From positions 1 through 64,000 of the IMG/VR virus record IMGVR_UViG_3300042691_017212: a stretch of 64,000 bases of DNA, one strand, 5' to 3'. The position numbers and the translations under genes were made by a program. The notes under the pieces are model-generated. The model was given only the letters and a program-made list of their open reading frames with translations. It did not search any database and was not told the DNA's origin. The stretch is from a virus. This document shows, one piece after another, positions 1 to 64,000 of the stretch. Positions within the stretch are counted from its first letter, which is position 1. Each line of letters starts with the position of its first letter.

Positions 1-166
1 ATTCGTCACGCCCACCATTGGTAGGACGGACACGGACGGCATAAGCGTCAGCGTCTACATAGTAGACATTATCACGAGGCTCAGCGTCCTCTATGATACC
101 CTGAATGGAGCGGCTACGATAAGCCTTACCGATAAGAAGTGATTGAATTGAAGTTGAGTTTGACAT
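1..166 (-). CDS. Unidentified protein, N-terminal part (runs off the left edge)
   Basis: An ATG at 166 on the minus strand opens a frame that stays open to the window edge, giving 55 residues that begin MSNSTSIQSLLIGKAYRSRS. A good ribosome binding site (AAAGGAC) lies 7 nt before the ATG. I do not recognise the family. The base composition is clearly richer in G and C than most of the window, and the codons (CGT, CGC, GTC, GAC) resemble those of the major capsid gene at 28046-29080, which in phages often marks strong expression. It is transcribed away from the oxygenase gene at 427, and the space between them holds inverted repeats and both promoters. Only the N-terminus is visible, so function cannot be called. 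Confidence 0.7.
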   Translation of the reverse strand, partial: MSNSTSIQSLLIGKAYRSRSIQGIIEDAEPRDNVYYVDADAYAVRVRPTNGGRDE

Positions 167-196
167 AGTTTATGTCCTTTCTTTTGTTTATCTAAT

Positions 197-225
197 AATA
201 TAATACTAACACAGCGCACCGACAA
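197..225 (-). promoter_or_regulatory. Probable promoter of the leftmost minus-strand gene
   Basis: On the minus strand TTGTCG (225-220) and TATATT (202-197) are separated by 17 nt, a normal sigma70-type spacing, and lie about 30 nt before the ATG at 166. Overlapping TATTAT boxes make the exact -10 uncertain. Confidence 0.45.
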
Positions 226-250
226 ATATCAAATTGAAAATGCGAACAAT

Positions 251-344
251 TCGGACATTGTGGCGGAAGTCACAAAGAATCTAAGTGAGATACATCACAA
301 CAATGGGCGCACTATCCGAAATGTCCGATTTTCCTAGATAGTGC
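251..344. repeat. Two overlapping inverted repeats in a divergent intergenic region
   Basis: TCGGACATT (251-259) is the reverse complement of AATGTCCGA (320-328), and GCACTATC (309-316) is the reverse complement of GATAGTGC (337-344). The second pair encloses the right arm of the first, so the two pairings would compete if the region is transcribed. The repeats sit between two divergent genes, so they may be operator sites or RNA structure. No coding frame of note is seen here. Confidence 0.5.
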
Positions 345-414
345 ATCATACATAAAAAATCTATATTAACATTTTTATAAATCTAAATTGTAGTCGACTG
401 AAATATAAACAAGG

Positions 415-420
415 TATAAT
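415..420 (+). promoter_or_regulatory. -10 box placed for a leaderless transcript
   Basis: TATAAT ends exactly 6 nt before the GTG at 427, so transcription would begin at or next to the start codon. No convincing -35 box is seen; a short palindrome AGTCGACT lies at 392-399. Confidence 0.55.
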
Positions 421-426
421 AAAGGG

Positions 427-1059
427 GTGGGAGATGATAATATGAGTATCTGGAAAGTAAATAATATTTTTTCTGCAGAAGAGCTGCATGATATTATTGA
501 AGCAGTTAAAAACAAAAAAAGTTTATTTAATGAAAACTTTGTTTTTCAAGGTAAAGTAAAATATGAACTTGCTCATGGTCTTGGAATTGATAATGATCTT
601 GGTAGACTAAAAATTGGCAGAATAGAATTTACAAAAAAAGCGGTGGAAACTTTAAATAATCTAATAAAAGATAAGACCGATAAAGATTTATATTTTGATG
701 GTGCTAGTTGTTTTGAATACAGTAAAACATTTGGTGTGTCAAATTTACCAGCTCATGTTGATGGAGATTCAACAGACTTGATGATTAATTTTCAGCTAGA
801 ATCAAACACTTCTTGGGATCTTGGACTAGATTTAAATCTTTACAGTCTAGAAGATAATTCAGCAGTAATATTTAATCCTAATGAAGTAATTCATTGGAGG
901 CCAATAAAGAATTTTAATGACGGGGAATTTGTAAGAATGATATTTTTTAGATTTACAGACAACAAAACAAATAATAGTCATCTCCCTTTGATGCAAGATC
1001 ATGAAATGTTTGCTGAAGTTAAAAAATACAGAGATGAATTGTGGGAAAGTTCTAAATAA
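427..1059 (+). CDS. 2-oxoglutarate/Fe(II)-dependent oxygenase, divergent
   Basis: This 210-residue protein has the facial triad of the 2OG-Fe(II) oxygenase fold: His110-x-Asp112 (PAHVDGD), a distal His156 (VIHWRP) and Arg170 for the 2OG carboxylate (FVRMIFF). It is more distant from the six other oxygenases in this window, lacking their shared YLNDDYEGGE strand. The substrate is unknown; protein side chains or a nucleotide are possible. Two starts compete. GTG 427 lies 6 nt after a TATAAT box and would be leaderless. ATG 442 has a GGGAG site 8 nt upstream. I list GTG because the same -10 to start spacing recurs in this genome. Confidence 0.75.
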   Translation: MGDDNMSIWKVNNIFSAEELHDIIEAVKNKKSLFNENFVFQGKVKYELAHGLGIDNDLGRLKIGRIEFTKKAVETLNNLIKDKTDKDLYFDGASCFEYSKTFGVSNLPAHVDGDSTDLMINFQLESNTSWDLGLDLNLYSLEDNSAVIFNPNEVIHWRPIKNFNDGEFVRMIFFRFTDNKTNNSHLPLMQDHEMFAEVKKYRDELWESSK

Positions 1060-1062
1060 GTA

Positions 1063-1092
1063 TTGACTTCACTAAAAACTTAATGATACACT
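1063..1092 (+). promoter_or_regulatory. Promoter reading into a non-coding region
   Basis: TTGACT (1063-1068), an 18-nt spacer and TACACT (1087-1092) preceded by TGA form a sigma70-type promoter with an extended -10. It starts just after the stop codon of the upstream oxygenase and points into about 190 nt with no open reading frame. Confidence 0.5.
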
Positions 1093-1098
1093 TAATCT

Positions 1099-1240
1099 TG
1101 GTTTGTGGGGGGCTTACACTGAAACTCAATATGTACCAGATGTGTAGCTTTCCTCCTTATTCCTTACATTGAAAACTTTTTTTCAATTGGGGGGTAAGGG
1201 GGGCTTTCCTAAAATCTAATATCCCCAGATATCACTATAT
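1099..1240 (+). ncRNA. Candidate non-coding transcript with a hairpin
   Basis: No frame of useful length exists between the oxygenase and the small ORF at 1286. The stretch contains an 8-bp perfect stem (ATTGAAAA 1168-1175, TTTTCAAT 1180-1187, loop CTTT) which can be extended by CCTTA (1155-1159 or 1162-1166) with TAAGG (1195-1199). Two G-rich copies of GGGGGGCTT lie at about 1107 and 1198. It could be an untranslated leader for the tRNA unit or a separate small RNA. The RNA ends are guesses. Confidence 0.3.
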
Positions 1241-1259
1241 AATATATACTATATATAGT
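1234..1259. repeat. AT-rich inverted repeat before the tRNA unit
   Basis: ACTATATA (1234-1241) is the inverse of TATATAGT (1252-1259). The left arm contains a TATAAT box at 1238-1243, so it may be part of the promoter for the small ORF and tRNA that follow. Confidence 0.35.
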
Positions 1260-1285
1260 AAAGAAAAAGGCGGGAAAAGACTAAA

Positions 1286-1372
1286 ATGAGACTACTTATC
1301 ACCATAACAGCAATAGCAATTATTACCTGTATATGTGGATTACTAATCCAGATATATGGGCCTATAGCTTAA
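1286..1372 (+). CDS. Possible 28-residue membrane peptide
   Basis: A frame from ATG 1286 encodes MRLLITITAIAIITCICGLL followed by a short tail, almost all hydrophobic and long enough for one membrane segment. It ends 15 nt inside the tRNA gene, which is unusual. No strong ribosome binding site precedes it. The hydrophobic run may simply reflect AT-rich, ATA-rich DNA, so this is a low-confidence call. Confidence 0.25.
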   Translation: MRLLITITAIAIITCICGLLIQIYGPIA

Positions 1373-1432
1373 TTTGGTGAAAGCAATTGTCTTATATACA
1401 ATCGACTTTGGGTTCAAATCCCAATAGGCCTA
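1358..1432 (+). tRNA. tRNA-Ile (anticodon UAU)
   Basis: The 75-nt sequence folds as a full cloverleaf. The acceptor stem is GGGCCTA with TAGGCCT (first pair G-U), with T8, A9 and discriminator A73. The D stem is GCTT/AAGC, the anticodon stem ATTGT/ACAAT with loop CTTATAT, and the T stem TTGGG/CCCAA with loop TTCAAAT. The anticodon at 1393-1395 is TAT, which reads AUA isoleucine codons. CCA is not encoded. AUA is common in this phage's genes, and most bacteria read it with a lysidine-modified CAU tRNA, so this gene probably supplements host decoding. Confidence 0.92.
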
Positions 1433-1434
1433 CT

Positions 1435-1462
1435 TTGATTCACGTGAAACATGGGGTATAAT
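1435..1462 (+). promoter_or_regulatory. Promoter of the small membrane protein, leaderless type
   Basis: TTGATT (1435-1440), a 16-nt spacer and TATAAT (1457-1462). The -10 ends 6 nt before GTG 1469. It begins right after the tRNA 3' end. Confidence 0.6.
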
Positions 1463-1468
1463 AAACAG

Positions 1469-1582
1469 GTGGAAACAGCCTTCATAATTGGATGCATATT
1501 CGGCATTATTCTAATGGGATTTGCCTTATTGGCATCCTTTAATGAATATGACAATGATAGGTGGAGGAATAAAGGATATTGA
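1469..1582 (+). CDS. Small single-span membrane protein
   Basis: From GTG 1469 this gives 37 residues: a short polar start, a hydrophobic span (AFIIGCIFGIILMGFALLAS) and a charged tail ending NDRWRNKGY. One membrane helix is clear; the family is not recognised. An in-frame ATG at 1451 would add six residues, but it lies upstream of the TATAAT box at 1457-1462. The -10 to GTG distance of 6 nt matches other leaderless genes here and favours GTG. Short single-span proteins near lysis genes can act in lysis, but there is no direct evidence for that. Confidence 0.55.
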   Translation: METAFIIGCIFGIILMGFALLASFNEYDNDRWRNKGY

Positions 1583-1627
1583 TGTTCTATTTTTCGGTTC
1601 ACTTCCGCCGCCGCACTTTTTCACTAA

Positions 1628-1656
1628 TTGATACCATATAATCGAAATGGTATAAT
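1628..1656 (+). promoter_or_regulatory. Promoter, extended -10
   Basis: TTGATA (1628-1633), an exact 17-nt spacer and TATAAT (1651-1656) preceded by TGG. It drives the gene at 1683, which has its own AAGGAGG ribosome binding site. Confidence 0.75.
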
Positions 1657-1682
1657 TTATTTATACATAAGGAGGCACTAAC

Positions 1683-1967
1683 ATGGGTGCAAATGATTAC
1701 GGAAGACCATTTCTCGATGGTCTAGGCGATGAAAGAAAAGAAAGACTTTTTCAAGAGTTAGCTAAGAAACTTATTGCAGAGTGGATAGAGTCAAATCCAG
1801 ATGCAGATTATGATGTTGGAGAATTGGGCGAGAAGCTTACAACAGATTGGCAGTTAGAAAGAGTTGAAAACAGAGGAGAGCAAGTAGCTCTGCAACTAGT
1901 AGATCAGTTTGGTACCGATGAGGACAAACAAGATCTTGCTACATGGCTTCAAACAAATAAGTTCTAA
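1683..1967 (+). CDS. Small acidic protein of unknown function
   Basis: This 94-residue protein is strongly acidic and predicted helical, with no cysteine, no signal and no membrane segment. I recognise no family. It has a strong ribosome binding site (AAGGAGG, 8 nt before ATG) and a well-formed promoter, so it is very likely expressed, and it is the first gene of a two-gene unit with the sulfotransferase-like gene that starts 4 nt after it. Its acidity could indicate a DNA mimic or an inhibitor of a host protein, but this is only a guess from composition. Confidence 0.75.
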   Translation: MGANDYGRPFLDGLGDERKERLFQELAKKLIAEWIESNPDADYDVGELGEKLTTDWQLERVENRGEQVALQLVDQFGTDEDKQDLATWLQTNKF

Positions 1968-1970
1968 TAA

Positions 1971-2567
1971 ATGTACAAGCATTTTTTAGTAAATGCATTT
2001 CCAAGATCTGGGTCTGTATTTTTTGCTAGCGTTTTTAACATTTTTAAAACAGGTGGAGCACAGTTTACTTCCTTGCACCTTCCTCACATTATAGGAAACG
2101 ACAAAGTTGATAATGCTGTAGTCATAAGAGATCCCTATGAATGCATATCTTCTTTGCTGTACAAAAATCATTCAGATCAACATAATATAGTAAATGATTA
2201 TGAAAAGTATATGCCAATACACTTAGACGAATATATGGTTTATGTTAATAAGTGTATTGAGTTTATGGGTTCCCCACATTTATATGTTTCAGACTTTAAT
2301 AAACTTATTAATGACCCAGTTTCTGAATTCAATAATGTAGTTGAAAAGTTTAGTTTAGAATATGATAAAAAAAGTGGATTAGAGAACCCATCAGAAAAGA
2401 TTAAAAACAACATGTCTAATTTCAATATGCTAAACGATAAAGATGGACATATGCCTAGAGAAAAAAGCGATCTTAGAAAAACAATTGAAGATAAAGTTTA
2501 TTCTTCCAATTTAATGTCTGAAGCGTATACTGAATACAAAAAACTTATAGATAACATTAAGAATTAG
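1971..2567 (+). CDS. Sulfotransferase-like P-loop protein
   Basis: This 198-residue protein resembles PAPS-dependent sulfotransferases. The N-terminal strand-loop NAFPRSGSVFF (residues 8-18) matches the 5'-phosphosulfate-binding loop, and VVIRDPYECISS (50-61) matches the 3'-phosphate-binding segment with its Arg and Ser. It is a little shorter than common family members (about 250-300 residues) and the rest of the chain is divergent. A functional enzyme would transfer sulfate from PAPS to a sugar, lipid or tyrosine acceptor, perhaps on the host surface or on phage fibres. It follows the acidic gene by 4 nt in the same unit and ends 11 nt inside the convergent minus-strand gene. Confidence 0.65.
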   Translation: MYKHFLVNAFPRSGSVFFASVFNIFKTGGAQFTSLHLPHIIGNDKVDNAVVIRDPYECISSLLYKNHSDQHNIVNDYEKYMPIHLDEYMVYVNKCIEFMGSPHLYVSDFNKLINDPVSEFNNVVEKFSLEYDKKSGLENPSEKIKNNMSNFNMLNDKDGHMPREKSDLRKTIEDKVYSSNLMSEAYTEYKKLIDNIKN

Positions 2568-2718
2568 GTTTTTTAAATTTAAATATTTTTAAAAAAGACT
2601 CAATTACTTTTTTTTCTACTTTTCCAGCTTCAGATTCATTTCTATAGTAATGAGTATGAAAATATGGGTTAAACTGAGCTTTGCTAAAGTGCCTTCTAGG
2701 TCCATTAACTTCTTTCAT
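2557..2718 (-). CDS. Small basic protein of unknown function
   Basis: A 53-residue frame on the minus strand starts MKEVNGPRRHFSKAQFNPYF and ends in a lysine-rich tail. It has a good ribosome binding site (AAGGAGT, 5 nt before ATG) and a strong promoter about 100 nt upstream, with a structured leader in between. It contains His and Tyr runs (FHTHYYRN) but no known domain is recognised. Its 3' end overlaps the sulfotransferase-like gene tail to tail by 11 nt. The terminator-like hairpin in its leader suggests that expression could be controlled by attenuation. Confidence 0.55.
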   Translation of the reverse strand: MKEVNGPRRHFSKAQFNPYFHTHYYRNESEAGKVEKKVIESFLKIFKFKKPNS

Positions 2719-2729
2719 TTTTACTCCTT

Positions 2730-2766
2730 AAAACAAAACCCAATTAGAGGCGGATCTAATTGGGTT
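2730..2766 (-). terminator. Intrinsic terminator, minus strand
   Basis: On the minus strand AACCCAATTAGA (2766-2755), a 6-nt loop and its exact complement TCTAATTGGGTT (2748-2737) are followed by TTGTTTT. It can end the minus-strand lysin-methyltransferase operon as well as the short leader RNA. Confidence 0.75.
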
Positions 2767-2810
2767 CTGCTATGCTTTCGCATAAATCAGGGAGCATAGC
2801 TCTACCCGAT
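2730..2810 (-). ncRNA. Structured leader or small RNA ending in a terminator
   Basis: Downstream of the minus-strand promoter an RNA of about 80 nt would contain GCTATGC pairing with GCATAGC. A competing smaller stem, TATGC-GAAA-GCATA with a GNRA loop, uses the same right arm. A 12-bp perfect terminator stem followed by TTGTTTT comes next. The gene at 2718 starts just after this hairpin. It therefore looks either like an independent small RNA or like an attenuator. I do not recognise a known riboswitch class. Confidence 0.45.
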
Positions 2811-2816
2811 AATACA

Positions 2817-2845
2817 ATTATAATGTTTTATTTTTACAAAGTCAA
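2817..2845 (-). promoter_or_regulatory. Strong minus-strand promoter
   Basis: TTGACT (2845-2840), a 17-nt spacer and a perfect TATAAT (2822-2817). The -35 box overlaps the stop codon of the methyltransferase gene. Transcription should begin near 2810. Confidence 0.75.
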
Positions 2846-3462
2846 GACTTATATACGATACATTGACCAGTATCTAGTTCTAGCATTTTTTGTGAGCCAA
2901 GCAATTCTATCGCTGCCATTTTAGCTCCTAAAGTTTTTTTAGACCCAAAGTCATCTAACACCATTACAGATCCAGGAATCATTCTTTTCCAAAAATACTC
3001 TATAGAGTATTTTGTAGGCTCATAAAGGTCTACATCTATATTTACAAAACTATATTCTAATTCTGGTAGCGATTTTAGTATTTCTGGAATCCACCCGTCA
3101 ATTATTTTTACATTTTTATATCTAGACAAAGTCATTTCTGCGTATTTTTTATCAATTGATAGATCATGTTTTTTAAAATAATCAGTATCTTCTTTACTAG
3201 GTTCGGAAACTCCTTTAAACGAGTCTATTGCTATAAAAGTTTCTTTGCAATATTCTGCTGTAAAAAAAACAGACATTCCAGCATAAATGCCAGCCTCTGC
3301 AAAGCTGGCATTATTATGTGTTTTCGCAAGCTGTCTAAGTATGTGCATTCTTGCATATGTATTAGAATTTATATCGTATTCTAAATTAAAGTACCCATGG
3401 AACTCTTTAGCTAGTTTTAAAAAAACTTCGTCTTCAAGCCAAGGGTTTGTTTTTCCTGGCAT
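2842..3462 (-). CDS. TylF/macrocin-O-methyltransferase-like SAM methyltransferase
   Basis: This 206-residue protein matches the TylF type of class I SAM-dependent methyltransferases. It has the SAM loop FAEAGIYAGMSVFF (about residues 55-68), the acidic strand end IDSFKGVSEPS, the loop VKIIDGWIPEILKSLP, the metal-site signature VNIDVDLYEPT and, downstream, VMVLDDFGS. TylF enzymes methylate sugar hydroxyls using Mg2+, so a role in modifying phage or host glycans is plausible. It is the last gene of a minus-strand operon. Its ATG follows the TAA of the previous gene with no gap and no clear ribosome binding site, suggesting translational coupling. Confidence 0.85.
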   Translation of the reverse strand: MPGKTNPWLEDEVFLKLAKEFHGYFNLEYDINSNTYARMHILRQLAKTHNNASFAEAGIYAGMSVFFTAEYCKETFIAIDSFKGVSEPSKEDTDYFKKHDLSIDKKYAEMTLSRYKNVKIIDGWIPEILKSLPELEYSFVNIDVDLYEPTKYSIEYFWKRMIPGSVMVLDDFGSKKTLGAKMAAIELLGSQKMLELDTGQCIVYKS

Positions 3463-3651
3463 TTAGAGCTTAATAATTTCTTTTTCTATTAAACGTTCTA
3501 CTGTATTGTTGCAAAGATATAGGAAGGCTCCTTCTCCCTGCATCATATGGGTGTTTACTTCTTCTTCCGTAAGACCAGCATTTTGATACATAAACTTCAT
3601 GTCATCCTTTATGCCAGAAAAAAGAATTTGAATTAACTCTTCTTTAGTCAT
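3463..3651 (-). CDS. Small protein of unknown function, minus-strand operon
   Basis: I choose ATG 3651 (MTKEELIQILFSGIKDDMKF, 62 residues) because GGAG lies 7 nt upstream and the start overlaps the previous gene by 8 nt, the usual arrangement in this operon. A longer in-frame version from 3687 would overlap much more. The protein is predicted helical and acidic, with one cysteine. No family is recognised. Its position between other small genes suggests an accessory phage function. Confidence 0.6.
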   Translation of the reverse strand: MTKEELIQILFSGIKDDMKFMYQNAGLTEEEVNTHMMQGEGAFLYLCNNTVERLIEKEIIKL

Positions 3652-3862
3652 TATTTTCTCCTGAATTATAGGAAGGGGCAGGCCCAAGCAGGAAGCCCTC
3701 TTTATGATATTCTATCATTTTAATTACTTTTTGTCTATCATTTTCATCTTTAGACAACAAGTCAGCCATAAGTGTAAGCATGTCGTATATTCTATGCAAC
3801 ATTATATAATTTACCATAGGCAAATTATCTTCTAAATTTTGCTTATTCTCTTGGTTGTCCAT
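3644..3862 (-). CDS. Small protein of unknown function, minus-strand operon
   Basis: A 72-residue protein with an acidic start (MDNQENKQNLEDNLP), a hydrophobic helical middle (MVNYIMLHRIYDMLTLMADLL) and a flexible end. It overlaps the genes on both sides by 8 and 20 nt, showing tight packing. No domain is recognised, and the hydrophobic stretch is too polar for a membrane helix. It is probably a small helical protein with a partner. Confidence 0.6.
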   Translation of the reverse strand: MDNQENKQNLEDNLPMVNYIMLHRIYDMLTLMADLLSKDENDRQKVIKMIEYHKEGFLLGPAPSYNSGENND

Positions 3863-4049
3863 CTTTTATTTTCATGTCTTCTAAAACAAGTTCTACAGAA
3901 TTAATTCCGTTTTCTAAACAATTATTTAAATAATTTTTAAAAGCTATTAATACTCTGTCTGCTATTAGCGAATTAGAAATGTGTACACAGGGGACCACAC
4001 GACCTATCTGCTTTCTTAGCTCAGTATCAAATTCATTACTTATTTGCAT
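3843..4049 (-). CDS. Small protein of unknown function, minus-strand operon
   Basis: The chosen start is ATG 4049 (MQISNEFDTELRKQIGRVVP, 68 residues), with AAAGG 8 nt upstream. ATG 4055, two codons earlier, sits too close to that site. It overlaps the preceding gene by 14 nt. The sequence predicts helices and has two cysteines. No family is recognised. Confidence 0.6.
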   Translation of the reverse strand: MQISNEFDTELRKQIGRVVPCVHISNSLIADRVLIAFKNYLNNCLENGINSVELVLEDMKIKDGQPRE

Positions 4050-4230
4050 CAACATAACCTTTCATGCTTTTATAAAGGTGAGTTCCAATATATTTTTTAT
4101 AATCACAAGAAAGGCAATATAAAAATATTTGGTCTTTCTCATCTGTATTTGCAAAAAGAAGGCCTTGGTCCAATGGACAATCCATATTTGGAACAAGACC
4201 CTCTTTTGCTAGAGTTAAATACTTAGACAC
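4036..4230 (-). CDS. Small zinc-ribbon-like protein
   Basis: A GTG start at 4230 gives 64 residues. The middle has MDCPLDQG and, 18 residues on, FLYCLSCDYKKYIG, a pattern of single Cys plus Cys-x2-Cys that resembles a shortened zinc ribbon with a missing or replaced fourth ligand. No strong ribosome binding site is near the GTG; an AGGAG site is about 20 nt away, so the start is uncertain. It is the first small gene after the lysin in the operon. A nucleic-acid or protein contact role is possible but unproven. Confidence 0.5.
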   Translation of the reverse strand: MSKYLTLAKEGLVPNMDCPLDQGLLFANTDEKDQIFLYCLSCDYKKYIGTHLYKSMKGYVDANK

Positions 4231-4258
4231 TACTTGTATCTTAATATCTATCTCCTAA

Positions 4259-4816
4259 CTACTTTGGAAATTGAATCATCAATTTCTTTGCCTTATTTAT
4301 AGAATTGGGCCAAGAGGACCAATCTATTCCGCCTTTAGTCATATAATACGTTATCTCTGCGTTTATGACTGGATCAAACAAAAGTACGTTTGATCTCAAT
4401 TCGAATTTCTCTTTACGATCTATACCAAGGTTACCCAGCATGTTGATCTGAAAAATTCCGTAGGAACTGTCTCCAGTACTCCTGTTGCCATTATATGCCA
4501 TAGGGCGTCCATTAGACTCCGCTTTGGCAATGGCCCACGCCATTTTAAGGGCGTTTCCTTCAAAACCAACAGACTTTAAAAGTTTTACTAACTCTTTGTC
4601 TGTTAACATTTCCGAAGGCTTGTATACAGTATTGCTGAATTTTTCCAGCGTTTCTCTTTTCAGTTGTGCTTCTGTTTTGGTCTCTACTTTTGCGAGTAGA
4701 GCTTCGGCTGGTGGCGTATTAATAACTGGCGTACCAGAAAATAAAAACATTAATCCAACCGCTATTGCAACATAATGATGTATAACATCACTAAGTTTTT
4801 CTTTTATATTCTCCAT
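4259..4816 (-). CDS. Transglycosylase/lysozyme-like peptidoglycan hydrolase
   Basis: The C-terminal half has the lysozyme/SLT-like signature: AIAKAESNGRP with the catalytic-type Glu, then STGDSSYGIFQINM, an arrangement typical of soluble lytic transglycosylases. An N-terminal hydrophobic stretch (VAIAVGLMFLFSGTPV, about residues 17-32) acts as a signal anchor, so the enzyme is likely exported or virion-tethered and cuts the glycan strand of the cell wall at lysis or entry. I choose ATG 4816 (MENIKEKLSD), with GGAGG 7 nt upstream; ATG 4822 lies only 2 nt from that site. The length is then 185 residues. It heads the minus-strand operon and has its own strong promoter. Confidence 0.8.
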   Translation of the reverse strand: MENIKEKLSDVIHHYVAIAVGLMFLFSGTPVINTPPAEALLAKVETKTEAQLKRETLEKFSNTVYKPSEMLTDKELVKLLKSVGFEGNALKMAWAIAKAESNGRPMAYNGNRSTGDSSYGIFQINMLGNLGIDRKEKFELRSNVLLFDPVINAEITYYMTKGGIDWSSWPNSINKAKKLMIQFPK

Positions 4817-4849
4817 TGGCATTTCCTCCATTAGAGATAACGGACTATA

Positions 4850-4879
4850 ATAATAACATTGTTTCATAATACATGTCAA
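4850..4879 (-). promoter_or_regulatory. Promoter of the lysin operon
   Basis: A perfect TTGACA (4879-4874), 18-nt spacer and TATTAT (4855-4850) on the minus strand, about 34 nt before the chosen ATG at 4816. Confidence 0.7.
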
Positions 4880-4894
4880 GCTGGTTGACTAAAA

Positions 4895-4922
4895 AATATT
4901 ATTATAGTTAACTAATAATATT
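4895..4922. repeat. Palindromic operator-like site between divergent promoters
   Basis: AATATTATTA (4895-4904) and its exact inverse TAATAATATT (4913-4922) flank TAGTTAAC. The site lies just upstream of the -35 box of the lysin operon and 52 nt before the -10 of the reductase gene, so a dimeric regulator could act on both. AT-richness raises the chance level. Confidence 0.45.
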
Positions 4923-4973
4923 GTACTTATTTATAACAAAACAAATAAAACTCTTCCTTTCTAGAAGTTTCTT

Positions 4974-4982
4974 TGGTAGAAT
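4974..4982 (+). promoter_or_regulatory. Extended -10 promoter of the ribonucleotide reductase gene
   Basis: TGGTAGAAT is followed about 50 nt later by the ATG. The leader contains a small CCGC-AAG-GCGG hairpin close to the ribosome binding region. Confidence 0.55.
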
Positions 4983-5035
4983 TATCTTCTTACTAATTTT
5001 AAATTTATAACCGCAAGGCGGAGAAAAGGTGCTAC

Positions 5036-6970
5036 ATGTCAAGAGTAATTGAAAACCCATATGAAAATTTTATTGCATTGTCTAGATATGCAAGATGGAT
5101 GCCAGAAGAAAATCGTAGAGAAAAATGGGGAGAGACTGTAGATCGTTATTTTGATTTTATGCTAAATCATTTATCTACAAACTTTAACTATATACCAGAT
5201 CAAAAAATTATTGACGAATTAAAGAATGCTGTATACGATAGGAATGTAATGCCATCTATGCGAGCAGTAATGACTGCAGGTGCCGCTCTTGACAGAGACC
5301 ATGTTGCAGGATACAACTGCTCATTCGTTCCAGTAGATTCACCTCGTTCATTTGATGAGACAATGTACATTTTGATGTGTGGAACAGGTGTTGGTTTCTC
5401 AGTTGAGTATAAGTATGTAAATAAACTTCCTGCCGTCCCAGAATCATTTGAAAAATCTACAACAGTTATCGTAGTTGAAGATTCAAAGACTGGATGGGCA
5501 AAGGCTTATCGTGAACTTCTAGCAATGCTTTGGGCGGGACAGATTCCTTCTATTGATGTCTCAAAGCTTCGTCCAGCAGGTGCACGTCTCAAGACAATGG
5601 GAGGACGCTCATCAGGCCCTCAGCCTTTAATTAATCTTTTTGATTTCACTATTGCAAAGTTTAAAGGCGCAGCAGGCCGTCAGTTGAAGCCTATTGAAGC
5701 TCACGATATAATGTGTAAGATAGGCGAAGTTGTAGTTGTTGGCGGAGTACGTCGTTCTGCAATGATTTCTCTTTCTAATATTAATGATATTGAAATGGCA
5801 GCAGCAAAATCAGGAAACTGGTGGGAAAATAATACACAACGAGCCCTATCAAATAACTCAGTAGCATATTCTCGCAAACCAGAGATGGAGCAGTTTATTG
5901 CTGAATGGAAAAACTTATATGATTCAAAATCAGGTGAGCGTGGCATATACAATGTTGCCGCTGCTCAAAAACAAGCAGCAAGATGGGGACGCAGAGATCC
6001 TGAAATTCATTATGGAACTAACCCCTGCTCAGAAATTATCCTTCGCCCTTATCAGTTCTGTAATTTATCCGAAGTTGTAATTCGTGAAAACGATTCATTA
6101 AAAGACATTGAGGACAAGGTAAAATTAGCTACAATTCTTGGAACTTGGCAGTCGACACTTACAGACTTTAAATATCTTCGCAAGGTTTGGAAAGACAACA
6201 CCGAAGAAGAGCGACTACTTGGGGTTTCTTTAACAGGTCAATTTGGGCATAAGTTTATGTCTGGCAAAGAAGACCTAGTAAAGCTTGGCAAGTTTTTGGG
6301 AGAAATCAGAGATGTCGCAAGATTTATTAATAAGGCAGAAGCAGACAGAATTGGCATCAATGAATCAGCAGCGATTACATGTGTTAAGCCTTCTGGAACA
6401 GTATCACAACTTGTAGGAGTGTCTTCTGGAATGCATGCATGGCATTCAGAGTATTATATTCGTACAGTTCGTGGAGACAAAAAAGATCCTCTATCTACAT
6501 TCTTAAAAGAAGTTGGAATTCCAGTAGAAGACGATTTTATGAAACCAAATGATACTTATGTATTTTCATTCCCTGTGAAAGCACCAGAAGGTGCAATAGT
6601 TAGAGACGATTTGACTGCCATCGACCACCTTAATACATGGTTAGTGTATCAACGTGAATGGTGTGAGCATAAACCATCAATTACAGTATCTGTAAAAGAA
6701 GATGAGTGGATGGACGTAGGTGCTTGGGTATATAAGCATTTTGATGAAGTATCTGGAATTTCATTTCTACCGCATTCGGATCACTCATACAAACAAGCTC
6801 CATATCAAGAAGTAACAAAAGAAGAGTACGAAGAGCTTTTGGCAAAGATGCCAAAGTCTATTCGCTGGGAAGATTTATCATTTTATGAAACAGAAGATGG
6901 AACTAGCGGAACCCAGACTCTTGCCTGTACTTCTGACGGTAATTGTGAAATTGTAGATATTTCAGCATAG
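5036..6970 (+). CDS. nrdJ: Adenosylcobalamin-dependent ribonucleoside-triphosphate reductase (class II)
   Basis: This 644-residue enzyme is a monomeric class II reductase, which makes deoxyribonucleotides from ribonucleoside triphosphates using coenzyme B12. It begins RVIENPYENFIALSRYARWM as in the Lactobacillus-type enzyme. It has the first redox cysteine in AGYNCSFVPVD, the GTGVGFSVE segment, the thiyl-radical cysteine in GTNPCSEI, and a C-terminal reducing cysteine pair (LACTSDGNCEI). It is about 100 residues shorter than the Lactobacillus enzyme, but all recognised catalytic parts are present. It stands alone between a promoter and the holin-like gene, far from the replication genes at 58-64 kb. 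A phage copy boosts dNTP supply without oxygen but depends on host or environmental B12. Confidence 0.95.
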   Translation: MSRVIENPYENFIALSRYARWMPEENRREKWGETVDRYFDFMLNHLSTNFNYIPDQKIIDELKNAVYDRNVMPSMRAVMTAGAALDRDHVAGYNCSFVPVDSPRSFDETMYILMCGTGVGFSVEYKYVNKLPAVPESFEKSTTVIVVEDSKTGWAKAYRELLAMLWAGQIPSIDVSKLRPAGARLKTMGGRSSGPQPLINLFDFTIAKFKGAAGRQLKPIEAHDIMCKIGEVVVVGGVRRSAMISLSNINDIEMAAAKSGNWWENNTQRALSNNSVAYSRKPEMEQFIAEWKNLYDSKSGERGIYNVAAAQKQAARWGRRDPEIHYGTNPCSEIILRPYQFCNLSEVVIRENDSLKDIEDKVKLATILGTWQSTLTDFKYLRKVWKDNTEEERLLGVSLTGQFGHKFMSGKEDLVKLGKFLGEIRDVARFINKAEADRIGINESAAITCVKPSGTVSQLVGVSSGMHAWHSEYYIRTVRGDKKDPLSTFLKEVGIPVEDDFMKPNDTYVFSFPVKAPEGAIVRDDLTAIDHLNTWLVYQREWCEHKPSITVSVKEDEWMDVGAWVYKHFDEVSGISFLPHSDHSYKQAPYQEVTKEEYEELLAKMPKSIRWEDLSFYETEDGTSGTQTLACTSDGNCEIVDISA

Positions 6971-6979
6971 TGGTACAAT
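6971..6979 (+). promoter_or_regulatory. Extended -10 promoter
   Basis: TGGTACAAT begins directly after the reductase stop codon. A leader of about 50 nt containing a GGGC-ACAAG-GCCC hairpin and a GAGGAGG ribosome binding site follows. Confidence 0.55.
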
Positions 6980-7037
6980 TAATATTGGGGTAAAACCCAA
7001 ATTCCTGGGCACAAGGCCCAGAAAGAGGAGGTCTTTA

Positions 7038-7265
7038 ATGAAAGAAGATCTTAATAATGATGGAAGGGTAACAATGCAAGAAAAAATTCTAGCAGCGTTA
7101 GCAAGCTATGGTCGTCATTTTCTTGGCGCCGCCATTGCTCTATATATGACTGGCAACACAGACCCAGGAGATTTAATTAAGGGTGGAATTGCAGCATGCT
7201 TACCAGTTATTTTAAAGGCATTAAATCCAAATGAACCTAGTTTTGGATTTACAAAAAAGGCTTAA
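7038..7265 (+). CDS. Holin-like membrane protein with an N-terminal EF-hand loop
   Basis: The 75-residue chain has a hydrophobic middle (HFLGAAIALYM) and a second one (GGIAACLPVILKAL) followed by NPNEPSFG. This layout resembles small holin-like proteins of marine and actinobacterial phages that precede tail genes. Residues 4-15, DLNNDGRVTMQE, fit a canonical calcium-binding EF-hand loop (acidic or Asn ligands at 1, 3 and 5, Gly at 6, Val at 8, Glu at 12). A calcium-sensing holin would be unusual. The role in lysis is inferred from size and topology only. It has a strong ribosome binding site and is closed by a terminator. Confidence 0.6.
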   Translation: MKEDLNNDGRVTMQEKILAALASYGRHFLGAAIALYMTGNTDPGDLIKGGIAACLPVILKALNPNEPSFGFTKKA

Positions 7266-7286
7266 CTAAGTAGTCGATTAGGATTG

Positions 7287-7317
7287 CTCCTATGCTAAAA
7301 TTAAGCATGGGAGTTTT
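7287..7317 (+). terminator. Intrinsic terminator
   Basis: CTCCTATGCT (7287-7296) pairs with AGCATGGGAG (7304-7313) over 10 bp with one G-U pair, and TTTT follows. It separates the holin-like gene from the fibre genes. Confidence 0.8.
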
Positions 7318-7335
7318 CCTATTTTAGGGGTATAA

Positions 7336-7680
7336 ATGGCTGCACAAAAGAATTTTGAAGTTGATCAGAATGCAACTTTTAGTTTTGAGGTTCTCTATTT
7401 AGATGAAGATGAGAACCCGATACAACTTAATAACCATACCGCTAAAATGCAAGTAAGAGATGTTCAGGGTGGAAAGAAATTAGCTTTTACACTTACTGAA
7501 TCTGATGGAATAGTTATAAGCCCAACAGAAGGTAAGTTGTCAATATCTATATCTCCTGACAGAACAAATAAAATGTTTTACCCCAAATCTGCATATGATT
7601 TGGTATTAATAGATCCAAGTGTTAATAAGACAAGACTTTTAGAAGGGTATATGACTCTCAACAGAGCAGTCACAATTTAA
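7336..7680 (+). CDS. Virion structural protein, baseplate/fibre adaptor type
   Basis: This 114-residue beta-rich protein contains NATFSFEVLYLDEDENPIQL and ends RLLEGYMTLNRAVTI. The layout resembles small BppU-like N-terminal modules that attach fibres and are common in phage structural clusters. It has no signal or membrane segment. It opens a run of eight fibre genes and its stop codon abuts the next start. The assignment as structural comes from context and fold-like pattern, not from a specific motif. Confidence 0.6.
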   Translation: MAAQKNFEVDQNATFSFEVLYLDEDENPIQLNNHTAKMQVRDVQGGKKLAFTLTESDGIVISPTEGKLSISISPDRTNKMFYPKSAYDLVLIDPSVNKTRLLEGYMTLNRAVTI

Positions 7681-8117
7681 TGGGAACTAAATTAATTGTT
7701 AATGAAGACAACCCGCTTGTTGTAGTAAGGGCTGCTGGTGCACCTGGTAGAACAATTATTAGCGGCGAAGGAAACCCTTCAAATACTTTAGGTGTCCCAG
7801 GCGATTTTTATTTTGATAAATTGACTACTAGGTTTTGGGGCCCAAAAGACTCGGACACTAATACATGGAACGTTTCTAATAGCTTTATACTAGACAAACA
7901 AATATCCTTAACTCATTCCTGGGAGTTAGCACAGGTTACTGGCCCAGTATTAGGAGTTTATTCAGTAGTAATAAATCATAATTTGGGGTTCCACCCAAAT
8001 GTTACTGTAAAGTCCAGTAGTGGCGACATATTAGAAACAGGAATAGACTATAATAGTCTTAATATAATTACATTGAAAATGGCACAGCCTTTTTCGGGGA
8101 CAGCGCATCTGTCTTAA
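7680..8117 (+). CDS. Tail-fibre component
   Basis: A 145-residue beta-rich protein. Its GVPGDFYFDKLTTRFWGPK segment (about residues 39-57) is the short fibre module that also occurs in variant form in the genes at 8130 and 9652 (G..YFD, then a hydrophobic and Trp-containing strand). The C-terminal half (VINHNLGFHPNVTVKSSSGD) is a typical phage fibre end domain, also found at the C-terminus of the 8130 gene as [16 protein letters not shown]. It starts within 1 nt of the previous stop. Confidence 0.65.
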   Translation: MGTKLIVNEDNPLVVVRAAGAPGRTIISGEGNPSNTLGVPGDFYFDKLTTRFWGPKDSDTNTWNVSNSFILDKQISLTHSWELAQVTGPVLGVYSVVINHNLGFHPNVTVKSSSGDILETGIDYNSLNIITLKMAQPFSGTAHLS

Positions 8118-8129
8118 AGGGAGTGAATA

Positions 8130-9641
8130 ATGGCAAGAAAATTTTTGGTTAGCATTGATTTAAATAAAAATGAATTACTCAATGCAAGAATCCAGAACTT
8201 GGGTACTGCTCCAAGCAGCCCAGTTACTGGTCAAATTTATTACGATTCAAATGACAACTTACTATATTTTTGGAATGGAACTGAATGGCTAACAGCATCT
8301 GGTGACTTTGGTGCAGGTAACTATACAAGTAGATTAAAGTTTGGTGAGTCTGTTGATCATGGTACATCAGCGTATGTAGCAAGAGCAGATCACAAGCATG
8401 ATGTTGCTGATATTATCGGAACAGCAAATCAAATAACGGTAACTAAAGCAGTAAATGGAAACGCAACACTCTCTATTCCATCTACTTTAAATGTCACAGA
8501 TGTTGATGCAGCCACATTAGATGCATCTGGAAATGTTACCGTAGGCGGAACTCTTACAGTAACTGGACAAACAACACTCAATGATCCACTACAGGTTAAC
8601 GACTCCCTAAACGTAACTGGTGCGGTAGATCTTGATTCTACTTTAAATGTTGATGGTTCGTCTACATTACAAGATACTTTAACAGTAAACGGTAATGCAA
8701 CATTTAATAATCCAGTTCAAGTAAATAGCACCTTAGATGCGACAGGTGCTGCAACACTTGACAGCACATTAACAGTAGATGGCAGTACCACACTAAATGG
8801 TGCTGTTGATATAAACAATACATTAAATGTTGATTCAACATCGACGTTTAATGATGATGTTCAAGTAAATGCGGATGTAAATGTAACAGGAATGATTACT
8901 GGTAATCTTACTGGTGAAGTTACTGGAAATGCCGCAAGTGCAACAAAGCTAAAGACAGCAAGAACAATTTCTCTTTCTGGAGATGTTGTTGGCTCAGTCT
9001 CATTTGATGGAACACAGAATGTAGATATCTCTGCAACAATTCAACCAAATTCAGTAGCTCTTGGAACAGATACAACAGGTAACTATGTTTCTACAATTAC
9101 TGGAACAGCTGGAGAAATAACAGTATCTGGCTCTGGTTCTGAAAATGCTGCGGTAACAATTGGATTGCCAGATGACGTAACAGTTGCTGGCAACTTAACA
9201 GTTAATGGAAATCTTGATGTTCAGGGATCAATTAACTCTATAAGCACAACTGAAGTAAATATTGTTGATAATAAAGTTGTACTTAATACAAATGTAACTG
9301 GAGCTCCTTCAGCTGATGCTGGATTAAAAGTAAATCGTGGAACTTCAGCAGATGTAGAGCTGCTTTGGAATGAAACAGATGACCAATGGACTTTAACAAA
9401 TGATGGTACAAATTACCACGAAATAACTAGAAAATATAAGGCTACACTTAGCACATCAGCCACAACTTACACAGTAACCCACAACCTGGGGTCAAAAGAT
9501 GTTGTAGTGCAAATTTATGAAGTTGCTTCTCCATTCGCACAAATAGAAGCAGATGTTGAACACACTTCTACATCGGCAGTAACTATTAAATTTGCTGTAG
9601 CACCTTCAGCTGGAGAGTATAGAGTAGTAGTAATAGGATAG
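8130..9641 (+). CDS. Tail fibre with beta-repeat shaft
   Basis: This 503-residue protein starts with a fibre attachment module ([21 protein letters not shown], residues 31-51, is the key part). A long repeat shaft follows at about residues 105-265, in which units like [20 protein letters not shown] recur. After a knob region ([18 protein letters not shown]) it ends in a beta domain with [16 protein letters not shown]. The repeats are the kind that form trimeric beta-helices in tail spikes. It probably projects from the tail tip or baseplate and contacts the host. Its ribosome binding site is GGGAGTG, 7 nt before ATG. Confidence 0.8.
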
Positions 9642-9651
9642 GAGTTTAATA

Positions 9652-10029
9652 GTGGCTCGTAAATTTAAATCATTATTAAACCTTTTAACATTAAATGAAG
9701 ATCCTGTTACTGGCAACGCTGGTGATGTTTATTTTAATGTAATAAGTAAAAATATAAAAATTCATAACGGTTTATCTTGGGTTGACTTAACTCCTGGATC
9801 TTCTGATCCAACTCCATTCTACATGCATACACATACATACGATGGAGATGTACACACAATAGACATACAAGAAACAATTAATTTTACAAGTGATATTAAC
9901 AATGTTGCTTCTGTTAATGAAACAATTCCTGCTATAATTGGACTTGATGGTGGCGAACCAAATTCAACATATGACAATGTTTCCGTAACAAATGTTACAT
10001 TGTTAGACGGAGGCGAAGTTGGCAACTAA
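9652..10029 (+). CDS. Short fibre protein
   Basis: A GTG start at 9652 with GGAG 8 nt upstream gives 125 residues. The start (ARKFKSLLNLLTLNEDPVTG) is related to the N-terminus of the previous fibre ([20 protein letters not shown]), and it continues with the module GDVYFNVISKNIKIHNGLSW. The C-terminus, NVSVTNVTLLDGGEVGN, resembles short linking or decoration domains. It overlaps the next gene by 11 nt. It is likely a minor fibre or an adaptor. Confidence 0.6.
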   Translation: MARKFKSLLNLLTLNEDPVTGNAGDVYFNVISKNIKIHNGLSWVDLTPGSSDPTPFYMHTHTYDGDVHTIDIQETINFTSDINNVASVNETIPAIIGLDGGEPNSTYDNVSVTNVTLLDGGEVGN

Positions 10030-11089
10030 TTTCCCAACAAATTTAGACGATTTATCTAATCCACAAGGTACAGACTCTTTACAAGGCCATGCTCAATTAC
10101 ATACAAATGTAAATGACGCAATAGAGGCGTTACAGGAAAAAGTAGGTGTTGATAATTCTAATGATGTAAATTCTTTAGATTATCGTGTCACCGCTCTTGA
10201 AGTTGCTCCTCCAAGCACTGAAGCAACATTAATATATGAGATAGTAAGTAATAATACTGGATCAGAAATTGCTAAAGGCAAGGCTGTATATGTAAGCGGA
10301 GCCGTAGGAGCCTCTGGAAAACTAAGGGTATCTCTTGCCTCAAATACAACTGAGACAACATCTACAAAAACATTTGGAATAACCAGACAAGCAATTGCAA
10401 ATGCATCTGAAGGAGAAGTTGTATCAGAAGGAATACTTCAGGGAATAAATACAGTAGGCGCAAATGATGGAGACCCAGTATGGCTTGGCACTAATGGAGA
10501 TCTTTTATTTGGATTAGCCAATAAACCTTCAGCTCCAGCACACCTAGTATTTCTAGGTATAGTAGTAAGAGGCGGGCAGGCAAATACAGGCTCAATTTAT
10601 GTTAAGGTACAAAACGGCTTTGAGATAGAAGAGCTTCATAATGTATCAATAACAAACCCACAAGATGGAAACATACTACAATATAACTCATCTCTTGGGG
10701 TCTGGCAAAACGTTAATCTTGATCTTGAGTACGCAAAAGATGAAGATATAGATTTAATAAATACCACATTAGGATTGGCTGGCAATAACGATATAACTAT
10801 CACAGGAATAGAGAATAAAACAACTGTAGATAGCTTTAATGCTAGTACATATAGAACAATCAAATACAGTCTACAAATATCAAAAGGTAGCGAGTATATA
10901 TCTTCTGACTACCTGCTATTGAATGATGGAACTGATATCAACGTATCTGAGTCCAATATCATATCAAATACATCAAATAACCTAGCAAATGTTACATTTG
11001 AATCAAATGCAGGTATAATTAGTTTATGTGTTGCTCCCGTAACCACCGCTGTAACGGCAAGGTACGTTAGAACAGCACTTAAAGCTTAA
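10019..11089 (+). CDS. Fibre/adhesin protein
   Basis: A TTG start at 10019 (GGAGG 6 nt upstream, inside the previous gene) gives 356 residues. The N-terminal LDDLSNPQGTDSLQGHAQLH and the coiled NDAIEALQEKVGVDNSNDVN segment are common in phage fibre trimer stems. A beta-rich central domain follows (YVSGAVGASGKLRVSLAS and so on), then a C-terminal domain ending TARYVRTALKA. The C-terminal domain probably forms the surface-contacting part. No enzymatic motif is seen. Confidence 0.65.
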   Translation: MATNFPTNLDDLSNPQGTDSLQGHAQLHTNVNDAIEALQEKVGVDNSNDVNSLDYRVTALEVAPPSTEATLIYEIVSNNTGSEIAKGKAVYVSGAVGASGKLRVSLASNTTETTSTKTFGITRQAIANASEGEVVSEGILQGINTVGANDGDPVWLGTNGDLLFGLANKPSAPAHLVFLGIVVRGGQANTGSIYVKVQNGFEIEELHNVSITNPQDGNILQYNSSLGVWQNVNLDLEYAKDEDIDLINTTLGLAGNNDITITGIENKTTVDSFNASTYRTIKYSLQISKGSEYISSDYLLLNDGTDINVSESNIISNTSNNLANVTFESNAGIISLCVAPVTTAVTARYVRTALKA

Positions 11090-11106
11090 ACAAGGGGGTT
11101 GTCAGA

Positions 11107-12603
11107 GTGGCAACAGTAAATAAAAATTTTAGAGTAAAAAATGGCCTGGTAGTTGAGGGAAGTACCGCTACCGTAAATGGCTTTGATATATTAACAAAGA
11201 AGGTCGATGATCAAAATTATATTATCGATCTTATTGGCGGTACTGCAACCTCTGCAAATGAAGCTAATAAAGTTGTTAAGCGTGATGGATCTGGCAATTT
11301 TTCAGCTGGAACAATTACAGCTACATTTAGTGGTAATTTAACTGGTAACGTAACTGGTACAGTTTCGGATATTTCGAATCATGATACTGGAGACTTGGCA
11401 GAAGGAACAAATCTTTATTTTACAAACCAGAGAGCTCTTGATGCTACAGCGGCTGCTTACGACGCAGCAGGTGCAGCTTCAGCAGCGCAAACCGCAGCTC
11501 AAAACTATGCTGATGGTTTAGCGGTAAATTATGACGCAGCTGGCTCAGCTTCTTCAGCTCAAACCGCAGCTCAAAACTATGCTGATGGTTTAGTAAACGG
11601 TTTAGACACAGATGATATTGAAGAAGGTGCTTCTAACCTTTACTTTACAAATGGCCGTGCAAGAAATGCAATGGGTGCAGGTACAGGATTATCTTATGAT
11701 ACTTCAACAGGCACATTCTCTGTAACTGCAAACACTTATGACGCTTATGGCGCAGCTTCTGCAGCTGAAGCGGCAGCAAATAGCTATACAGATAGCGAAA
11801 TTAACGCATTATCAACCACAGATATTGAAGAGGGCACAAATCTTTATTACACAGACACTCGTGCTCGTGGTGCAGTAAGCGCTGGTTCAGGATTAAGCTA
11901 TGATGGTGGAACTGGTCAATTTTCAGTAGACACATCTATTATTGCTAATAAATCATATGTTGATACAGCAATAACAAATCTTGTAGATGGAGCCCCAGGA
12001 CTTCTCGATACTTTAAATGAAATTGCAGCAGCAATTAATGATGATGCAAACTTCTTTACTACAGTAACAAACAGCATTAATGGAAAGCTTTCGCTAACTG
12101 GCGGAACTTTAACTGGAGCATTAACACTTAATTCAGATCCAGTAAATGCGCTTGAGGCAGCTACTAAGCAATATGTAGATGCAGCAGAATCTGCAGCACA
12201 ATCTGCAGCGGAATCAACTGCACAAGCAGCCCTTGATGATGTGCTAGATGGTACAACTGACTTCACAGCACTTGATGTAAATTCAGTTTCTCGTCAAGTT
12301 GCAGCAACAACTGGAAATATAGCTACAGCAGCAGCAACTACTGTTTTAAGCTGGAATAAGACAGACTATAGATCAGCTAAAATTTTGGTTAAGGCTAAGA
12401 ATGGATCACATACTCATGTATCTGAGGTAATAGCTACCCTAGATACATCAGATAATATTGCTTTAAATGAATATGGAATTACAACTACAAATGGATCATT
12501 AATGACAATTGATGCAGACATTAATAGCGGAAACGTAAGAATCCGTGTAACTCCAGCAAATAATAATACTGAAGTTATGGCACACGCCACTCTTCTTGCT
12601 TAA
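11107..12603 (+). CDS. Tail fibre with alanine-rich helical repeats
   Basis: A GTG start gives 498 residues. The attachment segment NKNFRVKNGLVVEGSTATVN is shared with the gene at 12666. It is followed by TGNLTGNVTG-type strands, by Ala-rich repeats (SAAQTAAQNYADGL, occurring twice) and by units of the TDIEEGTNLYYTDTRARGAV type. The pattern is that of T4-like long fibre shafts seen in many environmental phages. The C-terminus (residues about 400-498) is a beta domain without known motifs. A 33-nt exact DNA repeat near 11487 and 11560 underlies the Ala-rich duplication. Confidence 0.8.
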   Translation: MATVNKNFRVKNGLVVEGSTATVNGFDILTKKVDDQNYIIDLIGGTATSANEANKVVKRDGSGNFSAGTITATFSGNLTGNVTGTVSDISNHDTGDLAEGTNLYFTNQRALDATAAAYDAAGAASAAQTAAQNYADGLAVNYDAAGSASSAQTAAQNYADGLVNGLDTDDIEEGASNLYFTNGRARNAMGAGTGLSYDTSTGTFSVTANTYDAYGAASAAEAAANSYTDSEINALSTTDIEEGTNLYYTDTRARGAVSAGSGLSYDGGTGQFSVDTSIIANKSYVDTAITNLVDGAPGLLDTLNEIAAAINDDANFFTTVTNSINGKLSLTGGTLTGALTLNSDPVNALEAATKQYVDAAESAAQSAAESTAQAALDDVLDGTTDFTALDVNSVSRQVAATTGNIATAAATTVLSWNKTDYRSAKILVKAKNGSHTHVSEVIATLDTSDNIALNEYGITTTNGSLMTIDADINSGNVRIRVTPANNNTEVMAHATLLA

Positions 12604-12619
12604 CAACTAAATATTAATT

Positions 12620-12640
12620 GGTGGGGGCCAGTCCCCCACC
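12620..12640 (+). terminator. GC-rich hairpin between fibre genes
   Basis: GGTGGGGG (12620-12627) pairs perfectly with CCCCCACC (12633-12640) around a 5-nt loop. The following TAAAATTT is only a weak T tract, so it may attenuate transcription or protect the mRNA instead of terminating strongly. Confidence 0.45.
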
Positions 12641-12665
12641 TAAAATTTCGGGGGATATTGAACTC

Positions 12666-12986
12666 GTGGCAACATTAAATAGAGACTTTAAAGTTAAAAA
12701 TAATCTAGTAGTCCAATCTGGACAGGTTACACTAGGCTCAGTGCCCCTTAGATATAATTCAGACAATAATAAATTACAAATTCAAGTCAATAATCAGTGG
12801 ATAGATATATCTGACTCTAATGACATGGGTTTTAATGATTTAGATTTAGCCATTGACTACAATGGCTCACCAATATATTCTGTTGGTGATACGGGGATCG
12901 TTACTGAGGCTACTAAATTTGCCGACGGCGGTTCCCCAAGTAGCTCATCATTTGCACTTACATTTGATTCGGGAGTGGTTTCCTAG
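12666..12986 (+). CDS. Short fibre protein related to its upstream neighbour
   Basis: An open frame begins at GTG 12618, but I choose GTG 12666. From there the protein (ATLNRDFKVKNNLVVQSGQV) aligns with the start of the 11107 fibre (ATVNKNFRVKNGLVVEGSTA), and the extra codons would run through a hairpin. The length is 106 residues. The C-terminus ends FADGGSPSSSSFALTFDSGVVS. It is either a truncated fibre that keeps only the attachment domain or a separate small decoration protein. Confidence 0.6.
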   Translation: MATLNRDFKVKNNLVVQSGQVTLGSVPLRYNSDNNKLQIQVNNQWIDISDSNDMGFNDLDLAIDYNGSPIYSVGDTGIVTEATKFADGGSPSSSSFALTFDSGVVS

Positions 12987-12999
12987 TAAAATAAGCAAG

Positions 13000-13008
13000 T
13001 GGTATAAT
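13000..13008 (+). promoter_or_regulatory. Extended -10 promoter for the large fibre gene
   Basis: TGGTATAAT lies 24 nt before ATG 13033; the short leader includes an AGGGG ribosome binding site. Confidence 0.6.
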
Positions 13009-13032
13009 TCTAATATAGGGGTATAAAATAAA

Positions 13033-16000
13033 ATGGCAACAGTAAGAATTCAACTTAGAAGAGGAACATCTTCACAATGGGATACCGCAAACCCAACATT
13101 AGCAGCGGGCGAAATTGGTATTGAAACAGATACCAATACATTTAAATTTGGTGATGGCGTAACAGACTGGAATAGTTTAAGTTATGCGCTATCAGACACA
13201 GTAGATGATTATATACCATTATCAGAAAAAGGTGTGGCTTTAGGAGTAGCAACTCTAGATGCTAGTGGATATGTTCCAACATCACAATTACCACCATTAG
13301 CTAAAATTACAGTAAATGCAGTTGCTGATCAAGCAGCACGTTTAGCATTAACTGTTGAGCCTGGTGATATTGCAATTCAGTCAGACAACGGAACAACTTA
13401 TGTACTTCAGTCATCCCCAGCATCTACAAATGCAAACTGGAAAGAGATTTCAGCTACAGCAGCCATTTCTGCAGCAGTCTCAGCTCATGAGTCAGATACA
13501 ACGAATGTTCATGGAATAGGCGACACTTCAATATTAGTAACCACAACTGGTACTCAAACTTTAACCAACAAAACAATTACTTCTCCAGCGGGATTAGTAA
13601 AGGCAGATGTTGGACTTTCAAATGTAGATAATACATCTGATGCAGATAAGCCAGTTTCAACAGCTCAAGCAGCAGCTGATGCTGCAGTAGCATCAACCGC
13701 TGCAACAGCATTATCTAATCACGAGTCAGACACATCAAATGTTCATGGGATAGCTGATACTTCTGTATTAGTTACATTGTCTGGATCACAAACATTATTA
13801 AATAAAACATTAACATCTCCAGTAATTAACGGACCAACTGGATTAGTAAAAGCAGACGTAGGACTTGAAAATGTTGACAACACTTCAGATGCAAATAAGC
13901 CAATTTCTACAGCAGTTCAAGGAGCCTTGGACTCCATCACCAACCAACTAGAAGCAGCAGTTGCTGGCATCAGCATTAAGGATTCAGTTCGTGTCGCATC
14001 TGATACAAATATTACTCTAAGCGGAACACAAACAGTTGACGGAGTAGCATTGTCGGTCGGAGACAGAGTTTTGGTAGCTGGACAAACAGATGCCAAAACA
14101 AACGGCGTATATGTAGTAGCTTCGGGTGCTTGGACTAGAGCAACAGATTTTGATGAGACTTCCGAAGTTAAAGAAGGAAACTTTGTTTTCGTTCAAGAAG
14201 GAACTACTAACGGTTCACATGGATATGTCCTTATATCAGAAGGTTCTGGAGCTGGAGAGTCCATTATATTTGGAACAGATAGCTTAAACTTTACTCAATT
14301 TACAGGCGCTAACCTTGTTATTGCTGGTACTGGATTAGTAAGAACTGGAGACAATACTTTAAGTGTAAATACTTCAGAAATAGCTACGGTAACTTATGTC
14401 GGTAACGCAATAGATGGACTAGATCCAGATTTTGCAGCAAAGGCTAATTTAGATGGCGGAGCAACATTTACTGGAACAATTGTTCTTCCATCAACAACAT
14501 CAATTGGAGATGTAAGCTCTCAAGAAATATCATATCTAGACGGTGTAACTTCTTCAATTCAAACTCAAATTACAAACTTAACAAATAACACAGCTTCTGA
14601 TATTTCAGATTTGCAGACATTAAAGGCCCCACTAGAGTCACCAACATTTACTGGTACTGTAGTTTTGCCAGCTACAACAAGCATAGATAATGTTTCTGGT
14701 ACAGAAATATCATATTTAAATGGAACTACATCAAATATTCAACAACAAATTGATGCTAAGGCGCCAAGCGACGGTGCAGTATTTACGGGCACAATTAGCT
14801 TGCCACAAACAACAAGCATAGGTGCAGTTTCAGATACAGAACTTCAATATTTAAATGGAGTTACAGCAGGAATTCAGGGTCAAATTGATACTAAGTCTCC
14901 TTCTGCAAACCCAACATTTACTGGAACAGTAGTTCTTCCAGATACAACAAGTATTGGAAATGTCTCTTCAACAGAAATTGGATACTTAGATGGTGTAACC
15001 TCTAGCATTCAAAATCAAATTGATACAAAGGCAAGTAACTCAGCATTGTCTAGCCATGAATCAGACACAACAAATATTCATGGAATAACAGACACGTCAA
15101 AATTAGTAACTACAGATGGAGTACAAACTCTTACAAATAAGACAATAACAAGTCCATCTGGATTAGTAAAAGCAGATGTAGGTCTTGGAAATGTTGATAA
15201 TACATCTGATTTAAATAAGCCAGTCTCTAATGATACACAAACAGCTTTAGATCTTAAGGCACCAATTGCAAACCCAACATTTACTGGAACAGTATCAGGC
15301 ATCACAAAGTCCATGGTTGGACTTGGAAATGTAGATAACACATCTGATGTAAATAAACCAATTTCTACAGCAACTCAAACAGCATTAGACGCTAAAGCTT
15401 CATTATCTGGTGCCACATTTACTGGATCAGTAGAAATTGATCAAAATCTTGTAGTAGATGGAAACTTAACTGTTAATGGTACAACATTTAATGCCAGCTC
15501 TACATCAATTGTTATTGAAGATAATTTGGTTCAGCTTGCACATCAAAATGCCGCCAATACAGTAGACCTTGGTATTGTTGTAGCTTACAATGATGGTACG
15601 GCAAAACACGCAGGTATTGTTAGAGACGTTTCTGCTAATAAGTGGAAACTTTTCGAAGGTGTAACAGATGAGCCTTCCACTACTGTTAATTTTGCTCAAG
15701 GAACTTTAGACGATTTAGAGGTTGCTGATATTACAGCGTCTTCAGCAACTATTGGAAATGTTTCAAACACCGAATTGCAATATTTAGATGGGGTTACATC
15801 ATCAATTCAAACTCAAATAAATACAAAAGCTCCAACAGCATCACCAACATTTACTGGAACAGTAACCGTTTCGGCATCTGGAGTAGCATTTACAGATGGA
15901 ACTCAAACAAAAGAAGGTGTTCCTTCAAGAACATACATATATGGAGCAGCTAATAGCAATGCTATAACTTCAGATACAACATTAAGCACTTTAGCATATA

Positions 16001-16254
16001 GAGATTCCTTAATTGAAGTAAATAGCTCCAGCGCAGTAACTTTAACTGTGCCACCAAATTCAACTGCAGCATTCCCAATAGGAACATCATGGGATATAGT
16101 TAGAATGGGTTCTGGCGCTGTTACAATAGCAGCAGGATCTGGTGTTACAGTAAACGCAACACCAGGATTAAAACTAAGAGCTCAATATTCTTCTGGAACA
16201 TTATTTAAGAGAGGAACGGATTCCTGGTTGTTAATCGGAGATTTAACAGCATAA
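13033..16254 (+). CDS. Large tail fibre, major tropism-determinant type N-terminus
   Basis: This 1073-residue protein opens with IQLRRGTSSQWDTANPTLAA and FKFGDGVTDWNSL, a common phage receptor-binding entry domain. The shaft then alternates two repeat types: LTNKTITSPSGLVKADVGL with NVDNTSDxNKP, and a TSIGxVSxTEIxYLDGVTS unit with SIQTQI. Both are known from long fibres of environmental viruses. Residues near 310-430 form an inserted domain (GTQTVDGVALSVGDRVLVAG) typical of fibre heads. The C-terminal 130 residues form a beta domain that may fold as a trimer head. It most likely determines host range. It has its own promoter. Confidence 0.85.
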   Translation: MATVRIQLRRGTSSQWDTANPTLAAGEIGIETDTNTFKFGDGVTDWNSLSYALSDTVDDYIPLSEKGVALGVATLDASGYVPTSQLPPLAKITVNAVADQAARLALTVEPGDIAIQSDNGTTYVLQSSPASTNANWKEISATAAISAAVSAHESDTTNVHGIGDTSILVTTTGTQTLTNKTITSPAGLVKADVGLSNVDNTSDADKPVSTAQAAADAAVASTAATALSNHESDTSNVHGIADTSVLVTLSGSQTLLNKTLTSPVINGPTGLVKADVGLENVDNTSDANKPISTAVQGALDSITNQLEAAVAGISIKDSVRVASDTNITLSGTQTVDGVALSVGDRVLVAGQTDAKTNGVYVVASGAWTRATDFDETSEVKEGNFVFVQEGTTNGSHGYVLISEGSGAGESIIFGTDSLNFTQFTGANLVIAGTGLVRTGDNTLSVNTSEIATVTYVGNAIDGLDPDFAAKANLDGGATFTGTIVLPSTTSIGDVSSQEISYLDGVTSSIQTQITNLTNNTASDISDLQTLKAPLESPTFTGTVVLPATTSIDNVSGTEISYLNGTTSNIQQQIDAKAPSDGAVFTGTISLPQTTSIGAVSDTELQYLNGVTAGIQGQIDTKSPSANPTFTGTVVLPDTTSIGNVSSTEIGYLDGVTSSIQNQIDTKASNSALSSHESDTTNIHGITDTSKLVTTDGVQTLTNKTITSPSGLVKADVGLGNVDNTSDLNKPVSNDTQTALDLKAPIANPTFTGTVSGITKSMVGLGNVDNTSDVNKPISTATQTALDAKASLSGATFTGSVEIDQNLVVDGNLTVNGTTFNASSTSIVIEDNLVQLAHQNAANTVDLGIVVAYNDGTAKHAGIVRDVSANKWKLFEGVTDEPSTTVNFAQGTLDDLEVADITASSATIGNVSNTELQYLDGVTSSIQTQINTKAPTASPTFTGTVTVSASGVAFTDGTQTKEGVPSRTYIYGAANSNAITSDTTLSTLAYRDSLIEVNSSSAVTLTVPPNSTAAFPIGTSWDIVRMGSGAVTIAAGSGVTVNATPGLKLRAQYSSGTLFKRGTDSWLLIGDLTA

Positions 16255-16270
16255 AAATAGGAGAAAAAAA

Positions 16271-17629
16271 ATGGCAATTTCTAAAAAAAGATTTGGTACG
16301 CAAAGTTCAGCACAAGATAACTTCTTAGAGCCAAATGCTGTAACAATCAGCGGAGCTACAATGGTTTCTGGTCGCCCCTATGGAAATGGAGCAATTACAT
16401 TAACTTACTCCTTGCCAGCAGCCTCTCCACCAGCAACATTATATACGTTTACATCAACACCAGCAACAACAACTCAAACTTCAACAAATAATTCAACATA
16501 TACTTTTACTGGACTATCTGGAGGTACAAGTTACACAATTACAATAACACCATCAAATGCAGCTGGTAATGGTGCATCCACCACAAGCTCTTCTGTAGCA
16601 ATTGTAACTGTTCCACAGGCACCATCTGCTCCAACTGCAACTGCTCAGGTTAATCAAGATTCCGTTTCTTGGTCAGCTCCAGCAAATAATGGTGGCTCGG
16701 CAATTACTGGATATACATTAAAATCTAGTGATGGTCCAACATACAATTATAATGCTAGTACAACATCAGCAACAATTTCAGAAACTGGTGGAACTAGCCA
16801 GACATATCAAGTTTTGGCTACAAATGCTCAGGGAAACTCGTCATATTCGGCTAGCTCTAATCAAGTTACTACACAATCGCCGTTCTTCCCATTCTTCCCA
16901 CCGTTCTTCCCATACTTCCCACCGTTCTTCCCGTTCTTCCCGTACTTCCCACCGTTCTTCCCGTACTTCCCACCATTCTTCCCGTTCTTCCCATACTTCC
17001 CACCATTCTTCCCGTTCTTCCCGTACTTCCCACCGTTCTTCCCATACTTCCCGTACTTCCCACCGTTCTTCCCGTACTTCCCATACTTCCCACCGTTCTT
17101 CCCATACTTCCCGTACTTCCCACCGTTCTTCCCATACTTCCCATTCTTCCCAGGCTTTGGACCAAAAGTTCCAGCATACAAGTGCGTATCTGTCGATACT
17201 GAAGTTTTGGCTAAAGACGGATGGAAGAAAGTAGAAAACCTTCAGGTTGGAGATAAATTAATAACAATTCATCCAGAAGATTTTAATTACGAGACACAAA
17301 GTGCAAATATAAGTTCGTCTCAAGTTAAATTTGTAGAAACTACAATTACATCTATAGAATATAGCGAAAAGATGACTTATCAGTTGAACGATTCAGAATC
17401 TAAATACTCTGGACAGCAACCAATATTTATCAAAGATGGAGACATCTTCTTGGCAACAACAGTAGATACAGTTCAAGAAGGTTCCATAATGCTAAAGGTT
17501 GATTCAGATGGAAATGTCTCTGAGATTGAATTAAAGTCAATCAAGGAAATGTCAGAAACTAAGGTAGCTGATATAAAGACAGCAGAATATGGATGGCTGA
17601 TCTCTAAAGATAACGTCTTAATGTTCTAA
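16271..17629 (+). CDS. Adhesin: two fibronectin-like domains, FFPxFPP repeat, C-terminal Hint domain
   Basis: The 452 residues divide into three parts. Two fibronectin type III-like domains lie at about residues 32-110 and 113-200 (YTFTGLSGGTSYTITITPSN and the second APSAPTATAQ start). An uninterrupted aromatic-proline repeat of FFP, YFP and FPP units fills 205-294. A Hint (hedgehog/intein) domain begins at Cys305 (CVSVDTEVLAKDGWKKVENL) and runs to the end. The final block EYGWLISKDNVLMF aligns with the usual EHNFYANGVLVHN end, but His-Asn is replaced by Met-Phe. Cys305 may therefore still form a thioester, while Asn cyclisation cannot happen. It ends the fibre cluster, is closed by a perfect terminator and is followed by prolyl-hydroxylase-like genes. 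Confidence 0.8.
   Translation: MAISKKRFGTQSSAQDNFLEPNAVTISGATMVSGRPYGNGAITLTYSLPAASPPATLYTFTSTPATTTQTSTNNSTYTFTGLSGGTSYTITITPSNAAGNGASTTSSSVAIVTVPQAPSAPTATAQVNQDSVSWSAPANNGGSAITGYTLKSSDGPTYNYNASTTSATISETGGTSQTYQVLATNAQGNSSYSASSNQVTTQSPFFPFFPPFFPYFPPFFPFFPYFPPFFPYFPPFFPFFPYFPPFFPFFPYFPPFFPYFPYFPPFFPYFPYFPPFFPYFPYFPPFFPYFPFFPGFGPKVPAYKCVSVDTEVLAKDGWKKVENLQVGDKLITIHPEDFNYETQSANISSSQVKFVETTITSIEYSEKMTYQLNDSESKYSGQQPIFIKDGDIFLATTVDTVQEGSIMLKVDSDGNVSEIELKSIKEMSETKVADIKTAEYGWLISKDNVLMF
16883..17152 (+). repeat. FFP/YFP/FPP coding repeat
   Basis: Ninety codons built from TTC, TAC and CCN only, in 21-nt and 30-nt units. Phe is always TTC and Tyr always TAC, unlike the TTT/TAT-rich neighbours. All reading frames and parts of the opposite strand stay open because of the repeat. 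Nearly identical units recur at 54066-54194. Confidence 0.9.
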
Positions 17630-17640
17630 ATTCAATATAT

Positions 17641-17678
17641 TAAAATATAGGAGGGGAAACCCTCCTATATTTTATTTT
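17641..17678 (+). terminator. Strong intrinsic terminator
   Basis: A perfect 15-bp stem (17641-17655 with 17660-17674), a GAAA tetraloop and TTTT. It insulates the fibre cluster from the oxygenase cassette. Confidence 0.9.
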
Positions 17679-17683
17679 GGGTA

Positions 17684-17712
17684 TTGAATATGTAAAAATG
17701 AAATGATATAAT
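17684..17712 (+). promoter_or_regulatory. Promoter of the oxygenase cassette, leaderless type
   Basis: TTGAAT (17684-17689), an exact 17-nt spacer and TATAAT (17707-17712) preceded by TGA. The ATG at 17719 is 6 nt after the -10, which places the transcription start at or next to the first codon. Confidence 0.8.
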
Positions 17713-17718
17713 TCAAAT

Positions 17719-18462
17719 ATGGAATCAAAAACACAATACGACAATTCAGGAGACACCTGGCTATACAAAGATAGGTCAGAAACTGCTTCTAAAAGAATAG
17801 AAAGAGTTTTTGGAGATATAAAAGTAGAAAACCCAGGGCTCGGATTGAATATATATAAAAATGCTTTTACAAAAGATCAGATAGACAACATTATAAATGC
17901 ACTAGAATCTAATGTTGGAAGCGGAGTTTATAGATGGAATGAAGCCACTGTAACAAACTCAACTACACCAATTAAAAAAGCTAGAGACTGCGTTGATTTC
18001 AAGATGAGCAGAAACTCCCTTGGCCCACGTAATGAAAAGAATGCTGCTCTGCACGATGTTTATGAAACAGTTTTTGATACTCTTAAGAAGTGCGTAGACG
18101 ATTATTCTAAGTATTGGGGCATATTTGTTAACTGGTATGAAGTTTTTAATTTTGTTAAGTATGAGGGTGAAGGAAAAGAGTTTAAGATTCATGGAGACCA
18201 CGGACCAAAATATGTGTGTACAGTTTCTGCAGTAATTTATTTAAACGATGATTACGAGGGTGGCGAAATACATTTCCCAAGGCTAGACGACATTGTAATA
18301 AAACCTTCTTATGGAGACATAGCCGTATTCCCATCAAATTATATATATGAGCATGCCTCATTGCCAATAAAAAGCGGTACAAAGTATTGTGTTGTCATAA
18401 TGATGGACATTAATGATTTGGGTCATAAAGATAACCCATATGCAGTAAAGGTGGAACAGTAG
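17719..18462 (+). CDS. Prolyl-4-hydroxylase-like 2OG/Fe(II) oxygenase
   Basis: A 247-residue enzyme of the prolyl-4-hydroxylase-like 2OG-Fe(II) family. The iron ligands are His158-x-Asp160 (FKIHGDHG) and His212 (YEHASLP), and Lys222 (SGTKYCV) is placed to bind 2-oxoglutarate. The strand YLNDDYEGGEIHFP between them is the family's core signature. It would use O2 and 2OG to hydroxylate a side chain, proline being the classic target. It is the first gene after the FFPxFPP/Hint adhesin and the first of five oxygenases in one unit. It is transcribed from a promoter with no leader. The target is inferred from neighbourhood only. Confidence 0.88.
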   Translation: MESKTQYDNSGDTWLYKDRSETASKRIERVFGDIKVENPGLGLNIYKNAFTKDQIDNIINALESNVGSGVYRWNEATVTNSTTPIKKARDCVDFKMSRNSLGPRNEKNAALHDVYETVFDTLKKCVDDYSKYWGIFVNWYEVFNFVKYEGEGKEFKIHGDHGPKYVCTVSAVIYLNDDYEGGEIHFPRLDDIVIKPSYGDIAVFPSNYIYEHASLPIKSGTKYCVVIMMDINDLGHKDNPYAVKVEQ

Positions 18463-19145
18463 TGGAACCAGTAGTTGAATCACAAAATGAAATAAAGCAA
18501 ACCTGGAGCTTAAAAGAAGATATGGGGAATGGTATCTGGGTATATAGAGATGTTCTTCCAAAAGATTTAGACATCATAAACAGACTAGAGTCTATTCTTG
18601 GGGCTTCAAATAATTCTTTTAATTGGCAGCCAGCATATGTAGGCTATATGGAAAGAATGCCAGAATATAGAGATTGTGTAGATTTTAAATATAAAAAAGA
18701 AAATTTAATTGGTTATCCAACACAAGCAGCAAAAGATTTAGTTCAAATTTGGCAAGACTGTTATGATAGAAAATCTGAAGCAGTAAAAGATTATTGCAAG
18801 ATGTATAACATACAAGAATTAAGATACTGGGAGTCTTTTAATTTTGTTAAGTATGAACCAGGACATCATTTTATGGAGCATCATGATCATGGGTACTCAT
18901 ACAACTGTACCGTTTCTTTGGTCTCATATTTAAATGATGATTATGAGGGTGGAGAGATTTATTTTAGATTACAGCAGCTTAACATAAAACCAAAAGCTGG
19001 GGACTTATATGTATTCCCTTCTAACTTTATGTATCCTCATCAAGCAATGCCAGTAAAGTCTGGAACTAAATACTCATTAGTTACAATGTTAGATTATAGT
19101 TCAAAGTATCATAACCCTAAGTTCTATCAAGAAACAGGGGACTAA
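18462..19145 (+). CDS. Prolyl-4-hydroxylase-like 2OG/Fe(II) oxygenase
   Basis: A GTG start overlapping the previous stop by 1 nt gives 227 residues. It has His140-x-Asp142 (MEHHDHGYS), the YLNDDYEGGEIYF strand, distal His193 (YPHQAMPV) and the 2OG-binding Lys in KSGTKYSLV. It is the closest relative of the oxygenase before it: both share YRDCVDFK or ARDCVDFK-type segments and ESFNFVKYE or EVFNFVKYE. It therefore looks like a tandem duplicate. The two probably act on related substrates. Confidence 0.88.
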   Translation: MEPVVESQNEIKQTWSLKEDMGNGIWVYRDVLPKDLDIINRLESILGASNNSFNWQPAYVGYMERMPEYRDCVDFKYKKENLIGYPTQAAKDLVQIWQDCYDRKSEAVKDYCKMYNIQELRYWESFNFVKYEPGHHFMEHHDHGYSYNCTVSLVSYLNDDYEGGEIYFRLQQLNIKPKAGDLYVFPSNFMYPHQAMPVKSGTKYSLVTMLDYSSKYHNPKFYQETGD

Positions 19146-19867
19146 TGTCTATACTGAAGGCGTATCAGTCACATGAAAATGCATTAAAGATAACTCCAAT
19201 GCCAATGCAGAGATATTGGGCAGAGGACACTTTTGCACGACACGCCTATCATTGTTTTCCAGTAACTACAGCAAATACTATAGGGTGGTATTTATCTTCT
19301 AAATACAGAATTGTTTTTGAGTGGGACGGAATATATCCAGATCCAACTGGAGAACATTTAACAATTATAGAAGGACAAGATTATTGTCACTCTAAAAGAG
19401 GGCATTTAACATTAAGTATAGGTACTGGATTAAAATTTACATCAGATAAAAATATTAGCTTGTGGACAATCAATCCAGTTAATTATTTTAATAAAGATTG
19501 GGAGGTTATGTCATCCCTTATTAGTACTTCTTTTTATAACCAAGAACTTCCTTTAGCTCTTAGAGTGATTTCTCCAAATAAAAAAATTGTTATAGAGCCA
19601 GGAGAACCAATAGCAACAATTGTTCCAATATCTTTAAGTTTATTAAAAAATGAATCAATAGACATTTATGATTGGCATATGACAGCAGAATATACACAAT
19701 ATAACAAAGAGTATGGAGAGGCTGCTGCACAAAAAAATATGCGTGGAATATGGACGGATTGGTACAGAGATGCAGTAAATTATAAAGGAGAAAAAATAGG
19801 AGAACATGAAGCCAAAGCACTTAAGCTTAAGGTGAATAACTATTCAGAAAGATTTAAGGATGAGTAA
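19145..19867 (+). CDS. Conserved protein of unknown function in the oxygenase cassette
   Basis: This 240-residue protein has the pattern HCFPVTTANTIGWYLSSKYR, then IEGQDYCHSKRGHLTLSIGTG, then EPGEPIATIVPISLSLL. It resembles proteins annotated as DUF6065, which I recall only from general knowledge. The segment layout suggests a small cupin-like beta barrel. The next gene has a weakly similar plan. Its place among 2OG oxygenases suggests a partner in the same modification pathway. No catalytic motif is certain. Confidence 0.6.
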   Translation: MSILKAYQSHENALKITPMPMQRYWAEDTFARHAYHCFPVTTANTIGWYLSSKYRIVFEWDGIYPDPTGEHLTIIEGQDYCHSKRGHLTLSIGTGLKFTSDKNISLWTINPVNYFNKDWEVMSSLISTSFYNQELPLALRVISPNKKIVIEPGEPIATIVPISLSLLKNESIDIYDWHMTAEYTQYNKEYGEAAAQKNMRGIWTDWYRDAVNYKGEKIGEHEAKALKLKVNNYSERFKDE

Positions 19868-20603
19868 TAAAATAAGATTTGTTGCTAATAGGCCATGGTT
19901 AGATAAGGACAGTTTTGGTGCACCCACTACAATACTAAAAACAATTCCAGACTGGTATAGAAAGGCTGACAGGTTTGCAAAAAACCAAAAGGGTGATTTT
20001 GTTATCGGACCCGATAAAGGAAAGATACCAACGTGGAAAGCTTGTCCAGCAGTATTTGATGTTATGGGTACTGGGTATGCTTATGTAACTCCTTATGACA
20101 TAGAATTTTTTATAAATGATAGGGGCGTGATTGATGCCAAGATATTGAATAATGAAAACAGTCCATCATTTTATCCAAGTTTAGTTACCCCAAGACCTCC
20201 AATGCCCCAGTTTCATCATCCAGAAGGATACTACAAAGATCATTTTGCTTGGTTCCCAGAGTGGGCAATAGAGACCCCAGAAGGATATAGCGCACTGTAT
20301 GTTCACCCATTAAATAGATATGAACTTCCATTCTTTACAGTTAGCGGGATTATTGACAATGACGATGTTAACCTCCCAGGTTCAATGCCGTTTTTTGTAA
20401 GGGAGGGATTTGTTGGTATAATTGAGGCAGGTACCCCGTTTGCACAAATAATACCTTTTAAGCGTGAAGATTGGGAATCCGAAATCATTATAGAAAGTAA
20501 ATATGATTTAGCTAGAAAAAATGCAATTAACTCACAAAGATTTAGAAGACCAAATGGTGGGGTATATAAAAATGAGGTTTGGTCTCAAAGGAAATATACA
20601 TGA
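19860..20603 (+). CDS. Conserved protein of unknown function, paralogue-like of its neighbour
   Basis: A 247-residue protein overlapping the previous gene by 8 nt. The pattern KACPAVFDVMGTGYAYVTPY, then FHHPEGYYKDHFAWFPEWAI, then EAGTPFAQIIPFKREDWESE mirrors the order seen in the preceding gene (Cys-Pro start, GY or GW aromatic strand, then an E-x-G-x-P-x-A strand). The two are therefore probably distant paralogues. Proteins of this type travel with 2OG oxygenases in phage contigs, as far as I recall. Function is unknown. Confidence 0.6.
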   Translation: MSNKIRFVANRPWLDKDSFGAPTTILKTIPDWYRKADRFAKNQKGDFVIGPDKGKIPTWKACPAVFDVMGTGYAYVTPYDIEFFINDRGVIDAKILNNENSPSFYPSLVTPRPPMPQFHHPEGYYKDHFAWFPEWAIETPEGYSALYVHPLNRYELPFFTVSGIIDNDDVNLPGSMPFFVREGFVGIIEAGTPFAQIIPFKREDWESEIIIESKYDLARKNAINSQRFRRPNGGVYKNEVWSQRKYT

Positions 20604-21277
20604 AAAAAGACTATGCTAATGATATGGAATGGCTACAGAATAGAGTTTCTATAACTCCCTCTGGGTTTTTCGGTTCCTCACCAGAAATGATTCAATCTAG
20701 AGAAAATTTTATGACAGATAAAGAATTAGAATTTTTGTCTAGTCAAGCTAGATCTATTGATGAGTGGGATATAACAGAAACACACTATAATGAAGAAGGC
20801 ACAATAATATACTATTCTGAATACTGGAAAGATCGTGTGGCTTCTAGACCGATATTGGATAAAAAGGATCCTATGATTGCTAGAACTATAGATGGCATGG
20901 TTGCAAGATTAAAAAAAGAAGTAGATAGTTTTTTTAAAGTCAATGCCATACCAACTAGTCCAGCTATAGTTAGATGGATGCCTGGATATAAGCAAGAGCC
21001 TCATGCAGACAAAGAACTTCATATTGGAGATGACGCAGGAAAGCCAAATGATTTTCCATATTATGATTTAGCAGGATTGTTTTATTTAAATGATGATTAT
21101 GAAGGCGGAGAGTTATATTTTCCAAATCAAGAAATTAAATTTAAGCCAAAAGCAGGGGCAGCATATTTTTTCCCAGGAGATAAAAATTTTATTCACGGCG
21201 TATCAGAAATAACTTCTGGAATTAGATATGTGATACCGTTTTTCTGGACTATAGCAGAACATGTAGGAGATAATTAA
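20600..21277 (+). CDS. Prolyl-4-hydroxylase-like 2OG/Fe(II) oxygenase
   Basis: I choose ATG 20600 with AAGGA 8 nt upstream; the open frame extends to a TTG at 20579 that would overlap the previous gene by 25 nt. The 225-residue protein has His135-x-Asp137 (EPHADKELH), the FYLNDDYEGGELYFP strand, distal His199 (FIHGVSEI) and Arg209 (GIRYVIPFFW). The Arg at the 2OG site differs from the Lys in the two preceding oxygenases and matches the two that follow. It is probably an active hydroxylase. Confidence 0.87.
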   Translation: MKKDYANDMEWLQNRVSITPSGFFGSSPEMIQSRENFMTDKELEFLSSQARSIDEWDITETHYNEEGTIIYYSEYWKDRVASRPILDKKDPMIARTIDGMVARLKKEVDSFFKVNAIPTSPAIVRWMPGYKQEPHADKELHIGDDAGKPNDFPYYDLAGLFYLNDDYEGGELYFPNQEIKFKPKAGAAYFFPGDKNFIHGVSEITSGIRYVIPFFWTIAEHVGDN

Positions 21278-21279
21278 AA

Positions 21280-22116
21280 ATGTCAATTAACTTTATAGAA
21301 ATATTTCCAAAAATTCATGTATACCCAAATGCATTAGAAAATACAGATTTTTGGATAAAGGATTCTTTAAATGGCTCACATCAATGGAATGATTGGGGAA
21401 TGTATGGTAAAGCATTTTCAACTTCTCAAAATCTTGTAATCCATGAAAAATTCCCAGAGTTTGATCAGTTTTATAAGAATGCAATAAATGAAAGTCACTA
21501 CCCTTCTTTTGCGGACGTGTACGGAAAAGCTTTTTACAAAAACACTAAGCACTGGCTAGAAATGTATCCTATGGAATTGGATAACTGGATAAGTTCTGCA
21601 CCAGCAATATGCCAGTATACATTAGGGCCAAAAAATGGTCATGGTACTACGTTCGTAATGGCTTATCATTCTGATTATACAATAGGAGAAGAAACTTGGC
21701 CTGGAGATAAATTTGAATTAACTGCAACACTTTATTTAAACGATGACTATGAAGAAGGAGAGATTTGTTTTGTTGTAAAAAATACAGATGGAACAGATAC
21801 TAGGTTTTCTTATAAACCAAAAGCTGGAGACATGATGGTTTTTCCAGCAAGACCTCCTTATTTTCATGCAGTAAAAAGAGCTTATGGAGATAATAGATAC
21901 ATAGTAAGATCATTTTGGCAGTGTAGAAAAGATGGAGACGCTGCTTGGCATGAAGGCATTGAAAAATATGGTAAAGAAAAATGGAACGAAATGAAGATGG
22001 CAGAAATCCATGAGTATAGACAAAAGCATATCCCTAATCCAGAAATATACGCAGACAGTTACAACAGAGACAATGAAAGGCTAGGATTAAATCCAGATGG
22101 AACTTTTAAAGTTTGA
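21280..22116 (+). CDS. Prolyl-4-hydroxylase-like 2OG/Fe(II) oxygenase
   Basis: A 278-residue enzyme with His130-x-Asp132 (AYHSDYT), the LYLNDDYEEGEICF strand, distal His196 (YFHAVKR) and Arg206 (NRYIVRSFW). It carries a C-terminal extension of about 55 residues (EKWNEMKMAEIHEYRQKHIP and onward) predicted helical, absent from its cassette partners. It starts 2 nt after the previous gene and overlaps the next by 20 nt. Confidence 0.87.
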   Translation: MSINFIEIFPKIHVYPNALENTDFWIKDSLNGSHQWNDWGMYGKAFSTSQNLVIHEKFPEFDQFYKNAINESHYPSFADVYGKAFYKNTKHWLEMYPMELDNWISSAPAICQYTLGPKNGHGTTFVMAYHSDYTIGEETWPGDKFELTATLYLNDDYEEGEICFVVKNTDGTDTRFSYKPKAGDMMVFPARPPYFHAVKRAYGDNRYIVRSFWQCRKDGDAAWHEGIEKYGKEKWNEMKMAEIHEYRQKHIPNPEIYADSYNRDNERLGLNPDGTFKV

Positions 22117-22876
22117 TGACCTTGTTATAAAAGAAATCGATACTAGTACATTTATTTACATGAAAAATGAACCCAACAATAAGGGTGTTTTAAATGTACC
22201 AGAAAATAAAATTGTTGAAATACCAAATTTTATTACACCAGATGCTCCAGAAAGACTGATACATTACTTTGAAAATTGCGGAGTAGAATGGGGAGATATT
22301 GCTTTTTATGGATCCTCTGGAAAGGGTTTAAAGCCTGATGCTGCAAAGTTAGCAGAAAGCGGACTACCCTCAACTTTCTTTGAAGACATAAAGTCTAAGT
22401 TTCAAGAATCTGTAGAGACTGTTTTTGGCAAAAAAGTAAGAGCTAATACTTCCCATGCACAGAAGTGGGATGTCGGAGGATTCGCCCCACCGCATTCAGA
22501 TAATTCTGACAATGATGGAACCCCAAATGCGTTTGAAATAAATAAATATGTTGCAATCTTGTATTTAAATGACAACTATGAAGGTGGAGAGTTGTTCTTT
22601 TTAACAGGGTGGCCAGGAGAAACATGGCTTTCCTTTAAGCCAAATAAGTATTCTTTAATTGTTTTCCCAGGAGGCGTAGAAAATATTCACGGAGTTTCAG
22701 AAATAACAAAAGGAACTAGATACACGATGGTGTCATTTTGGGACTTTGCAGATTTAGAGTATGACAAAGAAACTCTAACAAAATGGGAAGAAATGACAAA
22801 AGTGGTAAGGCAAGAGCAGGCTGTACAAAAAGAAGAATGGAAGGCAGGCATAGGCCTACCTCCAAAAGATAACTAG
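22097..22876 (+). CDS. Prolyl-4-hydroxylase-like 2OG/Fe(II) oxygenase
   Basis: A 259-residue enzyme with His133-x-Asp135 (APPHSDNSDND), LYLNDNYEGGELFF, distal His198 (NIHGVSEI) and Arg208 (GTRYTMVSFW). The distal His to Arg spacing of 10 residues is the same in all the cassette oxygenases. An N-terminal addition of about 35 residues precedes the common fold. The gene starts inside its upstream neighbour without a clear ribosome binding site, implying coupling. It closes the cassette. Confidence 0.87.
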   Translation: MELLKFDDLVIKEIDTSTFIYMKNEPNNKGVLNVPENKIVEIPNFITPDAPERLIHYFENCGVEWGDIAFYGSSGKGLKPDAAKLAESGLPSTFFEDIKSKFQESVETVFGKKVRANTSHAQKWDVGGFAPPHSDNSDNDGTPNAFEINKYVAILYLNDNYEGGELFFLTGWPGETWLSFKPNKYSLIVFPGGVENIHGVSEITKGTRYTMVSFWDFADLEYDKETLTKWEEMTKVVRQEQAVQKEEWKAGIGLPPKDN

Positions 22877-22885
22877 TGATATAAT
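22877..22885 (+). promoter_or_regulatory. Extended -10 promoter, leaderless type
   Basis: TGATATAAT (with TATAAT at 22880-22885) ends 6 nt before ATG 22892. No good -35 is seen, as expected for an extended -10. It starts right after the cassette's last stop codon. Confidence 0.65.
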
Positions 22886-22891
22886 TTTAAA

Positions 22892-24652
22892 ATGTCATAC
22901 TATTATAATGTATTAAAAGATTCACCAGTTGGTTTCTGGAAACTTGATGAAACCGAAGGGGCTACTTGTTATGATAGTTCTGGATGTGGTAATCACGGAA
23001 GTTATATTGGAGACCTATTAATACAGGCAATTCCCTTAGTAGAAGGTGGATTGCATTCTACTAAAATAACAAATACTAGCTATGTAGAATTTACAGTATC
23101 TAAAAATTTTAGTGGACTTGCAGGAGGCGGAGGTTTTGGAATATCGAAAACATCCGACAATGATTTTTCTTTAGAAATCTGGTTTCATCCTAAAAACATA
23201 ACTCAAGAAACTCCAATTTTGGCGGACAGTAACGGGGTCGGAATATATTGGGATAAAGGCAATATTATTTTTAGATTAGAGAATGAGGAAATATTTTACT
23301 CTGTTCCTAATTCCAGCAGGTCCATGCATGTGGTAGCCATGTATGGAGTTAAATATATGTCAATGTATTTAGATGGAAATTTAGTAGCCTCTAAATCTAT
23401 TTCTAAAATTGAATTTCAAAATGAGAGCCTTGTTTTTAATTGTGGTCCTGCATTACCAAATGAATATTTTCTTATTGATGCTCCAGCAATCTATAGATAT
23501 TCTTTAAGTCCTAACAATATACTAGATCATTATAATAATTTTATTTCCAACACTGAATCTAATATTGTATTGTCAGACTCTGGAGAACTTTTTAAAGCTT
23601 CAGAAAAATATCAAAATATAAATACTACAATTGCATTTCCTGCCCAACTAGATTGGAGATATCATGTTGACGATAATATACTGTATAGAGAGTCAACAAA
23701 TAGCCTCTACCTATCTCCAAACGCCCTTGAAGGAGAGTTTATAAAAGTTATTAGTTTGCCACATTGGAAAAGTTACGTGTCTTCTAAAGTAGAGTGGTTG
23801 TCTAGTAATGGCGTTTCAGTTTATGTTTCTACTAGTGGAGAGTCTGGGCCATGGCAAGAATGTGAAAACGGAAAAGCGTTACCAGGATTTTCACAGGGAT
23901 TAAATTTTTTAGATAAAAAAGTTTTATTTTTTAAATTCAAATTTGAGTCGGAAGATGCTGCAATTTATACACCTGAACTTTATTATGTTAAAATTCATTT
24001 TTATGACGAGAAGAAAGTTTTAGCGCATGGTGGAGGAAGTATAATATCTACATCACAACCTAACTCAGGATCCTCTTGGGAAATATCAGTGTCTAATGAT
24101 AGTAGCAATATACTATTAAGAAAAAGTGACAACGGAATAACAACAAGTAATTCAATTTTTTACATAGATACAGATAAAGATATAAAGTCTTTAGAGATGA
24201 TATTCTCCCCTAAATCATTATCTAATGGATATCTATTTTATAATAAAACTGGATCAACAGAGTCCTACGTGTCCTGGTCAACAAACGGGGCAATATCCAA
24301 AAATAATATTTCTGGGCTTTTTGTAAATGGGCAAAATGTATCTTCTGAGTTAAACATATCTAATTATTTATACCTAGAAGACCCAAATTATATTTTGATA
24401 AAAACTACATCGTCTATGACTGGGCAAATATGGTTGAATGGTAAGCAGGATGTCGGAAATAGGTCTGGCGTACTAGACGATAATACTTATCAAAATATAG
24501 CTATATATGAGTCTGATTCTATAGATCACCTAAAACATTATAATCTATATATAGGAAAAGATATTATTGAGGCTAGTGATTCTGTCATTGAGATAACAGA
24601 AGAGGCAGTCAAGACGTATTCTAGAGACAGGATTTTGTTAAATAATCTATAA
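22892..24652 (+). CDS. LamG-like (concanavalin-fold) virion surface protein
   Basis: The first 200 residues of this 586-residue protein match the LamG/concanavalin fold: SPVGFWKLDETEGATCYDSS, GNHGSYIG, a FSLEIWFHPKN strand, then MYLDGNLVASKSIS, all in the usual order. The middle (about 230-360) is beta-rich (SGESGPWQECENGKAL). A second LamG-like unit follows at about 390-560 (TDKDIKSLEMIFSPKSLS, TGQIWLNGKQDVG). Such proteins bind sugars and are often minor tail or fibre proteins. It is leaderless by the promoter geometry and lies just upstream of the head genes. Confidence 0.72.
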   Translation: MSYYYNVLKDSPVGFWKLDETEGATCYDSSGCGNHGSYIGDLLIQAIPLVEGGLHSTKITNTSYVEFTVSKNFSGLAGGGGFGISKTSDNDFSLEIWFHPKNITQETPILADSNGVGIYWDKGNIIFRLENEEIFYSVPNSSRSMHVVAMYGVKYMSMYLDGNLVASKSISKIEFQNESLVFNCGPALPNEYFLIDAPAIYRYSLSPNNILDHYNNFISNTESNIVLSDSGELFKASEKYQNINTTIAFPAQLDWRYHVDDNILYRESTNSLYLSPNALEGEFIKVISLPHWKSYVSSKVEWLSSNGVSVYVSTSGESGPWQECENGKALPGFSQGLNFLDKKVLFFKFKFESEDAAIYTPELYYVKIHFYDEKKVLAHGGGSIISTSQPNSGSSWEISVSNDSSNILLRKSDNGITTSNSIFYIDTDKDIKSLEMIFSPKSLSNGYLFYNKTGSTESYVSWSTNGAISKNNISGLFVNGQNVSSELNISNYLYLEDPNYILIKTTSSMTGQIWLNGKQDVGNRSGVLDDNTYQNIAIYESDSIDHLKHYNLYIGKDIIEASDSVIEITEEAVKTYSRDRILLNNL

Positions 24653-24697
24653 TTTTGTCATTATGATTGACAAAAGCTGGACTTGAGGCATTGAAAG

Positions 24698-24706
24698 TGG
24701 TAAAAT
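24698..24706 (+). promoter_or_regulatory. Extended -10 promoter
   Basis: TGGTAAAAT lies 8 nt before ATG 24715, again leaving almost no leader. A TTGACA at 24667-24672 is too far away (28 nt) to be its -35. Confidence 0.45.
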
Positions 24707-24714
24707 AATTACCT

Positions 24715-25059
24715 ATGGATATCAAAAAAACAAATGCTAAATTTAAAGAAAACGAAACCAGGCTAGGGGTTTATGTTTGGGAGATGCCTGATGGCCGATG
24801 GATAGGCGACGATGAAGGTAATTTTCTTTCAATAAGCTCAATGAGGGATAATCGAGACAGAATAAATTTATTGGCCAAGGCAGTAAGAGGTTATGGAATC
24901 CATGAGGGTGGCCCTAAATTCCTTGAAGGAAGTAGGCAAATCGACGATGAAGAATTTGAGTATCAAAAGCAAAGATTAAGGTGGGGCCTAACTCCAGACC
25001 CATTAGATATTGGTGTACATAAAGACGAAATGGCTAAATTAAGGAAGGGCAAACAATGA
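24715..25059 (+). CDS. Small protein preceding the portal gene
   Basis: A 114-residue hydrophilic protein with VYVWEMPDGRWIGDDEGNFL and a basic, helical C-terminus (RRLRWGLTPDP-like segment, then KDEMAKLRKGKQ). Proteins of this plan occur next to portal genes in other phages, which suggests a packaging or portal-assembly role, but I cannot name a family. Its stop overlaps the portal start by 4 nt (ATGA), so the two are translationally coupled. Confidence 0.6.
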   Translation: MDIKKTNAKFKENETRLGVYVWEMPDGRWIGDDEGNFLSISSMRDNRDRINLLAKAVRGYGIHEGGPKFLEGSRQIDDEEFEYQKQRLRWGLTPDPLDIGVHKDEMAKLRKGKQ

Positions 25060-26636
25060 TTGAGTATGAAGATGATATAGTCTCAAATAATGTAGAGATA
25101 TCAAATGTTGCTGATTGGATGAGATTTAATTCCACAATAACTCAAAAAAATGATGATCCATTTTCCGCAGAAGGCGAAGACCTATTAAAAATTTCTGGAT
25201 TAAGCCCAGCACTTAGAAGAAAAGCAAGCAGAGATATTCAAAAGAAGTTTGTCGGAACTGATAATACTGGAACTCAACAACTATTAATTCAGCAAGCCGT
25301 AAGCGGATATGCACTATTCGATCTTGTTATGCCAGAATATAACCTAGACTATTTGTCTACAATATATGAAATATCTCCATACAATTATGCTGCAATTAAC
25401 GCTAAAGTTTCTAATATAGTAGGCCTTGGGTTTGATTTTATTGAAAGTAGAAAAACTACAGATTTATTAGATTCAATTGATGATGAGAAACAATTAGAAA
25501 GAGCACGTAGAAAATTAAATAGAATTAAGCAAGATTTGCATCAATGGCTAGAGGATTGTAATGAAGAAGAAACATTTAAAGAAACTCTTATCAAGTTCTA
25601 TACTGACGTAGAGGCTACTGGTAATGGCTATCTGGAGGTCGGTAGAACGACTGCTGGAAAGATAGGGTACATCGGACACATACCTTCAAAGACAATGCGT
25701 GTAAGGCGCCTCAGAGACGGTTTTGTGCAGTTGCTTTATGGCAAGGCTGTATTTTTCCGTAACTTCGGAGATACAGAAACCCCAAATCCAATTGCAGGGG
25801 CAACAGATCGTCCAAATGAAATTATCCATCTGAAGAAATATACTCCTAAAAACAACTATTATGGTATCCCAGATATTATTGCGGCATCTAATGCTATGGC
25901 TGGAAATGAATTTGCGGGCAAATATAATTTAGATTATTTTGAAAATAAAGCAGTTCCAAGATATATAATTACAGTTAAGGGTGCTAAATTGTCACCTGAA
26001 TCTGAACGTAAATTATTAGAGTTTTTCCAAGTTGGACTTCGTGGTAAAAATCACAGATCTCTTTATATACCACTTCCCCCAGACTCTCCAGATTCAAAAA
26101 CTGAATTTAAGATGGAGCCAATTGAGGCTGGAACTCAAGAATCTTCATTTAACGTATATCGTCAAACAAATAGAGACGAAATATTAATGGCTCACAGAGT
26201 TCCAATTAATAAGGTCGGAACGGCTACTGGAATATCTTTGGCTAATGCAAGAGATGCTGATAAAACATTTAAAGAGCAGGTTTGTGCTCCAGCGCAAGAT
26301 ATTCTTGAAAAGAAATTAAATAAAATAATTCAAGAAATGACAGATGCCCTAGTTCTTAAATTTAATGAATTAAGCTTAACTGATGAAGACACTCAGTCAA
26401 AGATTGACGAAAGATATTTAAGGTTACAGGTAATTACCCCTAATGAAATTAGAATTAGGAAGGGTATGGTTCCAAGAGAAGGCGGAGATGAGGTTGTAGA
26501 TTTGGCTGCCAAGGCAGCTGAAATTAAGGCTCAGGCTATGCAAAGCCGAACCAGGGATGGGGAACGTGCTGCAAATTCTCCAGATAATTCTGGGGAGGGC
26601 AGAAATGCAAAAGGCGACGGCAGACAAGTTGAGTAG
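25056..26636 (+). CDS. Portal protein
   Basis: A 526-residue portal of the PBSX/HK97-like phage portal type. Typical blocks are IYEISPYNYAAINAKVSNIV (about residues 105-124), VEATGNGYLEVGRTTAGKIG, FENKAVPRYIITVKG, and MAHRVPINKVGTATG near residue 378. The C-terminal part is helical and low-complexity, ending RNAKGDGRQVE. Twelve copies would form the ring through which DNA is packaged and which connects head to tail. It starts ATGA-coupled to the gene before it. Confidence 0.9.
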   Translation: MIEYEDDIVSNNVEISNVADWMRFNSTITQKNDDPFSAEGEDLLKISGLSPALRRKASRDIQKKFVGTDNTGTQQLLIQQAVSGYALFDLVMPEYNLDYLSTIYEISPYNYAAINAKVSNIVGLGFDFIESRKTTDLLDSIDDEKQLERARRKLNRIKQDLHQWLEDCNEEETFKETLIKFYTDVEATGNGYLEVGRTTAGKIGYIGHIPSKTMRVRRLRDGFVQLLYGKAVFFRNFGDTETPNPIAGATDRPNEIIHLKKYTPKNNYYGIPDIIAASNAMAGNEFAGKYNLDYFENKAVPRYIITVKGAKLSPESERKLLEFFQVGLRGKNHRSLYIPLPPDSPDSKTEFKMEPIEAGTQESSFNVYRQTNRDEILMAHRVPINKVGTATGISLANARDADKTFKEQVCAPAQDILEKKLNKIIQEMTDALVLKFNELSLTDEDTQSKIDERYLRLQVITPNEIRIRKGMVPREGGDEVVDLAAKAAEIKAQAMQSRTRDGERAANSPDNSGEGRNAKGDGRQVE

Positions 26637-26658
26637 TCCTACTCAACTAGTTATTTGC
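26628..26658 (+). terminator. Possible terminator after the portal gene
   Basis: GTTGAGTA (26628-26635) and TACTCAAC (26640-26647) form an 8-bp stem with loop GTCC, overlapping the stop codon. The tail (TAGTTATTTG) is only partly T-rich, so it may be weak. Confidence 0.5.
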
Positions 26659-26683
26659 CTTTAGATATATAGAAGTCTATAAT
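26655..26683 (+). promoter_or_regulatory. Promoter of the protease gene
   Basis: TTGCCT (26655-26660), a 17-nt spacer and TATAAT (26678-26683); ATG 26692 is 8 nt after the -10, so the leader is at most a base or two long. Confidence 0.65.
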
Positions 26684-26691
26684 ATACACAT

Positions 26692-28026
26692 ATGACCATT
26701 GAAAAATCACACTGGTCTTCTAATGGAAATGCTATTAATTTATCAGTTCCATTTACGAAGGTCAACAGAGAAAAAAGAACAGTCTCAGGTTTTGCAACAC
26801 TAGATAACCTAGATCAGACTGGTGATGTGGTCACGCAGGAAGCAAGCATGAAAGCATTTGAAAGCTTCCGTGGAAATCTAAGAGAAATGCACCAGCCAAT
26901 GGCTGTTGGTAAGGTTGCATCTTTTAGACCAGAAACTTATTATGATCCAAAAACAAAAGAATTTTATAATGGAGTGTATGTTGATGCATATATTTCAAAG
27001 GGCGCACAAGATACTTGGGAAAAAGTTCTTGATGGCACATTAACAGGATTTTCAATTGGCGGAAAGATTATAGACTCAGATACTGAAGTAAATAAGTCTA
27101 CAGGACAAAGTGTCCGATTCATTAAAGATTACTCACTTGTTGAATTGTCAATAGTTGACTCTCCAGCAAATGAACTCTGCAACATATTGTCCATTGAAAA
27201 AGTCAATGGTCAAATGATTTTCAAGGGCATAGCTGCAGATGTGAAAATGGAGAACATTTTCTATTGTGCAGAAAGTGATTCTGTATTTATGTCAACAGAG
27301 TCTGAGTATATTTCACCAGTTACTGGTAAGAAGACAGAACTTATTGGATGGGTGGAATCAAACGACACTAACAAGTCAAAAGAAATAGATAAGATTCTTG
27401 ATTCGTATAAATCAAGATTGCAAACGTTGCCTGATACACAAATTGCAAAACAGGCAAACGCAGAAGGAGGTAATGAAGTGGAAAACGTAGAAACAACAAA
27501 TACTGAAGAGACTGTTGAGAAGTTACGTGCACCAGGCGCAGCAGCGGAAGTTGTTGAGCAGGTTGTAGTAGCAGAAGAAACACCAGTTGAAAAAGTAGAA
27601 GAATCTGCAGAAACCAACACTTCTGCCGAAGTTCTGGAACAAGCAGCCGATGTATCAGACGAGCAGGCTCAAGAGCCTGATTTCGCAAAGATGCTTGGCG
27701 ACCTTAAGGGTTTCTTCTCAGAGACTTTGGAAAAGGCCTCTGAAGCAAACGCAGCTCAAGTTACAGCTATTAAAGAAACAGTTGAAACTTTCAGCAAGGG
27801 CGTAGATGCTAGAATTTCAGAATTAGCAGAAAAGCATACAGCACTCTCAGAAGCAGTAAATGCAATTAAGAGCACCATTGATGGTGTTGAGAAGAGAGTA
27901 GACGCAGTCGAATCAGAGACTGCAATTAAGAAGTCCTCAGACCTTGGCGGGTCTCAGGAAGTAACAATAAAGAAATCAAAATGGAACGGCACTTTCCTCG
28001 GTTCCGTTAGTGAATTGATTAAATAA
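26692..28026 (+). CDS. Prohead serine protease fused to a scaffold-like region
   Basis: The first 175 residues are an XkdF/HK97-type prohead protease: KRTVSGFATLDNLDQTGDVV, catalytic-type His67 (REMHQP), FSIGGKI and Ser153 in LVELSIVDSPAN. The remaining 270 residues are acidic and mostly helical, with a long coiled-coil-like stretch at about 330-425 (EAVNAIKSTIDGVEKRVDAV). That stretch fits an internal scaffold that the protease removes. A fused protease-scaffold is known in some phages. It acts during capsid maturation and lies directly before the capsid gene. Confidence 0.88.
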   Translation: MTIEKSHWSSNGNAINLSVPFTKVNREKRTVSGFATLDNLDQTGDVVTQEASMKAFESFRGNLREMHQPMAVGKVASFRPETYYDPKTKEFYNGVYVDAYISKGAQDTWEKVLDGTLTGFSIGGKIIDSDTEVNKSTGQSVRFIKDYSLVELSIVDSPANELCNILSIEKVNGQMIFKGIAADVKMENIFYCAESDSVFMSTESEYISPVTGKKTELIGWVESNDTNKSKEIDKILDSYKSRLQTLPDTQIAKQANAEGGNEVENVETTNTEETVEKLRAPGAAAEVVEQVVVAEETPVEKVEESAETNTSAEVLEQAADVSDEQAQEPDFAKMLGDLKGFFSETLEKASEANAAQVTAIKETVETFSKGVDARISELAEKHTALSEAVNAIKSTIDGVEKRVDAVESETAIKKSSDLGGSQEVTIKKSKWNGTFLGSVSELIK

Positions 28027-28045
28027 GGGTAGGTGAAAATAACTA

Positions 28046-29080
28046 ATGAGTAATGAACTATTAGCTAAAGCGGCTGAAGCAAATACAACCCTAACAGGTA
28101 GTATGGTTGGAGCAGCTAACCCCACCGATGGAATCCACGTCGGTTCCGAGGGTAAGGGTGGTTTGCTCAATCCTGAGCAGTCCGCAAGATTCCTTGATTA
28201 CATGTTCGATGCAACAGTAGTCGGAAAATTAGCACGTACAGTTCGCATGCGAGCTGATACTACTGAGATAGATCGTATTGGCGTCGGCGAAAAGCTTATG
28301 AAGCTTGCCGCTGAAGCTGAGAACACTGGCACAAACGCTGCCGTACAGTTCTCAAAGATCTCTCTAACAACAAAGAAGCTTCGTTTAGATTGGGAGCTTT
28401 CGACAGAGTCTCTAGAAGACAATATTGAAGGTGCCGATCTCGAAGACCACATTGCAAGACTTATGGCAACACAGGCAGGTAATGACCTTGAAGACGTAGT
28501 CCTCAACGGTGATACTTCCTTGACTTCAGACAATCTATACAAGGCTTTTGACGGCATTGTAAAGATTGCTAAGGCCAACGGTCACGTTGTTGATGCTGAT
28601 GGGGCAAATGTGTCCCGTGAGGTATTCAATAACGCACTTAAGGCACTTCCACGTAAGTACAAGCAGCGCAGACCAGATCTTCGCTTCTTGTCAGGATCTA
28701 ACTTGATCCAGGATTACCTATATTCTACATCACAGAATATATCTAACGTTAACCCACAAGATATTGCTGCAAGCATTATCCGTGGCGAAACAGCAGGTCT
28801 CGGTGGTCCAGCTGGATTTACAGCCCCATTTGCATTCGGTATTCCGATTGTTGAAGTTCCTCTATTGAAGGAAACTCAGGGTGCTGACAGCGACATGGGC
28901 GATGTCCACTTGACATTCCCAAATAACGTCGTTATTGGTATCAAGCGTGACGTCACAGTTTATCGCTTCTTCTGGCCAAAGAAGGACTCCATCGAATATA
29001 CAATGTATACTCGTGTTGGATGCCAAATTGAGCAAGCAGATGCGTGGGTCGTTGTTAAGAACGTTAAAGTTGCTTCCTAA
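28046..29080 (+). CDS. Major capsid protein (HK97 fold)
   Basis: A 344-residue protein with HK97-type features: PEQSARFLDYMFDATVVGKL near the start, a middle rich in LEDHIARLMATQAGNDLEDV, the phage-typical segment FTAPFAFGIPIVEVPLLKET, and a C-terminal IEYTMYTRVGCQIEQADAW. The gene uses C-ending and G-ending codons (CGT, GTC, GAC, AAG) far more than its neighbours, a mark of very high expression. It sits between the protease-scaffold gene and a strong terminator. Confidence 0.92.
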   Translation: MSNELLAKAAEANTTLTGSMVGAANPTDGIHVGSEGKGGLLNPEQSARFLDYMFDATVVGKLARTVRMRADTTEIDRIGVGEKLMKLAAEAENTGTNAAVQFSKISLTTKKLRLDWELSTESLEDNIEGADLEDHIARLMATQAGNDLEDVVLNGDTSLTSDNLYKAFDGIVKIAKANGHVVDADGANVSREVFNNALKALPRKYKQRRPDLRFLSGSNLIQDYLYSTSQNISNVNPQDIAASIIRGETAGLGGPAGFTAPFAFGIPIVEVPLLKETQGADSDMGDVHLTFPNNVVIGIKRDVTVYRFFWPKKDSIEYTMYTRVGCQIEQADAWVVVKNVKVAS

Positions 29081-29106
29081 TTAATAAATAGGAATTAAAA
29101 CTGCTG

Positions 29107-29142
29107 AAAAGCCTCCAAATTAATTTTTGGGGGCTTTTCCTT
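29107..29142 (+). terminator. Intrinsic terminator after the capsid gene
   Basis: AAAAGCCTCCAAA (29107-29119) pairs with TTTGGGGGCTTTT (29126-29138) over 13 positions with one G-U pair, followed by CCTTTT. Confidence 0.85.
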
Positions 29143-29154
29143 TTAACCCACTAA

Positions 29155-29163
29155 TGCTATAAT
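29155..29163 (+). promoter_or_regulatory. Extended -10 promoter of the connector genes
   Basis: TGCTATAAT lies 25 nt before ATG 29189, with an AAAGGAG ribosome binding site between them. Confidence 0.65.
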
Positions 29164-29188
29164 TTATTTACATACCAAAGGAGTAAAT

Positions 29189-29587
29189 ATGTCATTTGAC
29201 ACATTGAAGGTTAAAGAATTAAAGCAAATTGCTGAAGACTTTGCCGTAGACACAGATGGACTAAAAAATAAAGCAGACATCGTTGCCGCATTGGCAGAAG
29301 AAGGCGTAACTTGGTCAGTCTATCAAAGTACATTAAAAAATATAGAAGATTCAAAAGAAGAGGCACCAGAGGTTCTGCCTAAGTTTGATCCTAATCAAGA
29401 GATAGAGGACGACATGGTTTTAGTAAGAATGACACGTGCAAATTATAGATATGATATTGCAGGACATACATTTACAAAGGAGCATCCTTTTGTTGCTATG
29501 AAACCTGAAAAGGCACAACAAATTTTCGACAAGGAGGAAGGGTTTAGGTTGGCTACGCCAAGAGAGGTACAAGAGTACTACAACTAA
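29189..29587 (+). CDS. Connector-region protein with a SAP-like helical motif
   Basis: Of 132 residues, the first 40 or so (LKVKELKQIAEDFAVDTDGL, then KNKADIVAALAEEGVTW) fit a helix-extended-helix SAP/LEM-like unit that often contacts DNA or packaging proteins. The second half (VRMTRANYRYDIAGHTFTKE, then REVQEYY) is a small beta unit found in head-tail region proteins of other phages. A role at the head vertex is likely but not certain. Confidence 0.6.
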   Translation: MSFDTLKVKELKQIAEDFAVDTDGLKNKADIVAALAEEGVTWSVYQSTLKNIEDSKEEAPEVLPKFDPNQEIEDDMVLVRMTRANYRYDIAGHTFTKEHPFVAMKPEKAQQIFDKEEGFRLATPREVQEYYN

Positions 29588-29596
29588 ACCTGCTAA

Positions 29597-30583
29597 ATGG
29601 CAGAAATATATAAGGATACAAATGCTCCCATAAAAACAAGAATTTCTTGGAAGGGTGAAGTAATAGACAACGACTATCCAGTAGTTGTTGTTGTATATGA
29701 TATAACAGAAGATCCTAAGATTGTTCCGCCAATTAGCCCTACAGTTCCCGTTGGAATATTTACAGCAGAACCAGAAGAATCAGATCCTGGAACTTACATT
29801 CTTTACATGCCCTTGCATCTAACCACTAGATTAAGAAAATTTAAATTGCATTGGCAATTCACAATAGGAGACGGCAACACACAGTTTTTGGTAACTTACT
29901 GTGATGTCGTTACTCCATATGTAAGCATGGCTGAAGTTGTAGAAGACCTAGGATTAGGGGCAGAGTACACTGATCCTAATTTTAAAAGCTATCACGATTT
30001 AAGAATGGCAGAAAAATATGCCAGAAAGATGGTCGAGTATTATACTGGACAAAAGTTCTTTTTATTCGATGATACATTTACTATAATGGGCAATGATTCT
30101 GATACACTGCCGTTACCTAGAAAATTGAATACTATACATACACTACATCAAAACGATCAATTGTGGATAGATGAATTAGAAGGAATAAATCATTTAGGTT
30201 ATGTTATAGAGCCAACAACAAGCGGGTTTGGCATTAAGATAAATCAAGCAGAAATTTTAGATAATGATGTTTATATAGCAAATGGAATGGTGCCACCATC
30301 AATACATGACGTTTCTCCAAATATATTTAGACGTGGCAAGCAGTATAAAGTTTATGGTAGATTTGGCTGGGAATATGTGCCAGATGAGGTAGAGCAAGCT
30401 ACAATTGAAATAATGAGACTTTACTTTAGTAAAGATCGTGTTTGGAAAGATAGGTATGTGAATAAAATATCTACAACTGATTGGGATTTTCAATACACTT
30501 CAGATGCATTTACTGGAACTGGTTCGGCGTATGCAGATAAGTTGTTAATCGATTATGTTGTAACTCAAATGGTTGTGGTATAG
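29597..30583 (+). CDS. Head-tail connector protein
   Basis: A 328-residue protein. The N-terminal 115 residues form a beta domain (KTRISWKGEVIDNDYPVVVV). The C-terminal part looks like the helical head-tail adaptor type, with SYHDLRMAEKYARKMVEYYT, FGWEYVPDEVEQATIEIMRL and FSKDRVWKDRYVNKI. It would bind under the portal. It starts 10 nt after the upstream gene and its stop overlaps the next start by 1 nt. Confidence 0.7.
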   Translation: MAEIYKDTNAPIKTRISWKGEVIDNDYPVVVVVYDITEDPKIVPPISPTVPVGIFTAEPEESDPGTYILYMPLHLTTRLRKFKLHWQFTIGDGNTQFLVTYCDVVTPYVSMAEVVEDLGLGAEYTDPNFKSYHDLRMAEKYARKMVEYYTGQKFFLFDDTFTIMGNDSDTLPLPRKLNTIHTLHQNDQLWIDELEGINHLGYVIEPTTSGFGIKINQAEILDNDVYIANGMVPPSIHDVSPNIFRRGKQYKVYGRFGWEYVPDEVEQATIEIMRLYFSKDRVWKDRYVNKISTTDWDFQYTSDAFTGTGSAYADKLLIDYVVTQMVVV

Positions 30584-31008
30584 TGTTTAGTATAATAGAC
30601 GGCCTAATGTCTATGAAGCTAGATGTTTATAGACAAGAAGAAGAGCAAGATCCAAATACTGGAGCCATGGTAAAAAGATTTATGTTTTATAAAACCTTAG
30701 ATTGTTATGCCCGTGGTGTAATTCAAGAAAATGTTAATAGAAATATAGATAAGCAAACCTTTGGTAATACGTATGTTAACAGTCAAGCCCTAGAGGTGAG
30801 AACCTTAGAAAGGTTAAGCCAAAGAGAAAAAGTAAAAGATATTAGAGATTCTAATAGTAATATTATATGGTATGAATTAAATTATCCAAACAATACAGGA
30901 ACTGTCTTTGAAGTAATAGGATCAACTCCAATAACGGATCCATTTGGGACTGTTGTTGGATATAACACATCATTAAAGAGATCGGAGAATCAGCAAATTG
31001 GCTTCTGA
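30583..31008 (+). CDS. Head-closure or neck protein
   Basis: A GTG start within the previous stop codon (1-nt overlap) gives 141 residues. The protein is beta-rich (MKLDVYRQEEEQDPNTGAMV), a pattern typical of head-closure proteins of the gp16/SPP1 or HK97 gp7 type. The position between the adaptor and the tail-completion gene supports this. It overlaps the following gene by 11 nt. Confidence 0.6.
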   Translation: MFSIIDGLMSMKLDVYRQEEEQDPNTGAMVKRFMFYKTLDCYARGVIQENVNRNIDKQTFGNTYVNSQALEVRTLERLSQREKVKDIRDSNSNIIWYELNYPNNTGTVFEVIGSTPITDPFGTVVGYNTSLKRSENQQIGF

Positions 31009-31789
31009 AGCAATGGCATTGCAAGCTGCTAGCGGACTAGTTAATTTAATGGCTGGTCAGCCAATAAGTGGTGCAATAAAAGACAGCACCGTTGCTCAAA
31101 TATCTGCAGCAGTTTTTTATAAAACAAATGTTATGGCTAAGCTTACATCTAATTTAGCTTTTCAGAATGCTTTTAGAAATACTATATTTAATCAGGTAGA
31201 GGAAGATTTTGGAAATTATGTTGATGCAAAAGCTAGGACCTCTCCAAGATCATTGCACCATGTTTATGAGTGGGGCAAAGTTGGGAATAAAGAATCAAGA
31301 CTATTTAAGCTAAACAAATTCCCATCCGACGGATTGTCTTTAAAGATAAACTATGATTTATTAGATTCTACTTCGTTTGTGCCTTCTAAAACATCTAACC
31401 ACAGGCATGTGTTTATTAAAAAAGCTTCCATTATGGAAGAGGGCAAAACAGTTGTAATATCTCCAAGAAGTTCTGAAAGACTTGTTTTTGAAATAAATGG
31501 TTATATGGTTTTTATGCCAAAAGGAGAATCTGTTACTGTGACCAAGCCTGGTGGAGTAGCTACTAAAAATTCATTTTTATCAGCATACAAATATTTTTTT
31601 ACTGGTCCATTAATAAATCTTTCAATAAAAAAATCTGGATTTCAAAGATTATTTAATTCTGCAATGAGTAGAGCCTTGTCAGTTCCAGTAAGCATAAAAA
31701 CTGTAAAGTATAAATTTTCTCCAAACAGTGTTGCTAGTGAGGCAGATGCAGCGCTTTTGGCAGCGTTTACGGGGGTAGCAAATGCCTAA
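30998..31789 (+). CDS. Tail-completion/neck protein
   Basis: A TTG start at 30998 (GGAG 10 nt upstream) gives 263 residues. The order and size fit the HK97 gp10-like tail-completion slot, but it is longer than usual and I see no diagnostic motif. It contains SPRSLHHVYEWGKVGNKESR and a C-terminal helix with Ala-rich SVASEADAALLAAFTGVANA. Confidence 0.55.
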   Translation: MASEAMALQAASGLVNLMAGQPISGAIKDSTVAQISAAVFYKTNVMAKLTSNLAFQNAFRNTIFNQVEEDFGNYVDAKARTSPRSLHHVYEWGKVGNKESRLFKLNKFPSDGLSLKINYDLLDSTSFVPSKTSNHRHVFIKKASIMEEGKTVVISPRSSERLVFEINGYMVFMPKGESVTVTKPGGVATKNSFLSAYKYFFTGPLINLSIKKSGFQRLFNSAMSRALSVPVSIKTVKYKFSPNSVASEADAALLAAFTGVANA

Positions 31790-32291
31790 CTATAAATTAG
31801 ATGCAATGTTTGAGTTAAGAAAATATATGTGGAATAAGATGAAAGCTTCTAATATATTTGATCCAAATACTTATTATGCAGATAACCTAGATGAGACTCT
31901 AATCCCAATAGTTCCAGTTCAGCAGCAGGCAGAGATGAGTCAATTTTTGAGCGGTAAGAAGCATATAGTCTATGACAAGATAGGTATGTCATATAAAGAC
32001 AACTGGCTTATTTGCTGTGAACAAGTTCTATTTACTGTATATTCAACAGACATTTTGGACATAGTTGAGATAAGAAACTTTATGACAGATGAATTTAGAC
32101 GAATGGATGAATCGGGTAAGGATGTAAATAAATGGAGTGGGCTATCAGACAAATTTAAGTTCCATACTATATTCATAGCAGACATATCCCCTACAAAACC
32201 ATCAGAAGAAATGCAAGGATTTTTGGCCACAGACATCATATTAGAAATACAATATTCAAGAATCACAGACAATAATGGCAGATTTGCCTAG
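31782..32291 (+). CDS. Probable tail terminator protein
   Basis: A 169-residue protein overlapping its predecessor by 8 nt. The sequence (LDETLIPIVPVQQQAEMSQF, then LLFTVYSTDIL-like, then IILEIQYSRI) fits the slot and size of the tail terminator, which caps the tail tube before head joining. No specific motif proves it. It precedes the tail tube gene. Confidence 0.55.
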   Translation: MPNYKLDAMFELRKYMWNKMKASNIFDPNTYYADNLDETLIPIVPVQQQAEMSQFLSGKKHIVYDKIGMSYKDNWLICCEQVLFTVYSTDILDIVEIRNFMTDEFRRMDESGKDVNKWSGLSDKFKFHTIFIADISPTKPSEEMQGFLATDIILEIQYSRITDNNGRFA

Positions 32292-32394
32292 TTTGCTTTA
32301 GGCGACTAAATCCCGTAAAATTGGCTATAGAGGAAAGGGCCTAGCCAGCCAAATATATATATATTAATTTCATGAAATAGGAGGATAAAAACTC

Positions 32395-33072
32395 ATGGCA
32401 CAATCAGCAGGTAATGCTAAAAACATTCTCGTTGGAGCGTCTCCATTATTTATATCAAACATTGATATTACAGAAGGAGCAGCATATAAGGAAAATGCAG
32501 AACCAGGTTCCGCAGACGCAGGCGCATACGTAGCAGGCACATCTTATACATCAACATTGAATGGAATTGATTCAGGAGCATTTTATTACAGAAACGTAGG
32601 TTTCACAAATAATGGTCTTCAGATCACTTATAATCCAACGTACGACTCAGTAACCGTCGATCAGCTTCTTGATACAGCTAAGCTGTTCAAGTCTGCGATG
32701 GAGGTTATGATCGCAACAGAAATGTCAGAAGGTACACTAGAAAACGTTCTAGTTGTATTTGGACAGGGTTCCGATACATTAACATCACCAACAACTGGTA
32801 CACAAGCAGATAACGATGTACTAGCACTTGCAGGTGGAGCACTCGGTGAGGCTCCAACAGAGCGTCAGCTTATTGCAGTTGGTCAAGCACCAACTTCACA
32901 GGTAGCTAATACAGAGCGTATTTATTATGCTCGTCGTGTTCTCTCTGTACAGCAATCACAGTTCTCGTTGGCTCGTACAACACCAACTACGTTCCCAGTA
33001 ACATTCCGTCTTCTTCCAGACGCCTCAAAGGTCGGTCAAGAATACGGTCTAATTATTGACAGAGCAATTTAA
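32395..33072 (+). CDS. Major tail (tube) protein
   Basis: A 225-residue protein with an AGGAGG ribosome binding site and codon use as biased as in the capsid gene, both signs of high expression. It contains AKNILVGASPLFISNIDITE at the start and a beta-rich middle, ends RLLPDASKVGQEYGLIIDRA and lies in the right slot before the chaperones. It polymerises to form the tail tube. A strong terminator follows. About 100 nt precede it without a gene and hold a weak hairpin (TGGCTA with TAGCCA). Confidence 0.8.
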   Translation: MAQSAGNAKNILVGASPLFISNIDITEGAAYKENAEPGSADAGAYVAGTSYTSTLNGIDSGAFYYRNVGFTNNGLQITYNPTYDSVTVDQLLDTAKLFKSAMEVMIATEMSEGTLENVLVVFGQGSDTLTSPTTGTQADNDVLALAGGALGEAPTERQLIAVGQAPTSQVANTERIYYARRVLSVQQSQFSLARTTPTTFPVTFRLLPDASKVGQEYGLIIDRAI

Positions 33073-33098
33073 TAATTAATATTAATTATTAGTAAATG

Positions 33099-33125
33099 GC
33101 CCCCAGAAATGGGGGCTTATTTATT
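33099..33125 (+). terminator. Intrinsic terminator after the tail tube gene
   Basis: GCCCCCA (33099-33105), loop GAAA, TGGGGGC (33110-33116), then TTATTTATT. Confidence 0.88.
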
Positions 33126-33143
33126 GTATCTGCATGATGCTTA

Positions 33144-33152
33144 TGCTATAAT
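33144..33152 (+). promoter_or_regulatory. Extended -10 promoter for chaperone and tape measure genes
   Basis: TGCTATAAT sits 26 nt before TTG 33179 with AAAGGAGG in between. Confidence 0.65.
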
Positions 33153-33178
33153 AATTTAGAATCCTAAAGGAGGATAAA

Positions 33179-33511
33179 TTGGCTACAACAGTATACGATG
33201 TAGAAGAAATTGAATTACAAAATGGTGCTAAAGCAAAACTTAAGCCATTGTCTATTAAGCAACTCCGTAAGTTTATGGAAGTTGTAAAAAAAATACAAGA
33301 CTCTCAAGAAGAAGATGTCACTCTAGGCATTTTAATTGATGCATGTGCAGTAGCACTAGAAACTCAGTTACCAGATCTTGTAGCAGACAGAGACAAGCTT
33401 GAAGAGGCTTTGGACGTTCCAACAATTAACCGCATTCTTGAAGTTTGCGGAGGAATTAAGATGGACGACCCAAACCTAATAGCGGCAGCGGTTCTAGCTG
33501 GTCAGAACTAG
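33179..33511 (+). CDS. Tail assembly chaperone, short form (G-like)
   Basis: A TTG start with a strong AAAGGAGG ribosome binding site gives 110 residues. The N-terminus (ATTVYDVEEIELQNGAKAKL) and the helical remainder resemble the short tail chaperones that wrap the tape measure protein. It ends at TAG 33509-33511 in the normal frame. Near its end is a slippery CCCAAAC heptamer with a stem-loop, so a fraction of ribosomes would continue in the -1 frame into the next region to give a longer form. The tape measure gene follows, as expected. Confidence 0.85.
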   Translation: MATTVYDVEEIELQNGAKAKLKPLSIKQLRKFMEVVKKIQDSQEEDVTLGILIDACAVALETQLPDLVADRDKLEEALDVPTINRILEVCGGIKMDDPNLIAAAVLAGQN

Positions 33512-33525
33512 ATCTAGCCGCATTA
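33469..33525 (+). promoter_or_regulatory. Programmed -1 ribosomal frameshift signal
   Basis: The heptamer C-CCA-AAC (33469-33475) fits X-XXY-YYZ in the frame of the upstream gene. After a 6-nt spacer, GCGGC (33482-33486) pairs with GCCGC (33517-33521), with TAAT and ATTA (33477-33480 with 33522-33525) extending the stem and an inner GGTTCT/AGAAC-type hairpin. The -1 frame is open from 33460 onward, so slipping there gives a continuous fusion of about 220 residues. Confidence 0.88.
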
Positions 33526-33840
33526 GAAGGTGAAGTTTTTCTTCTTGGGCATTGGAAGAATTACGAAGAGTTGGAAGAAAATTTATCAATGCCAGAGCTC
33601 CTTCAGACGCTAGAATCTATGCATAAGAAAGAGCACAGCCAGCGAAAATTTACCGCATCTTTAAAAGGAATACAATTAGATGATGAGGTAGAAGAAAAAA
33701 AGAGTAAGACCTTTGACGATGTAAAAAGGAAAGCTCTTGGAATAAACGCCAGTGGAGACGATGTAGTTTCTTTACAAGGTAGTTTTGCACAAGACGCAGG
33801 ATTTGGAATCGGAATGGGGTTAGGTTACTCTAAGGGGTAA
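33475..33840 (+). CDS. Tail assembly chaperone, frameshift extension (T-like)
   Basis: This is the -1 frame part (121 residues) joined to the first 99 codons of the upstream gene, giving about 220 residues in total. It has LEGEVFLLGHWKNYEELEEN, an acidic helical middle and a C-terminus ending FGIGMGLGYSKG. An internal ATG at 33571 exists, but the frame upstream of it is open with sensible codons and no good ribosome binding site precedes the ATG, so frameshifting is the more likely route. The extended form binds tape measure and tube proteins during assembly. Confidence 0.82.
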   Translation, partial: PNSGSGSSWSELDLAALEGEVFLLGHWKNYEELEENLSMPELLQTLESMHKKEHSQRKFTASLKGIQLDDEVEEKKSKTFDDVKRKALGINASGDDVVSLQGSFAQDAGFGIGMGLGYSKG

Positions 33841-33843
33841 TAG

Positions 33844-36800
33844 ATGGCCGACGAGCAAATTGTAACGAGTATAGTCGCCAAAGCTGACTTGTCAAGCCTT
33901 GTGTCTGAAGTACACAGGGCTACAGTTAGTTTACAGCAATTACAAAGAGAACTACTAGCTTCAAACAAATCTATTGCTTCGGCTACAAAGGTAGCAAATA
34001 ATTTATTCAGAGATACATTAACTGGAAGCGGATATTATTCAAGCCATTTCGTAAACCTTAATTCAGACGTAGATAAATTTGGAAAACAATTAGATGCTGG
34101 AAGGCTAAAGCTAAAAGATTATTTCCAGACATTCAGAACGCATGCCACAACACAAAGAGGAATGATAAGAGAACTTGCTAAAGAGCAAGTAATGCTTCAA
34201 AATTCCGTACTTCAGCCTTTAGGCAGAAACGCTCAAGGCTTAATGCAATACAATGTAATGATTCCACGAGGACTAGATGCTGTAAAAAATAGTGCACAGT
34301 TAGCTCGTATGGAAATGCAAATAATGAATCGTGCATTGTTGGAAGGTTCTACATCTTTAATCAATTGGGGTAAAAATACTCAATGGGCAGGTCGACAGTT
34401 AACAGTAGGATTAACAGTCCCACTTGCAATGTTCGGAGCACAGGCTGCAAAAGCATTTAGAGAAGCAGATCAGGAATTAACAAGATTAGTTAAAGTTTAC
34501 GGAGATATATCTGGAACTGCTTCAGCAGATTTACAAAAAATTAGAGAAGAAGTAACCTCTACTGCAAAAGAACTATCAAGCGCTATGGGAGTTTCTTTTA
34601 AAGAAACCATTGGTTTGGCTGCTGATATTGCAGCAACTGGACAGCAAGGAGACCAACTTCTTGGATCACTGAAAGAAACAACAAGGCTTGCTGTTCTTGG
34701 TGAAGTAGATAGGGCGGAAGCCATGAAGGCTACATTAGCAATACAAACTGCCTTTAAATCTAATACACAAGAATTAACCGAATCAATTAACTTTTTGAAC
34801 GCAGTAGAAAACCAAACTTCAACAACTCTAAATGATTTAGTTGAGGCCATTCCAAAAGCTGGAACAGTTGTTAAGCAATTAGGTGGAGACGTTGAAGACC
34901 TAGCTTTGTATTTAACAGCTATGAGAGAGGGCGGAGTAAACGCTTCAGAAGCTGCAAACGCATTAAAGTCTGGACTTGCATCTATGATTAATCCAACTAA
35001 ACAAACTGTTGGACTGATGGCAGATTTTGGAATAGACATACTCGGAATGGTAGAAAGAAATGCTGGAAGTACAACTGGCATGATATTAGATTTACAAAAA
35101 GCATTAGATAACTTAGATCCATTAAGTAAAGCTAGAGCATTAGAACAAATGTTTGGTAAATTCCAGTTTGCACGTATGAGTGCATTATTTAATAACTTAG
35201 GTAAAGAAGGAAGTCAGACTCTGCAAGTTATGCAGTTAATGAATGCTAGTGCAGAAGATTTAGCTAATGTAGCTAGTCGAGAGTTAAGCCTTGTAACCGA
35301 ATCTGCTTCTGGTAAATATAAGAGAGCAGTTGAAAGCTTAAAGGCCAGCATGGCGGACATAGGAGAAGAATTTTTAGGTGTAGCAACTAAATTTATAAAT
35401 GCATTTACAAAAGTGCTAGACTTCTTTAATAATTTACCAGAACCAATTAAAAAAGCTGTAACTTATTTAGGTGGATTTACAGCAATAATTGGTCCAGTAA
35501 TTATGTTAACTGGTGTTTTGGCAAACTTCTTTGGCTATATAACAAAAGGCGTTGTACAGCTAAGAGCGTTCTTCCAGAGAGCTGCTGGATGGAAGATGTT
35601 GACCCCAGAAATAATTGCTGCAGAAAAAGCAGCTCAAATGGTGGAACAGGCATTCTATTCAGACGCAGCTGCAGCAGAAGTACTTCATGGAGCATTAACA
35701 AAATTAGTTGCAGACTATATGAATTTACAAAATGCAATGCTAAAGGGCTCTATACCAACTAATCCAGTTTTGAGTACAGTAGGTGGAACAATGCTTCCTA
35801 TTAGAAGAGAAGTAGATCCAGCCAATGTTTATGCTGGCGACATGGACACAAGAGCAATGTCACATATAAATGTAAGAGATCCAAAAAATCCTGCTTCATT
35901 AATGGGAGTTGTTCCAGGAGCATTGCCAGTTAACAGAGGCATTGGAAGAACTCCTCAAATGTACATGAGCGAAAGGCTTCCAAATATAGAAGGATTAACA
36001 TCAGTAAAAGGAATTTCTACTGGAATAGTTGCTGGAGAAGCTGCAAGATTCCATGCTTTGATGGCCACTTTAGGAATGCAAACAGAAGCCGAAGTGGCTG
36101 CCTTAAAACAAACTATTGCAATGGGAGGAACGGTAAGTAAAGAATTATTAGATACATTCGATGATATTCTTCCAATAACTGCAAAAATAGCAGACGGTGC
36201 TGCAACTCAATCTGCTGCAATTGTAGCACAATTACGTGCAGGCAAAATAACCGTAGACCAAGCCAAAGCAGAAATTGTTGCATTAAATGCTCAAATAGAT
36301 GCAATGCTGAGATCAGAAATATCTGCATACGCAACATCCAGAGGCAGAGCAATTGATTTTACTAAAGCTCCATTAATGAATCAGCCAGTAGTTGATGCAA
36401 ATGGTCAATTCACATTAAGAGATTTATATAAAAAGGAAGCTAATAAAGCAGTCATGGAGGAGTTTGGAAGACTTCGTGGCGTTAGAACATTTGGTGCTCC
36501 ATATAGCATGCATGTTACAAGATTACCTAAGTTTAATGAAGGCGGTGCCCCAGAAAGTTTTGGTGCAAATAAAACTGTAGTTAGTGGTCCAACATCAGTA
36601 ACATACGATGACAGACTAGGAAATGTCCCATTAGGCGGTTTTGTTTTAAATCAAAGCGCATCAATGAATCCAGCAAATGCTGATTTAGTTGCTGCTGCTC
36701 CATCAACATACATGAATAATGGAGGCAATATAACTGCAGCGTTAACTCCAGGAGAGGTAGTATTTGGTCCAGGAATACAAAATGATCCAGAGTTGTATGC

Positions 36801-39800
36801 TCGTGTAGAAGCTGCTAATAGAGGAATTCCTGGTGGAAATGTTGGCGGAAGGATTAGGTTTAATAAAATTGGTTATGGATTACCAATGCCAGCATCGGTT
36901 AGACCATCTGCTAGACTAGCTGGAGCAAGAGTTCAAACTTCAGATAGAGCTACAATATATGAAGCATTAGTTGGAAGAAGTGGAATAGATCAATCTGTTT
37001 TAGCTTCATTAAGAAACTGGGGCACAACAAGACAATTTGGGATGCAGCCAGGAGCCTTTGCCCCAAGAGCTCATGGACCTTATGACGTAGCTGGTGGATT
37101 AGATATTCCTCATGTTGGATATATGGGACAAGCTCAAGTTTCTAGACATAATGAATTGCAAAATATATTAAGTAAATCTTTAGGAGTTAGAAATATAAAT
37201 CCAATAACTCCATTTTCTTCACAAGAAATGTTTGCAGAAATAATGACAAAGGGCGGCGGAGCAGGATTTAGAAGATATGCATATATAGATGATGTAATGG
37301 ATATCGGCAAAGCAAAAAGATACCTAGAGCATTTTGAAGATGTATTTTATGGTAAAGCTAGATGGAAGTCAGCTGAATTTGGATTAAAGCCTTCTATGTT
37401 GTTAAAAGAATATGGAAAGAAGCCAGATGAATTATCTACATATTTAAATTATTTATTAGACGAAAAGGCAGTCACAACAACTAATAAAGTTGGAATCATA
37501 TTTAACGATGCTCAAGCTATATTAGCAAAATTAAAAGTATCTCCAGATGAAGCAATATCTATGGCTGAAAGAGCGTATGCAAAAACAATGTCTCAGCAGC
37601 CACTAACTGATGATGAGTATTATGCCTTAAGACTTCTAGACTTTGAAGAAGGTGGACAGTTTGCTTCATTTAGAAACTCATTTAATCGTGGAGGTAAAAT
37701 TCCAGGATACATGGCTGGAGGCAATTTGGGATATTTATATTCAAGAGCATTGTCACAAGGTCAATTAAAAGATGTAGCTTTACCAAGAACGTATTTGATG
37801 AAAGCATTAGGAGCCACATCACACTTTGATCCAGCAACAAGAAGATCAATGGTTTCTAGTTTGCCAATGAGGCCTAACTTATCAATGTTTGATAGTTTGC
37901 CAATATCAAGACAAGCTAAATTAGCCTTATATGATTCCTTAGTTGAATCAGTTCAGTATAATAGAATGAACACTCTTGACAAAAATATTAAACGAGGTTT
38001 CGGAGTAAACGACACCAGAAATATTTGGCATAGCGCATTGTCTGGAGCACTGCTTCCAAGCAGGGCTAATAAATTAGGTGCAGCTGATATTACAGTTCTT
38101 AAGGGCCTAGAAGATAGAATATCAAGACTTCAGATTGATATGCCTCCATCTGTTGCCAATAAGTTATTTGGAGGCAAGCTAAAGCTTAATCGTGGTGGAA
38201 GAATCCCAGGATATAGAATGGGAGGAGGGATTGTATCTAGACTAAGAGGCGCATATGGCACAACAGATGAGTTAAAGCGTAAGATAGCTCAGTTAAGATC
38301 TCAAGGTGCTCTTTCTGTAGAAGACGAAGAAAGAATGAAGAGGGCATTAAGGTCTGGGCAAGCTCAGAGAATATCTGCTGTTGCTTCTGAGGTTGAAAGA
38401 GCATCACAGGCATTAATTAAACAAGAAAAGGCATTTAGAAGCTATTCGGTTCCAATGCAGCAGCCAGACGTAGATGAGCTCGGACATAAAACTCAACCAA
38501 TGCTACTTGGAAGAAAGCCAGTTGAGGTTCCAGAAGGAAAACAATACAGAAGATTCTTTGGGTATACTTTTGCAGATTTCCAGGCGAAGTATGGAAGAAG
38601 GGCAGTATCTCCTATAACACCAATGTCTGTAGATACAGTTGGGTATACAGGTATATCTGAAAGAGGCGGAGCAGTACCAGGAAATGCATATGCAGCCAGA
38701 ATAAATAATCCTGAAATAGCTTCAATATTAAGATTAACAAGCATGCCATTGAATAACGCCTTGGATAAATTAAGAGATGCATTGGAAAAGCCATTAACTG
38801 CAATTAGAAATGCGATAGTATTTCAAAATAAACAATTGCAAAAGCCTGCAGTATTATCTGGTTTAAGTTCAAGCAGAGAGCTAGTACATGTTCCTGGTTT
38901 AGGTAAAACATATGGAAGAGATCTTGCAACAATTCCAGAATTTAGAAATAGATTTAATGCCGATGCTGCTGCTTTAGCTGCAAAAAATATGATGGGCCCA
39001 GATGGACGTCCTATGCCAATGTATGGTAATTTAACTGGGACTGCAGCATATAGATCACTTTCTCTTATGTCTAACTATGATGAAAATGGAAGATATATAG
39101 GAGGTCCTGGAGGGTTCCAGCAATCAAGACTAGCCAGACTTTTGGGGCAACAAGGAATTGGTAGAGATGCAATGCGTCAAGCAGGAAGATACGCATCTGC
39201 CTGGAAGCCAGCTGGAGAAGGTGTTTATACAAGAAAAGGTGAAGGATTCCTAGGGCTTAGAAGAAGAGAGTTCCTTGTAACAAATCCACAAACTGGACAA
39301 CAGGAAATAATAAATAGAAGCGAAGCAACTAGAAGAGGTATATACCAAGGACCACAAATGGGAATGGGAAGCCAAATGGGTATGATGATGGCTTCTTCTG
39401 CTGGCGGAATGTATTTGATGGGACAGGATCCAGAAAAAAGATTCTTAGGAATGAATCCTCAAATGGCTGGTATGGCTTTAATGACTGCTGGATCTACTCT
39501 TCCGTTCATGATGGGTCCAGCCGTAAAGGGCATGATGAATATGAAGGCCGCTATGAGTGGAGTAAAAGCTTCCGCTGGCTCTTTGTTTAACGTTATAAGT
39601 GCTGCAAAATTCTTATCAGTAGCTACTGGAGTTGGTGCCGTTACTACAGCATTACTAGTTTTACAGAAAGTTAATAACAATTGGAATCAAGATGCGGCTA
39701 ACAGATTTGGCCTTACAAAGAAAGCCGCCGAAGAGCTTGGGGTAGAATATTTTAATATTGCTGAAAGAATGAAGTCTATGAAAGCTGCACAAGATGCTCA

Positions 39801-41964
39801 ACGTGCAGCTGCACTTTCTGGAGCACAAGTCGGAGTTCCTGGATTAATGATGGATCCACAAAAAATGCAACAGTTAAAAGAATCTGCTGGAAAACAATTT
39901 AAAGAATCAATTGAGTCTATTAATCGAGCAGACTCAAGTAATATTGTTGAATTAGTTACAAATCTAAAATCTCAAATGATAGGCTTAGGAGTTAGTGCAG
40001 AAGAAGCAAACAAGAACATACTTGGCATGATGATGGCTTCTAATAATGCTAATCTAACCTTCAAGGTATTTGCAAATTCTGGATTCTCTGCAATTGTGGA
40101 TAGGGCAACTGCTGCTAAATCAATATTTGCAAATCTAAGAGATGAAATAGATAATCCAGGAGATCAGTTTGGAACTAAAATGATTGAAGGATTCAGCTCA
40201 TTGTTAAATATAACCGATCAGGCAATTAATAATTTAGTCGGAACTAAAAATGCAACTTACGGAGTTATTGATGAAGCAGAAGCATTAAAGATTGTTTTAG
40301 ATGATTTTAGAAAAAATTCTGGTTTTGATAAAGTTATAGGCACAGAGGCATTTAATGAATTGCCAAAAGAACTTCAAGCAGTTTTAAATGCCACTGATAC
40401 CATAGGAAGCTCTATTGCAAAATGGAGAATATATTTAACTAATACGACTATGGACATAAAGAACATGTCCGCTGAAACAGCATTGATGCTTGACAACTGG
40501 AACGCATCATTTGAGTCTGCAACAACTGCCTTGCAAAATGGCGTAAAGGGAGACTCTAGCACTTTCGGATCAATTGGCAAAGCGTTAAAAGCAATAGATG
40601 ATATACAGAATAAGGTTTCTAAGAATGCACAAAGAGCTTATGCTACTTCTCAAAAAAATGCACAGGAAGAGCTAAAGTTAATACAAAAGAAAATTTCTTT
40701 AATAGAAGAAGAAAAAAACAAAAAGCTAGAAGCTCTTAGGGCTACACAAGATAGAGAAAACTATCAACTAGAATTACAAAAGCTACAAATTGAATACCAG
40801 GATGCAATTGCTCGTGGAGATATGTCCGCTGCAGCAAGGGCACAAATTGAAATTCAACAACTTTCAAAGCAAAGACAGTTTGAATTAGCTCAGCAAGCAT
40901 TAGAGGATGCTGCTGAAAAGAAAAAGAAGCCATTGTTGGCTCAAGCAGAACGTGTGCAGAAGAAATCTGATAAAGCGGGAGCTGCATATCAGTCAGCTGG
41001 CTACGCTGCAGAAGATGCTGGGTCAGCAAAAGAAAAATTAGTGGACTTTGAAAATAGGTATGGCGATCTTTTAAATAGAATGAATTTTGAGCCAACAGTA
41101 GCAAAACCATTACTCGATTCTTTAATATCAGAAATACAAAAAGCTGGAACTGCAAAGGGTGCCGATGCTAAGTATATTAGACAATCTTTTGGAGATTTGT
41201 TTACTGCCGATGGTAAAGCTAAAAACTTCTTTAATCCTAAAGTAGACACTAAGGGAATGCCTACAGGAACAGCTTCTCACTTGCAAGACTTTGCAAGATA
41301 CGGAGCTAGGTCTGGACTTGATGCAATGTATGCTAGAGATTTACAGGCTGCAAATGCACAAGCCGATAAAATTGTTAAGGGTCTAGGAGGTAACGCCACC
41401 TTAGCTAATGTGGTCGCCGCCATAAGGGGAGACAAGGCTACTTCTGGACAGTCAAAAGCAACTAATATTACAGTAACTTCAGTTGGGTACGGAACTAATT
41501 CTGCTTCTTATACAACAGAAAATTTGACTAAAAGAAAGATTAAAGAAGGAGACTATGTAACAGGGAAAAATGGAGTTGAGTATAAGGTAGGCAAAACTGT
41601 TGATGGAAGGACTTACCTTGTGCCCCGTTACAATAGTGGAGGGCCAGTTTCAAGAGCGCAGGGTGGGAGATTTGTCCCAGGCAAAATGTATAGCCTAAAT
41701 GATGGCGGTAAAATAGAAGGTATAAAATTTGATGCTCCTGGCACAATATATCCAAACGCAATGACTATGCCTAAATATAATGTAGGTGGACCAATAACTT
41801 CAATGAAAAGAAATTATGGAAATCCGCCACCAAGCAACACCGCCTTGTATAATATTAAGGTAGAATTAAATGGCTCTGACTTAAATCCACAAGATGTTGC
41901 TAGAGCAATAAGAAGAGAAATGGAAGTTAGAGAAATGATGTCTGGACCAGGAAGGAAATACTAA
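33844..41964 (+). CDS. Tape measure protein
   Basis: A 2706-residue tape measure protein. The TP901-type core lies at about residues 230-385 (MGVSFKETIGLAADIAATGQ, GGDVEDLALYLTAMREGGVN). Hydrophobic segments at about 537-565, 1835-1892 and 1918-1942 may insert into host membrane. RGGxIPGYxxGG motifs appear near 1280 and 1450, with related Gly-rich motifs near 897 and 2595. A coiled coil spans about 2258-2378. The residues about 1030-1230 look like an inserted globular domain of unknown kind. At roughly 1.5 angstrom per residue the tail would be close to 400 nm. It is placed, as usual, right after the chaperones. Confidence 0.93.
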   Translation: MADEQIVTSIVAKADLSSLVSEVHRATVSLQQLQRELLASNKSIASATKVANNLFRDTLTGSGYYSSHFVNLNSDVDKFGKQLDAGRLKLKDYFQTFRTHATTQRGMIRELAKEQVMLQNSVLQPLGRNAQGLMQYNVMIPRGLDAVKNSAQLARMEMQIMNRALLEGSTSLINWGKNTQWAGRQLTVGLTVPLAMFGAQAAKAFREADQELTRLVKVYGDISGTASADLQKIREEVTSTAKELSSAMGVSFKETIGLAADIAATGQQGDQLLGSLKETTRLAVLGEVDRAEAMKATLAIQTAFKSNTQELTESINFLNAVENQTSTTLNDLVEAIPKAGTVVKQLGGDVEDLALYLTAMREGGVNASEAANALKSGLASMINPTKQTVGLMADFGIDILGMVERNAGSTTGMILDLQKALDNLDPLSKARALEQMFGKFQFARMSALFNNLGKEGSQTLQVMQLMNASAEDLANVASRELSLVTESASGKYKRAVESLKASMADIGEEFLGVATKFINAFTKVLDFFNNLPEPIKKAVTYLGGFTAIIGPVIMLTGVLANFFGYITKGVVQLRAFFQRAAGWKMLTPEIIAAEKAAQMVEQAFYSDAAAAEVLHGALTKLVADYMNLQNAMLKGSIPTNPVLSTVGGTMLPIRREVDPANVYAGDMDTRAMSHINVRDPKNPASLMGVVPGALPVNRGIGRTPQMYMSERLPNIEGLTSVKGISTGIVAGEAARFHALMATLGMQTEAEVAALKQTIAMGGTVSKELLDTFDDILPITAKIADGAATQSAAIVAQLRAGKITVDQAKAEIVALNAQIDAMLRSEISAYATSRGRAIDFTKAPLMNQPVVDANGQFTLRDLYKKEANKAVMEEFGRLRGVRTFGAPYSMHVTRLPKFNEGGAPESFGANKTVVSGPTSVTYDDRLGNVPLGGFVLNQSASMNPANADLVAAAPSTYMNNGGNITAALTPGEVVFGPGIQNDPELYARVEAANRGIPGGNVGGRIRFNKIGYGLPMPASVRPSARLAGARVQTSDRATIYEALVGRSGIDQSVLASLRNWGTTRQFGMQPGAFAPRAHGPYDVAGGLDIPHVGYMGQAQVSRHNELQNILSKSLGVRNINPITPFSSQEMFAEIMTKGGGAGFRRYAYIDDVMDIGKAKRYLEHFEDVFYGKARWKSAEFGLKPSMLLKEYGKKPDELSTYLNYLLDEKAVTTTNKVGIIFNDAQAILAKLKVSPDEAISMAERAYAKTMSQQPLTDDEYYALRLLDFEEGGQFASFRNSFNRGGKIPGYMAGGNLGYLYSRALSQGQLKDVALPRTYLMKALGATSHFDPATRRSMVSSLPMRPNLSMFDSLPISRQAKLALYDSLVESVQYNRMNTLDKNIKRGFGVNDTRNIWHSALSGALLPSRANKLGAADITVLKGLEDRISRLQIDMPPSVANKLFGGKLKLNRGGRIPGYRMGGGIVSRLRGAYGTTDELKRKIAQLRSQGALSVEDEERMKRALRSGQAQRISAVASEVERASQALIKQEKAFRSYSVPMQQPDVDELGHKTQPMLLGRKPVEVPEGKQYRRFFGYTFADFQAKYGRRAVSPITPMSVDTVGYTGISERGGAVPGNAYAARINNPEIASILRLTSMPLNNALDKLRDALEKPLTAIRNAIVFQNKQLQKPAVLSGLSSSRELVHVPGLGKTYGRDLATIPEFRNRFNADAAALAAKNMMGPDGRPMPMYGNLTGTAAYRSLSLMSNYDENGRYIGGPGGFQQSRLARLLGQQGIGRDAMRQAGRYASAWKPAGEGVYTRKGEGFLGLRRREFLVTNPQTGQQEIINRSEATRRGIYQGPQMGMGSQMGMMMASSAGGMYLMGQDPEKRFLGMNPQMAGMALMTAGSTLPFMMGPAVKGMMNMKAAMSGVKASAGSLFNVISAAKFLSVATGVGAVTTALLVLQKVNNNWNQDAANRFGLTKKAAEELGVEYFNIAERMKSMKAAQDAQRAAALSGAQVGVPGLMMDPQKMQQLKESAGKQFKESIESINRADSSNIVELVTNLKSQMIGLGVSAEEANKNILGMMMASNNANLTFKVFANSGFSAIVDRATAAKSIFANLRDEIDNPGDQFGTKMIEGFSSLLNITDQAINNLVGTKNATYGVIDEAEALKIVLDDFRKNSGFDKVIGTEAFNELPKELQAVLNATDTIGSSIAKWRIYLTNTTMDIKNMSAETALMLDNWNASFESATTALQNGVKGDSSTFGSIGKALKAIDDIQNKVSKNAQRAYATSQKNAQEELKLIQKKISLIEEEKNKKLEALRATQDRENYQLELQKLQIEYQDAIARGDMSAAARAQIEIQQLSKQRQFELAQQALEDAAEKKKKPLLAQAERVQKKSDKAGAAYQSAGYAAEDAGSAKEKLVDFENRYGDLLNRMNFEPTVAKPLLDSLISEIQKAGTAKGADAKYIRQSFGDLFTADGKAKNFFNPKVDTKGMPTGTASHLQDFARYGARSGLDAMYARDLQAANAQADKIVKGLGGNATLANVVAAIRGDKATSGQSKATNITVTSVGYGTNSASYTTENLTKRKIKEGDYVTGKNGVEYKVGKTVDGRTYLVPRYNSGGPVSRAQGGRFVPGKMYSLNDGGKIEGIKFDAPGTIYPNAMTMPKYNVGGPITSMKRNYGNPPPSNTALYNIKVELNGSDLNPQDVARAIRREMEVREMMSGPGRKY

Positions 41965-42557
41965 TGTCTTTTCAAACTTTGCCTAAAGGATCTATATTGT
42001 ACATCAAAGCAAAAGATCTTTTGTTTATGGATATAGGGGGCAATGGATTTACTTACCCAAATGCAACATCTCCAAGTTCAGCTAGTGGACAGGCATATCC
42101 TTCTTCAGTAGCTGCAAAAAATAAACTTACAGAGTCATCAAAAAATAATTTAGTGTTTAGAAGAGTATCTGAACATAATAGATCAGAGTTTAATGAAAGA
42201 ACTTTAAGAATTGAACAGAATCAAAGAATGGCTAATGGCTTGCTTAGAAAATATTATATTGCAGATAAAAAACAATGGGATATTTCTTGGACTATGCTAC
42301 CTTCTTACCGAAATGAAACTGTAGATGGAGGTTGGGCGGCTGAAGACATTAAAACATTTTATGAAAGCGAAGATGGTAAAAAAGCTTTTCAGATAAAAAT
42401 AAATACTTCTCACAATCCTTCAAACATAGAAGACTCTAGTTATTGGGAATCTACGGCCAATACTTACGACGTTGTTTTTACTTCTTGTGATTTTACAGTT
42501 GTTAAGAGGGGCCTGCAACCTTACTGGAATGTTAAGTTAAGTATGGAGCAGATATGA
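41964..42557 (+). CDS. Probable distal tail protein
   Basis: A 197-residue protein starting in the stop codon of the tape measure gene (TAATG). The slot, size and beta-rich order (IADKKQWDISWTMLPSYRNE, then YDVVFTSCDFTVVKRGLQPY) fit the distal tail protein that links tube to tip. It overlaps the next gene by 4 nt. No motif is diagnostic. Confidence 0.6.
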   Translation: MSFQTLPKGSILYIKAKDLLFMDIGGNGFTYPNATSPSSASGQAYPSSVAAKNKLTESSKNNLVFRRVSEHNRSEFNERTLRIEQNQRMANGLLRKYYIADKKQWDISWTMLPSYRNETVDGGWAAEDIKTFYESEDGKKAFQIKINTSHNPSNIEDSSYWESTANTYDVVFTSCDFTVVKRGLQPYWNVKLSMEQI

Positions 42558-45500
42558 TATCAGCTTCAGAGTCCTTAAAAAATTTATTAAAGACTAGTAA
42601 TTATATATCTACTTCTGCTGGGGCATTAATAGAATATAACTTAAATACTATGGTTGAATATATAAAGGCTGAGTCATTTGGGGCTGATCATGTTCTTTCA
42701 AATGCATTTAAAAAACTATTTCCAATTGATACAATATATAAACCATTTAGACCATTAGAACCAGGAATAAAATATTTAGTTAATACTTCTGGAAATACTG
42801 ATACTCCAACAGATTCTTATCAGTCTGTAAGAACAGTTGGAATGTCAAATAAGCCAAGACTTTACTATCCTGGACCAGATACATATTATAAATATTGGAT
42901 GGGTCCTAAAAATTCAAACATCAATATTTCTCTATCGTACTTTGCCAATGAAGAAAAGACTACGCCAAAAATAATAGTTACCAATAAAGTTGTAGCAAGA
43001 TTTGAAACTAGTCACGATACACCTACCTCATGGACAATTAAAGCAACAAAAGAAGATGGCTCAGAAGTAACGTTAGGCACAGGCACGGCATTAAATTCAA
43101 AAGGAGAGGCTGTAGTTTATTATAATGGAACATCTTGGGTCACAACAGAGCCTTTACTTTATACAAATACGCAGTCTTTTAAAAAAGTTTCTCTTCAAGC
43201 AGTAAACTCGAATACTGGAAAATTTTTAGCAGTACTAGAGCTAAGTCCAAAATGGGTTTTAGATGTAACCCAAGATGTGGTTTCATTTGAAGTAAATAAA
43301 GAAACCGATCAAGAAGGATTTTTACCAGTAGGAACTATAACTGCAAACATGCTGTCAATATCTTTAAATAAGTTTAAGCAAAATGAAAAAAATATTGTTG
43401 AGTATAATAGATCTGGGTCCATAGATAATACCAAGTTGTATCTTTTTAAAAATGCTGTAATAAGACCGTATATTAATATTAAAAACGGTCAAGATGATAA
43501 TAAAATTTATCAGGGCCATTTCTATATGCATTCTTGGCAAATTTCTGAATTTGGTCAGGCAGAAATAGCAGCATTAGATTCAGCTAAAATATTACAAGAA
43601 ACATTGTGCCCAGAGGTTTTAGTTGAAAATGGATCAATAAGTTTAATTATAAAAAGAATATTAGACTCTGTAGGATTTTCTAATTATAGAATATATGTTA
43701 AAACTGACTCAAACAACAATGTTATTGATGACTCACTCCCTACTTTGACTTATTGGTGGACAAGTTCAGAAGAAACAGTTTGGGAAGCTTTACAGAATGT
43801 ATGTAGAGACTTTCAAATAAACGCATTTGTAGATGAATATAATGTGCTTAATTTTTATAGTAGAGACTATATATATGACTCAGCACGAGACAGTGTTTGG
43901 AAATTTACCAGCGAGCCATTAGTAGAAGGAAGTATTACCATACTTCCAAATATAATATCTTATAGTTCAGAAGAGCAAGCGTCTGCAAATGAAGTTAGAA
44001 TTAGATATGCTGTTCCATCGGTATATCAAGGTCAAGATAGCGGTCAGCCATTATGGGAATCAGATACATATATCCTAGGCGCAGGAGCTCTATCTCAAGA
44101 TTTAGGACTTAACGACGAGTATTTTAATTTAGAAACAACTACATTTGATACTGCACAAACTAATCAGCTACTTGGTGGATATAGTGGATATATTCTTCTT
44201 AATAATGAAATAGTAGAATACGATGGAATAGAGTATCAATATGTTCCACTAGATTCTACTACAGATAATCCAGTGCCAGTTATTATAAAGTCTGCTAGTG
44301 ATATTGCCAAGTATGTTAATCTTTCTAAAAAGAATACTTTAACTAAGCAATATTTTACGGCAACTGGGAGATATAAAATTAAAACAAGAGGCGCTTTGTC
44401 TACAGAAGACGCAAAAAGAATTCATCAAAAATCTCCTTCTTCTTATATAAATTCAACTCCAGGTTCAGATCCAGATAAATTTAATATGTATAAAATTGAT
44501 ATAACAACAGCCCAAGATAAAGGGTATAAGCCTGGACAAGGATCATTTAAGGCACCAGTCAATCCAATGACAAAAACCGTTTCTAAGGCTTTCCTTTCTT
44601 TATCAAATTTAGATCAGGATAAAAGGACATTTGATGTAGCAACAAAACAATTCAGCTCTGTTGACAATACCAAAAACTACTTTGCTTTCGGCACTAGAAT
44701 GTTTTTTGATAGCCAATTTGAAAGTCCAGAGCAGGCTGGAGGACTTGCAATATTTACAGACCCAGAAGGGAAATACGGATATTATTTAATACTAAGAAGT
44801 ACAGCCTTTGCGGGATTAAAAAAAGATTTAATGTTAGTTAAGCAGTGGAAGGTTGGAAATAAGACTGGCATTAAAGTTTTAAAAGATTCTCAAGATAACA
44901 GCTTCAGCACTTTGGCTGGAATTTATGCTGGCTCTGCTTATAATATAGATGTTATAGTAAAAAAAGAAGTAGGTAAAAATACAATAACAGTATTTGTAAA
45001 TGGTTTTAAAATGATAGCCCAAGACGTTATGTTTGAGTCTGGAGAGTCTGAAGTGAATCCAGTTATTCCAACTAAAAATATAGGAGTTCATTGCGGACAA
45101 GGAGTAGTATATTTTGAATATATATACGCAAAAGACATAAGTAAAGAAGAGTATGATAATCTGTCAGTTAAATCTGGTATGGATTATGTTGGAGTTTATT
45201 CTGATGACTCGCTGTCTTTATTAAATGGAGACCTAATATATTCTGCTGGAGAAACTGTAGATTCTAGAAAAGGATCTTTGATTGAATTTGGAAGCACTGC
45301 AAGAGAGATTAGAAAAATTAAAACAGTTTATTCTGATAGGCCAGCAATTCCAAATTATGTAAGAACTGGAAATAATAGATATGCAAATGTTCTTGCACAG
45401 AGAATTCAACCATTTTCTTTCGAGACTTACGTTTTAAATAATACGTCTACGAGTATACCTCTTCATGATGGTGAATTTGCTAGCTTTTATGTTAGTGGAT

Positions 45501-45829
45501 CTAGAATATCAAAATCTAGTCCAATAGAGTATGATACTAGATCTGATACAGACTCTGACAACATAGAGCCATTAATTTTAAATACGAATTGGATACAGTC
45601 AGAATCAGATGCAAAAAAACTGGCCGAGTGGATAAAGTCTACTGTACTTAATAAAGGTAGAATAATTAATATAGAGTCTTTCGGTAACCCATTGATTTCT
45701 CCAGGTGATATTGTTTCAATTAATTACCCGTTACAGTCATTATCTGGCAGCGCCAAATATATAGTTACTAAGGTGTCTAATAGATTTGAGGAGGGGATTT
45801 CTACTTCAGTAAGCTGTCGAGCTATTTGA
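42554..45829 (+). CDS. Large tail tip/baseplate hub protein
   Basis: A 1091-residue protein. The region from about residue 230 to 600 (ISLNKFKQNEKNIVEYNRSG, CRDFQINAFVDEYNVLNFYS) fits the hub/gp27-like tail-associated type. Residues 660-880 contain a LamG-like sugar-binding fold (RMFFDSQFESPEQAGGLAIF, ITVFVNGFKMIAQD). The C-terminus (SPGDIVSINYPLQSLSGSAK, then VSNRFEEGISTSVSC) looks like the usual hub end. It is probably part of the tip with a carbohydrate-binding insert. It starts ATGA-coupled. Confidence 0.7.
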   Translation: MISASESLKNLLKTSNYISTSAGALIEYNLNTMVEYIKAESFGADHVLSNAFKKLFPIDTIYKPFRPLEPGIKYLVNTSGNTDTPTDSYQSVRTVGMSNKPRLYYPGPDTYYKYWMGPKNSNINISLSYFANEEKTTPKIIVTNKVVARFETSHDTPTSWTIKATKEDGSEVTLGTGTALNSKGEAVVYYNGTSWVTTEPLLYTNTQSFKKVSLQAVNSNTGKFLAVLELSPKWVLDVTQDVVSFEVNKETDQEGFLPVGTITANMLSISLNKFKQNEKNIVEYNRSGSIDNTKLYLFKNAVIRPYINIKNGQDDNKIYQGHFYMHSWQISEFGQAEIAALDSAKILQETLCPEVLVENGSISLIIKRILDSVGFSNYRIYVKTDSNNNVIDDSLPTLTYWWTSSEETVWEALQNVCRDFQINAFVDEYNVLNFYSRDYIYDSARDSVWKFTSEPLVEGSITILPNIISYSSEEQASANEVRIRYAVPSVYQGQDSGQPLWESDTYILGAGALSQDLGLNDEYFNLETTTFDTAQTNQLLGGYSGYILLNNEIVEYDGIEYQYVPLDSTTDNPVPVIIKSASDIAKYVNLSKKNTLTKQYFTATGRYKIKTRGALSTEDAKRIHQKSPSSYINSTPGSDPDKFNMYKIDITTAQDKGYKPGQGSFKAPVNPMTKTVSKAFLSLSNLDQDKRTFDVATKQFSSVDNTKNYFAFGTRMFFDSQFESPEQAGGLAIFTDPEGKYGYYLILRSTAFAGLKKDLMLVKQWKVGNKTGIKVLKDSQDNSFSTLAGIYAGSAYNIDVIVKKEVGKNTITVFVNGFKMIAQDVMFESGESEVNPVIPTKNIGVHCGQGVVYFEYIYAKDISKEEYDNLSVKSGMDYVGVYSDDSLSLLNGDLIYSAGETVDSRKGSLIEFGSTAREIRKIKTVYSDRPAIPNYVRTGNNRYANVLAQRIQPFSFETYVLNNTSTSIPLHDGEFASFYVSGSRISKSSPIEYDTRSDTDSDNIEPLILNTNWIQSESDAKKLAEWIKSTVLNKGRIINIESFGNPLISPGDIVSINYPLQSLSGSAKYIVTKVSNRFEEGISTSVSCRAI

Positions 45830-45837
45830 CAGCCAAA

Positions 45838-45846
45838 TGGTATAAT
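45838..45846 (+). promoter_or_regulatory. Extended -10 promoter, leaderless type
   Basis: TGGTATAAT (TATAAT at 45841-45846) ends 6 nt before ATG 45853. A TTGACA at 45826-45831 is only 9 nt upstream and cannot serve as a normal -35. Confidence 0.6.
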
Positions 45847-45852
45847 AAATAA

Positions 45853-46200
45853 ATGACAATAGAAGCTGGTAAAATTGCCCCAATTATTTCTGATAACGAT
45901 AAACTGTTAGCAGAAGTTTGGAAGGCTAAGCCAAAGGAACAGTTTAAAGGAGTCAACGGCTCTTTTCCGTTTGGCAGTTCGGGATCTGTATCAGGTGGAC
46001 CAAAAGACCCAGAAGACCCATCTGAAAAAGGAAGACCTCAACTTAGCGATATCCAATATCTAGGATCAGAAACTTATTATGATGCTTCTGGAATGCAAAT
46101 GGCAAAATCTAAATTTAGAATTTATAATTCTAGTGGAGAAGAACTAGAAAAGTATGCATTGATAATTACCCTATCTGATCAACAAGGAGGACGGGCATGA
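45853..46200 (+). CDS. Small tail protein of unknown function
   Basis: A 115-residue protein with a proline/glycine-rich linker (SGSVSGGPKDPEDPSEKGRP, residues 48-67) between two beta segments. It has no recognisable motif. It lies between the hub and tip genes and is ATGA-coupled to the next gene, so a minor tip role is likely. It is leaderless by promoter geometry. Confidence 0.55.
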   Translation: MTIEAGKIAPIISDNDKLLAEVWKAKPKEQFKGVNGSFPFGSSGSVSGGPKDPEDPSEKGRPQLSDIQYLGSETYYDASGMQMAKSKFRIYNSSGEELEKYALIITLSDQQGGRA

Positions 46201-47057
46201 TAACAAAATTTGGCAAAAGATTTTTAACAAATTTTATTGCTGGCAATTCATCTTTTTCAAATAAAGAAATAGCAATAGGTATAGCTACTAATAACGAGTA
46301 TGAATTGTCAGATACAAATTCAAGGCTAGGTTTTGAATTTCACAGAATCCCAGCACGTGAGGGCGGAATAGATATAGATGCTTCAGTTACTCCTACAAAG
46401 TATACAGTAGTATACTCAGCAACAATACCCACAAATGTTGCAGGTAGAATAAATGAAATAGGTCTATACCCTGGAATCAGAAATTCAAAAAATTATTTTG
46501 ACAGCAAGTTTATAACAGATTTTGAACTGCCGTTTGACTGGAGTCCAACACCAGATATTGATGAATCAAACTTTAGGGTGGGGAATAGCTCTCTTGTATT
46601 TAAATCAAATGGAACAACTCAGCAAGAGTATAGGTTGCCATTGGGTAATTTTGATTTGTCTGGGTATAATGCATTAGACACAATATGTTTTTCATATAGA
46701 GTAAATAACTTGTTTTTGTCACAAATAAAACTTAGATTTTATAGCTCTGACGTAGCTTACTATGAAGTTGTTTTTGATGGACATTCTTCTGGAGATAATA
46801 TTAAAGAAAAAAATATTTCTGATTTAGTTGCAACGAACTCTCCTAATATAAATAATATAACAAGTTTGGGAATAGTTATTGTTCCAACAACTGGAGAAGC
46901 GTCTGTGTCTGTAGATGGTTTAAGAATAAATGATGAGGACACATTTGACCCATCATATGGATTAATTGCAAGATCAGTTTTACCAACTGAAGTAATAAAA
47001 GTTTTAGGTAGAGAGTCACAAATAGAATTTAAACTAGATCTATCTTTCGGAGATTGA
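46197..47057 (+). CDS. Tail tip protein, beta-sandwich type
   Basis: A 286-residue protein. The start (MITKFGKRFLTNFIAGNSSF, then KEIAIGIATNN) resembles common tail-tip proteins. The middle has a jelly-roll-like stretch (FDLSGYNALDTICFSYRVNN, SLGIVIVPTTGEASVSVDGL), perhaps carbohydrate-binding. It is followed after 1 nt by the large tip gene. Confidence 0.6.
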   Translation: MITKFGKRFLTNFIAGNSSFSNKEIAIGIATNNEYELSDTNSRLGFEFHRIPAREGGIDIDASVTPTKYTVVYSATIPTNVAGRINEIGLYPGIRNSKNYFDSKFITDFELPFDWSPTPDIDESNFRVGNSSLVFKSNGTTQQEYRLPLGNFDLSGYNALDTICFSYRVNNLFLSQIKLRFYSSDVAYYEVVFDGHSSGDNIKEKNISDLVATNSPNINNITSLGIVIVPTTGEASVSVDGLRINDEDTFDPSYGLIARSVLPTEVIKVLGRESQIEFKLDLSFGD

Positions 47058-47058
47058 T

Positions 47059-50000
47059 ATGGCAGAAAAAAATCAAGATTTAGGAATTACTCAAAAACAA
47101 GATGGCGACTATACAGATATCGTCATACCAGATCTTGATTTACTAACCACATATGGATTGCAGGTGGCATGGGTTTATGCTGACAAGCAAAAAGGCACAA
47201 GCGATTTTTCTGATGTATTTGAGTTCACAACCCCAGGACCAACTAGACCAGAAGTAACTAATGTTGTTTGGGTTTGGGAAGGTACAACTTTAAAGGGAAC
47301 CTGGGACAATGCAAGCAATAATGCAAAAACATATCAAATATATTTAACTCCAGTTGGAGGAACTTCAGATCTAGAAAGATCTTGGACCAGATCGGCAGAT
47401 CAAACCCAAACAAAGCAAATGTTCACATTGACTAAGGATTCTAATATTGGAAACTTTGGTAAAATATTTAGAACGCAATTCACTGGAAAAATAAAAACAA
47501 CTTATTTAGACGGAACGACAAGCGGTGTTTCTTTTACTACACCAGCATACGCAGATCCAGTATGTACAGCAACTATATCAGATTCTAGCTGGTCTGTTCT
47601 TTCTGTACCAAATGGTATATCTGTTTCTTGGCAAGATGATATAACAAAAGCGGAAACCTATAAATATACTAATGTTTATGTTTCTACATCACAGTCTGGA
47701 CCCTGGGTACAATACAGTGGTACAAGTCCAGTTCAAATACCTCTTTACAATTTTAATACACATTACGTAAAAATAAATCATTTTTCATCTAGCGAATGCG
47801 AGTCTACTACTTCTTCTATTAAAGAAGGAAAAGCTTACGATCCAATAGCTTTTGATGATATACCTCCAGATCCAGTACAGCCTCCAGTTACAGCTGCGTG
47901 GAATACTGATAAGGCATTAGTTGTCTCTTATAAGATGCCAGCACAAAATTTGCCCACATACGTAAAAATATTTTTAACATATAACGGTACAACAAAATGG
48001 TTTGAAAAAACTGTTACAACGTCTACAGCAAACGCATCAACATCATCTATAATAAATAGGCAAGAATTCATAGACGCATTTGGCGAGTCTCCAAATAGTT
48101 TCACCGCTGGATATATAACAGACATGGATGTTTATAGAAATGAAAATACAACTCAAGTTCCTATTTCAAATATAACTACAGCGGTTAAGCCAAACCCACT
48201 GCTTGGTAAAACAACCACTATATCCGTTACTGGAGCTGCAAATGCTTATGTTGTTTCTTCTAATTTAGACTCTAAAGCAACAGGCATTAAAGTTTATCAA
48301 AGCTCTACTGAAAATGGAACCTATACTTTAGTTGCATCTAGCAATTCAAGCCCAGTTATAGTTTATGATGAATCTAGTGCAGGGAGTACTGTTTGGGTAA
48401 AAGCACAATGGACATCTGAAGATGGAAATGCAGAAATGTCTGCAGCCACTTCTGTTTTAATACTTGATGTTGGTGCATTGTCAATTATTGAAAATCCAAT
48501 TAAAATAAAAACAGATGGATCCATATTTGCGGGCACACTTGATTCTAATGATGAGCCAGTCTTAACTGGAGCCAGAGCGGTATTTAATAAGCGTGGATTC
48601 TTTTTATACGATGATAACGATGCAAATGGACTAAATCCAACCACACAAATAATTGGTGAAGACAATGGAATAACTGCAACATTTATTACCAAGAAAGCTA
48701 GAATAGCAAATTGGACTATTTCTGATAATAAAATAGAAAATACTTTAAATGCTACAGCTGGAAGCTATGCTGGATTATCTCCAAATGGAACTTACGCCTT
48801 TTGGGCAGGCGGTGGAGTAGCTGGAGGGTATTCGGTAGATTCTAGTCAAGATGCAAAATTTTCCGTAACTCCTTCTGGAAATGTGATAGCAAGAAATATT
48901 AAAGTTTTAGGTGGAGAAATAACAGTAGGTAGTAAATTTAATGTAGACACACAAGGAATTATTACCGCAACAGATGCTAATTTAACAGGAACAATTAAGG
49001 CACAATCTGGAATTTTAGGATCTGTAGACATAGGTGGCTCCATGATAATAGGTGGGGTAGCAACAAATGTAGATGGTCAATTAAGAGTAACGGTATCTGG
49101 AGCAACTGGGGGTAAGGTAGAAATTGGAAAATTTACCTCACCAGCTACTGGCACTGGCATAGTAACAGTTGGTGCTGGTATTCAGGTTACCAATACAAGC
49201 GGTGGTTGGTATGCACAATTAGACCCAACAAATGGAATCGTGGCAAAGAAGGGCTCTATCGGCGGTTGGAAAATTGATGAATTTACTTTAAGTGCATATG
49301 CAAATAAAGTTGGAATGCATGCGCCAGCCATCCCAAACGATAATTCTGTAGCATTTTGGGCTGGAGGATTAATAGATAATCCTAAATTTAAAGTTACATA
49401 TGGTGGATTGCTAGAAGCAATTAATGCAAAAATATATGGAGAGGTTAGATCTAATACAGCCAAGTTCGGTACATTTAATGATTCTAATTTTACTACTTTA
49501 GAAAAAGGCTGGGAGGTTGATGGGGCACAAATAAAATCTACAAAATTAACTGCTAGTGGAGCTCCAGTATTTTTAGATGGAGAATGGGGAGCAATTTCTG
49601 GAGCAAATGTAATAGCTTCAGTTTTGTGGTTAAATCCAATAAGTGCACAAGTTGCAGCTGCAGAAACCCCAGAGGCTTCTGCTGATTATGGATATGATTA
49701 TATTTCTTCTGCTGGACATTTCAGGCTTGGATCTGGTAAAATTAGGTATAGCTCTTCTGCTGGATTAACTATAAATGCAAACTTAACTGCCTCAAATTTA
49801 TACTTAGGAGACACTGCTGGTTCTGCAGATTATATAATTGGAAAAGCTGGAGATGGAAGATCTGCTGGAGATTTTCGTTTAGGCGCAGGCGCCATAACAA
49901 ATACCAATGGAGTATTTAAAATAGCAACAAATCAGATATACATGCCAAGCTCTGCTAGTATCGACGACAACGATGGTACCTTCGGAGATTCAACTATAGT

Positions 50001-50196
50001 TGTTGCTGATGTCGGCTACGAATCTAGACTAGTAAGAGGAAGAGCTCTTTGGTATGGAGGAAATAATGCTCCAACAAATATAACAAGTAGATATGGATTT
50101 AACGTAGCATTTGGAGCAAATCAAGGAAACGGAAGATTTACTTCATCAAACCCAGGTAATTTTACCAAGGGCGATTTATGGTTACAGAGAGTGTAG
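47059..50196 (+). CDS. Host-specificity tip protein with fibronectin-like domains
   Basis: This 1045-residue protein starts with fibronectin type III-like units up to about residue 460 (TPGPTRPEVTNVVWVWEGTT and PPVTAAWNTDKALVVSYKMP mark domain starts). It then shows the SIIENPIKIKTDGSIFAG and NWTISDNKIENTLNATAG type repeats typical of tip proteins that carry long fibres or bind receptors. The C-terminal part repeats the WKIDEFTLSAYANKVGMHA and FWAGGLIDNPKFKVTYGG pattern. A role in host recognition is likely. It is followed closely by the gene at 50205. Confidence 0.72.
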   Translation: MAEKNQDLGITQKQDGDYTDIVIPDLDLLTTYGLQVAWVYADKQKGTSDFSDVFEFTTPGPTRPEVTNVVWVWEGTTLKGTWDNASNNAKTYQIYLTPVGGTSDLERSWTRSADQTQTKQMFTLTKDSNIGNFGKIFRTQFTGKIKTTYLDGTTSGVSFTTPAYADPVCTATISDSSWSVLSVPNGISVSWQDDITKAETYKYTNVYVSTSQSGPWVQYSGTSPVQIPLYNFNTHYVKINHFSSSECESTTSSIKEGKAYDPIAFDDIPPDPVQPPVTAAWNTDKALVVSYKMPAQNLPTYVKIFLTYNGTTKWFEKTVTTSTANASTSSIINRQEFIDAFGESPNSFTAGYITDMDVYRNENTTQVPISNITTAVKPNPLLGKTTTISVTGAANAYVVSSNLDSKATGIKVYQSSTENGTYTLVASSNSSPVIVYDESSAGSTVWVKAQWTSEDGNAEMSAATSVLILDVGALSIIENPIKIKTDGSIFAGTLDSNDEPVLTGARAVFNKRGFFLYDDNDANGLNPTTQIIGEDNGITATFITKKARIANWTISDNKIENTLNATAGSYAGLSPNGTYAFWAGGGVAGGYSVDSSQDAKFSVTPSGNVIARNIKVLGGEITVGSKFNVDTQGIITATDANLTGTIKAQSGILGSVDIGGSMIIGGVATNVDGQLRVTVSGATGGKVEIGKFTSPATGTGIVTVGAGIQVTNTSGGWYAQLDPTNGIVAKKGSIGGWKIDEFTLSAYANKVGMHAPAIPNDNSVAFWAGGLIDNPKFKVTYGGLLEAINAKIYGEVRSNTAKFGTFNDSNFTTLEKGWEVDGAQIKSTKLTASGAPVFLDGEWGAISGANVIASVLWLNPISAQVAAAETPEASADYGYDYISSAGHFRLGSGKIRYSSSAGLTINANLTASNLYLGDTAGSADYIIGKAGDGRSAGDFRLGAGAITNTNGVFKIATNQIYMPSSASIDDNDGTFGDSTIVVADVGYESRLVRGRALWYGGNNAPTNITSRYGFNVAFGANQGNGRFTSSNPGNFTKGDLWLQRV

Positions 50197-50204
50197 CGTG
50201 AATC

Positions 50205-53200
50205 GTGCCTATATATAGAAAAGCAAATCCTGGAGATCCTGGTGAGTCAGGCGGATGGATAAGATTAAAAAACATATATCGAAAAGCAGACCCTGGAGAT
50301 CCTGGTGAGTCAGGCGGATGGATAAAGTTAAAATCAGTTTGGAGATTTTTGGGTGGGTCTTCCTGGGAAAGAGTATTTGGAATTTTATGTCCTTACTCTA
50401 CTGGCTCTGAAAATGTTCCAAAGTTTTACTTTATAGAATCTCCATACACGTCTACAGCAAACAAAAGCCAAGACGCAGATAGGTACTCTGGAGCGGCGTG
50501 GCAAAACTCAAAAATTTATATAACAAGAGGTAAATGGGAAGAAAGCCCAATATACTTTGAGTTTACATTTCAAAAATCTTTAAATGGCGGAAGCTTTACA
50601 AATATAGGAAGTCCAATAGTAAAAACATATACTTCTTATAATGATAATCAATCTACCGATTTTTTTCCTGCATCATCATCAAATTGGCCTCTTATATCTC
50701 TTAGCGATGTACAAAATTCTGCTAAGTATAGAGTTAAGGTAAGAGCATCAGACACTAATCCTGCTTCAGAATCAGATTTGGATTGCTCTCTTGTTTATTA
50801 CCCAATAGAAAATGGCATATCTCCAAGACTTAAATTTGCTTTTAATCCATATGGAGCAGACAATGACCCAAATATTAGCGGTGTTTCAGAAAATCAATCT
50901 TTGTCTAATTATGTAAATAAACAATTAGCTATACAATGGAGATACAACACTACTTTAGTTCCTACTAACCAAAATTCTAATTCATACAAGCATCAGATTG
51001 TCTGGATGGAATCTATGGAAGGGGAAGTAGTTTTTGGACCAATAGACGTTCCAGTTACTAATACTGCTACTCAGTCGTATACAATAAATTATCCTCAGTC
51101 TGTAGCAGACGCTGGAGGGGAATATGTTGTTAATGTTTTAACAGTTGCAAATGATGGTTACTGGTCAGCAAATTCTTTACAAGGCCATATAGACAGTCTG
51201 GAAGAAACAAGTAATTTAGCTAGCTTCTTATGGACACTTCCAACCAAACCAGTAACAGATAATACTCATGATATAGGATCTAATTCTAAAAATAATAGAG
51301 GAAGAATAGGATCTACAGCAGTACTGCTTTCAAAAGGAAATTGGACAAAGGTAACAGAAGAAACTACATATCTGTATAAAATGAGGATATACGACACTAA
51401 TCCTTTAGACCCCATTGATGTTATTTCAAATGATACTGGAGTTTTTTCTATATCAAGTCAATATGTTGGTAAGCAAGCAAGATTTACAGTTACGGCAACA
51501 AACCCTGGAACATCACTATTAATAAATAGACAGACAGAGTCTATTGGAAAAGACTATAGCATAGACAGTCCACCTGTAGTAACAATAACTTCTCCAACAA
51601 GTAATGTTATATCCGCAAATACTAATTTTCAGATAGAAGCAACTATAACCAATTACCCAACACAAATTACTGTTAATACCACCATTGCAGGTGCCTCTGC
51701 AGCTAAAGATGGTTCATCTGACTACAACAATGTCGTAATATCAATTCCATCAAATACTGCTATATATGATTACTCAAGCCCACAATTGCAATATCCATCT
51801 GGTGGAAATAGATTAATACAAATTACAGCTGAGCCAGAAGGATCTTATGATTTTAAAAATATAACAGTGCCACTTTCCTCTATAACTCCAGGAACAGTAG
51901 AGCTAGTACAACCTTGCGGAGATGGGAAATTTGCAGTGGGAGACTACTTTAATATTGTACCAGTAGGCTGGGTTGGAGACAATGGAGGAGATCCCGATCT
52001 AATATTAAATTATCAATATCGTTATTTTGTCAATGGAGTTCCAAGAGAGTATAACGACGAGATACCAAATAGAATTGGAGATTTCGGAGAGTCAGTAGGC
52101 GATGTGGTTAGAGGTGAAGTTAAGTCAGCATTTTTAAATCCAATTGATTTATCTAAGAGTGTGGAGACAGACTGGATACCTTCTCAAAATTATACAATTG
52201 TTGCTGGTCCAACATACGGCGACTGGGGATTCTGGAGCATTTGCACAGATGTAGATGGTGTAAAGAAAAGTTCAAGATCAAGAACAGAAACTGTTTGCGG
52301 AGTCACCACTACTAAAACAGAAACAAAGAATTGCGGATGGTATTGTACAACAGTTGGTCAAGGAGCTACATGTACTTGCACACAAACCGTAGAAGCTACA
52401 AACATAAGTGGAACTGGTTCTGGATTTTCTACATCATGTAGTGAATCAGGATTTCCTTCATGCCAAGCACCATGTACATGTAATTCAACAGAAGAGGCAA
52501 AATGTACTGCATGGGTTAGAACCTATACGGCTGATTGGTCCGCTTTTGGAGAATGTTCTGCAACTGTATTCGGAATTCCTGGAACAAAAACTCAAACTCG
52601 ACCTTATGTTGAAACTAGAATTTGCCCAACTGGATCTAGTTCAACTAATGAAAATGGAGTTACAACATTAATACTACCCTCGCCTTGCCAAACTTCCAGA
52701 ACTGGAACTCATGTAAATTCTGTTTCATGTTGTAAGGTTGGAACAGAGACATTTGATCCAAGAACAATATATGGTCAATATTCTGAATGGACTGCATGCG
52801 GCACTGCCCCATCTAAATCAACAAGAACTAGAAATATTACTCAAAGAGTTAGTACTAGAACTTATAATGAAGATTGTACCTATACAGATGGCACTAGCGA
52901 CACTGTTACTGTAGATACCGAAACTGCTGATTGCTGGTATTGTACAGAAAATTATCAAGGGGTTAATTGCATTCCATGTGGATACTCAACTGCAATTTTT
53001 AATAATAGTGGAAGTGGTTCTGGTTACATCAGGTCTTGCAGCACTGCTGGATATCCGTCATGTTCAATAAATTGCGTTTGTAATTCTACTGAAGAAAGTA
53101 AATGTACAAATTGGTCTTCATGGAGTGAATGTACTGGACCTACTGGGGCCAAAACAAGAACTAGGACAAGAACTTGTCCGTCTGGATCTCCATGCATAAC

Positions 53201-54803
53201 AACAGAAACTCAAGATTGCTGGTATTGTACAGATAGTTATAATTCAAATTGTGCTGGTTGCGGGTACCATATTGAAGGATCTAATGTTTCTGGTGGAGGA
53301 AATTCTTTTTATTCTACAGCTTGTAGTAGAACAGACTTTCCGTCATGCCAAACATCATGCGTTTGCAACTCCACCTTAGAGTCTCAATGTGGAGGCTGGA
53401 GTAGAGTCGAAGGCACTTCGACTGATTGGAGCGCATGTAATGCAATTGGAGACACACCTGGTAGACAATGTAAAACTACTCCATACACACAAACAAGGAC
53501 ATGCCCTGCAGGCAGTCCATGTGTTACATCTGAATCTGGAAGTACACAACAATGTAGAGACTGCTGTACAGCAAAAACAACTTGCGATACCCCAGTAGTT
53601 ACATATGGAACTCCAACAGAATGGAGTGCTTGCTCAGGAAATCCACCTACTCAAACTAGGTCTATGCCTAGAACTACCAAGACAACATGTACTACTAGAG
53701 CAGTAGATTGCTCAGAATCAACTAGCACTACAACTGTAAATGATACATATGTAGAAACTAGAAGTTGCTGGTACTGTACAACAAGCGTAAGTCAAAATTG
53801 TGCAGGGTGTACTGAAACTATAGAAGGAAGCAATATAAGTCAGAGTGGTTCTGGATATTCAATTAGCTGTAGTCAGGCAGGATTCCCATCTTGCGGAACA
53901 CCCTGCTCATATTGGTGGTGCAAAACCACAAGACAAGAGTCTGGATATTGTGCTTTGAGCGGACCACATACGTCAAGTCAAGCTGGTGTTTCAGGAGGAG
54001 GATTTGTTACTGTTTGCCAGCAGGCTGTTTCGCAGCCATATAGCTGTCAACAATCCCCAGCACCGTTCTTCCCGTACTTCCCACCGTTCTTCCCGTACTT
54101 CCCGTACTTCCCACCGTTCTTCCCGTACTTCCCGTACTTCCCACCGTTCTTCCCGTACTTCCCGTACTTCCCACCGTTCTTCCCGTACTTCCCAACTTTC
54201 GTTATTGATACTATCAATACTATTAACACTATCAATACTATTAACACTATCAATACCATTAACACTATCAATACCATTAACACTATCAATACTATTAACA
54301 CTATTGATACTGGCGGTGGTGGTGGATGCCACGTTGTAGGAACTAAAATTCAAATGTCAGATGGGACATTTAAAAACATTGAAGATCTTTATATTGGGGA
54401 TGAAGTAATGGCAGCAAACATACCAGGATTGCCAGACAATGAAACTGATATAAACAATTTAGAATTGTGGTCATCTGAAGATATTTCTGGGACAACAAAG
54501 ACTATAGCTAATGTGACAAATGTTATCATTAGATCCTATGAACAATATTATTTAATTAATAATTCTATCAAGATAACCTATGAGCACATGGTTCCAGCCA
54601 ACCAAGAAGGAATCTGGAAGTTTATAAAGGTAGAAGATTTACAGATAGGCGATATCATTGTTAATGAAAACTTAGAGAATATAGTAGTTATGTCAAAAGA
54701 TTTAATTAATGATTCAGTAAACACAGTTTCAATTGACATTGAGGATAAAGATGTTTATTTTGTTGAGGGCCTAATGGCACACAACTTGAGCGCAAAGACA
54801 TAG
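50205..54803 (+). CDS. Giant tip adhesin: TSP1-like cysteine repeats, FFPxFPP repeat, (TIN) repeat, C-terminal Hint domain
   Basis: A GTG start gives 1532 residues. A 21-residue unit, YRKA(N/D)PGDPGESGGWI(R/K)LK, occurs twice at the start. A beta-rich stem follows up to about residue 665. Then thrombospondin type 1-like repeats begin near residues 671, 778, 858, 968, 1073 and 1138 (for example WSSWSECTGPTGAKTRTRTR), alternating with a Cys-rich module of about 60 residues that starts CWYCT and includes GFPSC. Residues 1288-1330 are the FFP/YFP/FPP repeat and about 1336-1365 are ten TIN triplets. A Hint domain begins at Cys1375 (CHVVGTKIQMSDGTFKNIED) and ends YFVEGLMAHN (His1526-Asn1527) plus five residues. 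Cleavage instead of splicing is expected because no nucleophile follows Asn directly. Confidence 0.82.
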   Translation: MPIYRKANPGDPGESGGWIRLKNIYRKADPGDPGESGGWIKLKSVWRFLGGSSWERVFGILCPYSTGSENVPKFYFIESPYTSTANKSQDADRYSGAAWQNSKIYITRGKWEESPIYFEFTFQKSLNGGSFTNIGSPIVKTYTSYNDNQSTDFFPASSSNWPLISLSDVQNSAKYRVKVRASDTNPASESDLDCSLVYYPIENGISPRLKFAFNPYGADNDPNISGVSENQSLSNYVNKQLAIQWRYNTTLVPTNQNSNSYKHQIVWMESMEGEVVFGPIDVPVTNTATQSYTINYPQSVADAGGEYVVNVLTVANDGYWSANSLQGHIDSLEETSNLASFLWTLPTKPVTDNTHDIGSNSKNNRGRIGSTAVLLSKGNWTKVTEETTYLYKMRIYDTNPLDPIDVISNDTGVFSISSQYVGKQARFTVTATNPGTSLLINRQTESIGKDYSIDSPPVVTITSPTSNVISANTNFQIEATITNYPTQITVNTTIAGASAAKDGSSDYNNVVISIPSNTAIYDYSSPQLQYPSGGNRLIQITAEPEGSYDFKNITVPLSSITPGTVELVQPCGDGKFAVGDYFNIVPVGWVGDNGGDPDLILNYQYRYFVNGVPREYNDEIPNRIGDFGESVGDVVRGEVKSAFLNPIDLSKSVETDWIPSQNYTIVAGPTYGDWGFWSICTDVDGVKKSSRSRTETVCGVTTTKTETKNCGWYCTTVGQGATCTCTQTVEATNISGTGSGFSTSCSESGFPSCQAPCTCNSTEEAKCTAWVRTYTADWSAFGECSATVFGIPGTKTQTRPYVETRICPTGSSSTNENGVTTLILPSPCQTSRTGTHVNSVSCCKVGTETFDPRTIYGQYSEWTACGTAPSKSTRTRNITQRVSTRTYNEDCTYTDGTSDTVTVDTETADCWYCTENYQGVNCIPCGYSTAIFNNSGSGSGYIRSCSTAGYPSCSINCVCNSTEESKCTNWSSWSECTGPTGAKTRTRTRTCPSGSPCITTETQDCWYCTDSYNSNCAGCGYHIEGSNVSGGGNSFYSTACSRTDFPSCQTSCVCNSTLESQCGGWSRVEGTSTDWSACNAIGDTPGRQCKTTPYTQTRTCPAGSPCVTSESGSTQQCRDCCTAKTTCDTPVVTYGTPTEWSACSGNPPTQTRSMPRTTKTTCTTRAVDCSESTSTTTVNDTYVETRSCWYCTTSVSQNCAGCTETIEGSNISQSGSGYSISCSQAGFPSCGTPCSYWWCKTTRQESGYCALSGPHTSSQAGVSGGGFVTVCQQAVSQPYSCQQSPAPFFPYFPPFFPYFPYFPPFFPYFPYFPPFFPYFPYFPPFFPYFPTFVIDTINTINTINTINTINTINTINTINTINTINTIDTGGGGGCHVVGTKIQMSDGTFKNIEDLYIGDEVMAANIPGLPDNETDINNLELWSSEDISGTTKTIANVTNVIIRSYEQYYLINNSIKITYEHMVPANQEGIWKFIKVEDLQIGDIIVNENLENIVVMSKDLINDSVNTVSIDIEDKDVYFVEGLMAHNLSAKT
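50229..50325 (+). repeat. Tandem 63-nt repeat at the adhesin N-terminus
   Basis: A 34-nt block (50229-50262) is repeated exactly at 50292-50325, a period of 63 nt or 21 codons, coding PGDPGESGGWI. Confidence 0.85.
54066..54194 (+). repeat. FFP/YFP/FPP coding repeat, second copy
   Basis: Forty-three codons of TTC, TAC, CCG and CCA in 30-nt units, matching the repeat at 16883-17152 nearly base for base. The codons are G+C-rich compared with the surroundings. Confidence 0.9.
54210..54299 (+). repeat. 18-nt tandem repeat coding ten TIN triplets
   Basis: Alternating ACTATCAAT and ACTATTAAC (or ACCATTAAC) gives ten Thr-Ile-Asn units between the FFP repeat and a GGGGG linker before the Hint cysteine. 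Confidence 0.9.
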
Positions 54804-54820
54804 GAGCTAAAGGATAAAAA

Positions 54821-55402
54821 ATGATTACAGAAAACCTAGGTAATAATATATATATGTATAAAAATGTTATTTCTGAAGATTTAGATATTTTGTCTGAGCT
54901 TAATAAAATATTGTCTGACTATAATAAAGATTACAATGCTGCAACAATAAATAATCATGACTACGATACATCTTTAAGGTCTTGCACCGTATTCTCTTTA
55001 TATCCAACTTTTGGGGAAGATAAACAGTTTAATAATGCAAAAACTATTCTTAATAAAAAAATAGATATGGCTCTTTCTGAATGCATATTGCACTTTATTA
55101 AAAATACAGGAATTAAAATAAAAGAAAGAGAGCCATGGGAAATATTAAAATACGAAATATCGCAAAAGCTTACATGGCACAGCGACGATGGTAAAAGTCA
55201 TCCAGCAACCATCTCGTTTGTTTATTATATAAACGATGACTATGAGGGCGGGGAGATACAGTTTAGAGATCTTCTTGATAAAATTCCTATAAAGCCTGAA
55301 AAAAATAGTTTAATAATTTTTCCATCAGACGCAAAATATGTGCATAGGGTGCTTCCAGTAACATCTGGAGTAAAGCATGCAGTAATATCTTTTGGTAAAT
55401 AA
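54821..55402 (+). CDS. Prolyl-4-hydroxylase-like 2OG/Fe(II) oxygenase
   Basis: A compact 193-residue enzyme with His120-x-Asp122 (TWHSDDGKSH), the YYINDDYEGGEIQF strand, distal His175 (YVHRVLPV) and Lys185 (SGVKHAVIS). The His to Lys distance of 10 and the Lys make it most like the first two cassette oxygenases at 17719 and 18462. It starts 17 nt after the stop of the giant adhesin with no terminator between, so they are one unit. This is the same neighbour relation as at 16271-17719. Confidence 0.88.
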   Translation: MITENLGNNIYMYKNVISEDLDILSELNKILSDYNKDYNAATINNHDYDTSLRSCTVFSLYPTFGEDKQFNNAKTILNKKIDMALSECILHFIKNTGIKIKEREPWEILKYEISQKLTWHSDDGKSHPATISFVYYINDDYEGGEIQFRDLLDKIPIKPEKNSLIIFPSDAKYVHRVLPVTSGVKHAVISFGK

Positions 55403-55431
55403 CACAACATATAGACATCTTTTTAGTTAAA

Positions 55432-55440
55432 TGATAGAAT
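55432..55440 (+). promoter_or_regulatory. Extended -10 promoter
   Basis: TGATAGAAT lies 17 nt before ATG 55458, with AAAGGAG between. Confidence 0.5.
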
Positions 55441-55457
55441 ATATATAAAGGAGAGTT

Positions 55458-55700
55458 ATGAAAAAAACAGAACTTGGCGGTAGCACATATATGGTCTTAG
55501 TGGACGGAGAGTTTGCTGGGTGGTTTAATATACCCACAGGGAACGAGGAAACTCATATGCTAAGAGCGGGACTAGCAAGTAATCCAACTATTATAGACAT
55601 GGAAGATATTTCCTTAGACATTGAAGATCTTCCAGTTCCAGGTAAAGGGTTTATGTGGGACGGTAAAGGTTTTTATAAGGGTGAAGAAATTGACAACTAA
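55458..55700 (+). CDS. Small acidic protein of unknown function
   Basis: An 80-residue acidic protein (TYMVLVDGEFAGWFNIPTGN), with ISLDIEDLPVPGKGFMWDGK near the end. The first half looks like a small beta unit. I recognise no family. It overlaps the following zinc-ribbon gene by 11 nt. Confidence 0.65.
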   Translation: MKKTELGGSTYMVLVDGEFAGWFNIPTGNEETHMLRAGLASNPTIIDMEDISLDIEDLPVPGKGFMWDGKGFYKGEEIDN

Positions 55701-55926
55701 ATGGGAGCAGATAAAGAAATTAGCCAAATCTGACGACGTAAAACCATGGGATTTTTTAAAGCCTAGTACAGAATATGCTGACTCAGAAGAAGCAGATAGA
55801 AGGTATGACATATGCCTATCCTGCCCGCTATTAAATCAAACTACTAAAACCTGTAAAGAGTGTGGTTGCTTTATGGCAGCTAAAACAAAATTAAAACAGG
55901 CCACTTGCCCTGTAGGCAAATGGTAA
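55690..55926 (+). CDS. Phage zinc-ribbon protein
   Basis: The frame is open from 55621, but I choose TTG 55690 (TTKWEQIKKLAKSDDVKPWD), with AAGG about 10 nt upstream; GTG 55681 is the alternative. This gives 78 residues with CLSCPLLNQTTKTCKECGCF, then KLKQATCPVGKW. The cysteines (Cys-x2-Cys, Cys-x2-Cys-x-Cys, Cys-Pro) match a small zinc-binding family found widely in phages near structural genes. The exact function is not known. Confidence 0.75.
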   Translation: MTTKWEQIKKLAKSDDVKPWDFLKPSTEYADSEEADRRYDICLSCPLLNQTTKTCKECGCFMAAKTKLKQATCPVGKW

Positions 55927-55935
55927 TGGTATAAT
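55927..55935 (+). promoter_or_regulatory. Extended -10 promoter
   Basis: TGGTATAAT overlaps the end of the upstream gene's stop region and lies 16 nt before ATG 55952, with AGGAGGG between. Confidence 0.6.
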
Positions 55936-55951
55936 ATAAAAGGAGGGTAAA

Positions 55952-56179
55952 ATGCCAACACAATATGATTTGACAAACGCACAAAAGGCTGAGGTTCTTA
56001 TATCTCACCTAAAAACTTTATCTACCGCAAAATATAATGCAGAGATAAGTTTGCTAGAGGAAAACTCTACCGATGAACCATCACAAGAATTTATTAATGG
56101 ATTAAATTCACAAATTTCAGCTATCTCAGCTAAAATAGCAGTATTGGAAGCTAAGCTACTAGAAGTTTCAGGACAATAA
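55952..56179 (+). CDS. Small coiled-coil protein
   Basis: A 75-residue protein, nearly all helical. Its first part (LISHLKTLSTAKYNAEISLL) is clearly related to that of the next gene (IDSHIRRLTYEKYNSEISII), so the two arose by duplication. Both have a second helix after a short Ser-rich break, giving a helical hairpin. Function is unknown; fibre assembly chaperones can look like this. Confidence 0.65.
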   Translation: MPTQYDLTNAQKAEVLISHLKTLSTAKYNAEISLLEENSTDEPSQEFINGLNSQISAISAKIAVLEAKLLEVSGQ

Positions 56180-56181
56180 AA

Positions 56182-56409
56182 ATGGCTTACGAGTTAGAGA
56201 TAGAAGATAAAAGATCTGTTATAGATTCTCATATAAGAAGATTAACATATGAAAAGTATAACTCAGAAATTAGTATAATTGTTGAACAAACTTCAGCGAG
56301 TATTGATAATTTGATGGTAAGCTCATTGAACGAAAAAGTTTTAGATTTATCAAATAAAATTCAGAAGCTTGAAGAAATTAAGTCTGAATTAAATAGTCAG
56401 GAAAATTAA
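56182..56409 (+). CDS. Small coiled-coil protein, paralogue of its neighbour
   Basis: Seventy-five residues, the same length as the preceding paralogue, with DSHIRRLTYEKYNSEISIIV and a second helix ending LEEIKSELNSQEN. It starts 2 nt after that gene and ends in the start codon of the next. No known family is recognised. Confidence 0.65.
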   Translation: MAYELEIEDKRSVIDSHIRRLTYEKYNSEISIIVEQTSASIDNLMVSSLNEKVLDLSNKIQKLEEIKSELNSQEN

Positions 56410-56594
56410 TGTCAGAAAAAGCAGAACTTGTAATTACAGCATTACAAGAAAGAATAGGTCAGTTGGTGGCAAATTATGAAACACAAATTGCTATTCTTCG
56501 TGCTGAATTAACTCAGCACATAAACAAAGAAAAAGAAAAACAATCAGCACTAGATAATTACTCTGAAAAAATAAATGAGGTATTAGGAGAATAA
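56409..56594 (+). CDS. Small coiled-coil protein
   Basis: A 61-residue helical protein (ELVITALQERIGQLVANYET, then a Lys/Glu-rich second helix). It has the same general plan as the two genes before it and could be a third, more diverged member. It is TAATG-coupled on both sides. Function is unknown. Confidence 0.6.
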   Translation: MSEKAELVITALQERIGQLVANYETQIAILRAELTQHINKEKEKQSALDNYSEKINEVLGE

Positions 56595-57007
56595 TGTCTG
56601 TATCTTTTCAAGATGGAGAGCCAGTAGATCCTTTAAAGCTACAAAAATTACAGGATCAAATTACAGCTGTGTCTGAGAAGGCAAATGATGCCTTTGTCTT
56701 AGGAAGTAGGCTAGATAGCCAGCAGCGTCAAGTTATTTTTCACACTAAAGCTGGCGTAGAAGTTTTTGAAGGTGGTATTAATGCTGGAGAAATCAAAACG
56801 TCACCAATTGATTTAGAGTGGGGCGGAGAGTATACAAGTGTTTATACTGTTGCTACGCCAAGATTAAAAGATCCAGGAAAAAATAATATAAGAATTTCTT
56901 TTAGTGGAGATTCAAGAGTTCCAACAATGGTGGTTTGGGCAGAAAAAAAATTTACAGCAGATTTATATGTTCACTGGATTAGTGTTGCTACAAAGCCTAT
57001 AAGCTAA
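56594..57007 (+). CDS. Small structural protein with helical start and beta domain
   Basis: A 137-residue protein. Residues 12-40 are helical (PLKLQKLQDQITAVSEKAND) and the rest is beta-rich (VIFHTKAGVEVFEGGINAGE, VPTMVVWAEKKFTADLYVHW). This resembles small tail-tip or fibre-attachment proteins. It closes the coiled-coil unit and a new promoter follows. Confidence 0.6.
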   Translation: MSVSFQDGEPVDPLKLQKLQDQITAVSEKANDAFVLGSRLDSQQRQVIFHTKAGVEVFEGGINAGEIKTSPIDLEWGGEYTSVYTVATPRLKDPGKNNIRISFSGDSRVPTMVVWAEKKFTADLYVHWISVATKPIS

Positions 57008-57010
57008 GTA

Positions 57011-57038
57011 TTGACAACCCTAAGAATTATGTTACAAT
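57011..57038 (+). promoter_or_regulatory. Promoter of the replication region
   Basis: A perfect TTGACA (57011-57016), 16-nt spacer and TACAAT (57033-57038) with a TG 2 nt before it. The leader contains a TACGC/GCGTA inverted repeat. Confidence 0.7.
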
Positions 57039-57085
57039 TCTTACTACGCTAATATAAAGTATTTGCGTACATAATTAGGTGCTTA

Positions 57086-57886
57086 ATGACAAATGATTTA
57101 AAATGGATGCTTTCATCCGACCAGCAGTTCCCGTATCAAGATGATAAAGCTATTTCTTTATGGTTTAAAGTTATGAAATGGTTTAAGCCAGATGTTGTAG
57201 ATTATTTGGGAGACACAGACGATCAGGCTTGTTATAGTAAATATACAGAAGGAAGATCTGCAGAATTTTTAAATCTTCATAAAACGGATAGTAGAGATCT
57301 TATTGTTCCAATGATGAGACACGAAGCTAAAGGTGCTCGTGATTTTTATGCTAAAACAAGAGAGATGCTTCCAGATGCACAATTATTCTCAGCATTAGGA
57401 AATCATGATGTCAGAGTTTTTAATTATATAGATGCTAAACTTCCTGACTACATTAATGAGGTAACTCCAGAAGCCCTTTGGAGTCTAGACTCTTTAGGAT
57501 ATGAATATATTCATTATAATGAATTGCCCAAACGACGCTTTGGAGATATCCATGTTCATCATGGTTTATCAATTGCAGATACTGGTGCCGTAAGAAAAGA
57601 TATGAATGATTTACAAATATCATTAATTCGTGGACACTCCCACAGAATTGCCTCGCATTTGCAAACATATGAGTTAAGAAATGATGGCGCAGGAGAAACA
57701 ATTCGTGGCTATGAGATCGGACATATGTGTGATGAAAAGGGTCCAGGAATGAAGTATATGCAGCATCACGATTGGCAAAAAGGGTTCGCTATTGCACATA
57801 TTGTAAATGATTACCCGCATATTCAAATGATTCATATTGCACCTGATTATTCATGTGTTGTAGATGGAAAGGTTTTTACTTTATGA
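57086..57886 (+). CDS. Calcineurin-like metallophosphoesterase
   Basis: A 266-residue enzyme with the usual metal-binding blocks in order: SSDQQFPYQD (residues 10-19; the usual second His is Gln), LGDTDD (41-46), GNHD (105-108), VHHG (157-160) and GHSH (183-186). It would hydrolyse phosphoester bonds in nucleotides, nucleic acid or protein with two metal ions. Phages often carry such genes next to replication functions. It is the first gene after a strong promoter and overlaps the next zinc-ribbon gene. Confidence 0.88.
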   Translation: MTNDLKWMLSSDQQFPYQDDKAISLWFKVMKWFKPDVVDYLGDTDDQACYSKYTEGRSAEFLNLHKTDSRDLIVPMMRHEAKGARDFYAKTREMLPDAQLFSALGNHDVRVFNYIDAKLPDYINEVTPEALWSLDSLGYEYIHYNELPKRRFGDIHVHHGLSIADTGAVRKDMNDLQISLIRGHSHRIASHLQTYELRNDGAGETIRGYEIGHMCDEKGPGMKYMQHHDWQKGFAIAHIVNDYPHIQMIHIAPDYSCVVDGKVFTL

Positions 57887-58071
57887 TGAAATGCGACAAG
57901 TGTAAGGGAAGAGTTTTTGTGGATAGAGTTTTTTCACAAAAATTACACGTAGAGTTGTTTTGCATAATGTGTGGAAAACGATGGATGATTAATAAGGATA
58001 CGAGCCCACTAGGACGATGGCTAGAACAGGCAGAAAAAAACAAACTAAAAGATTTAGCTATTTCTTCTTAA
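57883..58071 (+). CDS. Small zinc-ribbon protein
   Basis: I choose ATG 57883 (or the adjacent ATG 57886), overlapping the upstream stop. The 62-residue protein has CDKCKGRVF and, about 20 residues on, FCIMCGKRWM, which is two Cys-x2-Cys knuckles that would hold one zinc ion. It is likely a nucleic-acid-contact protein. The frame extends upstream to 57853, but that part runs inside the phosphoesterase gene. Confidence 0.7.
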   Translation: MMKCDKCKGRVFVDRVFSQKLHVELFCIMCGKRWMINKDTSPLGRWLEQAEKNKLKDLAISS

Positions 58072-58496
58072 ATAATAAAATACATAAAGTATTAAATTAT
58101 TCTAGATCAAAAGATGAACTAGTTGCTTGGTGTTATCCAGACAAGAAGCGTGTGCTTTATTCGTATTCTCAAGTAGTTAAAAATATGGAAAATGCATATT
58201 CAACTAAACAGGTTGCACAAATATTAAATAAGCATAAGATTACAATCGAAGATTATATCTTGGAAGGTAAAATAAGATATCCTCAAAAAGTATATCCTAT
58301 TAGCAATCCAGAAAGTGATTGGTATAAATTTATGTATAGCGAATCGGACATAATGGACATACATGAATTTATTTTAGAGTCAGGATATTCTAAAAACATG
58401 CCATCAAAAAATGAATTAAGGGCACTTCTCAAAAACAACATCATATTGTATACTAAGACTGATTCAGGGTTTGTACCAGTATGGAAAGCAGAATAA
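58017..58496 (+). CDS. Possible helix-turn-helix DNA-binding protein
   Basis: A 159-residue protein with a basic start (ARTGRKKQTKRF). The segment YSTKQVAQILNKHKITIEDY (about residues 61-80), followed by ILEGKIRYPQKVYPI, fits the MerR/excisionase-like helix-turn-helix and wing. Its N-terminus overlaps the zinc-ribbon gene by 55 nt, which is long; the start is therefore a little uncertain. A regulatory or replication-initiation role is possible. Confidence 0.6.
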   Translation: MARTGRKKQTKRFSYFFLNNKIHKVLNYSRSKDELVAWCYPDKKRVLYSYSQVVKNMENAYSTKQVAQILNKHKITIEDYILEGKIRYPQKVYPISNPESDWYKFMYSESDIMDIHEFILESGYSKNMPSKNELRALLKNNIILYTKTDSGFVPVWKAE

Positions 58497-58603
58497 TGTC
58501 AGGACGTTTTGTAGTTTGTGAGATATGCGGTAAGGAGATAGAATTGCGTTGGGGTATATTTGGCCACGACACATTAAGTAGACACAGAAAGGCGGAACAC
58601 TAA
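58496..58603 (+). CDS. C2H2-type zinc-finger microprotein
   Basis: A 35-residue frame between two genes, starting in the previous stop codon (TAATG) and ending in the next start codon. It reads FVVCEICGKEIELRWGIFGH and ends LSRHRKAEH. Cys8-x2-Cys11 and His30-x4-His35, with Leu before the first His, match the C2H2 zinc-finger pattern apart from a longer loop. The tight packing and the intact ligands make it a likely real gene. Confidence 0.7.
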   Translation: MSGRFVVCEICGKEIELRWGIFGHDTLSRHRKAEH

Positions 58604-58869
58604 TGGGGTTTGAACAGCTACCACCTAAACAAAATGAGGTAGATCTTCCATATTTTAATTGGAGGCCACCAACACAAGTTAGAGTAGATTTATCTTTTAC
58701 AAGAAATTTAGGAAACTTTGAGAGTATTAAAATTGGAATAGGGGTAGACGACTATGTTCGTGACGGAGAGTCTGTAGATGCCGCTACAGATAGAGTCTAT
58801 AAGTTTGTAGAAAACAAATTGATATCTAAAACTCAAGAAGTTGAAGAAGAGCTAAATGGCAACAAATAA
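58603..58869 (+). CDS. Small protein of unknown function, replication region
   Basis: An 88-residue protein. VRVDLSFTRNLGNFESIKIG followed by DYVRDGESVDAATDRVYKFV is a beta-beta-helix pattern seen in small phage proteins of unknown role near replication genes. The acidic C-terminus overlaps the next gene by 14 nt. I recognise no family. Confidence 0.65.
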   Translation: MGFEQLPPKQNEVDLPYFNWRPPTQVRVDLSFTRNLGNFESIKIGIGVDDYVRDGESVDAATDRVYKFVENKLISKTQEVEEELNGNK

Positions 58870-59170
58870 AGAACCGTATATTTTGCTAACTATTTACATG
58901 GCACTTTATGAGCAAAAGTATGGAAAGAAGCCTAGAATAAATAAGTATAAGGAAAAATGGGCTATGCAAGATGTTTTAGACAGCATAGGTTTTGACAGTG
59001 CAAAAGATGTGTTAAATTATTATTTTCGTACAGGAAAGAATGGACACCCATTAAATTTCTTTTATAATAATTTTGATAGGCTTGAAGATATGATGATACA
59101 AATTAACAAAGACGTAGCCAATAGGGCTCGCCTACTAGAGCAAACAAAGAAGTTGGTTGAAGAAGAGTGA
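58856..59170 (+). CDS. Possible helicase-associated small protein
   Basis: A 104-residue, largely helical protein (YILLTIYMALYEQKYGKKPR and DVLNYYFRTGKNGHPLNFFY). It is ATGA/GTGA-coupled to the DnaB-like helicase gene. The position suggests a helicase loader or cofactor, but nothing in the sequence proves it and it has no ATPase motif. Confidence 0.6.
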   Translation: MATNKEPYILLTIYMALYEQKYGKKPRINKYKEKWAMQDVLDSIGFDSAKDVLNYYFRTGKNGHPLNFFYNNFDRLEDMMIQINKDVANRARLLEQTKKLVEEE

Positions 59171-60432
59171 ATACCGAAGCTGAATTAATTTCTGCTGTAT
59201 GTAAGAATAAGGACATCAGCACACTCCTTGCCGACAATGCCGATGATTTATTTACTTCTCATAAAGATATCTGGGAGGGATTGAAGAGTTATTATTATAA
59301 GTTTAGAGCAGTTCCAGAAGTTGGGATTTTACAAGATAAGTTTAAAGATTTCGAGCCAGTTCAAACTAAAGCTGAAACAGGTTATTATTTAGACAAACTT
59401 AAAAATGAATTTGTTGCTGCTAAGTTAAAAACTATTATGCTTCAAGCTGGCTCCTCATTAAAAGAAGATGCCCCATCAAGAGTTTTGGGGGTAATGCAAA
59501 GCCAATTAGCTACTCTAAGTAGATATACAAATAATGTTAGAGATGTTGATATTACAGATATAGATTCAGCAGAAAGACATTATCAGTCTGTTAAGGACAG
59601 ATCTACTGTAATGGGTGGTAGCCCAGGAATACTGACAGGGTTTGAGGCAATTGACAAGGCCTATCCTACAGGCATGGCTCCAGGACACCTTATAGTGGCC
59701 ATAGGATGGCCAGGAAGAGGAAAGACATGGTTTACTTCATACTTAGCCTGTAAGGCGTGGGAGCAAGGATTTAAGCCAATGATCGTATCTTTGGAGATGG
59801 CTCCAGAGAATATGCGTGACCGAATTTACACTATGCTTGGCTCTGGGCTATTCCGTGCAAGCGATTTTTCAAAAGGAGATATTAATTTAGATGACTTCAA
59901 ATCATGGGGGCAAAAAAAGACGGAAGGCAAGAACAGCTTTATTCTTGTTTCTAATGAAGGCACAGCAGAAGTCACACCTGCCACAATTCAAGGAAAGATT
60001 GACCAACACAAACCAGATTTAGTTATCCTTGACTATCATCAATTATTTAATGATAACAAGCGCAGTAATTCAGAAGTTGAAAGAAATAGAAATATATCAA
60101 GAGACTTTAAATTGCTAGCAGTGGCAAACAATATTCCAATTATAGATATTACTGCTGCAACCGCTGATGACATATCTGATCAAGATGAGCCACCTATGAT
60201 GAGCCAGGTGGCATGGTCTAAGGCTATTGAGTACGATGCAGACATGGCTATTGCTATTCATAAGCATGCTAATACAGATATGATTGAGGTTGTCTCTAGA
60301 AAAAATCGTCACGGACACGACTTTAGATTCTTCCTTGATTGGGATATTAATCGTGGAATTATTAAACCTATTTATGAAAACTTACCAGAATTAAATAATG
60401 ACTCACAAGCAAATAAAACGATTTCAAATTGA
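59167..60432 (+). CDS. DnaB-like replicative helicase
   Basis: A GTG start overlapping the previous stop by 4 nt gives 421 residues. The C-terminal RecA-type domain has Walker A in AIGWPGRGKTWFTS (about residue 179 onward), Walker B in DLVILDYHQLF (about 283) and the motif SLEMAPENMRDRI. The N-terminal 100 residues are helical, as in DnaB. It would unwind DNA ahead of the polymerase encoded 3 kb downstream. It overlaps the next gene by 35 nt. Confidence 0.92.
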   Translation: MNTEAELISAVCKNKDISTLLADNADDLFTSHKDIWEGLKSYYYKFRAVPEVGILQDKFKDFEPVQTKAETGYYLDKLKNEFVAAKLKTIMLQAGSSLKEDAPSRVLGVMQSQLATLSRYTNNVRDVDITDIDSAERHYQSVKDRSTVMGGSPGILTGFEAIDKAYPTGMAPGHLIVAIGWPGRGKTWFTSYLACKAWEQGFKPMIVSLEMAPENMRDRIYTMLGSGLFRASDFSKGDINLDDFKSWGQKKTEGKNSFILVSNEGTAEVTPATIQGKIDQHKPDLVILDYHQLFNDNKRSNSEVERNRNISRDFKLLAVANNIPIIDITAATADDISDQDEPPMMSQVAWSKAIEYDADMAIAIHKHANTDMIEVVSRKNRHGHDFRFFLDWDINRGIIKPIYENLPELNNDSQANKTISN

Positions 60433-60688
60433 AGTAGAGTTTATTGATGATTCTGATATTATTAGAATCAGAAATCAATATGAAAATCTATTAACGAGTC
60501 AAATGCGTGACGCTGGATATATAAGAGTACTTGACATAGATCCAGCTTTCTCGGTAGAATTCACAGGCGAGACATGGAAGTTCCTAATGACCATCCATGG
60601 AATTTATGTGGGAAAGAAGAAGGCATGGCAATTAGAGGGTATAGCCCAAAACAAACCAGTCAAACGGAATACACGCCAGCTCACATAA
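60398..60688 (+). CDS. Small protein between helicase and primase
   Basis: A 96-residue protein overlapping the helicase end by 35 nt and the primase frame by 115 nt if the longest primase start is used. It includes FQIEVEFIDDSDIIRIRNQY and FTGETWKFLMTIHGIYVGKK, an alpha-beta pattern with no known motif. Its codon pattern is normal, so it is probably real. The long overlap suggests that the primase may in fact start later. Confidence 0.55.
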   Translation: MTHKQIKRFQIEVEFIDDSDIIRIRNQYENLLTSQMRDAGYIRVLDIDPAFSVEFTGETWKFLMTIHGIYVGKKKAWQLEGIAQNKPVKRNTRQLT

Positions 60689-61623
60689 AGTCTGTAATTA
60701 AAAGTCTTGGTATAGATATTGCAGGCGAAACAGCTAACGATTATTTATCTTATTGTCCATTTCATTCAAATAGACATACCCCTAGCTTCAGTATAAGCCG
60801 TACTAAAGGAGCATATATTTGCTTCAATCCTTCTTGCGGAAAAGCTGGAACTATAATGGATCTTGTAAAAGAGTCATTAGGTAAAAATGAATATCAGGCA
60901 TTAAGATATATTGAATCAAAGCAGCAGGAATCTTTAGAGAATTTTGATGAAGAGCTGAAGTCTATGTTTGAAGATAAGCCAGACTTTGTAGAATTTTCCC
61001 AAAAAACTTTGGATGATTTATACAATAATCTTGGCAAAAATAAACATGCACAGGAGTATTTTGAACATAGGGGAATTAGTCTAGATTCAATGCATTACTT
61101 TAAATTAGGGTATTCATCTAATTTAGGAATGGTTATTGTGCCAGTACATAGTCCAGACGGAATTCCAGTGGGCTTAGTTGGTAGATCTATATCTGAAAAA
61201 AAGTTTAAGAACAGCAATAACCTTCCACGTAGCAAAACTATGTTTAATATACATAGGGCTAAAAAAATAGGAGACAAGGTCATCATCGTAGAGTCTACTT
61301 TTGATGCCATTAGAATACATCAAGCAGGATTTCCAAACGTAGTTGCCACGCTGGGAGGACATGTATCACATGATAATATTAAATTATTAAATAGATATTT
61401 TAATACAATTATTTTAATGACAGATGCAGATCCAGCAGGTAGAGAATTAGGAATGTCTATTGCTTCTAAATTAAAAAATAAAAACATCTTGTGGGGTTCG
61501 CATTCATATGGTAAGATATATCCTAATGGAGCAAAAGATGCAGGCGACATGTCCGATGAAGATATAAAGGTATGCATAAATAACGCAGTTTCCGATTTCG
61601 AATATCGATCTTGGAACCCATGA
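60574..61623 (+). CDS. DNA primase (zinc finger and TOPRIM)
   Basis: A 349-residue primase with the CHC2-type zinc finger (YCPFHSNRHTPSFSISRTKG, then CFNPSCGKAGTIMDLVKES). A TOPRIM domain follows with VIIVESTFDAI near residue 235 and LMTDADPAG near 280. It lacks the separate helicase domain of T7-type primases, in line with a stand-alone helicase upstream. An alternative ATG at 60625 would drop 17 residues and reduce overlap with the 60398 gene, and I cannot decide between them. It synthesises RNA primers at the fork. Confidence 0.9.
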   Translation: MEVPNDHPWNLCGKEEGMAIRGYSPKQTSQTEYTPAHIKSVIKSLGIDIAGETANDYLSYCPFHSNRHTPSFSISRTKGAYICFNPSCGKAGTIMDLVKESLGKNEYQALRYIESKQQESLENFDEELKSMFEDKPDFVEFSQKTLDDLYNNLGKNKHAQEYFEHRGISLDSMHYFKLGYSSNLGMVIVPVHSPDGIPVGLVGRSISEKKFKNSNNLPRSKTMFNIHRAKKIGDKVIIVESTFDAIRIHQAGFPNVVATLGGHVSHDNIKLLNRYFNTIILMTDADPAGRELGMSIASKLKNKNILWGSHSYGKIYPNGAKDAGDMSDEDIKVCINNAVSDFEYRSWNP

Positions 61624-61629
61624 TATAAT
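61621..61629 (+). promoter_or_regulatory. Extended -10 promoter
   Basis: TGATATAAT overlaps the primase stop codon. The leader has a GACGG/CCGTC hairpin and an AAGGAGA ribosome binding site before ATG 61678. Confidence 0.65.
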
Positions 61630-61677
61630 GGAAAGACAGACGGATATATACCGTCATACATATTAAGGAGATATAAA

Positions 61678-62346
61678 ATGGGTATAGTAAAAGGTCTAAA
61701 AGACTTAAACAAAGCGCTAGATAAGCCACAGCCAACAGGTGGCGAAGGAAGTAAAGGACGTTGGGTAAAGCTTGAAGATGGAGAAAGTGTTAAGATTAGA
61801 TTTCTTCAAGAATTAGATCCAGACTCACCAACATATAATGATAAGTTTGGTCTAGGATTTATTGCAGTAGAACATACAAATCCAAAAGATTATCGCAGAA
61901 AACTTTTATGCACAATGCAAGATCAAGGTAAGTGCTGGGGTTGCGAGCAACACAGAAAAGATTACAAGGCAGGCTGGAAGGGCCGTTCACGTCTTTATAT
62001 AAACGTATTAGTTGACGATGGAAAGAATGAACCATACGTAGCAATATTATCTCAAGGTTCAAGTGGTAAAACAGTTACACCTACACTAATTGAATACGCT
62101 GGAGAAATGGGATCCATCACAAATTTAATGTGGAGAATAAAGCGTACTGGTACAAAGACAGATACTAGTTATACAATTATCCCGCTTGCAAAGGATGAAA
62201 CGCCATTTGACGGTTCGTCATTAGAACTGCACAAGCTAGAAGAAACTGCAGTTCGTGAAATGAAGTACGCAGACCAAGAGTCCTTCTTTAATGGAGAAGG
62301 CGGAACCGAGGAGCCAGAGTCTACATCAACAGATGTAACTTGGTAA
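61678..62346 (+). CDS. gp32-like single-strand DNA-binding protein
   Basis: A 222-residue protein of the T4 gp32-like type found in many phages. It has a basic N-terminus, the beta-barrel start GRWVKLEDGESVKIRFLQEL, and a zinc-site-like CTMQDQGKCWGCEQHRKDY (about residues 78-96). It ends with a strongly acidic Gly/Glu/Ser tail (GEGGTEEPESTSTDVTW) that would bind replication partners. It coats single-stranded DNA at the fork. Its own promoter and ribosome binding site indicate high expression. Confidence 0.85.
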   Translation: MGIVKGLKDLNKALDKPQPTGGEGSKGRWVKLEDGESVKIRFLQELDPDSPTYNDKFGLGFIAVEHTNPKDYRRKLLCTMQDQGKCWGCEQHRKDYKAGWKGRSRLYINVLVDDGKNEPYVAILSQGSSGKTVTPTLIEYAGEMGSITNLMWRIKRTGTKTDTSYTIIPLAKDETPFDGSSLELHKLEETAVREMKYADQESFFNGEGGTEEPESTSTDVTW

Positions 62347-62366
62347 TTTAGAAAGGCGGAGAGTTA

Positions 62367-64000
62367 ATGTCATTTGTACATCTGCATGTACATTCCTACT
62401 ATTCATTAATGGATGGCCTTAACTCTCCAGCCGATCTTGTCAAGGCCGCTAAAGATTCTGGACAAACCTCAATTGCAATAACAGATCACGGCACACTTGC
62501 GTCACATAGAGAGTTTCAAATAGCATGTAGGGAACAGCAAATAAAGCCTATCTTAGGCGTTGAGGCATACATATCACCAACAGATAGGTTTGACAGGTCT
62601 TCTAAAACAGACAAATCAATTCAAGCCTACAACCATATTATTTTGCTTGCTAAGAATAAAGCTGGCTTATCTAACATAAATGCACTACAGGAAATTGCAT
62701 GGAACGAAGGGTTTTATCACAAGCCTAGAATTGATCGGGAGGTTCTAAAAGAATATGCAGAAGGTATTATTGTTCTTAGTGGATGCCTCAATGGCCTTGT
62801 TAGTAAATGCATTGAACGCCAGGAATTCTCGGAAGCAAAACTTATACTCAAAGATTTTAAACAAACTTTTGGCGAAGATTTTTATGTTGAGGTACAGTCT
62901 CATAATCCAAAAGAAGTAAATGATAAATTGCTGGAGCTTGCTGATGAATTAAAAATTAAGGCGGTGGCAACAGGAGATGCACATTTTGCTAAGGGTGAAG
63001 ATAAGATATTAGAAGAGGCGATGCTTATATTGTCTACAAATCCCAAGATGGATAAAGATGCAGACTTTGAAATGTCTCGCAACATGAAAGATATGCTGGA
63101 TAGATTTAATTATTTATATCCAGACAGAAGAATATCGTTTCAAGACTATAATTTGTTTATACAAACATATGATGAGATATCAGAGGACTTTCGTAAAGCA
63201 GGAATTCAGCGCACAGATATTTATGAAAATACACTGGAGATTGCTAACAAGGTTGAAGAATATGATTTCTATAGAGGTCTAGACTTATTGCCTGTGCCAA
63301 AAAGAAATGCAGATGAAAAGTTAAAGGAATTAGCCTACGAAGGGTTAAAAGCAAAAGGTTTAGATAAAGATATTAATTACATTGAAAGAATTGAAGAAGA
63401 GTTAAAAATAATTAAAGATAAAAATTTCGCTTCATACTTTTTAGTTATTGCGGATATGATTAATTGGGCCAAAACAAATTCCATTATGGTTGGTCCAGGT
63501 CGTGGTTCGGCAGCAGGTTCTTTAGTTTGCTACTCTTTAGGAATTACAGACGTTGACCCAATTAAATATGACCTACTCTTTTTTAGATTCATTAATCCAG
63601 AAAGAAATGACTTCCCAGATATTGATACTGACTTTGAGGATCGACGCCGCAAAGAGGTCAAGAACTACTTGAAGAAGAAATTCAAACATGTTGCCTCCAT
63701 TTCTACTTATACTTATTTTAAAGATAAGGGTGTTGTCCGAGATGCAGCACGTGTATTTATGGTTCCACTTTCCGATGTAAACCGTGCCCTCAAATCAATT
63801 GATACATTTGAAGATTATTTAGAGTCTCCAAACACAAAAGAATTCAGAATGAAGTATCCAGAAGTAACTTGGCTTGCAGAAAAACTACGTGGGAAAATTA
63901 GAAGCGTAGGAGTTCATGCTGCTGGCGTAGTTGTTGCAAAAGACGACATTAGAAATTATGCGCCTATTGAGTCTCGTGAAGATGCACAAGATAAAGTTTC
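62367..64000 (+). CDS. dnaE: DNA polymerase III alpha subunit (DnaE type), N-terminal part
   Basis: ATG 62367 with GGCGGAG upstream opens a frame to the window edge: 544 residues and still open. The PHP domain comes first (VHLHVHSYYSLMDGLNSPAD, ITDHGT, GVEAYISP). The polymerase core has MVGPGRGSAAGSLVCYSLGI and the catalytic PDIDTDFEDRRR (Asp-x-Asp near residue 418), followed by IRSVGVHAAGVVV. This is the C-family replicative polymerase of bacteria, present in some phages, instead of a family A or B enzyme. It is truncated by the end of the window, not by mutation. Confidence 0.95.
   Translation, partial: MSFVHLHVHSYYSLMDGLNSPADLVKAAKDSGQTSIAITDHGTLASHREFQIACREQQIKPILGVEAYISPTDRFDRSSKTDKSIQAYNHIILLAKNKAGLSNINALQEIAWNEGFYHKPRIDREVLKEYAEGIIVLSGCLNGLVSKCIERQEFSEAKLILKDFKQTFGEDFYVEVQSHNPKEVNDKLLELADELKIKAVATGDAHFAKGEDKILEEAMLILSTNPKMDKDADFEMSRNMKDMLDRFNYLYPDRRISFQDYNLFIQTYDEISEDFRKAGIQRTDIYENTLEIANKVEEYDFYRGLDLLPVPKRNADEKLKELAYEGLKAKGLDKDINYIERIEEELKIIKDKNFASYFLVIADMINWAKTNSIMVGPGRGSAAGSLVCYSLGITDVDPIKYDLLFFRFINPERNDFPDIDTDFEDRRRKEVKNYLKKKFKHVASISTYTYFKDKGVVRDAARVFMVPLSDVNRALKSIDTFEDYLESPNTKEFRMKYPEVTWLAEKLRGKIRSVGVHAAGVVVAKDDIRNYAPIESREDAQDKV

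Follow-up and report, generated by a model that had tools for sequence, protein, structure and literature searches.

Results

A gene for a protein with a phenylalanine/proline (Phe/Pro) repeat, followed by an array of 2OG oxygenase genes, forms a conserved module in the virus analyzed here and in related viral contigs. The order was a fibre gene, an fn3-fn3-[Phe/Pro repeat]-variable-tip protein, and then an array of four to nine 2OG oxygenases interspersed with two DUF6065 paralogues. We consider it reasonably probable that the array in such a module hydroxylates a Phe/Pro stalk carrying an exchangeable tip and that enzymes and stalk are co-inherited. The parts of the module, the catalytic residues, the linkage and the co-transfer were read directly from the sequences.

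The putative fibre-associated protein and its oxygenase array

The window, meaning the whole stretch of DNA analyzed, comprised 64 kb out of a 70,113-bp IMG/VR virus record. The major fibre gene, of the Mtd_N type (Pfam PF18454, E 3.5e-15), was located at 13033..16254 (+), and a fibre-type gene family occupied the same -1 position in most related loci. It was followed by protein A (452 aa, 16271..17629, +), whose architecture fn3-fn3-[FFPxFPP]n-Hint-type tip was derived from the ORF, Pfam and AlphaFold. Both fn3 domains (Pfam E 8e-8) were modelled with a pLDDT of about 90, the C-terminal all-beta domain reached about 85, and residues 211-302, which hold the repeat, remained below 50. The FFPxFPP repeat was at 16880..17152 (+; Tandem Repeats Finder, periods 21/30/60 bp) and the Hint-type domain at 17183..17626 (+; profile match E 1.7e-38). 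In the latter, Cys1 was kept, SGQQ stood in place of TxxH so that the block-B His was missing, and the domain ended in LMF and not in the terminal HN. The fold search with the full A model returned fn3 matches only, among the matches listed, and carried no information on the Hint part. A is probably an adhesin-like protein associated with the fibre, with a presumed place in the virion.

Downstream of A, seven genes on the + strand showed the order O-O-D-D-O-O-O (O, 2OG oxygenase; D, DUF6065-type). Oxygenases 1 (17719..18462, PF13640 E 1.8e-10; HxD..H, K) and 2 (18462..19145, PF13640 E 1.1e-14) were of the Lys type. They were followed by DUF6065 paralogue 1 (19145..19867, PF19541 E 3.7e-24) and the DUF6065-like paralogue 2 (19860..20603, assigned by a BLAST cluster shared with 19145 in 82 loci), and then by three oxygenases of the Arg type, 3 (20579..21277, PF13640 E 8e-9; R at the 2OG site), 4 (21280..22116, PF13640 E 1.3e-7) and 5 (22097..22876, PF13640 E 1.7e-9). 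A further oxygenase of the Lys type was found singly behind a second repeat protein, B (54821..55402, +; PF13640 E 5e-14), and was 32% identical to 18462. All six window oxygenases passed the PF13640 cut-off (all >27 bits) and had an invariant iron triad HxD...H. The 2OG carboxylate site was Lys, as in prolyl 4-hydroxylases (P4H), in 17719, 18462 and 54821, and Arg in 20579, 21280 and 22097; in 17719 and 54821 the Lys lay ten residues past the distal His. The closest solved structures to 18462 by sequence were the bacterial prolyl 4-hydroxylases 3itq/5hv0 (E 2.5e-4) and the lysyl hydroxylase LH3. The DUF6065 model showed a weak likeness to the dUTPase fold (TM by query 0.38). Elsewhere in the window, a sulfotransferase-like gene (1971-2567, below cut-off) and a TylF-like methyltransferase gene (2842-3462) were observed.

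The first-pass annotation had stated that the gene next to each of A and B is a 2OG oxygenase whose 2OG site carries Lys. This was correct for both 17719 and 54821 (PF13640, HxD...H), with the correction that 17719 opens an array of five 2OG genes in which the DUF6065-like genes 19145 and 19860 are embedded; only 54821 is a lone next gene.

Protein B (1532 aa, 50205..54803, +; ORF, Pfam) was encoded in the tail region. It carried an FFPxFPP repeat (54063..54193, +; Tandem Repeats Finder, period 30 bp, 99% matches), an Asn-Thr-Ile tandem repeat of 18/36 bp units in the interval before the Hint (54203-54311, Tandem Repeats Finder) and a C-terminal Hint domain (54327..54800, +; profile match). 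The ORFs, the Pfam and profile matches and Tandem Repeats Finder confirmed the earlier observation that A and B both combine an aromatic-proline repeat with a C-terminal Hint-type domain. Recurring WSxW...C segments, accompanied by stretches rich in Arg and Thr (for example NWSSWSECTGPTGAKTRTRTRTC), were also seen in B at 52200-53950; they resembled thrombospondin type 1 repeats, for which Pfam gave no match in B. The start of B contained a direct duplication of 63 bp (50211-50333, IYRKANPGDPGESGGWI segment). B was followed, at 55458-55926, by a small gene and by one for a DUF6171 zinc ribbon, and at many other loci DUF6171 relatives and a similar small gene were located between repeat gene and array.

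Linkage of repeat gene and array in viral contigs

Viral contigs were scanned with the FFPxFPP motif, giving at least 120 stretches, and an iterated HMM seeded with the six window oxygenases found at least 431 oxygenase genes in FFPxFPP loci; these scan counts are among the matches listed and include close relatives. For the slot counts, near-copies were removed and a second repeat type was added. With Phe/Pro-repeat genes as baits, 2OG genes filled 560 of 1196 slots from +1 to +10, compared with 15 of 613 slots upstream and none of 158 at -1 (all among the matches listed). The FFPxFPP and FFxPPx baits gave the same downstream pattern; the repeat profile of the FFxPPx bait includes DUF6065 paralogue 2 proteins, and the repeat-protein counts exclude them. 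The order of the array was kept across loci as OODD... or ODOD....

In the reverse test, loci were picked by DUF6065 gene alignment and the repeat was not used. A Phe/Pro-repeat gene was found at most three genes upstream in 61 of the 63 informative cassettes (among the matches listed), and in the remaining two no more than two small genes separated the cassette from the contig end. Conversely, 40 of 41 large repeat-bearing records contained DUF6065 (among the matches listed). Three genomes (G004, G015, G017) had a tail-region repeat protein with no adjoining 2OG gene and an array elsewhere in the same genome. Chance adjacency was ruled out by the upstream/downstream contrast together with the reverse bait. 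Adjacency of a P4H-like gene in other phage contigs, the check proposed in the first-pass annotation, was strongly positive in both directions, which supports a dedicated link between aromatic-proline repeat and P4H-like oxygenases. The linkage strengthens the proposal that the oxygenases may act on the repeat.

Four FFxPPx loci (L289, L295, L297, L298) carried two genes between repeat protein and array, one acetyltransferase-like by eye (~180 aa) and the other of ~194 aa, and their Hint domains began with Ser, not Cys. The FFPxFPP scan of genomes gave three contigs. One of them (L457, Chitinophagaceae MAG) contained the module with repeat protein and array and is probably a phage contig within the MAG; the other two were chance matches.

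Oxygenase classes and composition of the repeat

The iron site HxD..H was retained in 1040 of 1085 distinct 2OG oxygenases, and the 2OG-site residue followed the position in the array: 382 of 401 oxygenases before or between the two DUF6065 genes were of the Lys type, and 196 of 197 first oxygenases after them of the Arg type, with later ones mixed (all among the matches listed). This residue order suggests that the array members may have distinct conserved roles and are not redundant copies. The repeat windows consisted of 43% Phe, 37% Pro and 4% Gly, and lacked the collagen-like Gly-X-Y pattern; the repeat of A contains neither Lys nor Arg.

Capsid-matched controls and co-transfer

Control loci were picked by the major capsid protein, the records used being 79-100% identical to that of the window. 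Where cassette and slot were both in view, a Phe/Pro repeat protein was present, often of another type (FFxPPx, PPHFPPFF); in one case (G026), where the cassette was reduced, it was a TPFGF repeat instead. Five records in which the slot could be seen (G022, G023, G029, G031, G032) contained neither a 2OG gene nor a Phe/Pro repeat and retained the backbone, and their slots held glycosyltransferase-like, collagen-like or other genes as read by eye. These cassette-negatives formed about two reliable clades on the capsid tree, so they represent few independent losses. Contigs ending before or inside the slot (G005, G009, G014, G018, G025, G033, G034) were set aside; the 51.6 kb of G018 included a repeat in the tail region and lacked any 2OG gene. 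L212 and L215 were unreliable as cassette-negatives, the record of L212 having an array further upstream and L215 being a short contig. Loci that appeared to have a cassette without a repeat lacked the FFPxFP pattern, and other Phe/Pro repeats were found there.

The same controls bear on the possibility that the substrate of the oxygenases is some other phage or host protein, such as the Mtd_N-type fibre or a receptor, and not the Phe/Pro repeat. The fibre gene adjoins the module too, and four to nine enzymes seem many for one simple repeat. However, relatives lacking both the repeat and the 2OG genes still carry related fibres. The presence of the array thus follows that of the repeat, not that of the fibre, and we regard modification of another protein as improbable.

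Among the matches listed, the capsid proteins of the 41 large repeat records ranged from 96% to 41% identity to that of the window, with no match in 15. Trees built from three cassette proteins (118 loci) required 2-5 changes of repeat type, against 24.6 in shuffles. In 22 matched records, the capsid tree needed at least four changes and the enzyme trees two or three; when the repeat switched between FFPxFPP and FFxPPx the enzymes switched along, whereas the capsid tree mixed the types. The fewer changes on the enzyme trees indicated that enzymes and repeat type travel together between backbones. Neighbouring genes may move together without acting on one another, and physical linkage alone could yield such co-transfer, so an enzyme-substrate relation is supported and not proven. 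The window capsid was 58-63% identical to those of Streptomyces phages, and these relatives suggest that the host may be actinobacterial.

Block transfer accounts for much of the tree result, and this agrees with another explanation, in which the 2OG and DUF6065 proteins synthesize or alter a small molecule, a glycan (such as one at the surface) or a nucleotide (such as an unusual base) and the repeat is adjacent as part of a recombining fibre-region block. The weakly dUTPase-like DUF6065 model hints at nucleotide chemistry, and the sulfotransferase-like and methyltransferase genes of the window would also fit this explanation. This explanation must however face the 61 of 63 cassettes, among the matches listed, that adjoin a repeat although picked without it, the several repeat chemistries that retain the same cassette, the relatives with glycosyltransferase-like or collagen-like slot genes and no 2OG genes, and the protein prolyl and lysyl hydroxylases found closest to 18462 among solved structures. 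We consider it unlikely, and hydroxylation of the stalk remained the preferred reading.

The Hint domain as one of several tips

A Hint domain was present in 125 of 340 repeat proteins and absent from 215 (among the matches listed). The Hint profile of the repeat proteins matched the solved bacterial intein-like domain 2lwy (E 2e-12), and some members matched PT-HINT and intein-splicing models. In a residue survey of 58 clusters (<70% identity), nucleophile, block-B His and HN occurred together in about 10, two of them with the nucleophile position unaligned. Most other clusters had Gln/Glu at the His position or had lost HN, with Cys1 usually retained. Judged by these residues, the Hint of A is of the degenerate kind and that of B, with Cys1, TYEH and HN-Leu, of the complete kind. 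PT-HINT in B scored E 1e-3, under Pfam's cut-off, and the residue after HN was Leu, so the standard splicing nucleophile is absent. By tblastn, relatives of the B Hint were found in virion or tail proteins of Erwinia, Dickeya and Yersinia jumbo-phage isolates (25-31% identity, 94% of length).

A 2OG gene at +1 was commoner behind Hint-bearing genes (45/71) than behind others (52/123; p 0.007, uncorrected for relatedness, among the matches listed), which would permit a Hint-specific role in some members, for example B. In the tail-region subset, a small one, the figures were 3/12 and 1/27 (p 0.08). The oxygenase array was nevertheless equally conserved behind non-Hint tips, and a Hint-specific pairing with the oxygenase was weakened, as the array accompanies all tip kinds. 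The best reading is that the Hint domain is one among several exchangeable tips.

These data bear on the scheme proposed in the first-pass annotation, in which hydroxylation of the repeat by the oxygenase is followed by cleavage of the tip, or its attachment to a target, by the Hint domain. The complete residues of B (Cys1, TxxH, HN), the excess of 2OG genes at +1 and the retention of Cys1 in most clusters despite other losses would all suit it. The Hint domain is optional, however, and the array also follows the majority of repeat proteins, which have none; most clusters miss at least one catalytic position, as does A. The Hint domain as working partner of the oxygenase, and cleavage or attachment of the tip as a general mechanism, were accordingly not supported, and the full scheme is given a very low probability.

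Discussion

The P4H-like fold alone leaves the substrate undefined, and related 2OG enzymes with non-proline substrates are known. Given P4H-like enzymes that carry Lys in the 2OG site, hydroxylation of proline would be the simplest chemistry. In the mechanism we propose, A would be built of fn3 domains, a Phe/Pro-repeat stalk and a tip that can be exchanged (Hint, Cys-rich or of another kind). The array of 2OG enzymes would hydroxylate the stalk, with proline as the most likely target, and the DUF6065 proteins would probably assist it. A segment that is very hydrophobic and poorly ordered could thereby become soluble, rigid and extended, and so serve as a stalk for the tip. Tail-region proteins of the B type might be modified in trans by the array enzymes, and in the window phage also by their own 54821. 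The proline target, the mechanical role of the stalk and its place in the virion, like the action of the enzymes on the repeat, are what we infer from gene content and linkage.

More tentatively, the stalk may work only after Pro, perhaps also Phe, has been hydroxylated at several positions by a line of Lys- and Arg-type 2OG enzymes with DUF6065 partners, moved as enzyme-plus-substrate units, with an active Hint adding a covalent step in some members. As part of this multi-site reading, the enzyme-plus-Phe/Pro-repeat system could be widespread and previously undescribed in phages, a view we hold with the same reserve. Among 50,697 records of isolate phages, tblastn gave no match for A or DUF6065, a search in which BLAST masks low complexity, and in the open-access literature no paper was found on the FFPFFPP motif or on DUF6065.

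The adjacency of the repeat genes to a P4H-type battery suggests that phages may introduce chemical modifications into a part of the apparatus with which they bind the host. The module offers a specific, testable substrate for phage 2OG oxygenases. If the reading is true, this would be a case of tailed phages hydroxylating an adhesin that they themselves encode, the Phe/Pro repeat would be a structural repeat of a new kind, and a compact enzyme set would be available with its substrate variants FFPxFPP and FFxPPx already naturally paired.

Comparison with known systems

Aquatic phages commonly carry 2OG oxygenase genes, which are usually classed as auxiliary metabolic genes. The module may be likened to T-even gp38-type adhesins, in which a small gene, distinct from the fibre gene and downstream of it, encodes a repeat scaffold with a variable tip. 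The gp38 protein is glycine-rich and is not known to be accompanied by oxygenase genes. By profile, the Hint domain of the module resembles bacterial intein-like domains (2lwy), and some members match pretoxin Hint models; it differs in standing at the extreme C terminus of a repeat protein and in missing at least one catalytic residue in most clusters.

The oxygenases belong to the same family as the PHROG 61 2OG-Fe(II) oxygenases (phrog_61 E down to 1e-28), with the iron site conserved. PHROG 61 has been described as widespread in marine phages in the Phold paper (PMC12774648), the available part of which treats single proteins by fold and mentions no linked repeat substrate or array. The virus PBCV-1 has a P4H-type enzyme, with proline-containing repeats of the virus as its presumed substrate (Eriksson et al. 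1999, as summarized in PMC9301287). PBCV-1 is an algal virus with one enzyme, whereas the module has four to nine paralogues plus DUF6065, occurs in tailed phages and faces a non-collagen Phe/Pro repeat. The viral use of prolyl 4-hydroxylase remains cryptic according to a Baltic Sea study (PMC9301287).

A further likeness would be to repetitive proline-rich structural proteins of eukaryotes. Animal collagen is such a protein, and 2OG prolyl hydroxylases mature it. Plant extensins, likewise repetitive and proline-rich, are described in an account of them as matured by 2OG prolyl hydroxylases (PMC4769139). Compared with extensin and collagen, the repeat of the module is different and comes from a bacterial virus, and the likeness would be one of function.

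Follow-up and report, generated by a model that had tools for sequence, protein, structure and literature searches.

Predicted prolyl hydroxylases encoded in a cassette behind a proline-aromatic array protein of uncultured tailed phages

Introduction

What would a phage modify with five closely packed 2-oxoglutarate (2OG) oxygenases? Many phages encode 2OG oxygenases, whose targets are, to our knowledge, mostly unknown. The question is raised by the window analysed here, which is the stretch of 64,000 nucleotides from position 1 of the IMG/VR virus record IMGVR_UViG_3300042691_017212 (G+C 36%; the full record has 70,113 bases). A preliminary description of this DNA took the number of oxygenases to imply several protein or glycan targets, most likely fibre proteins made nearby. 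That number alone is insufficient to imply several targets, and what we have found is one kind of candidate target, a phenylalanine-proline-tyrosine (F/P/Y) array, which is encoded twice in the window. The arrays and the Hint domains that follow them had been overlooked, and the gene directly upstream of the cassette is the likely substrate.

Results

All seven ORFs reported between 17719 and 22876 were present at these positions on the + strand and form one operon, and their tight packing was borne out, with overlaps of 1, 1, 8, 4 and 20 nt and one 2-nt gap. Five of them score above the PF13640 gathering cut-off and keep the HxD...H iron triad, as had been described. The division at the 2OG site was also found as reported. 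Lysine (K type) occurs in m2 (17719-18462, +, PF13640 1.8e-10), in m1 (18462-19145, +, 1.1e-14) and in an oxygenase outside the cassette that starts at 54821; arginine (R type) occurs in p1 (20600-21277, +, 8e-9), whose position is conserved, in p2 (21280-22116, +, 1.3e-7), which is missing in some relatives, and in p3 (22097-22876, +, 1.7e-9). The p1 start given is the ATG at 20600; a TTG start at 20579 is likewise open.

The two remaining ORFs, a DUF6065 protein (19145-19867, +) and a DUF6065-like protein (19860-20603, +), are indeed paralogs, and both match phrog_7084 (6e-8 and 1.4e-29, respectively). The first matches PF19541 at 3.7e-24 (85.9 bits, above the gathering score) and the second has no PF19541 match. 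A model of the 19860 protein (pLDDT 93) gave only weak dUTPase/dCTP-deaminase-like matches in a fold search, with E values of about 4e-3, below significance. Identification of these proteins as a known enzyme was rejected, as there was no PDB sequence match and the fold matches were weak, and a search of the open-access literature found no papers on DUF6065. The pair is almost always present in the cassettes described below, and our guess is that it might serve in substrate presentation or array chaperoning.

Two further oxygenases had been placed outside the cassette. The one at 54821-55402 (+, K type) stood, with PF13640 at 5e-14, above the cut-off; it adjoins the second array protein on its 3' side and, by best-hit grouping, is similar to the gene that closes the longer cassettes. 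The one at 427-1059 (+) is weaker, with a phrog_2954 match of 4e-6, no Pfam match and an HVD...H...R pattern read by eye; it is probably a further, distant 2OG oxygenase and, as regards membership of the system, a candidate only.

The gene upstream of the cassette (16271-17629, +) comes directly after a tail-fibre/minor-tail gene (13033), in a region of tail-fibre genes. Its product, the first proposed substrate, has an fn3 region (PF00041, E = 8e-8), followed by array 1 (16880-17152, +) and a C-terminal Hint-like domain (17183-17626, +). Array 1 consists of 91 residues, 42 F, 37 P and 12 Y with no other residue, and includes 17 single-proline FP[FY]F and nine FPP motifs; trypsin has no cleavage site in it. 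The Hint-like domain was delimited by comparison with complete copies and is not detected by Pfam; it keeps Cys1 and, compared with those copies, has lost the TxxH and the C-terminal HN, and is thus degenerate. The second proposed substrate is a protein of 1532 residues (50205-54803, +), with an (INT)n repeat and an array 2 (54063-54194, +) of 44 residues (18 F, 18 P, 8 Y). Array 2 precedes a complete Hint domain (54327-54800, +), in which Cys1, the TxxH (here TYEH) and the C-terminal HN are all present, and which matches PT-HINT (0.0013) and Hom_end_hint (0.0016), both under the cut-off. Each of the two array proteins has an oxygenase as its very next gene. In several lineages the Hint domain is degenerate or lost while array and enzymes are retained, which removes it as a conserved target; its role is probably in processing, with decay in those lineages and in the 17183 copy of the window.

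Among 97 distinct arrays with a total of 6,025 codons, 96.8% of the codons encode F, P or Y. For proline CCA, CCG, CCT and CCC are all used, the third position being free, and the Leu, Ser and Cys codons that lie one step from TTC are nearly missing. The composition together with the free third positions of the proline codons therefore points to selection on the protein.

The linkage of array and enzymes was followed across IMG/VR, where uncultured phage sequences in their hundreds have a fixed block of five or more prolyl-hydroxylase-like genes behind an array tail protein. Most often the array gene is followed by m2, m1, the two DUF6065-like genes, p1, p2/p3 and between one and several further genes, and since hundreds of contigs share this arrangement the cassette is not a product of chance. 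An array ORF lies upstream of the first oxygenase in 100 of 101 cassettes that have at least 600 nt of upstream sequence (median gap 71 nt), a count in which some contigs stand under two locus ids and are not fully dereplicated. Viral contigs were also scanned with the array DNA pattern alone, which gave 59 loci, and with the 19860 protein alone, the best 80 of 503 relatives being kept. Of the 60 array ORFs obtained with the array pattern, 45 are followed by an oxygenase at most 1 kb downstream; among the 15 others, nine are second array genes that come about 1-1.3 kb after the final cassette oxygenase. Loci fetched by their portal protein that have no cassette were found to have no array either. 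One portal-fetched clade (L151, L152, L159, L166 and L179) has the cassette and lacks m2, and its four loci with visible upstream DNA have a different repeat, FFGPPGFFSPP. In three loci with more than 1.5 kb upstream (L100, L287 and L342) there are additional genes, or an array cannot be seen. The number of enzymes was not correlated with array length or Tyr content among the cassettes.

Among 50,697 cultured phage records we found no cassette with array and DUF6065 pair and no relative of the 19145 protein; cultured-phage relatives of the 19860 protein are haloarchaeal viruses, and those of m1 are mainly cyanophages with less than 35% identity. A bacterial or archaeal origin was discarded after a search of bacterial and archaeal genome contigs with the array pattern came back empty; the only three relatives of the 19860 protein in genome contigs are all on MAG contigs, one of which carries a full cassette with array. 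No published account of such a phage cassette was found in the open-access literature.

When 150 non-redundant oxygenases were placed in a tree, the m2, m1 and p1 positions each formed essentially one clade, and p2, p3 and the additional members formed further clades of mixed positions. All 150 keep the HxD, and the distal H is kept in all except two gapped rows. The fold was examined with an AF2 model of m1 (pLDDT 93), which is found in nearly all complete cassettes; the other cassette enzymes were placed by sequence profile. The m1 model has the double-stranded beta-helix fold of P4H-type 2OG oxygenases, and the cassette enzymes carry the HxD...H and K/R residues of that group. The best PDB fold match of m1 has E = 3e-11, and the 50 best matches listed are protein prolyl hydroxylases plus one putative Shewanella oxygenase; they include Pseudomonas putida P4H, PHD2, PBCV-1 vCPH, an algal P4H, Bacillus P4H and human C-P4H-II. 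A profile of the K type finds Bacillus P4H (2e-7), and the R-type profile A3, which includes p1 and p3, finds prolyl 3-hydroxylase 1 (1.6e-11). From sequence and model, the cassette enzymes are best read as predicted peptidyl-proline hydroxylases.

Additional tailoring genes are seen in relatives. PF11397, which we take to be the Pfam family whose defining member is Gnt1, is represented in or beside the cassette of six loci (L100, L119, L342, L343, L363 and L373), where the gene sits behind a further 2OG-like gene (8e-21). It is missing from the cassette of the window, and a search of the window's own record, run without a positive control, was also empty. In the Skp1 pathway Gnt1 places GlcNAc onto hydroxyproline and needs the hydroxylated proline (PMC6939170). 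At L287 a sulfotransferase and an Asp/Asn-hydroxylase-like gene lie between a Hint protein and m2.

A further tie between enzyme and array was found for m2. Orthologs of 17719 are present where the array has the single-proline motif FP[FYHR]F and absent where it is made only of PP or G/S/A-PP units. This pattern was spotted while the first set of loci was tabulated, in which 57 loci had both, 10 neither, one the motif without m2 (L042) and none m2 without the motif. A further 234 new loci were then fetched with three other m1 queries, and of the 115 with new arrays 75 had both, 38 neither, two m2 without the motif and none the motif without m2, so that 113 of 115 were concordant; the exceptions are L331, with single prolines in FPHF/FPRF, and L446, with a truncated array of 21 residues. 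With H and R allowed as the middle residue the pooled agreement is 183 of 184 loci, a figure which also takes in two loci whose arrays were too short for the detector, and for which the widened motif, the omission of L446 and the addition by hand of L365 and L315 were chosen after the data had been seen. At L042, where m2 was lost and the motif kept, two divergent 2OG genes occupy the place of m2.

Mapped on the m1 tree, m2 is lost five times and the motif four times, and all four motif losses coincide with a loss of m2 (L365, L069, L121 and one clade of 46). A dependent model was favoured over an independent one in Pagel's test (LRT 36.1, p = 2.7e-7). As most of the m2-negative loci descend from one old event, the real support is four events, which is a small number. 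The co-inheritance of an operon shows linkage, and enzyme-substrate contact is a separate matter. The presence of m2 only with single prolines in the array points to the array as the target of the enzymes.

Discussion

The linkage, the fold and the covariation together argue for hydroxylation of the array prolines by division of labour. We therefore read the locus, with a probability of roughly 0.78, as a maturation operon of a tailed phage, by which the proline-aromatic repeats of a tail protein would be multiply hydroxylated. The earlier proposal of a fibre protein made nearby as the target is thereby upheld as the best reading and has gained support from the array linkage and the m2 covariation, and it stays a prediction. 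The sequences themselves show the gene content and its conserved order, the intact active sites, the fold of m1, the near-obligate array linkage and the covariation of m2 on the tree; from these we infer catalysis, the residues modified, the chemistry (3- or 4-hydroxyproline), the location in the virion and the purpose.

The 16271 protein, and likewise the 50205 protein, would be made as a tail-associated protein with a long array of [F/Y]FP and [F/Y]FPP units, and the five downstream prolyl hydroxylases would act on different prolines of the array or in different steps. The enzyme m2 may be responsible for the single prolines between aromatic residues (FP[FY]F), and m1, p1 and the others for the PP units. 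On the virion this might result in a stiff aromatic segment of rod or fibre, rich in hydroxyproline and more polar than its very aromatic precursor, and in some relatives the hydroxylated array may then be glycosylated by the hydroxyproline GlcNAc-transferase. A wider proposal, to which we would give even odds, is a modification code in which each oxygenase serves a single proline context and the enzyme set co-evolves with the repeat, yielding a non-collagen, multiply hydroxylated and sometimes glycosylated fibre material of the virion.

Among the alternatives, the one that survives best, though we think it unlikely, is that the targets of the enzymes lie elsewhere, among the host's translation factors or the remaining virion proteins, and that the array gene is a mere co-inherited neighbour. 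Tail-fibre regions are modular, and P. putida P4H, the closest fold match, was crystallised with EF-Tu; however, loss of m2 and change of the motif coincide in four lineages, and the distant second array protein has an adjacent oxygenase of its own. It is quite improbable that the array is the target with Phe or Tyr rather than Pro being modified: the arrays are about 60% aromatic and the single-proline motif alters the aromatic spacing too, but the fold and sequence neighbours of the enzymes are prolyl hydroxylases, and in the motif P is constant, whereas F, Y or H can stand at the aromatic position. Slightly less probable still is a RiPP-like system, in which the array would be a repeated core peptide, oxygenated and released by Hint as an antibacterial or signalling product. 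A repeated core, several tailoring oxygenases and a self-processing domain, of which complete copies exist, would suit such a system, whereas the decay of that domain in lineages that keep array and enzymes, the 17183 copy included, and the place of the array gene within the tail-fibre region speak against it. Least probable of all is nucleotide or DNA modification with the DUF6065-like proteins as nucleotide-binding proteins of dUTPase fold, which is prompted by the weak dUTPase/dCTP deaminase matches of 19860 (E about 4e-3) and by a haloarchaeal relative that adjoins thymidylate synthase, but those matches are below significance, the oxygenases resemble prolyl hydroxylases and the array linkage would be left unexplained.

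If the hydroxylation of the array is real, these phages would have a bacteriophage counterpart of collagen or extensin maturation and a new, non-collagen hydroxyproline material, and the cassettes would offer several small prolyl hydroxylases for which natural covariation reveals the preferred sites. The candidate target can here be named and is testable by synthetic peptide (FFPYFPYFP versus FFPPFFPPFFPP).

Of cultured phages, members of the Stanwilliamsviridae such as Streptomyces phage Karimac resemble the window in the portal (59%) and in the order RNR, gene 46, gene 47, portal. Between RNR and gene 46 the window has its fibre genes, the array gene and the cassette, whereas in Karimac only a LysM gene lies there and the fibre-array-cassette island is missing. 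The host is presumably an actinobacterium. The 2OG-Fe(II) oxygenases of cyanophages (phrog_61) share the superfamily, with about 26-34% identity, and we found no cassette with array and DUF6065 pair among cultured phages. The repeats of extensins and mussel-foot proteins are rich in proline and aromatic residues and multiply hydroxylated, in secreted proteins of eukaryotes; they are not homologous to the array, and the likeness is one of analogy only. The Skp1 pathway (PhyA and Gnt1, PMC6939170) also combines cytosolic prolyl hydroxylation with subsequent addition of GlcNAc, as the PF11397 genes in the cassettes of relatives may do, but it acts on a single proline of a regulatory protein, unlike the cassette and array described here.

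The nearest likeness in a virus is to PBCV-1 vCPH (PDB 5c5t) and to the collagen hydroxylase of PDB 6ax6, virus-encoded enzymes of P4H fold that are paired with a repetitive virus-encoded protein. We take PDB 6ax6 to be the mimivirus collagen lysyl hydroxylase/glycosyltransferase. The arrays of the window hold F, P and Y only and contain no collagen Gly-X-Y, and one relative clade has FFGPPG repeats that match PF01391 under the cut-off. Thus, whereas the viral collagen hydroxylases number one or two enzymes with a Gly-X-Y substrate, the phage cassettes hold five to eight dedicated paralogs in a fixed order, and their proposed substrate is a Phe/Tyr-Pro array with no Gly in most lineages.

The second of the proposed tail-protein substrates carries an (Ile-Asn-Thr)n repeat (54195-54326, plus strand), flanked by its Phe/Pro/Tyr-only array and the Hint domain. 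In the FFGPP-repeat clade (L151, 1075-2173) the array gene and m1, a cassette 2OG oxygenase, are separated by two further genes (180 and 197 aa). The 2OG oxygenases of this system match phrog_2297, phrog_274, phrog_3531 and phrog_2954 in the PHROG library, where phrog_274 is labelled 'DNA endonuclease' and phrog_2954 'ferrochelatase', names that look like annotation errors.

The product of 1971-2567 (plus strand) is a possible sulfotransferase; its PF13469 match fell below the cut-off (E=0.004), and no similarity was found to the sulfotransferase adjoining the related L287 cassette. A TylF/Methyltransf_24-like methyltransferase is encoded at 2842-3462 (minus strand).

DUF6065-like genes were also seen without an array and full cassette in L460 (1-10976), L215, L193, L196 and L217, and in L193 NDP-sugar epimerase and glycosyltransferase-like genes adjoin. 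In haloarchaeal tailed viruses a relative of the DUF6065-like gene at 19860 adjoins thymidylate synthase (L136, HSTV-2 gene 40), with no annotated oxygenase in the L136 neighbourhood.

Within 5036-25059, the fibre-array-cassette island has RNR on one side and the gene-46/47/portal block on the other, whereas Streptomyces phage Karimac lacks the island at this position.
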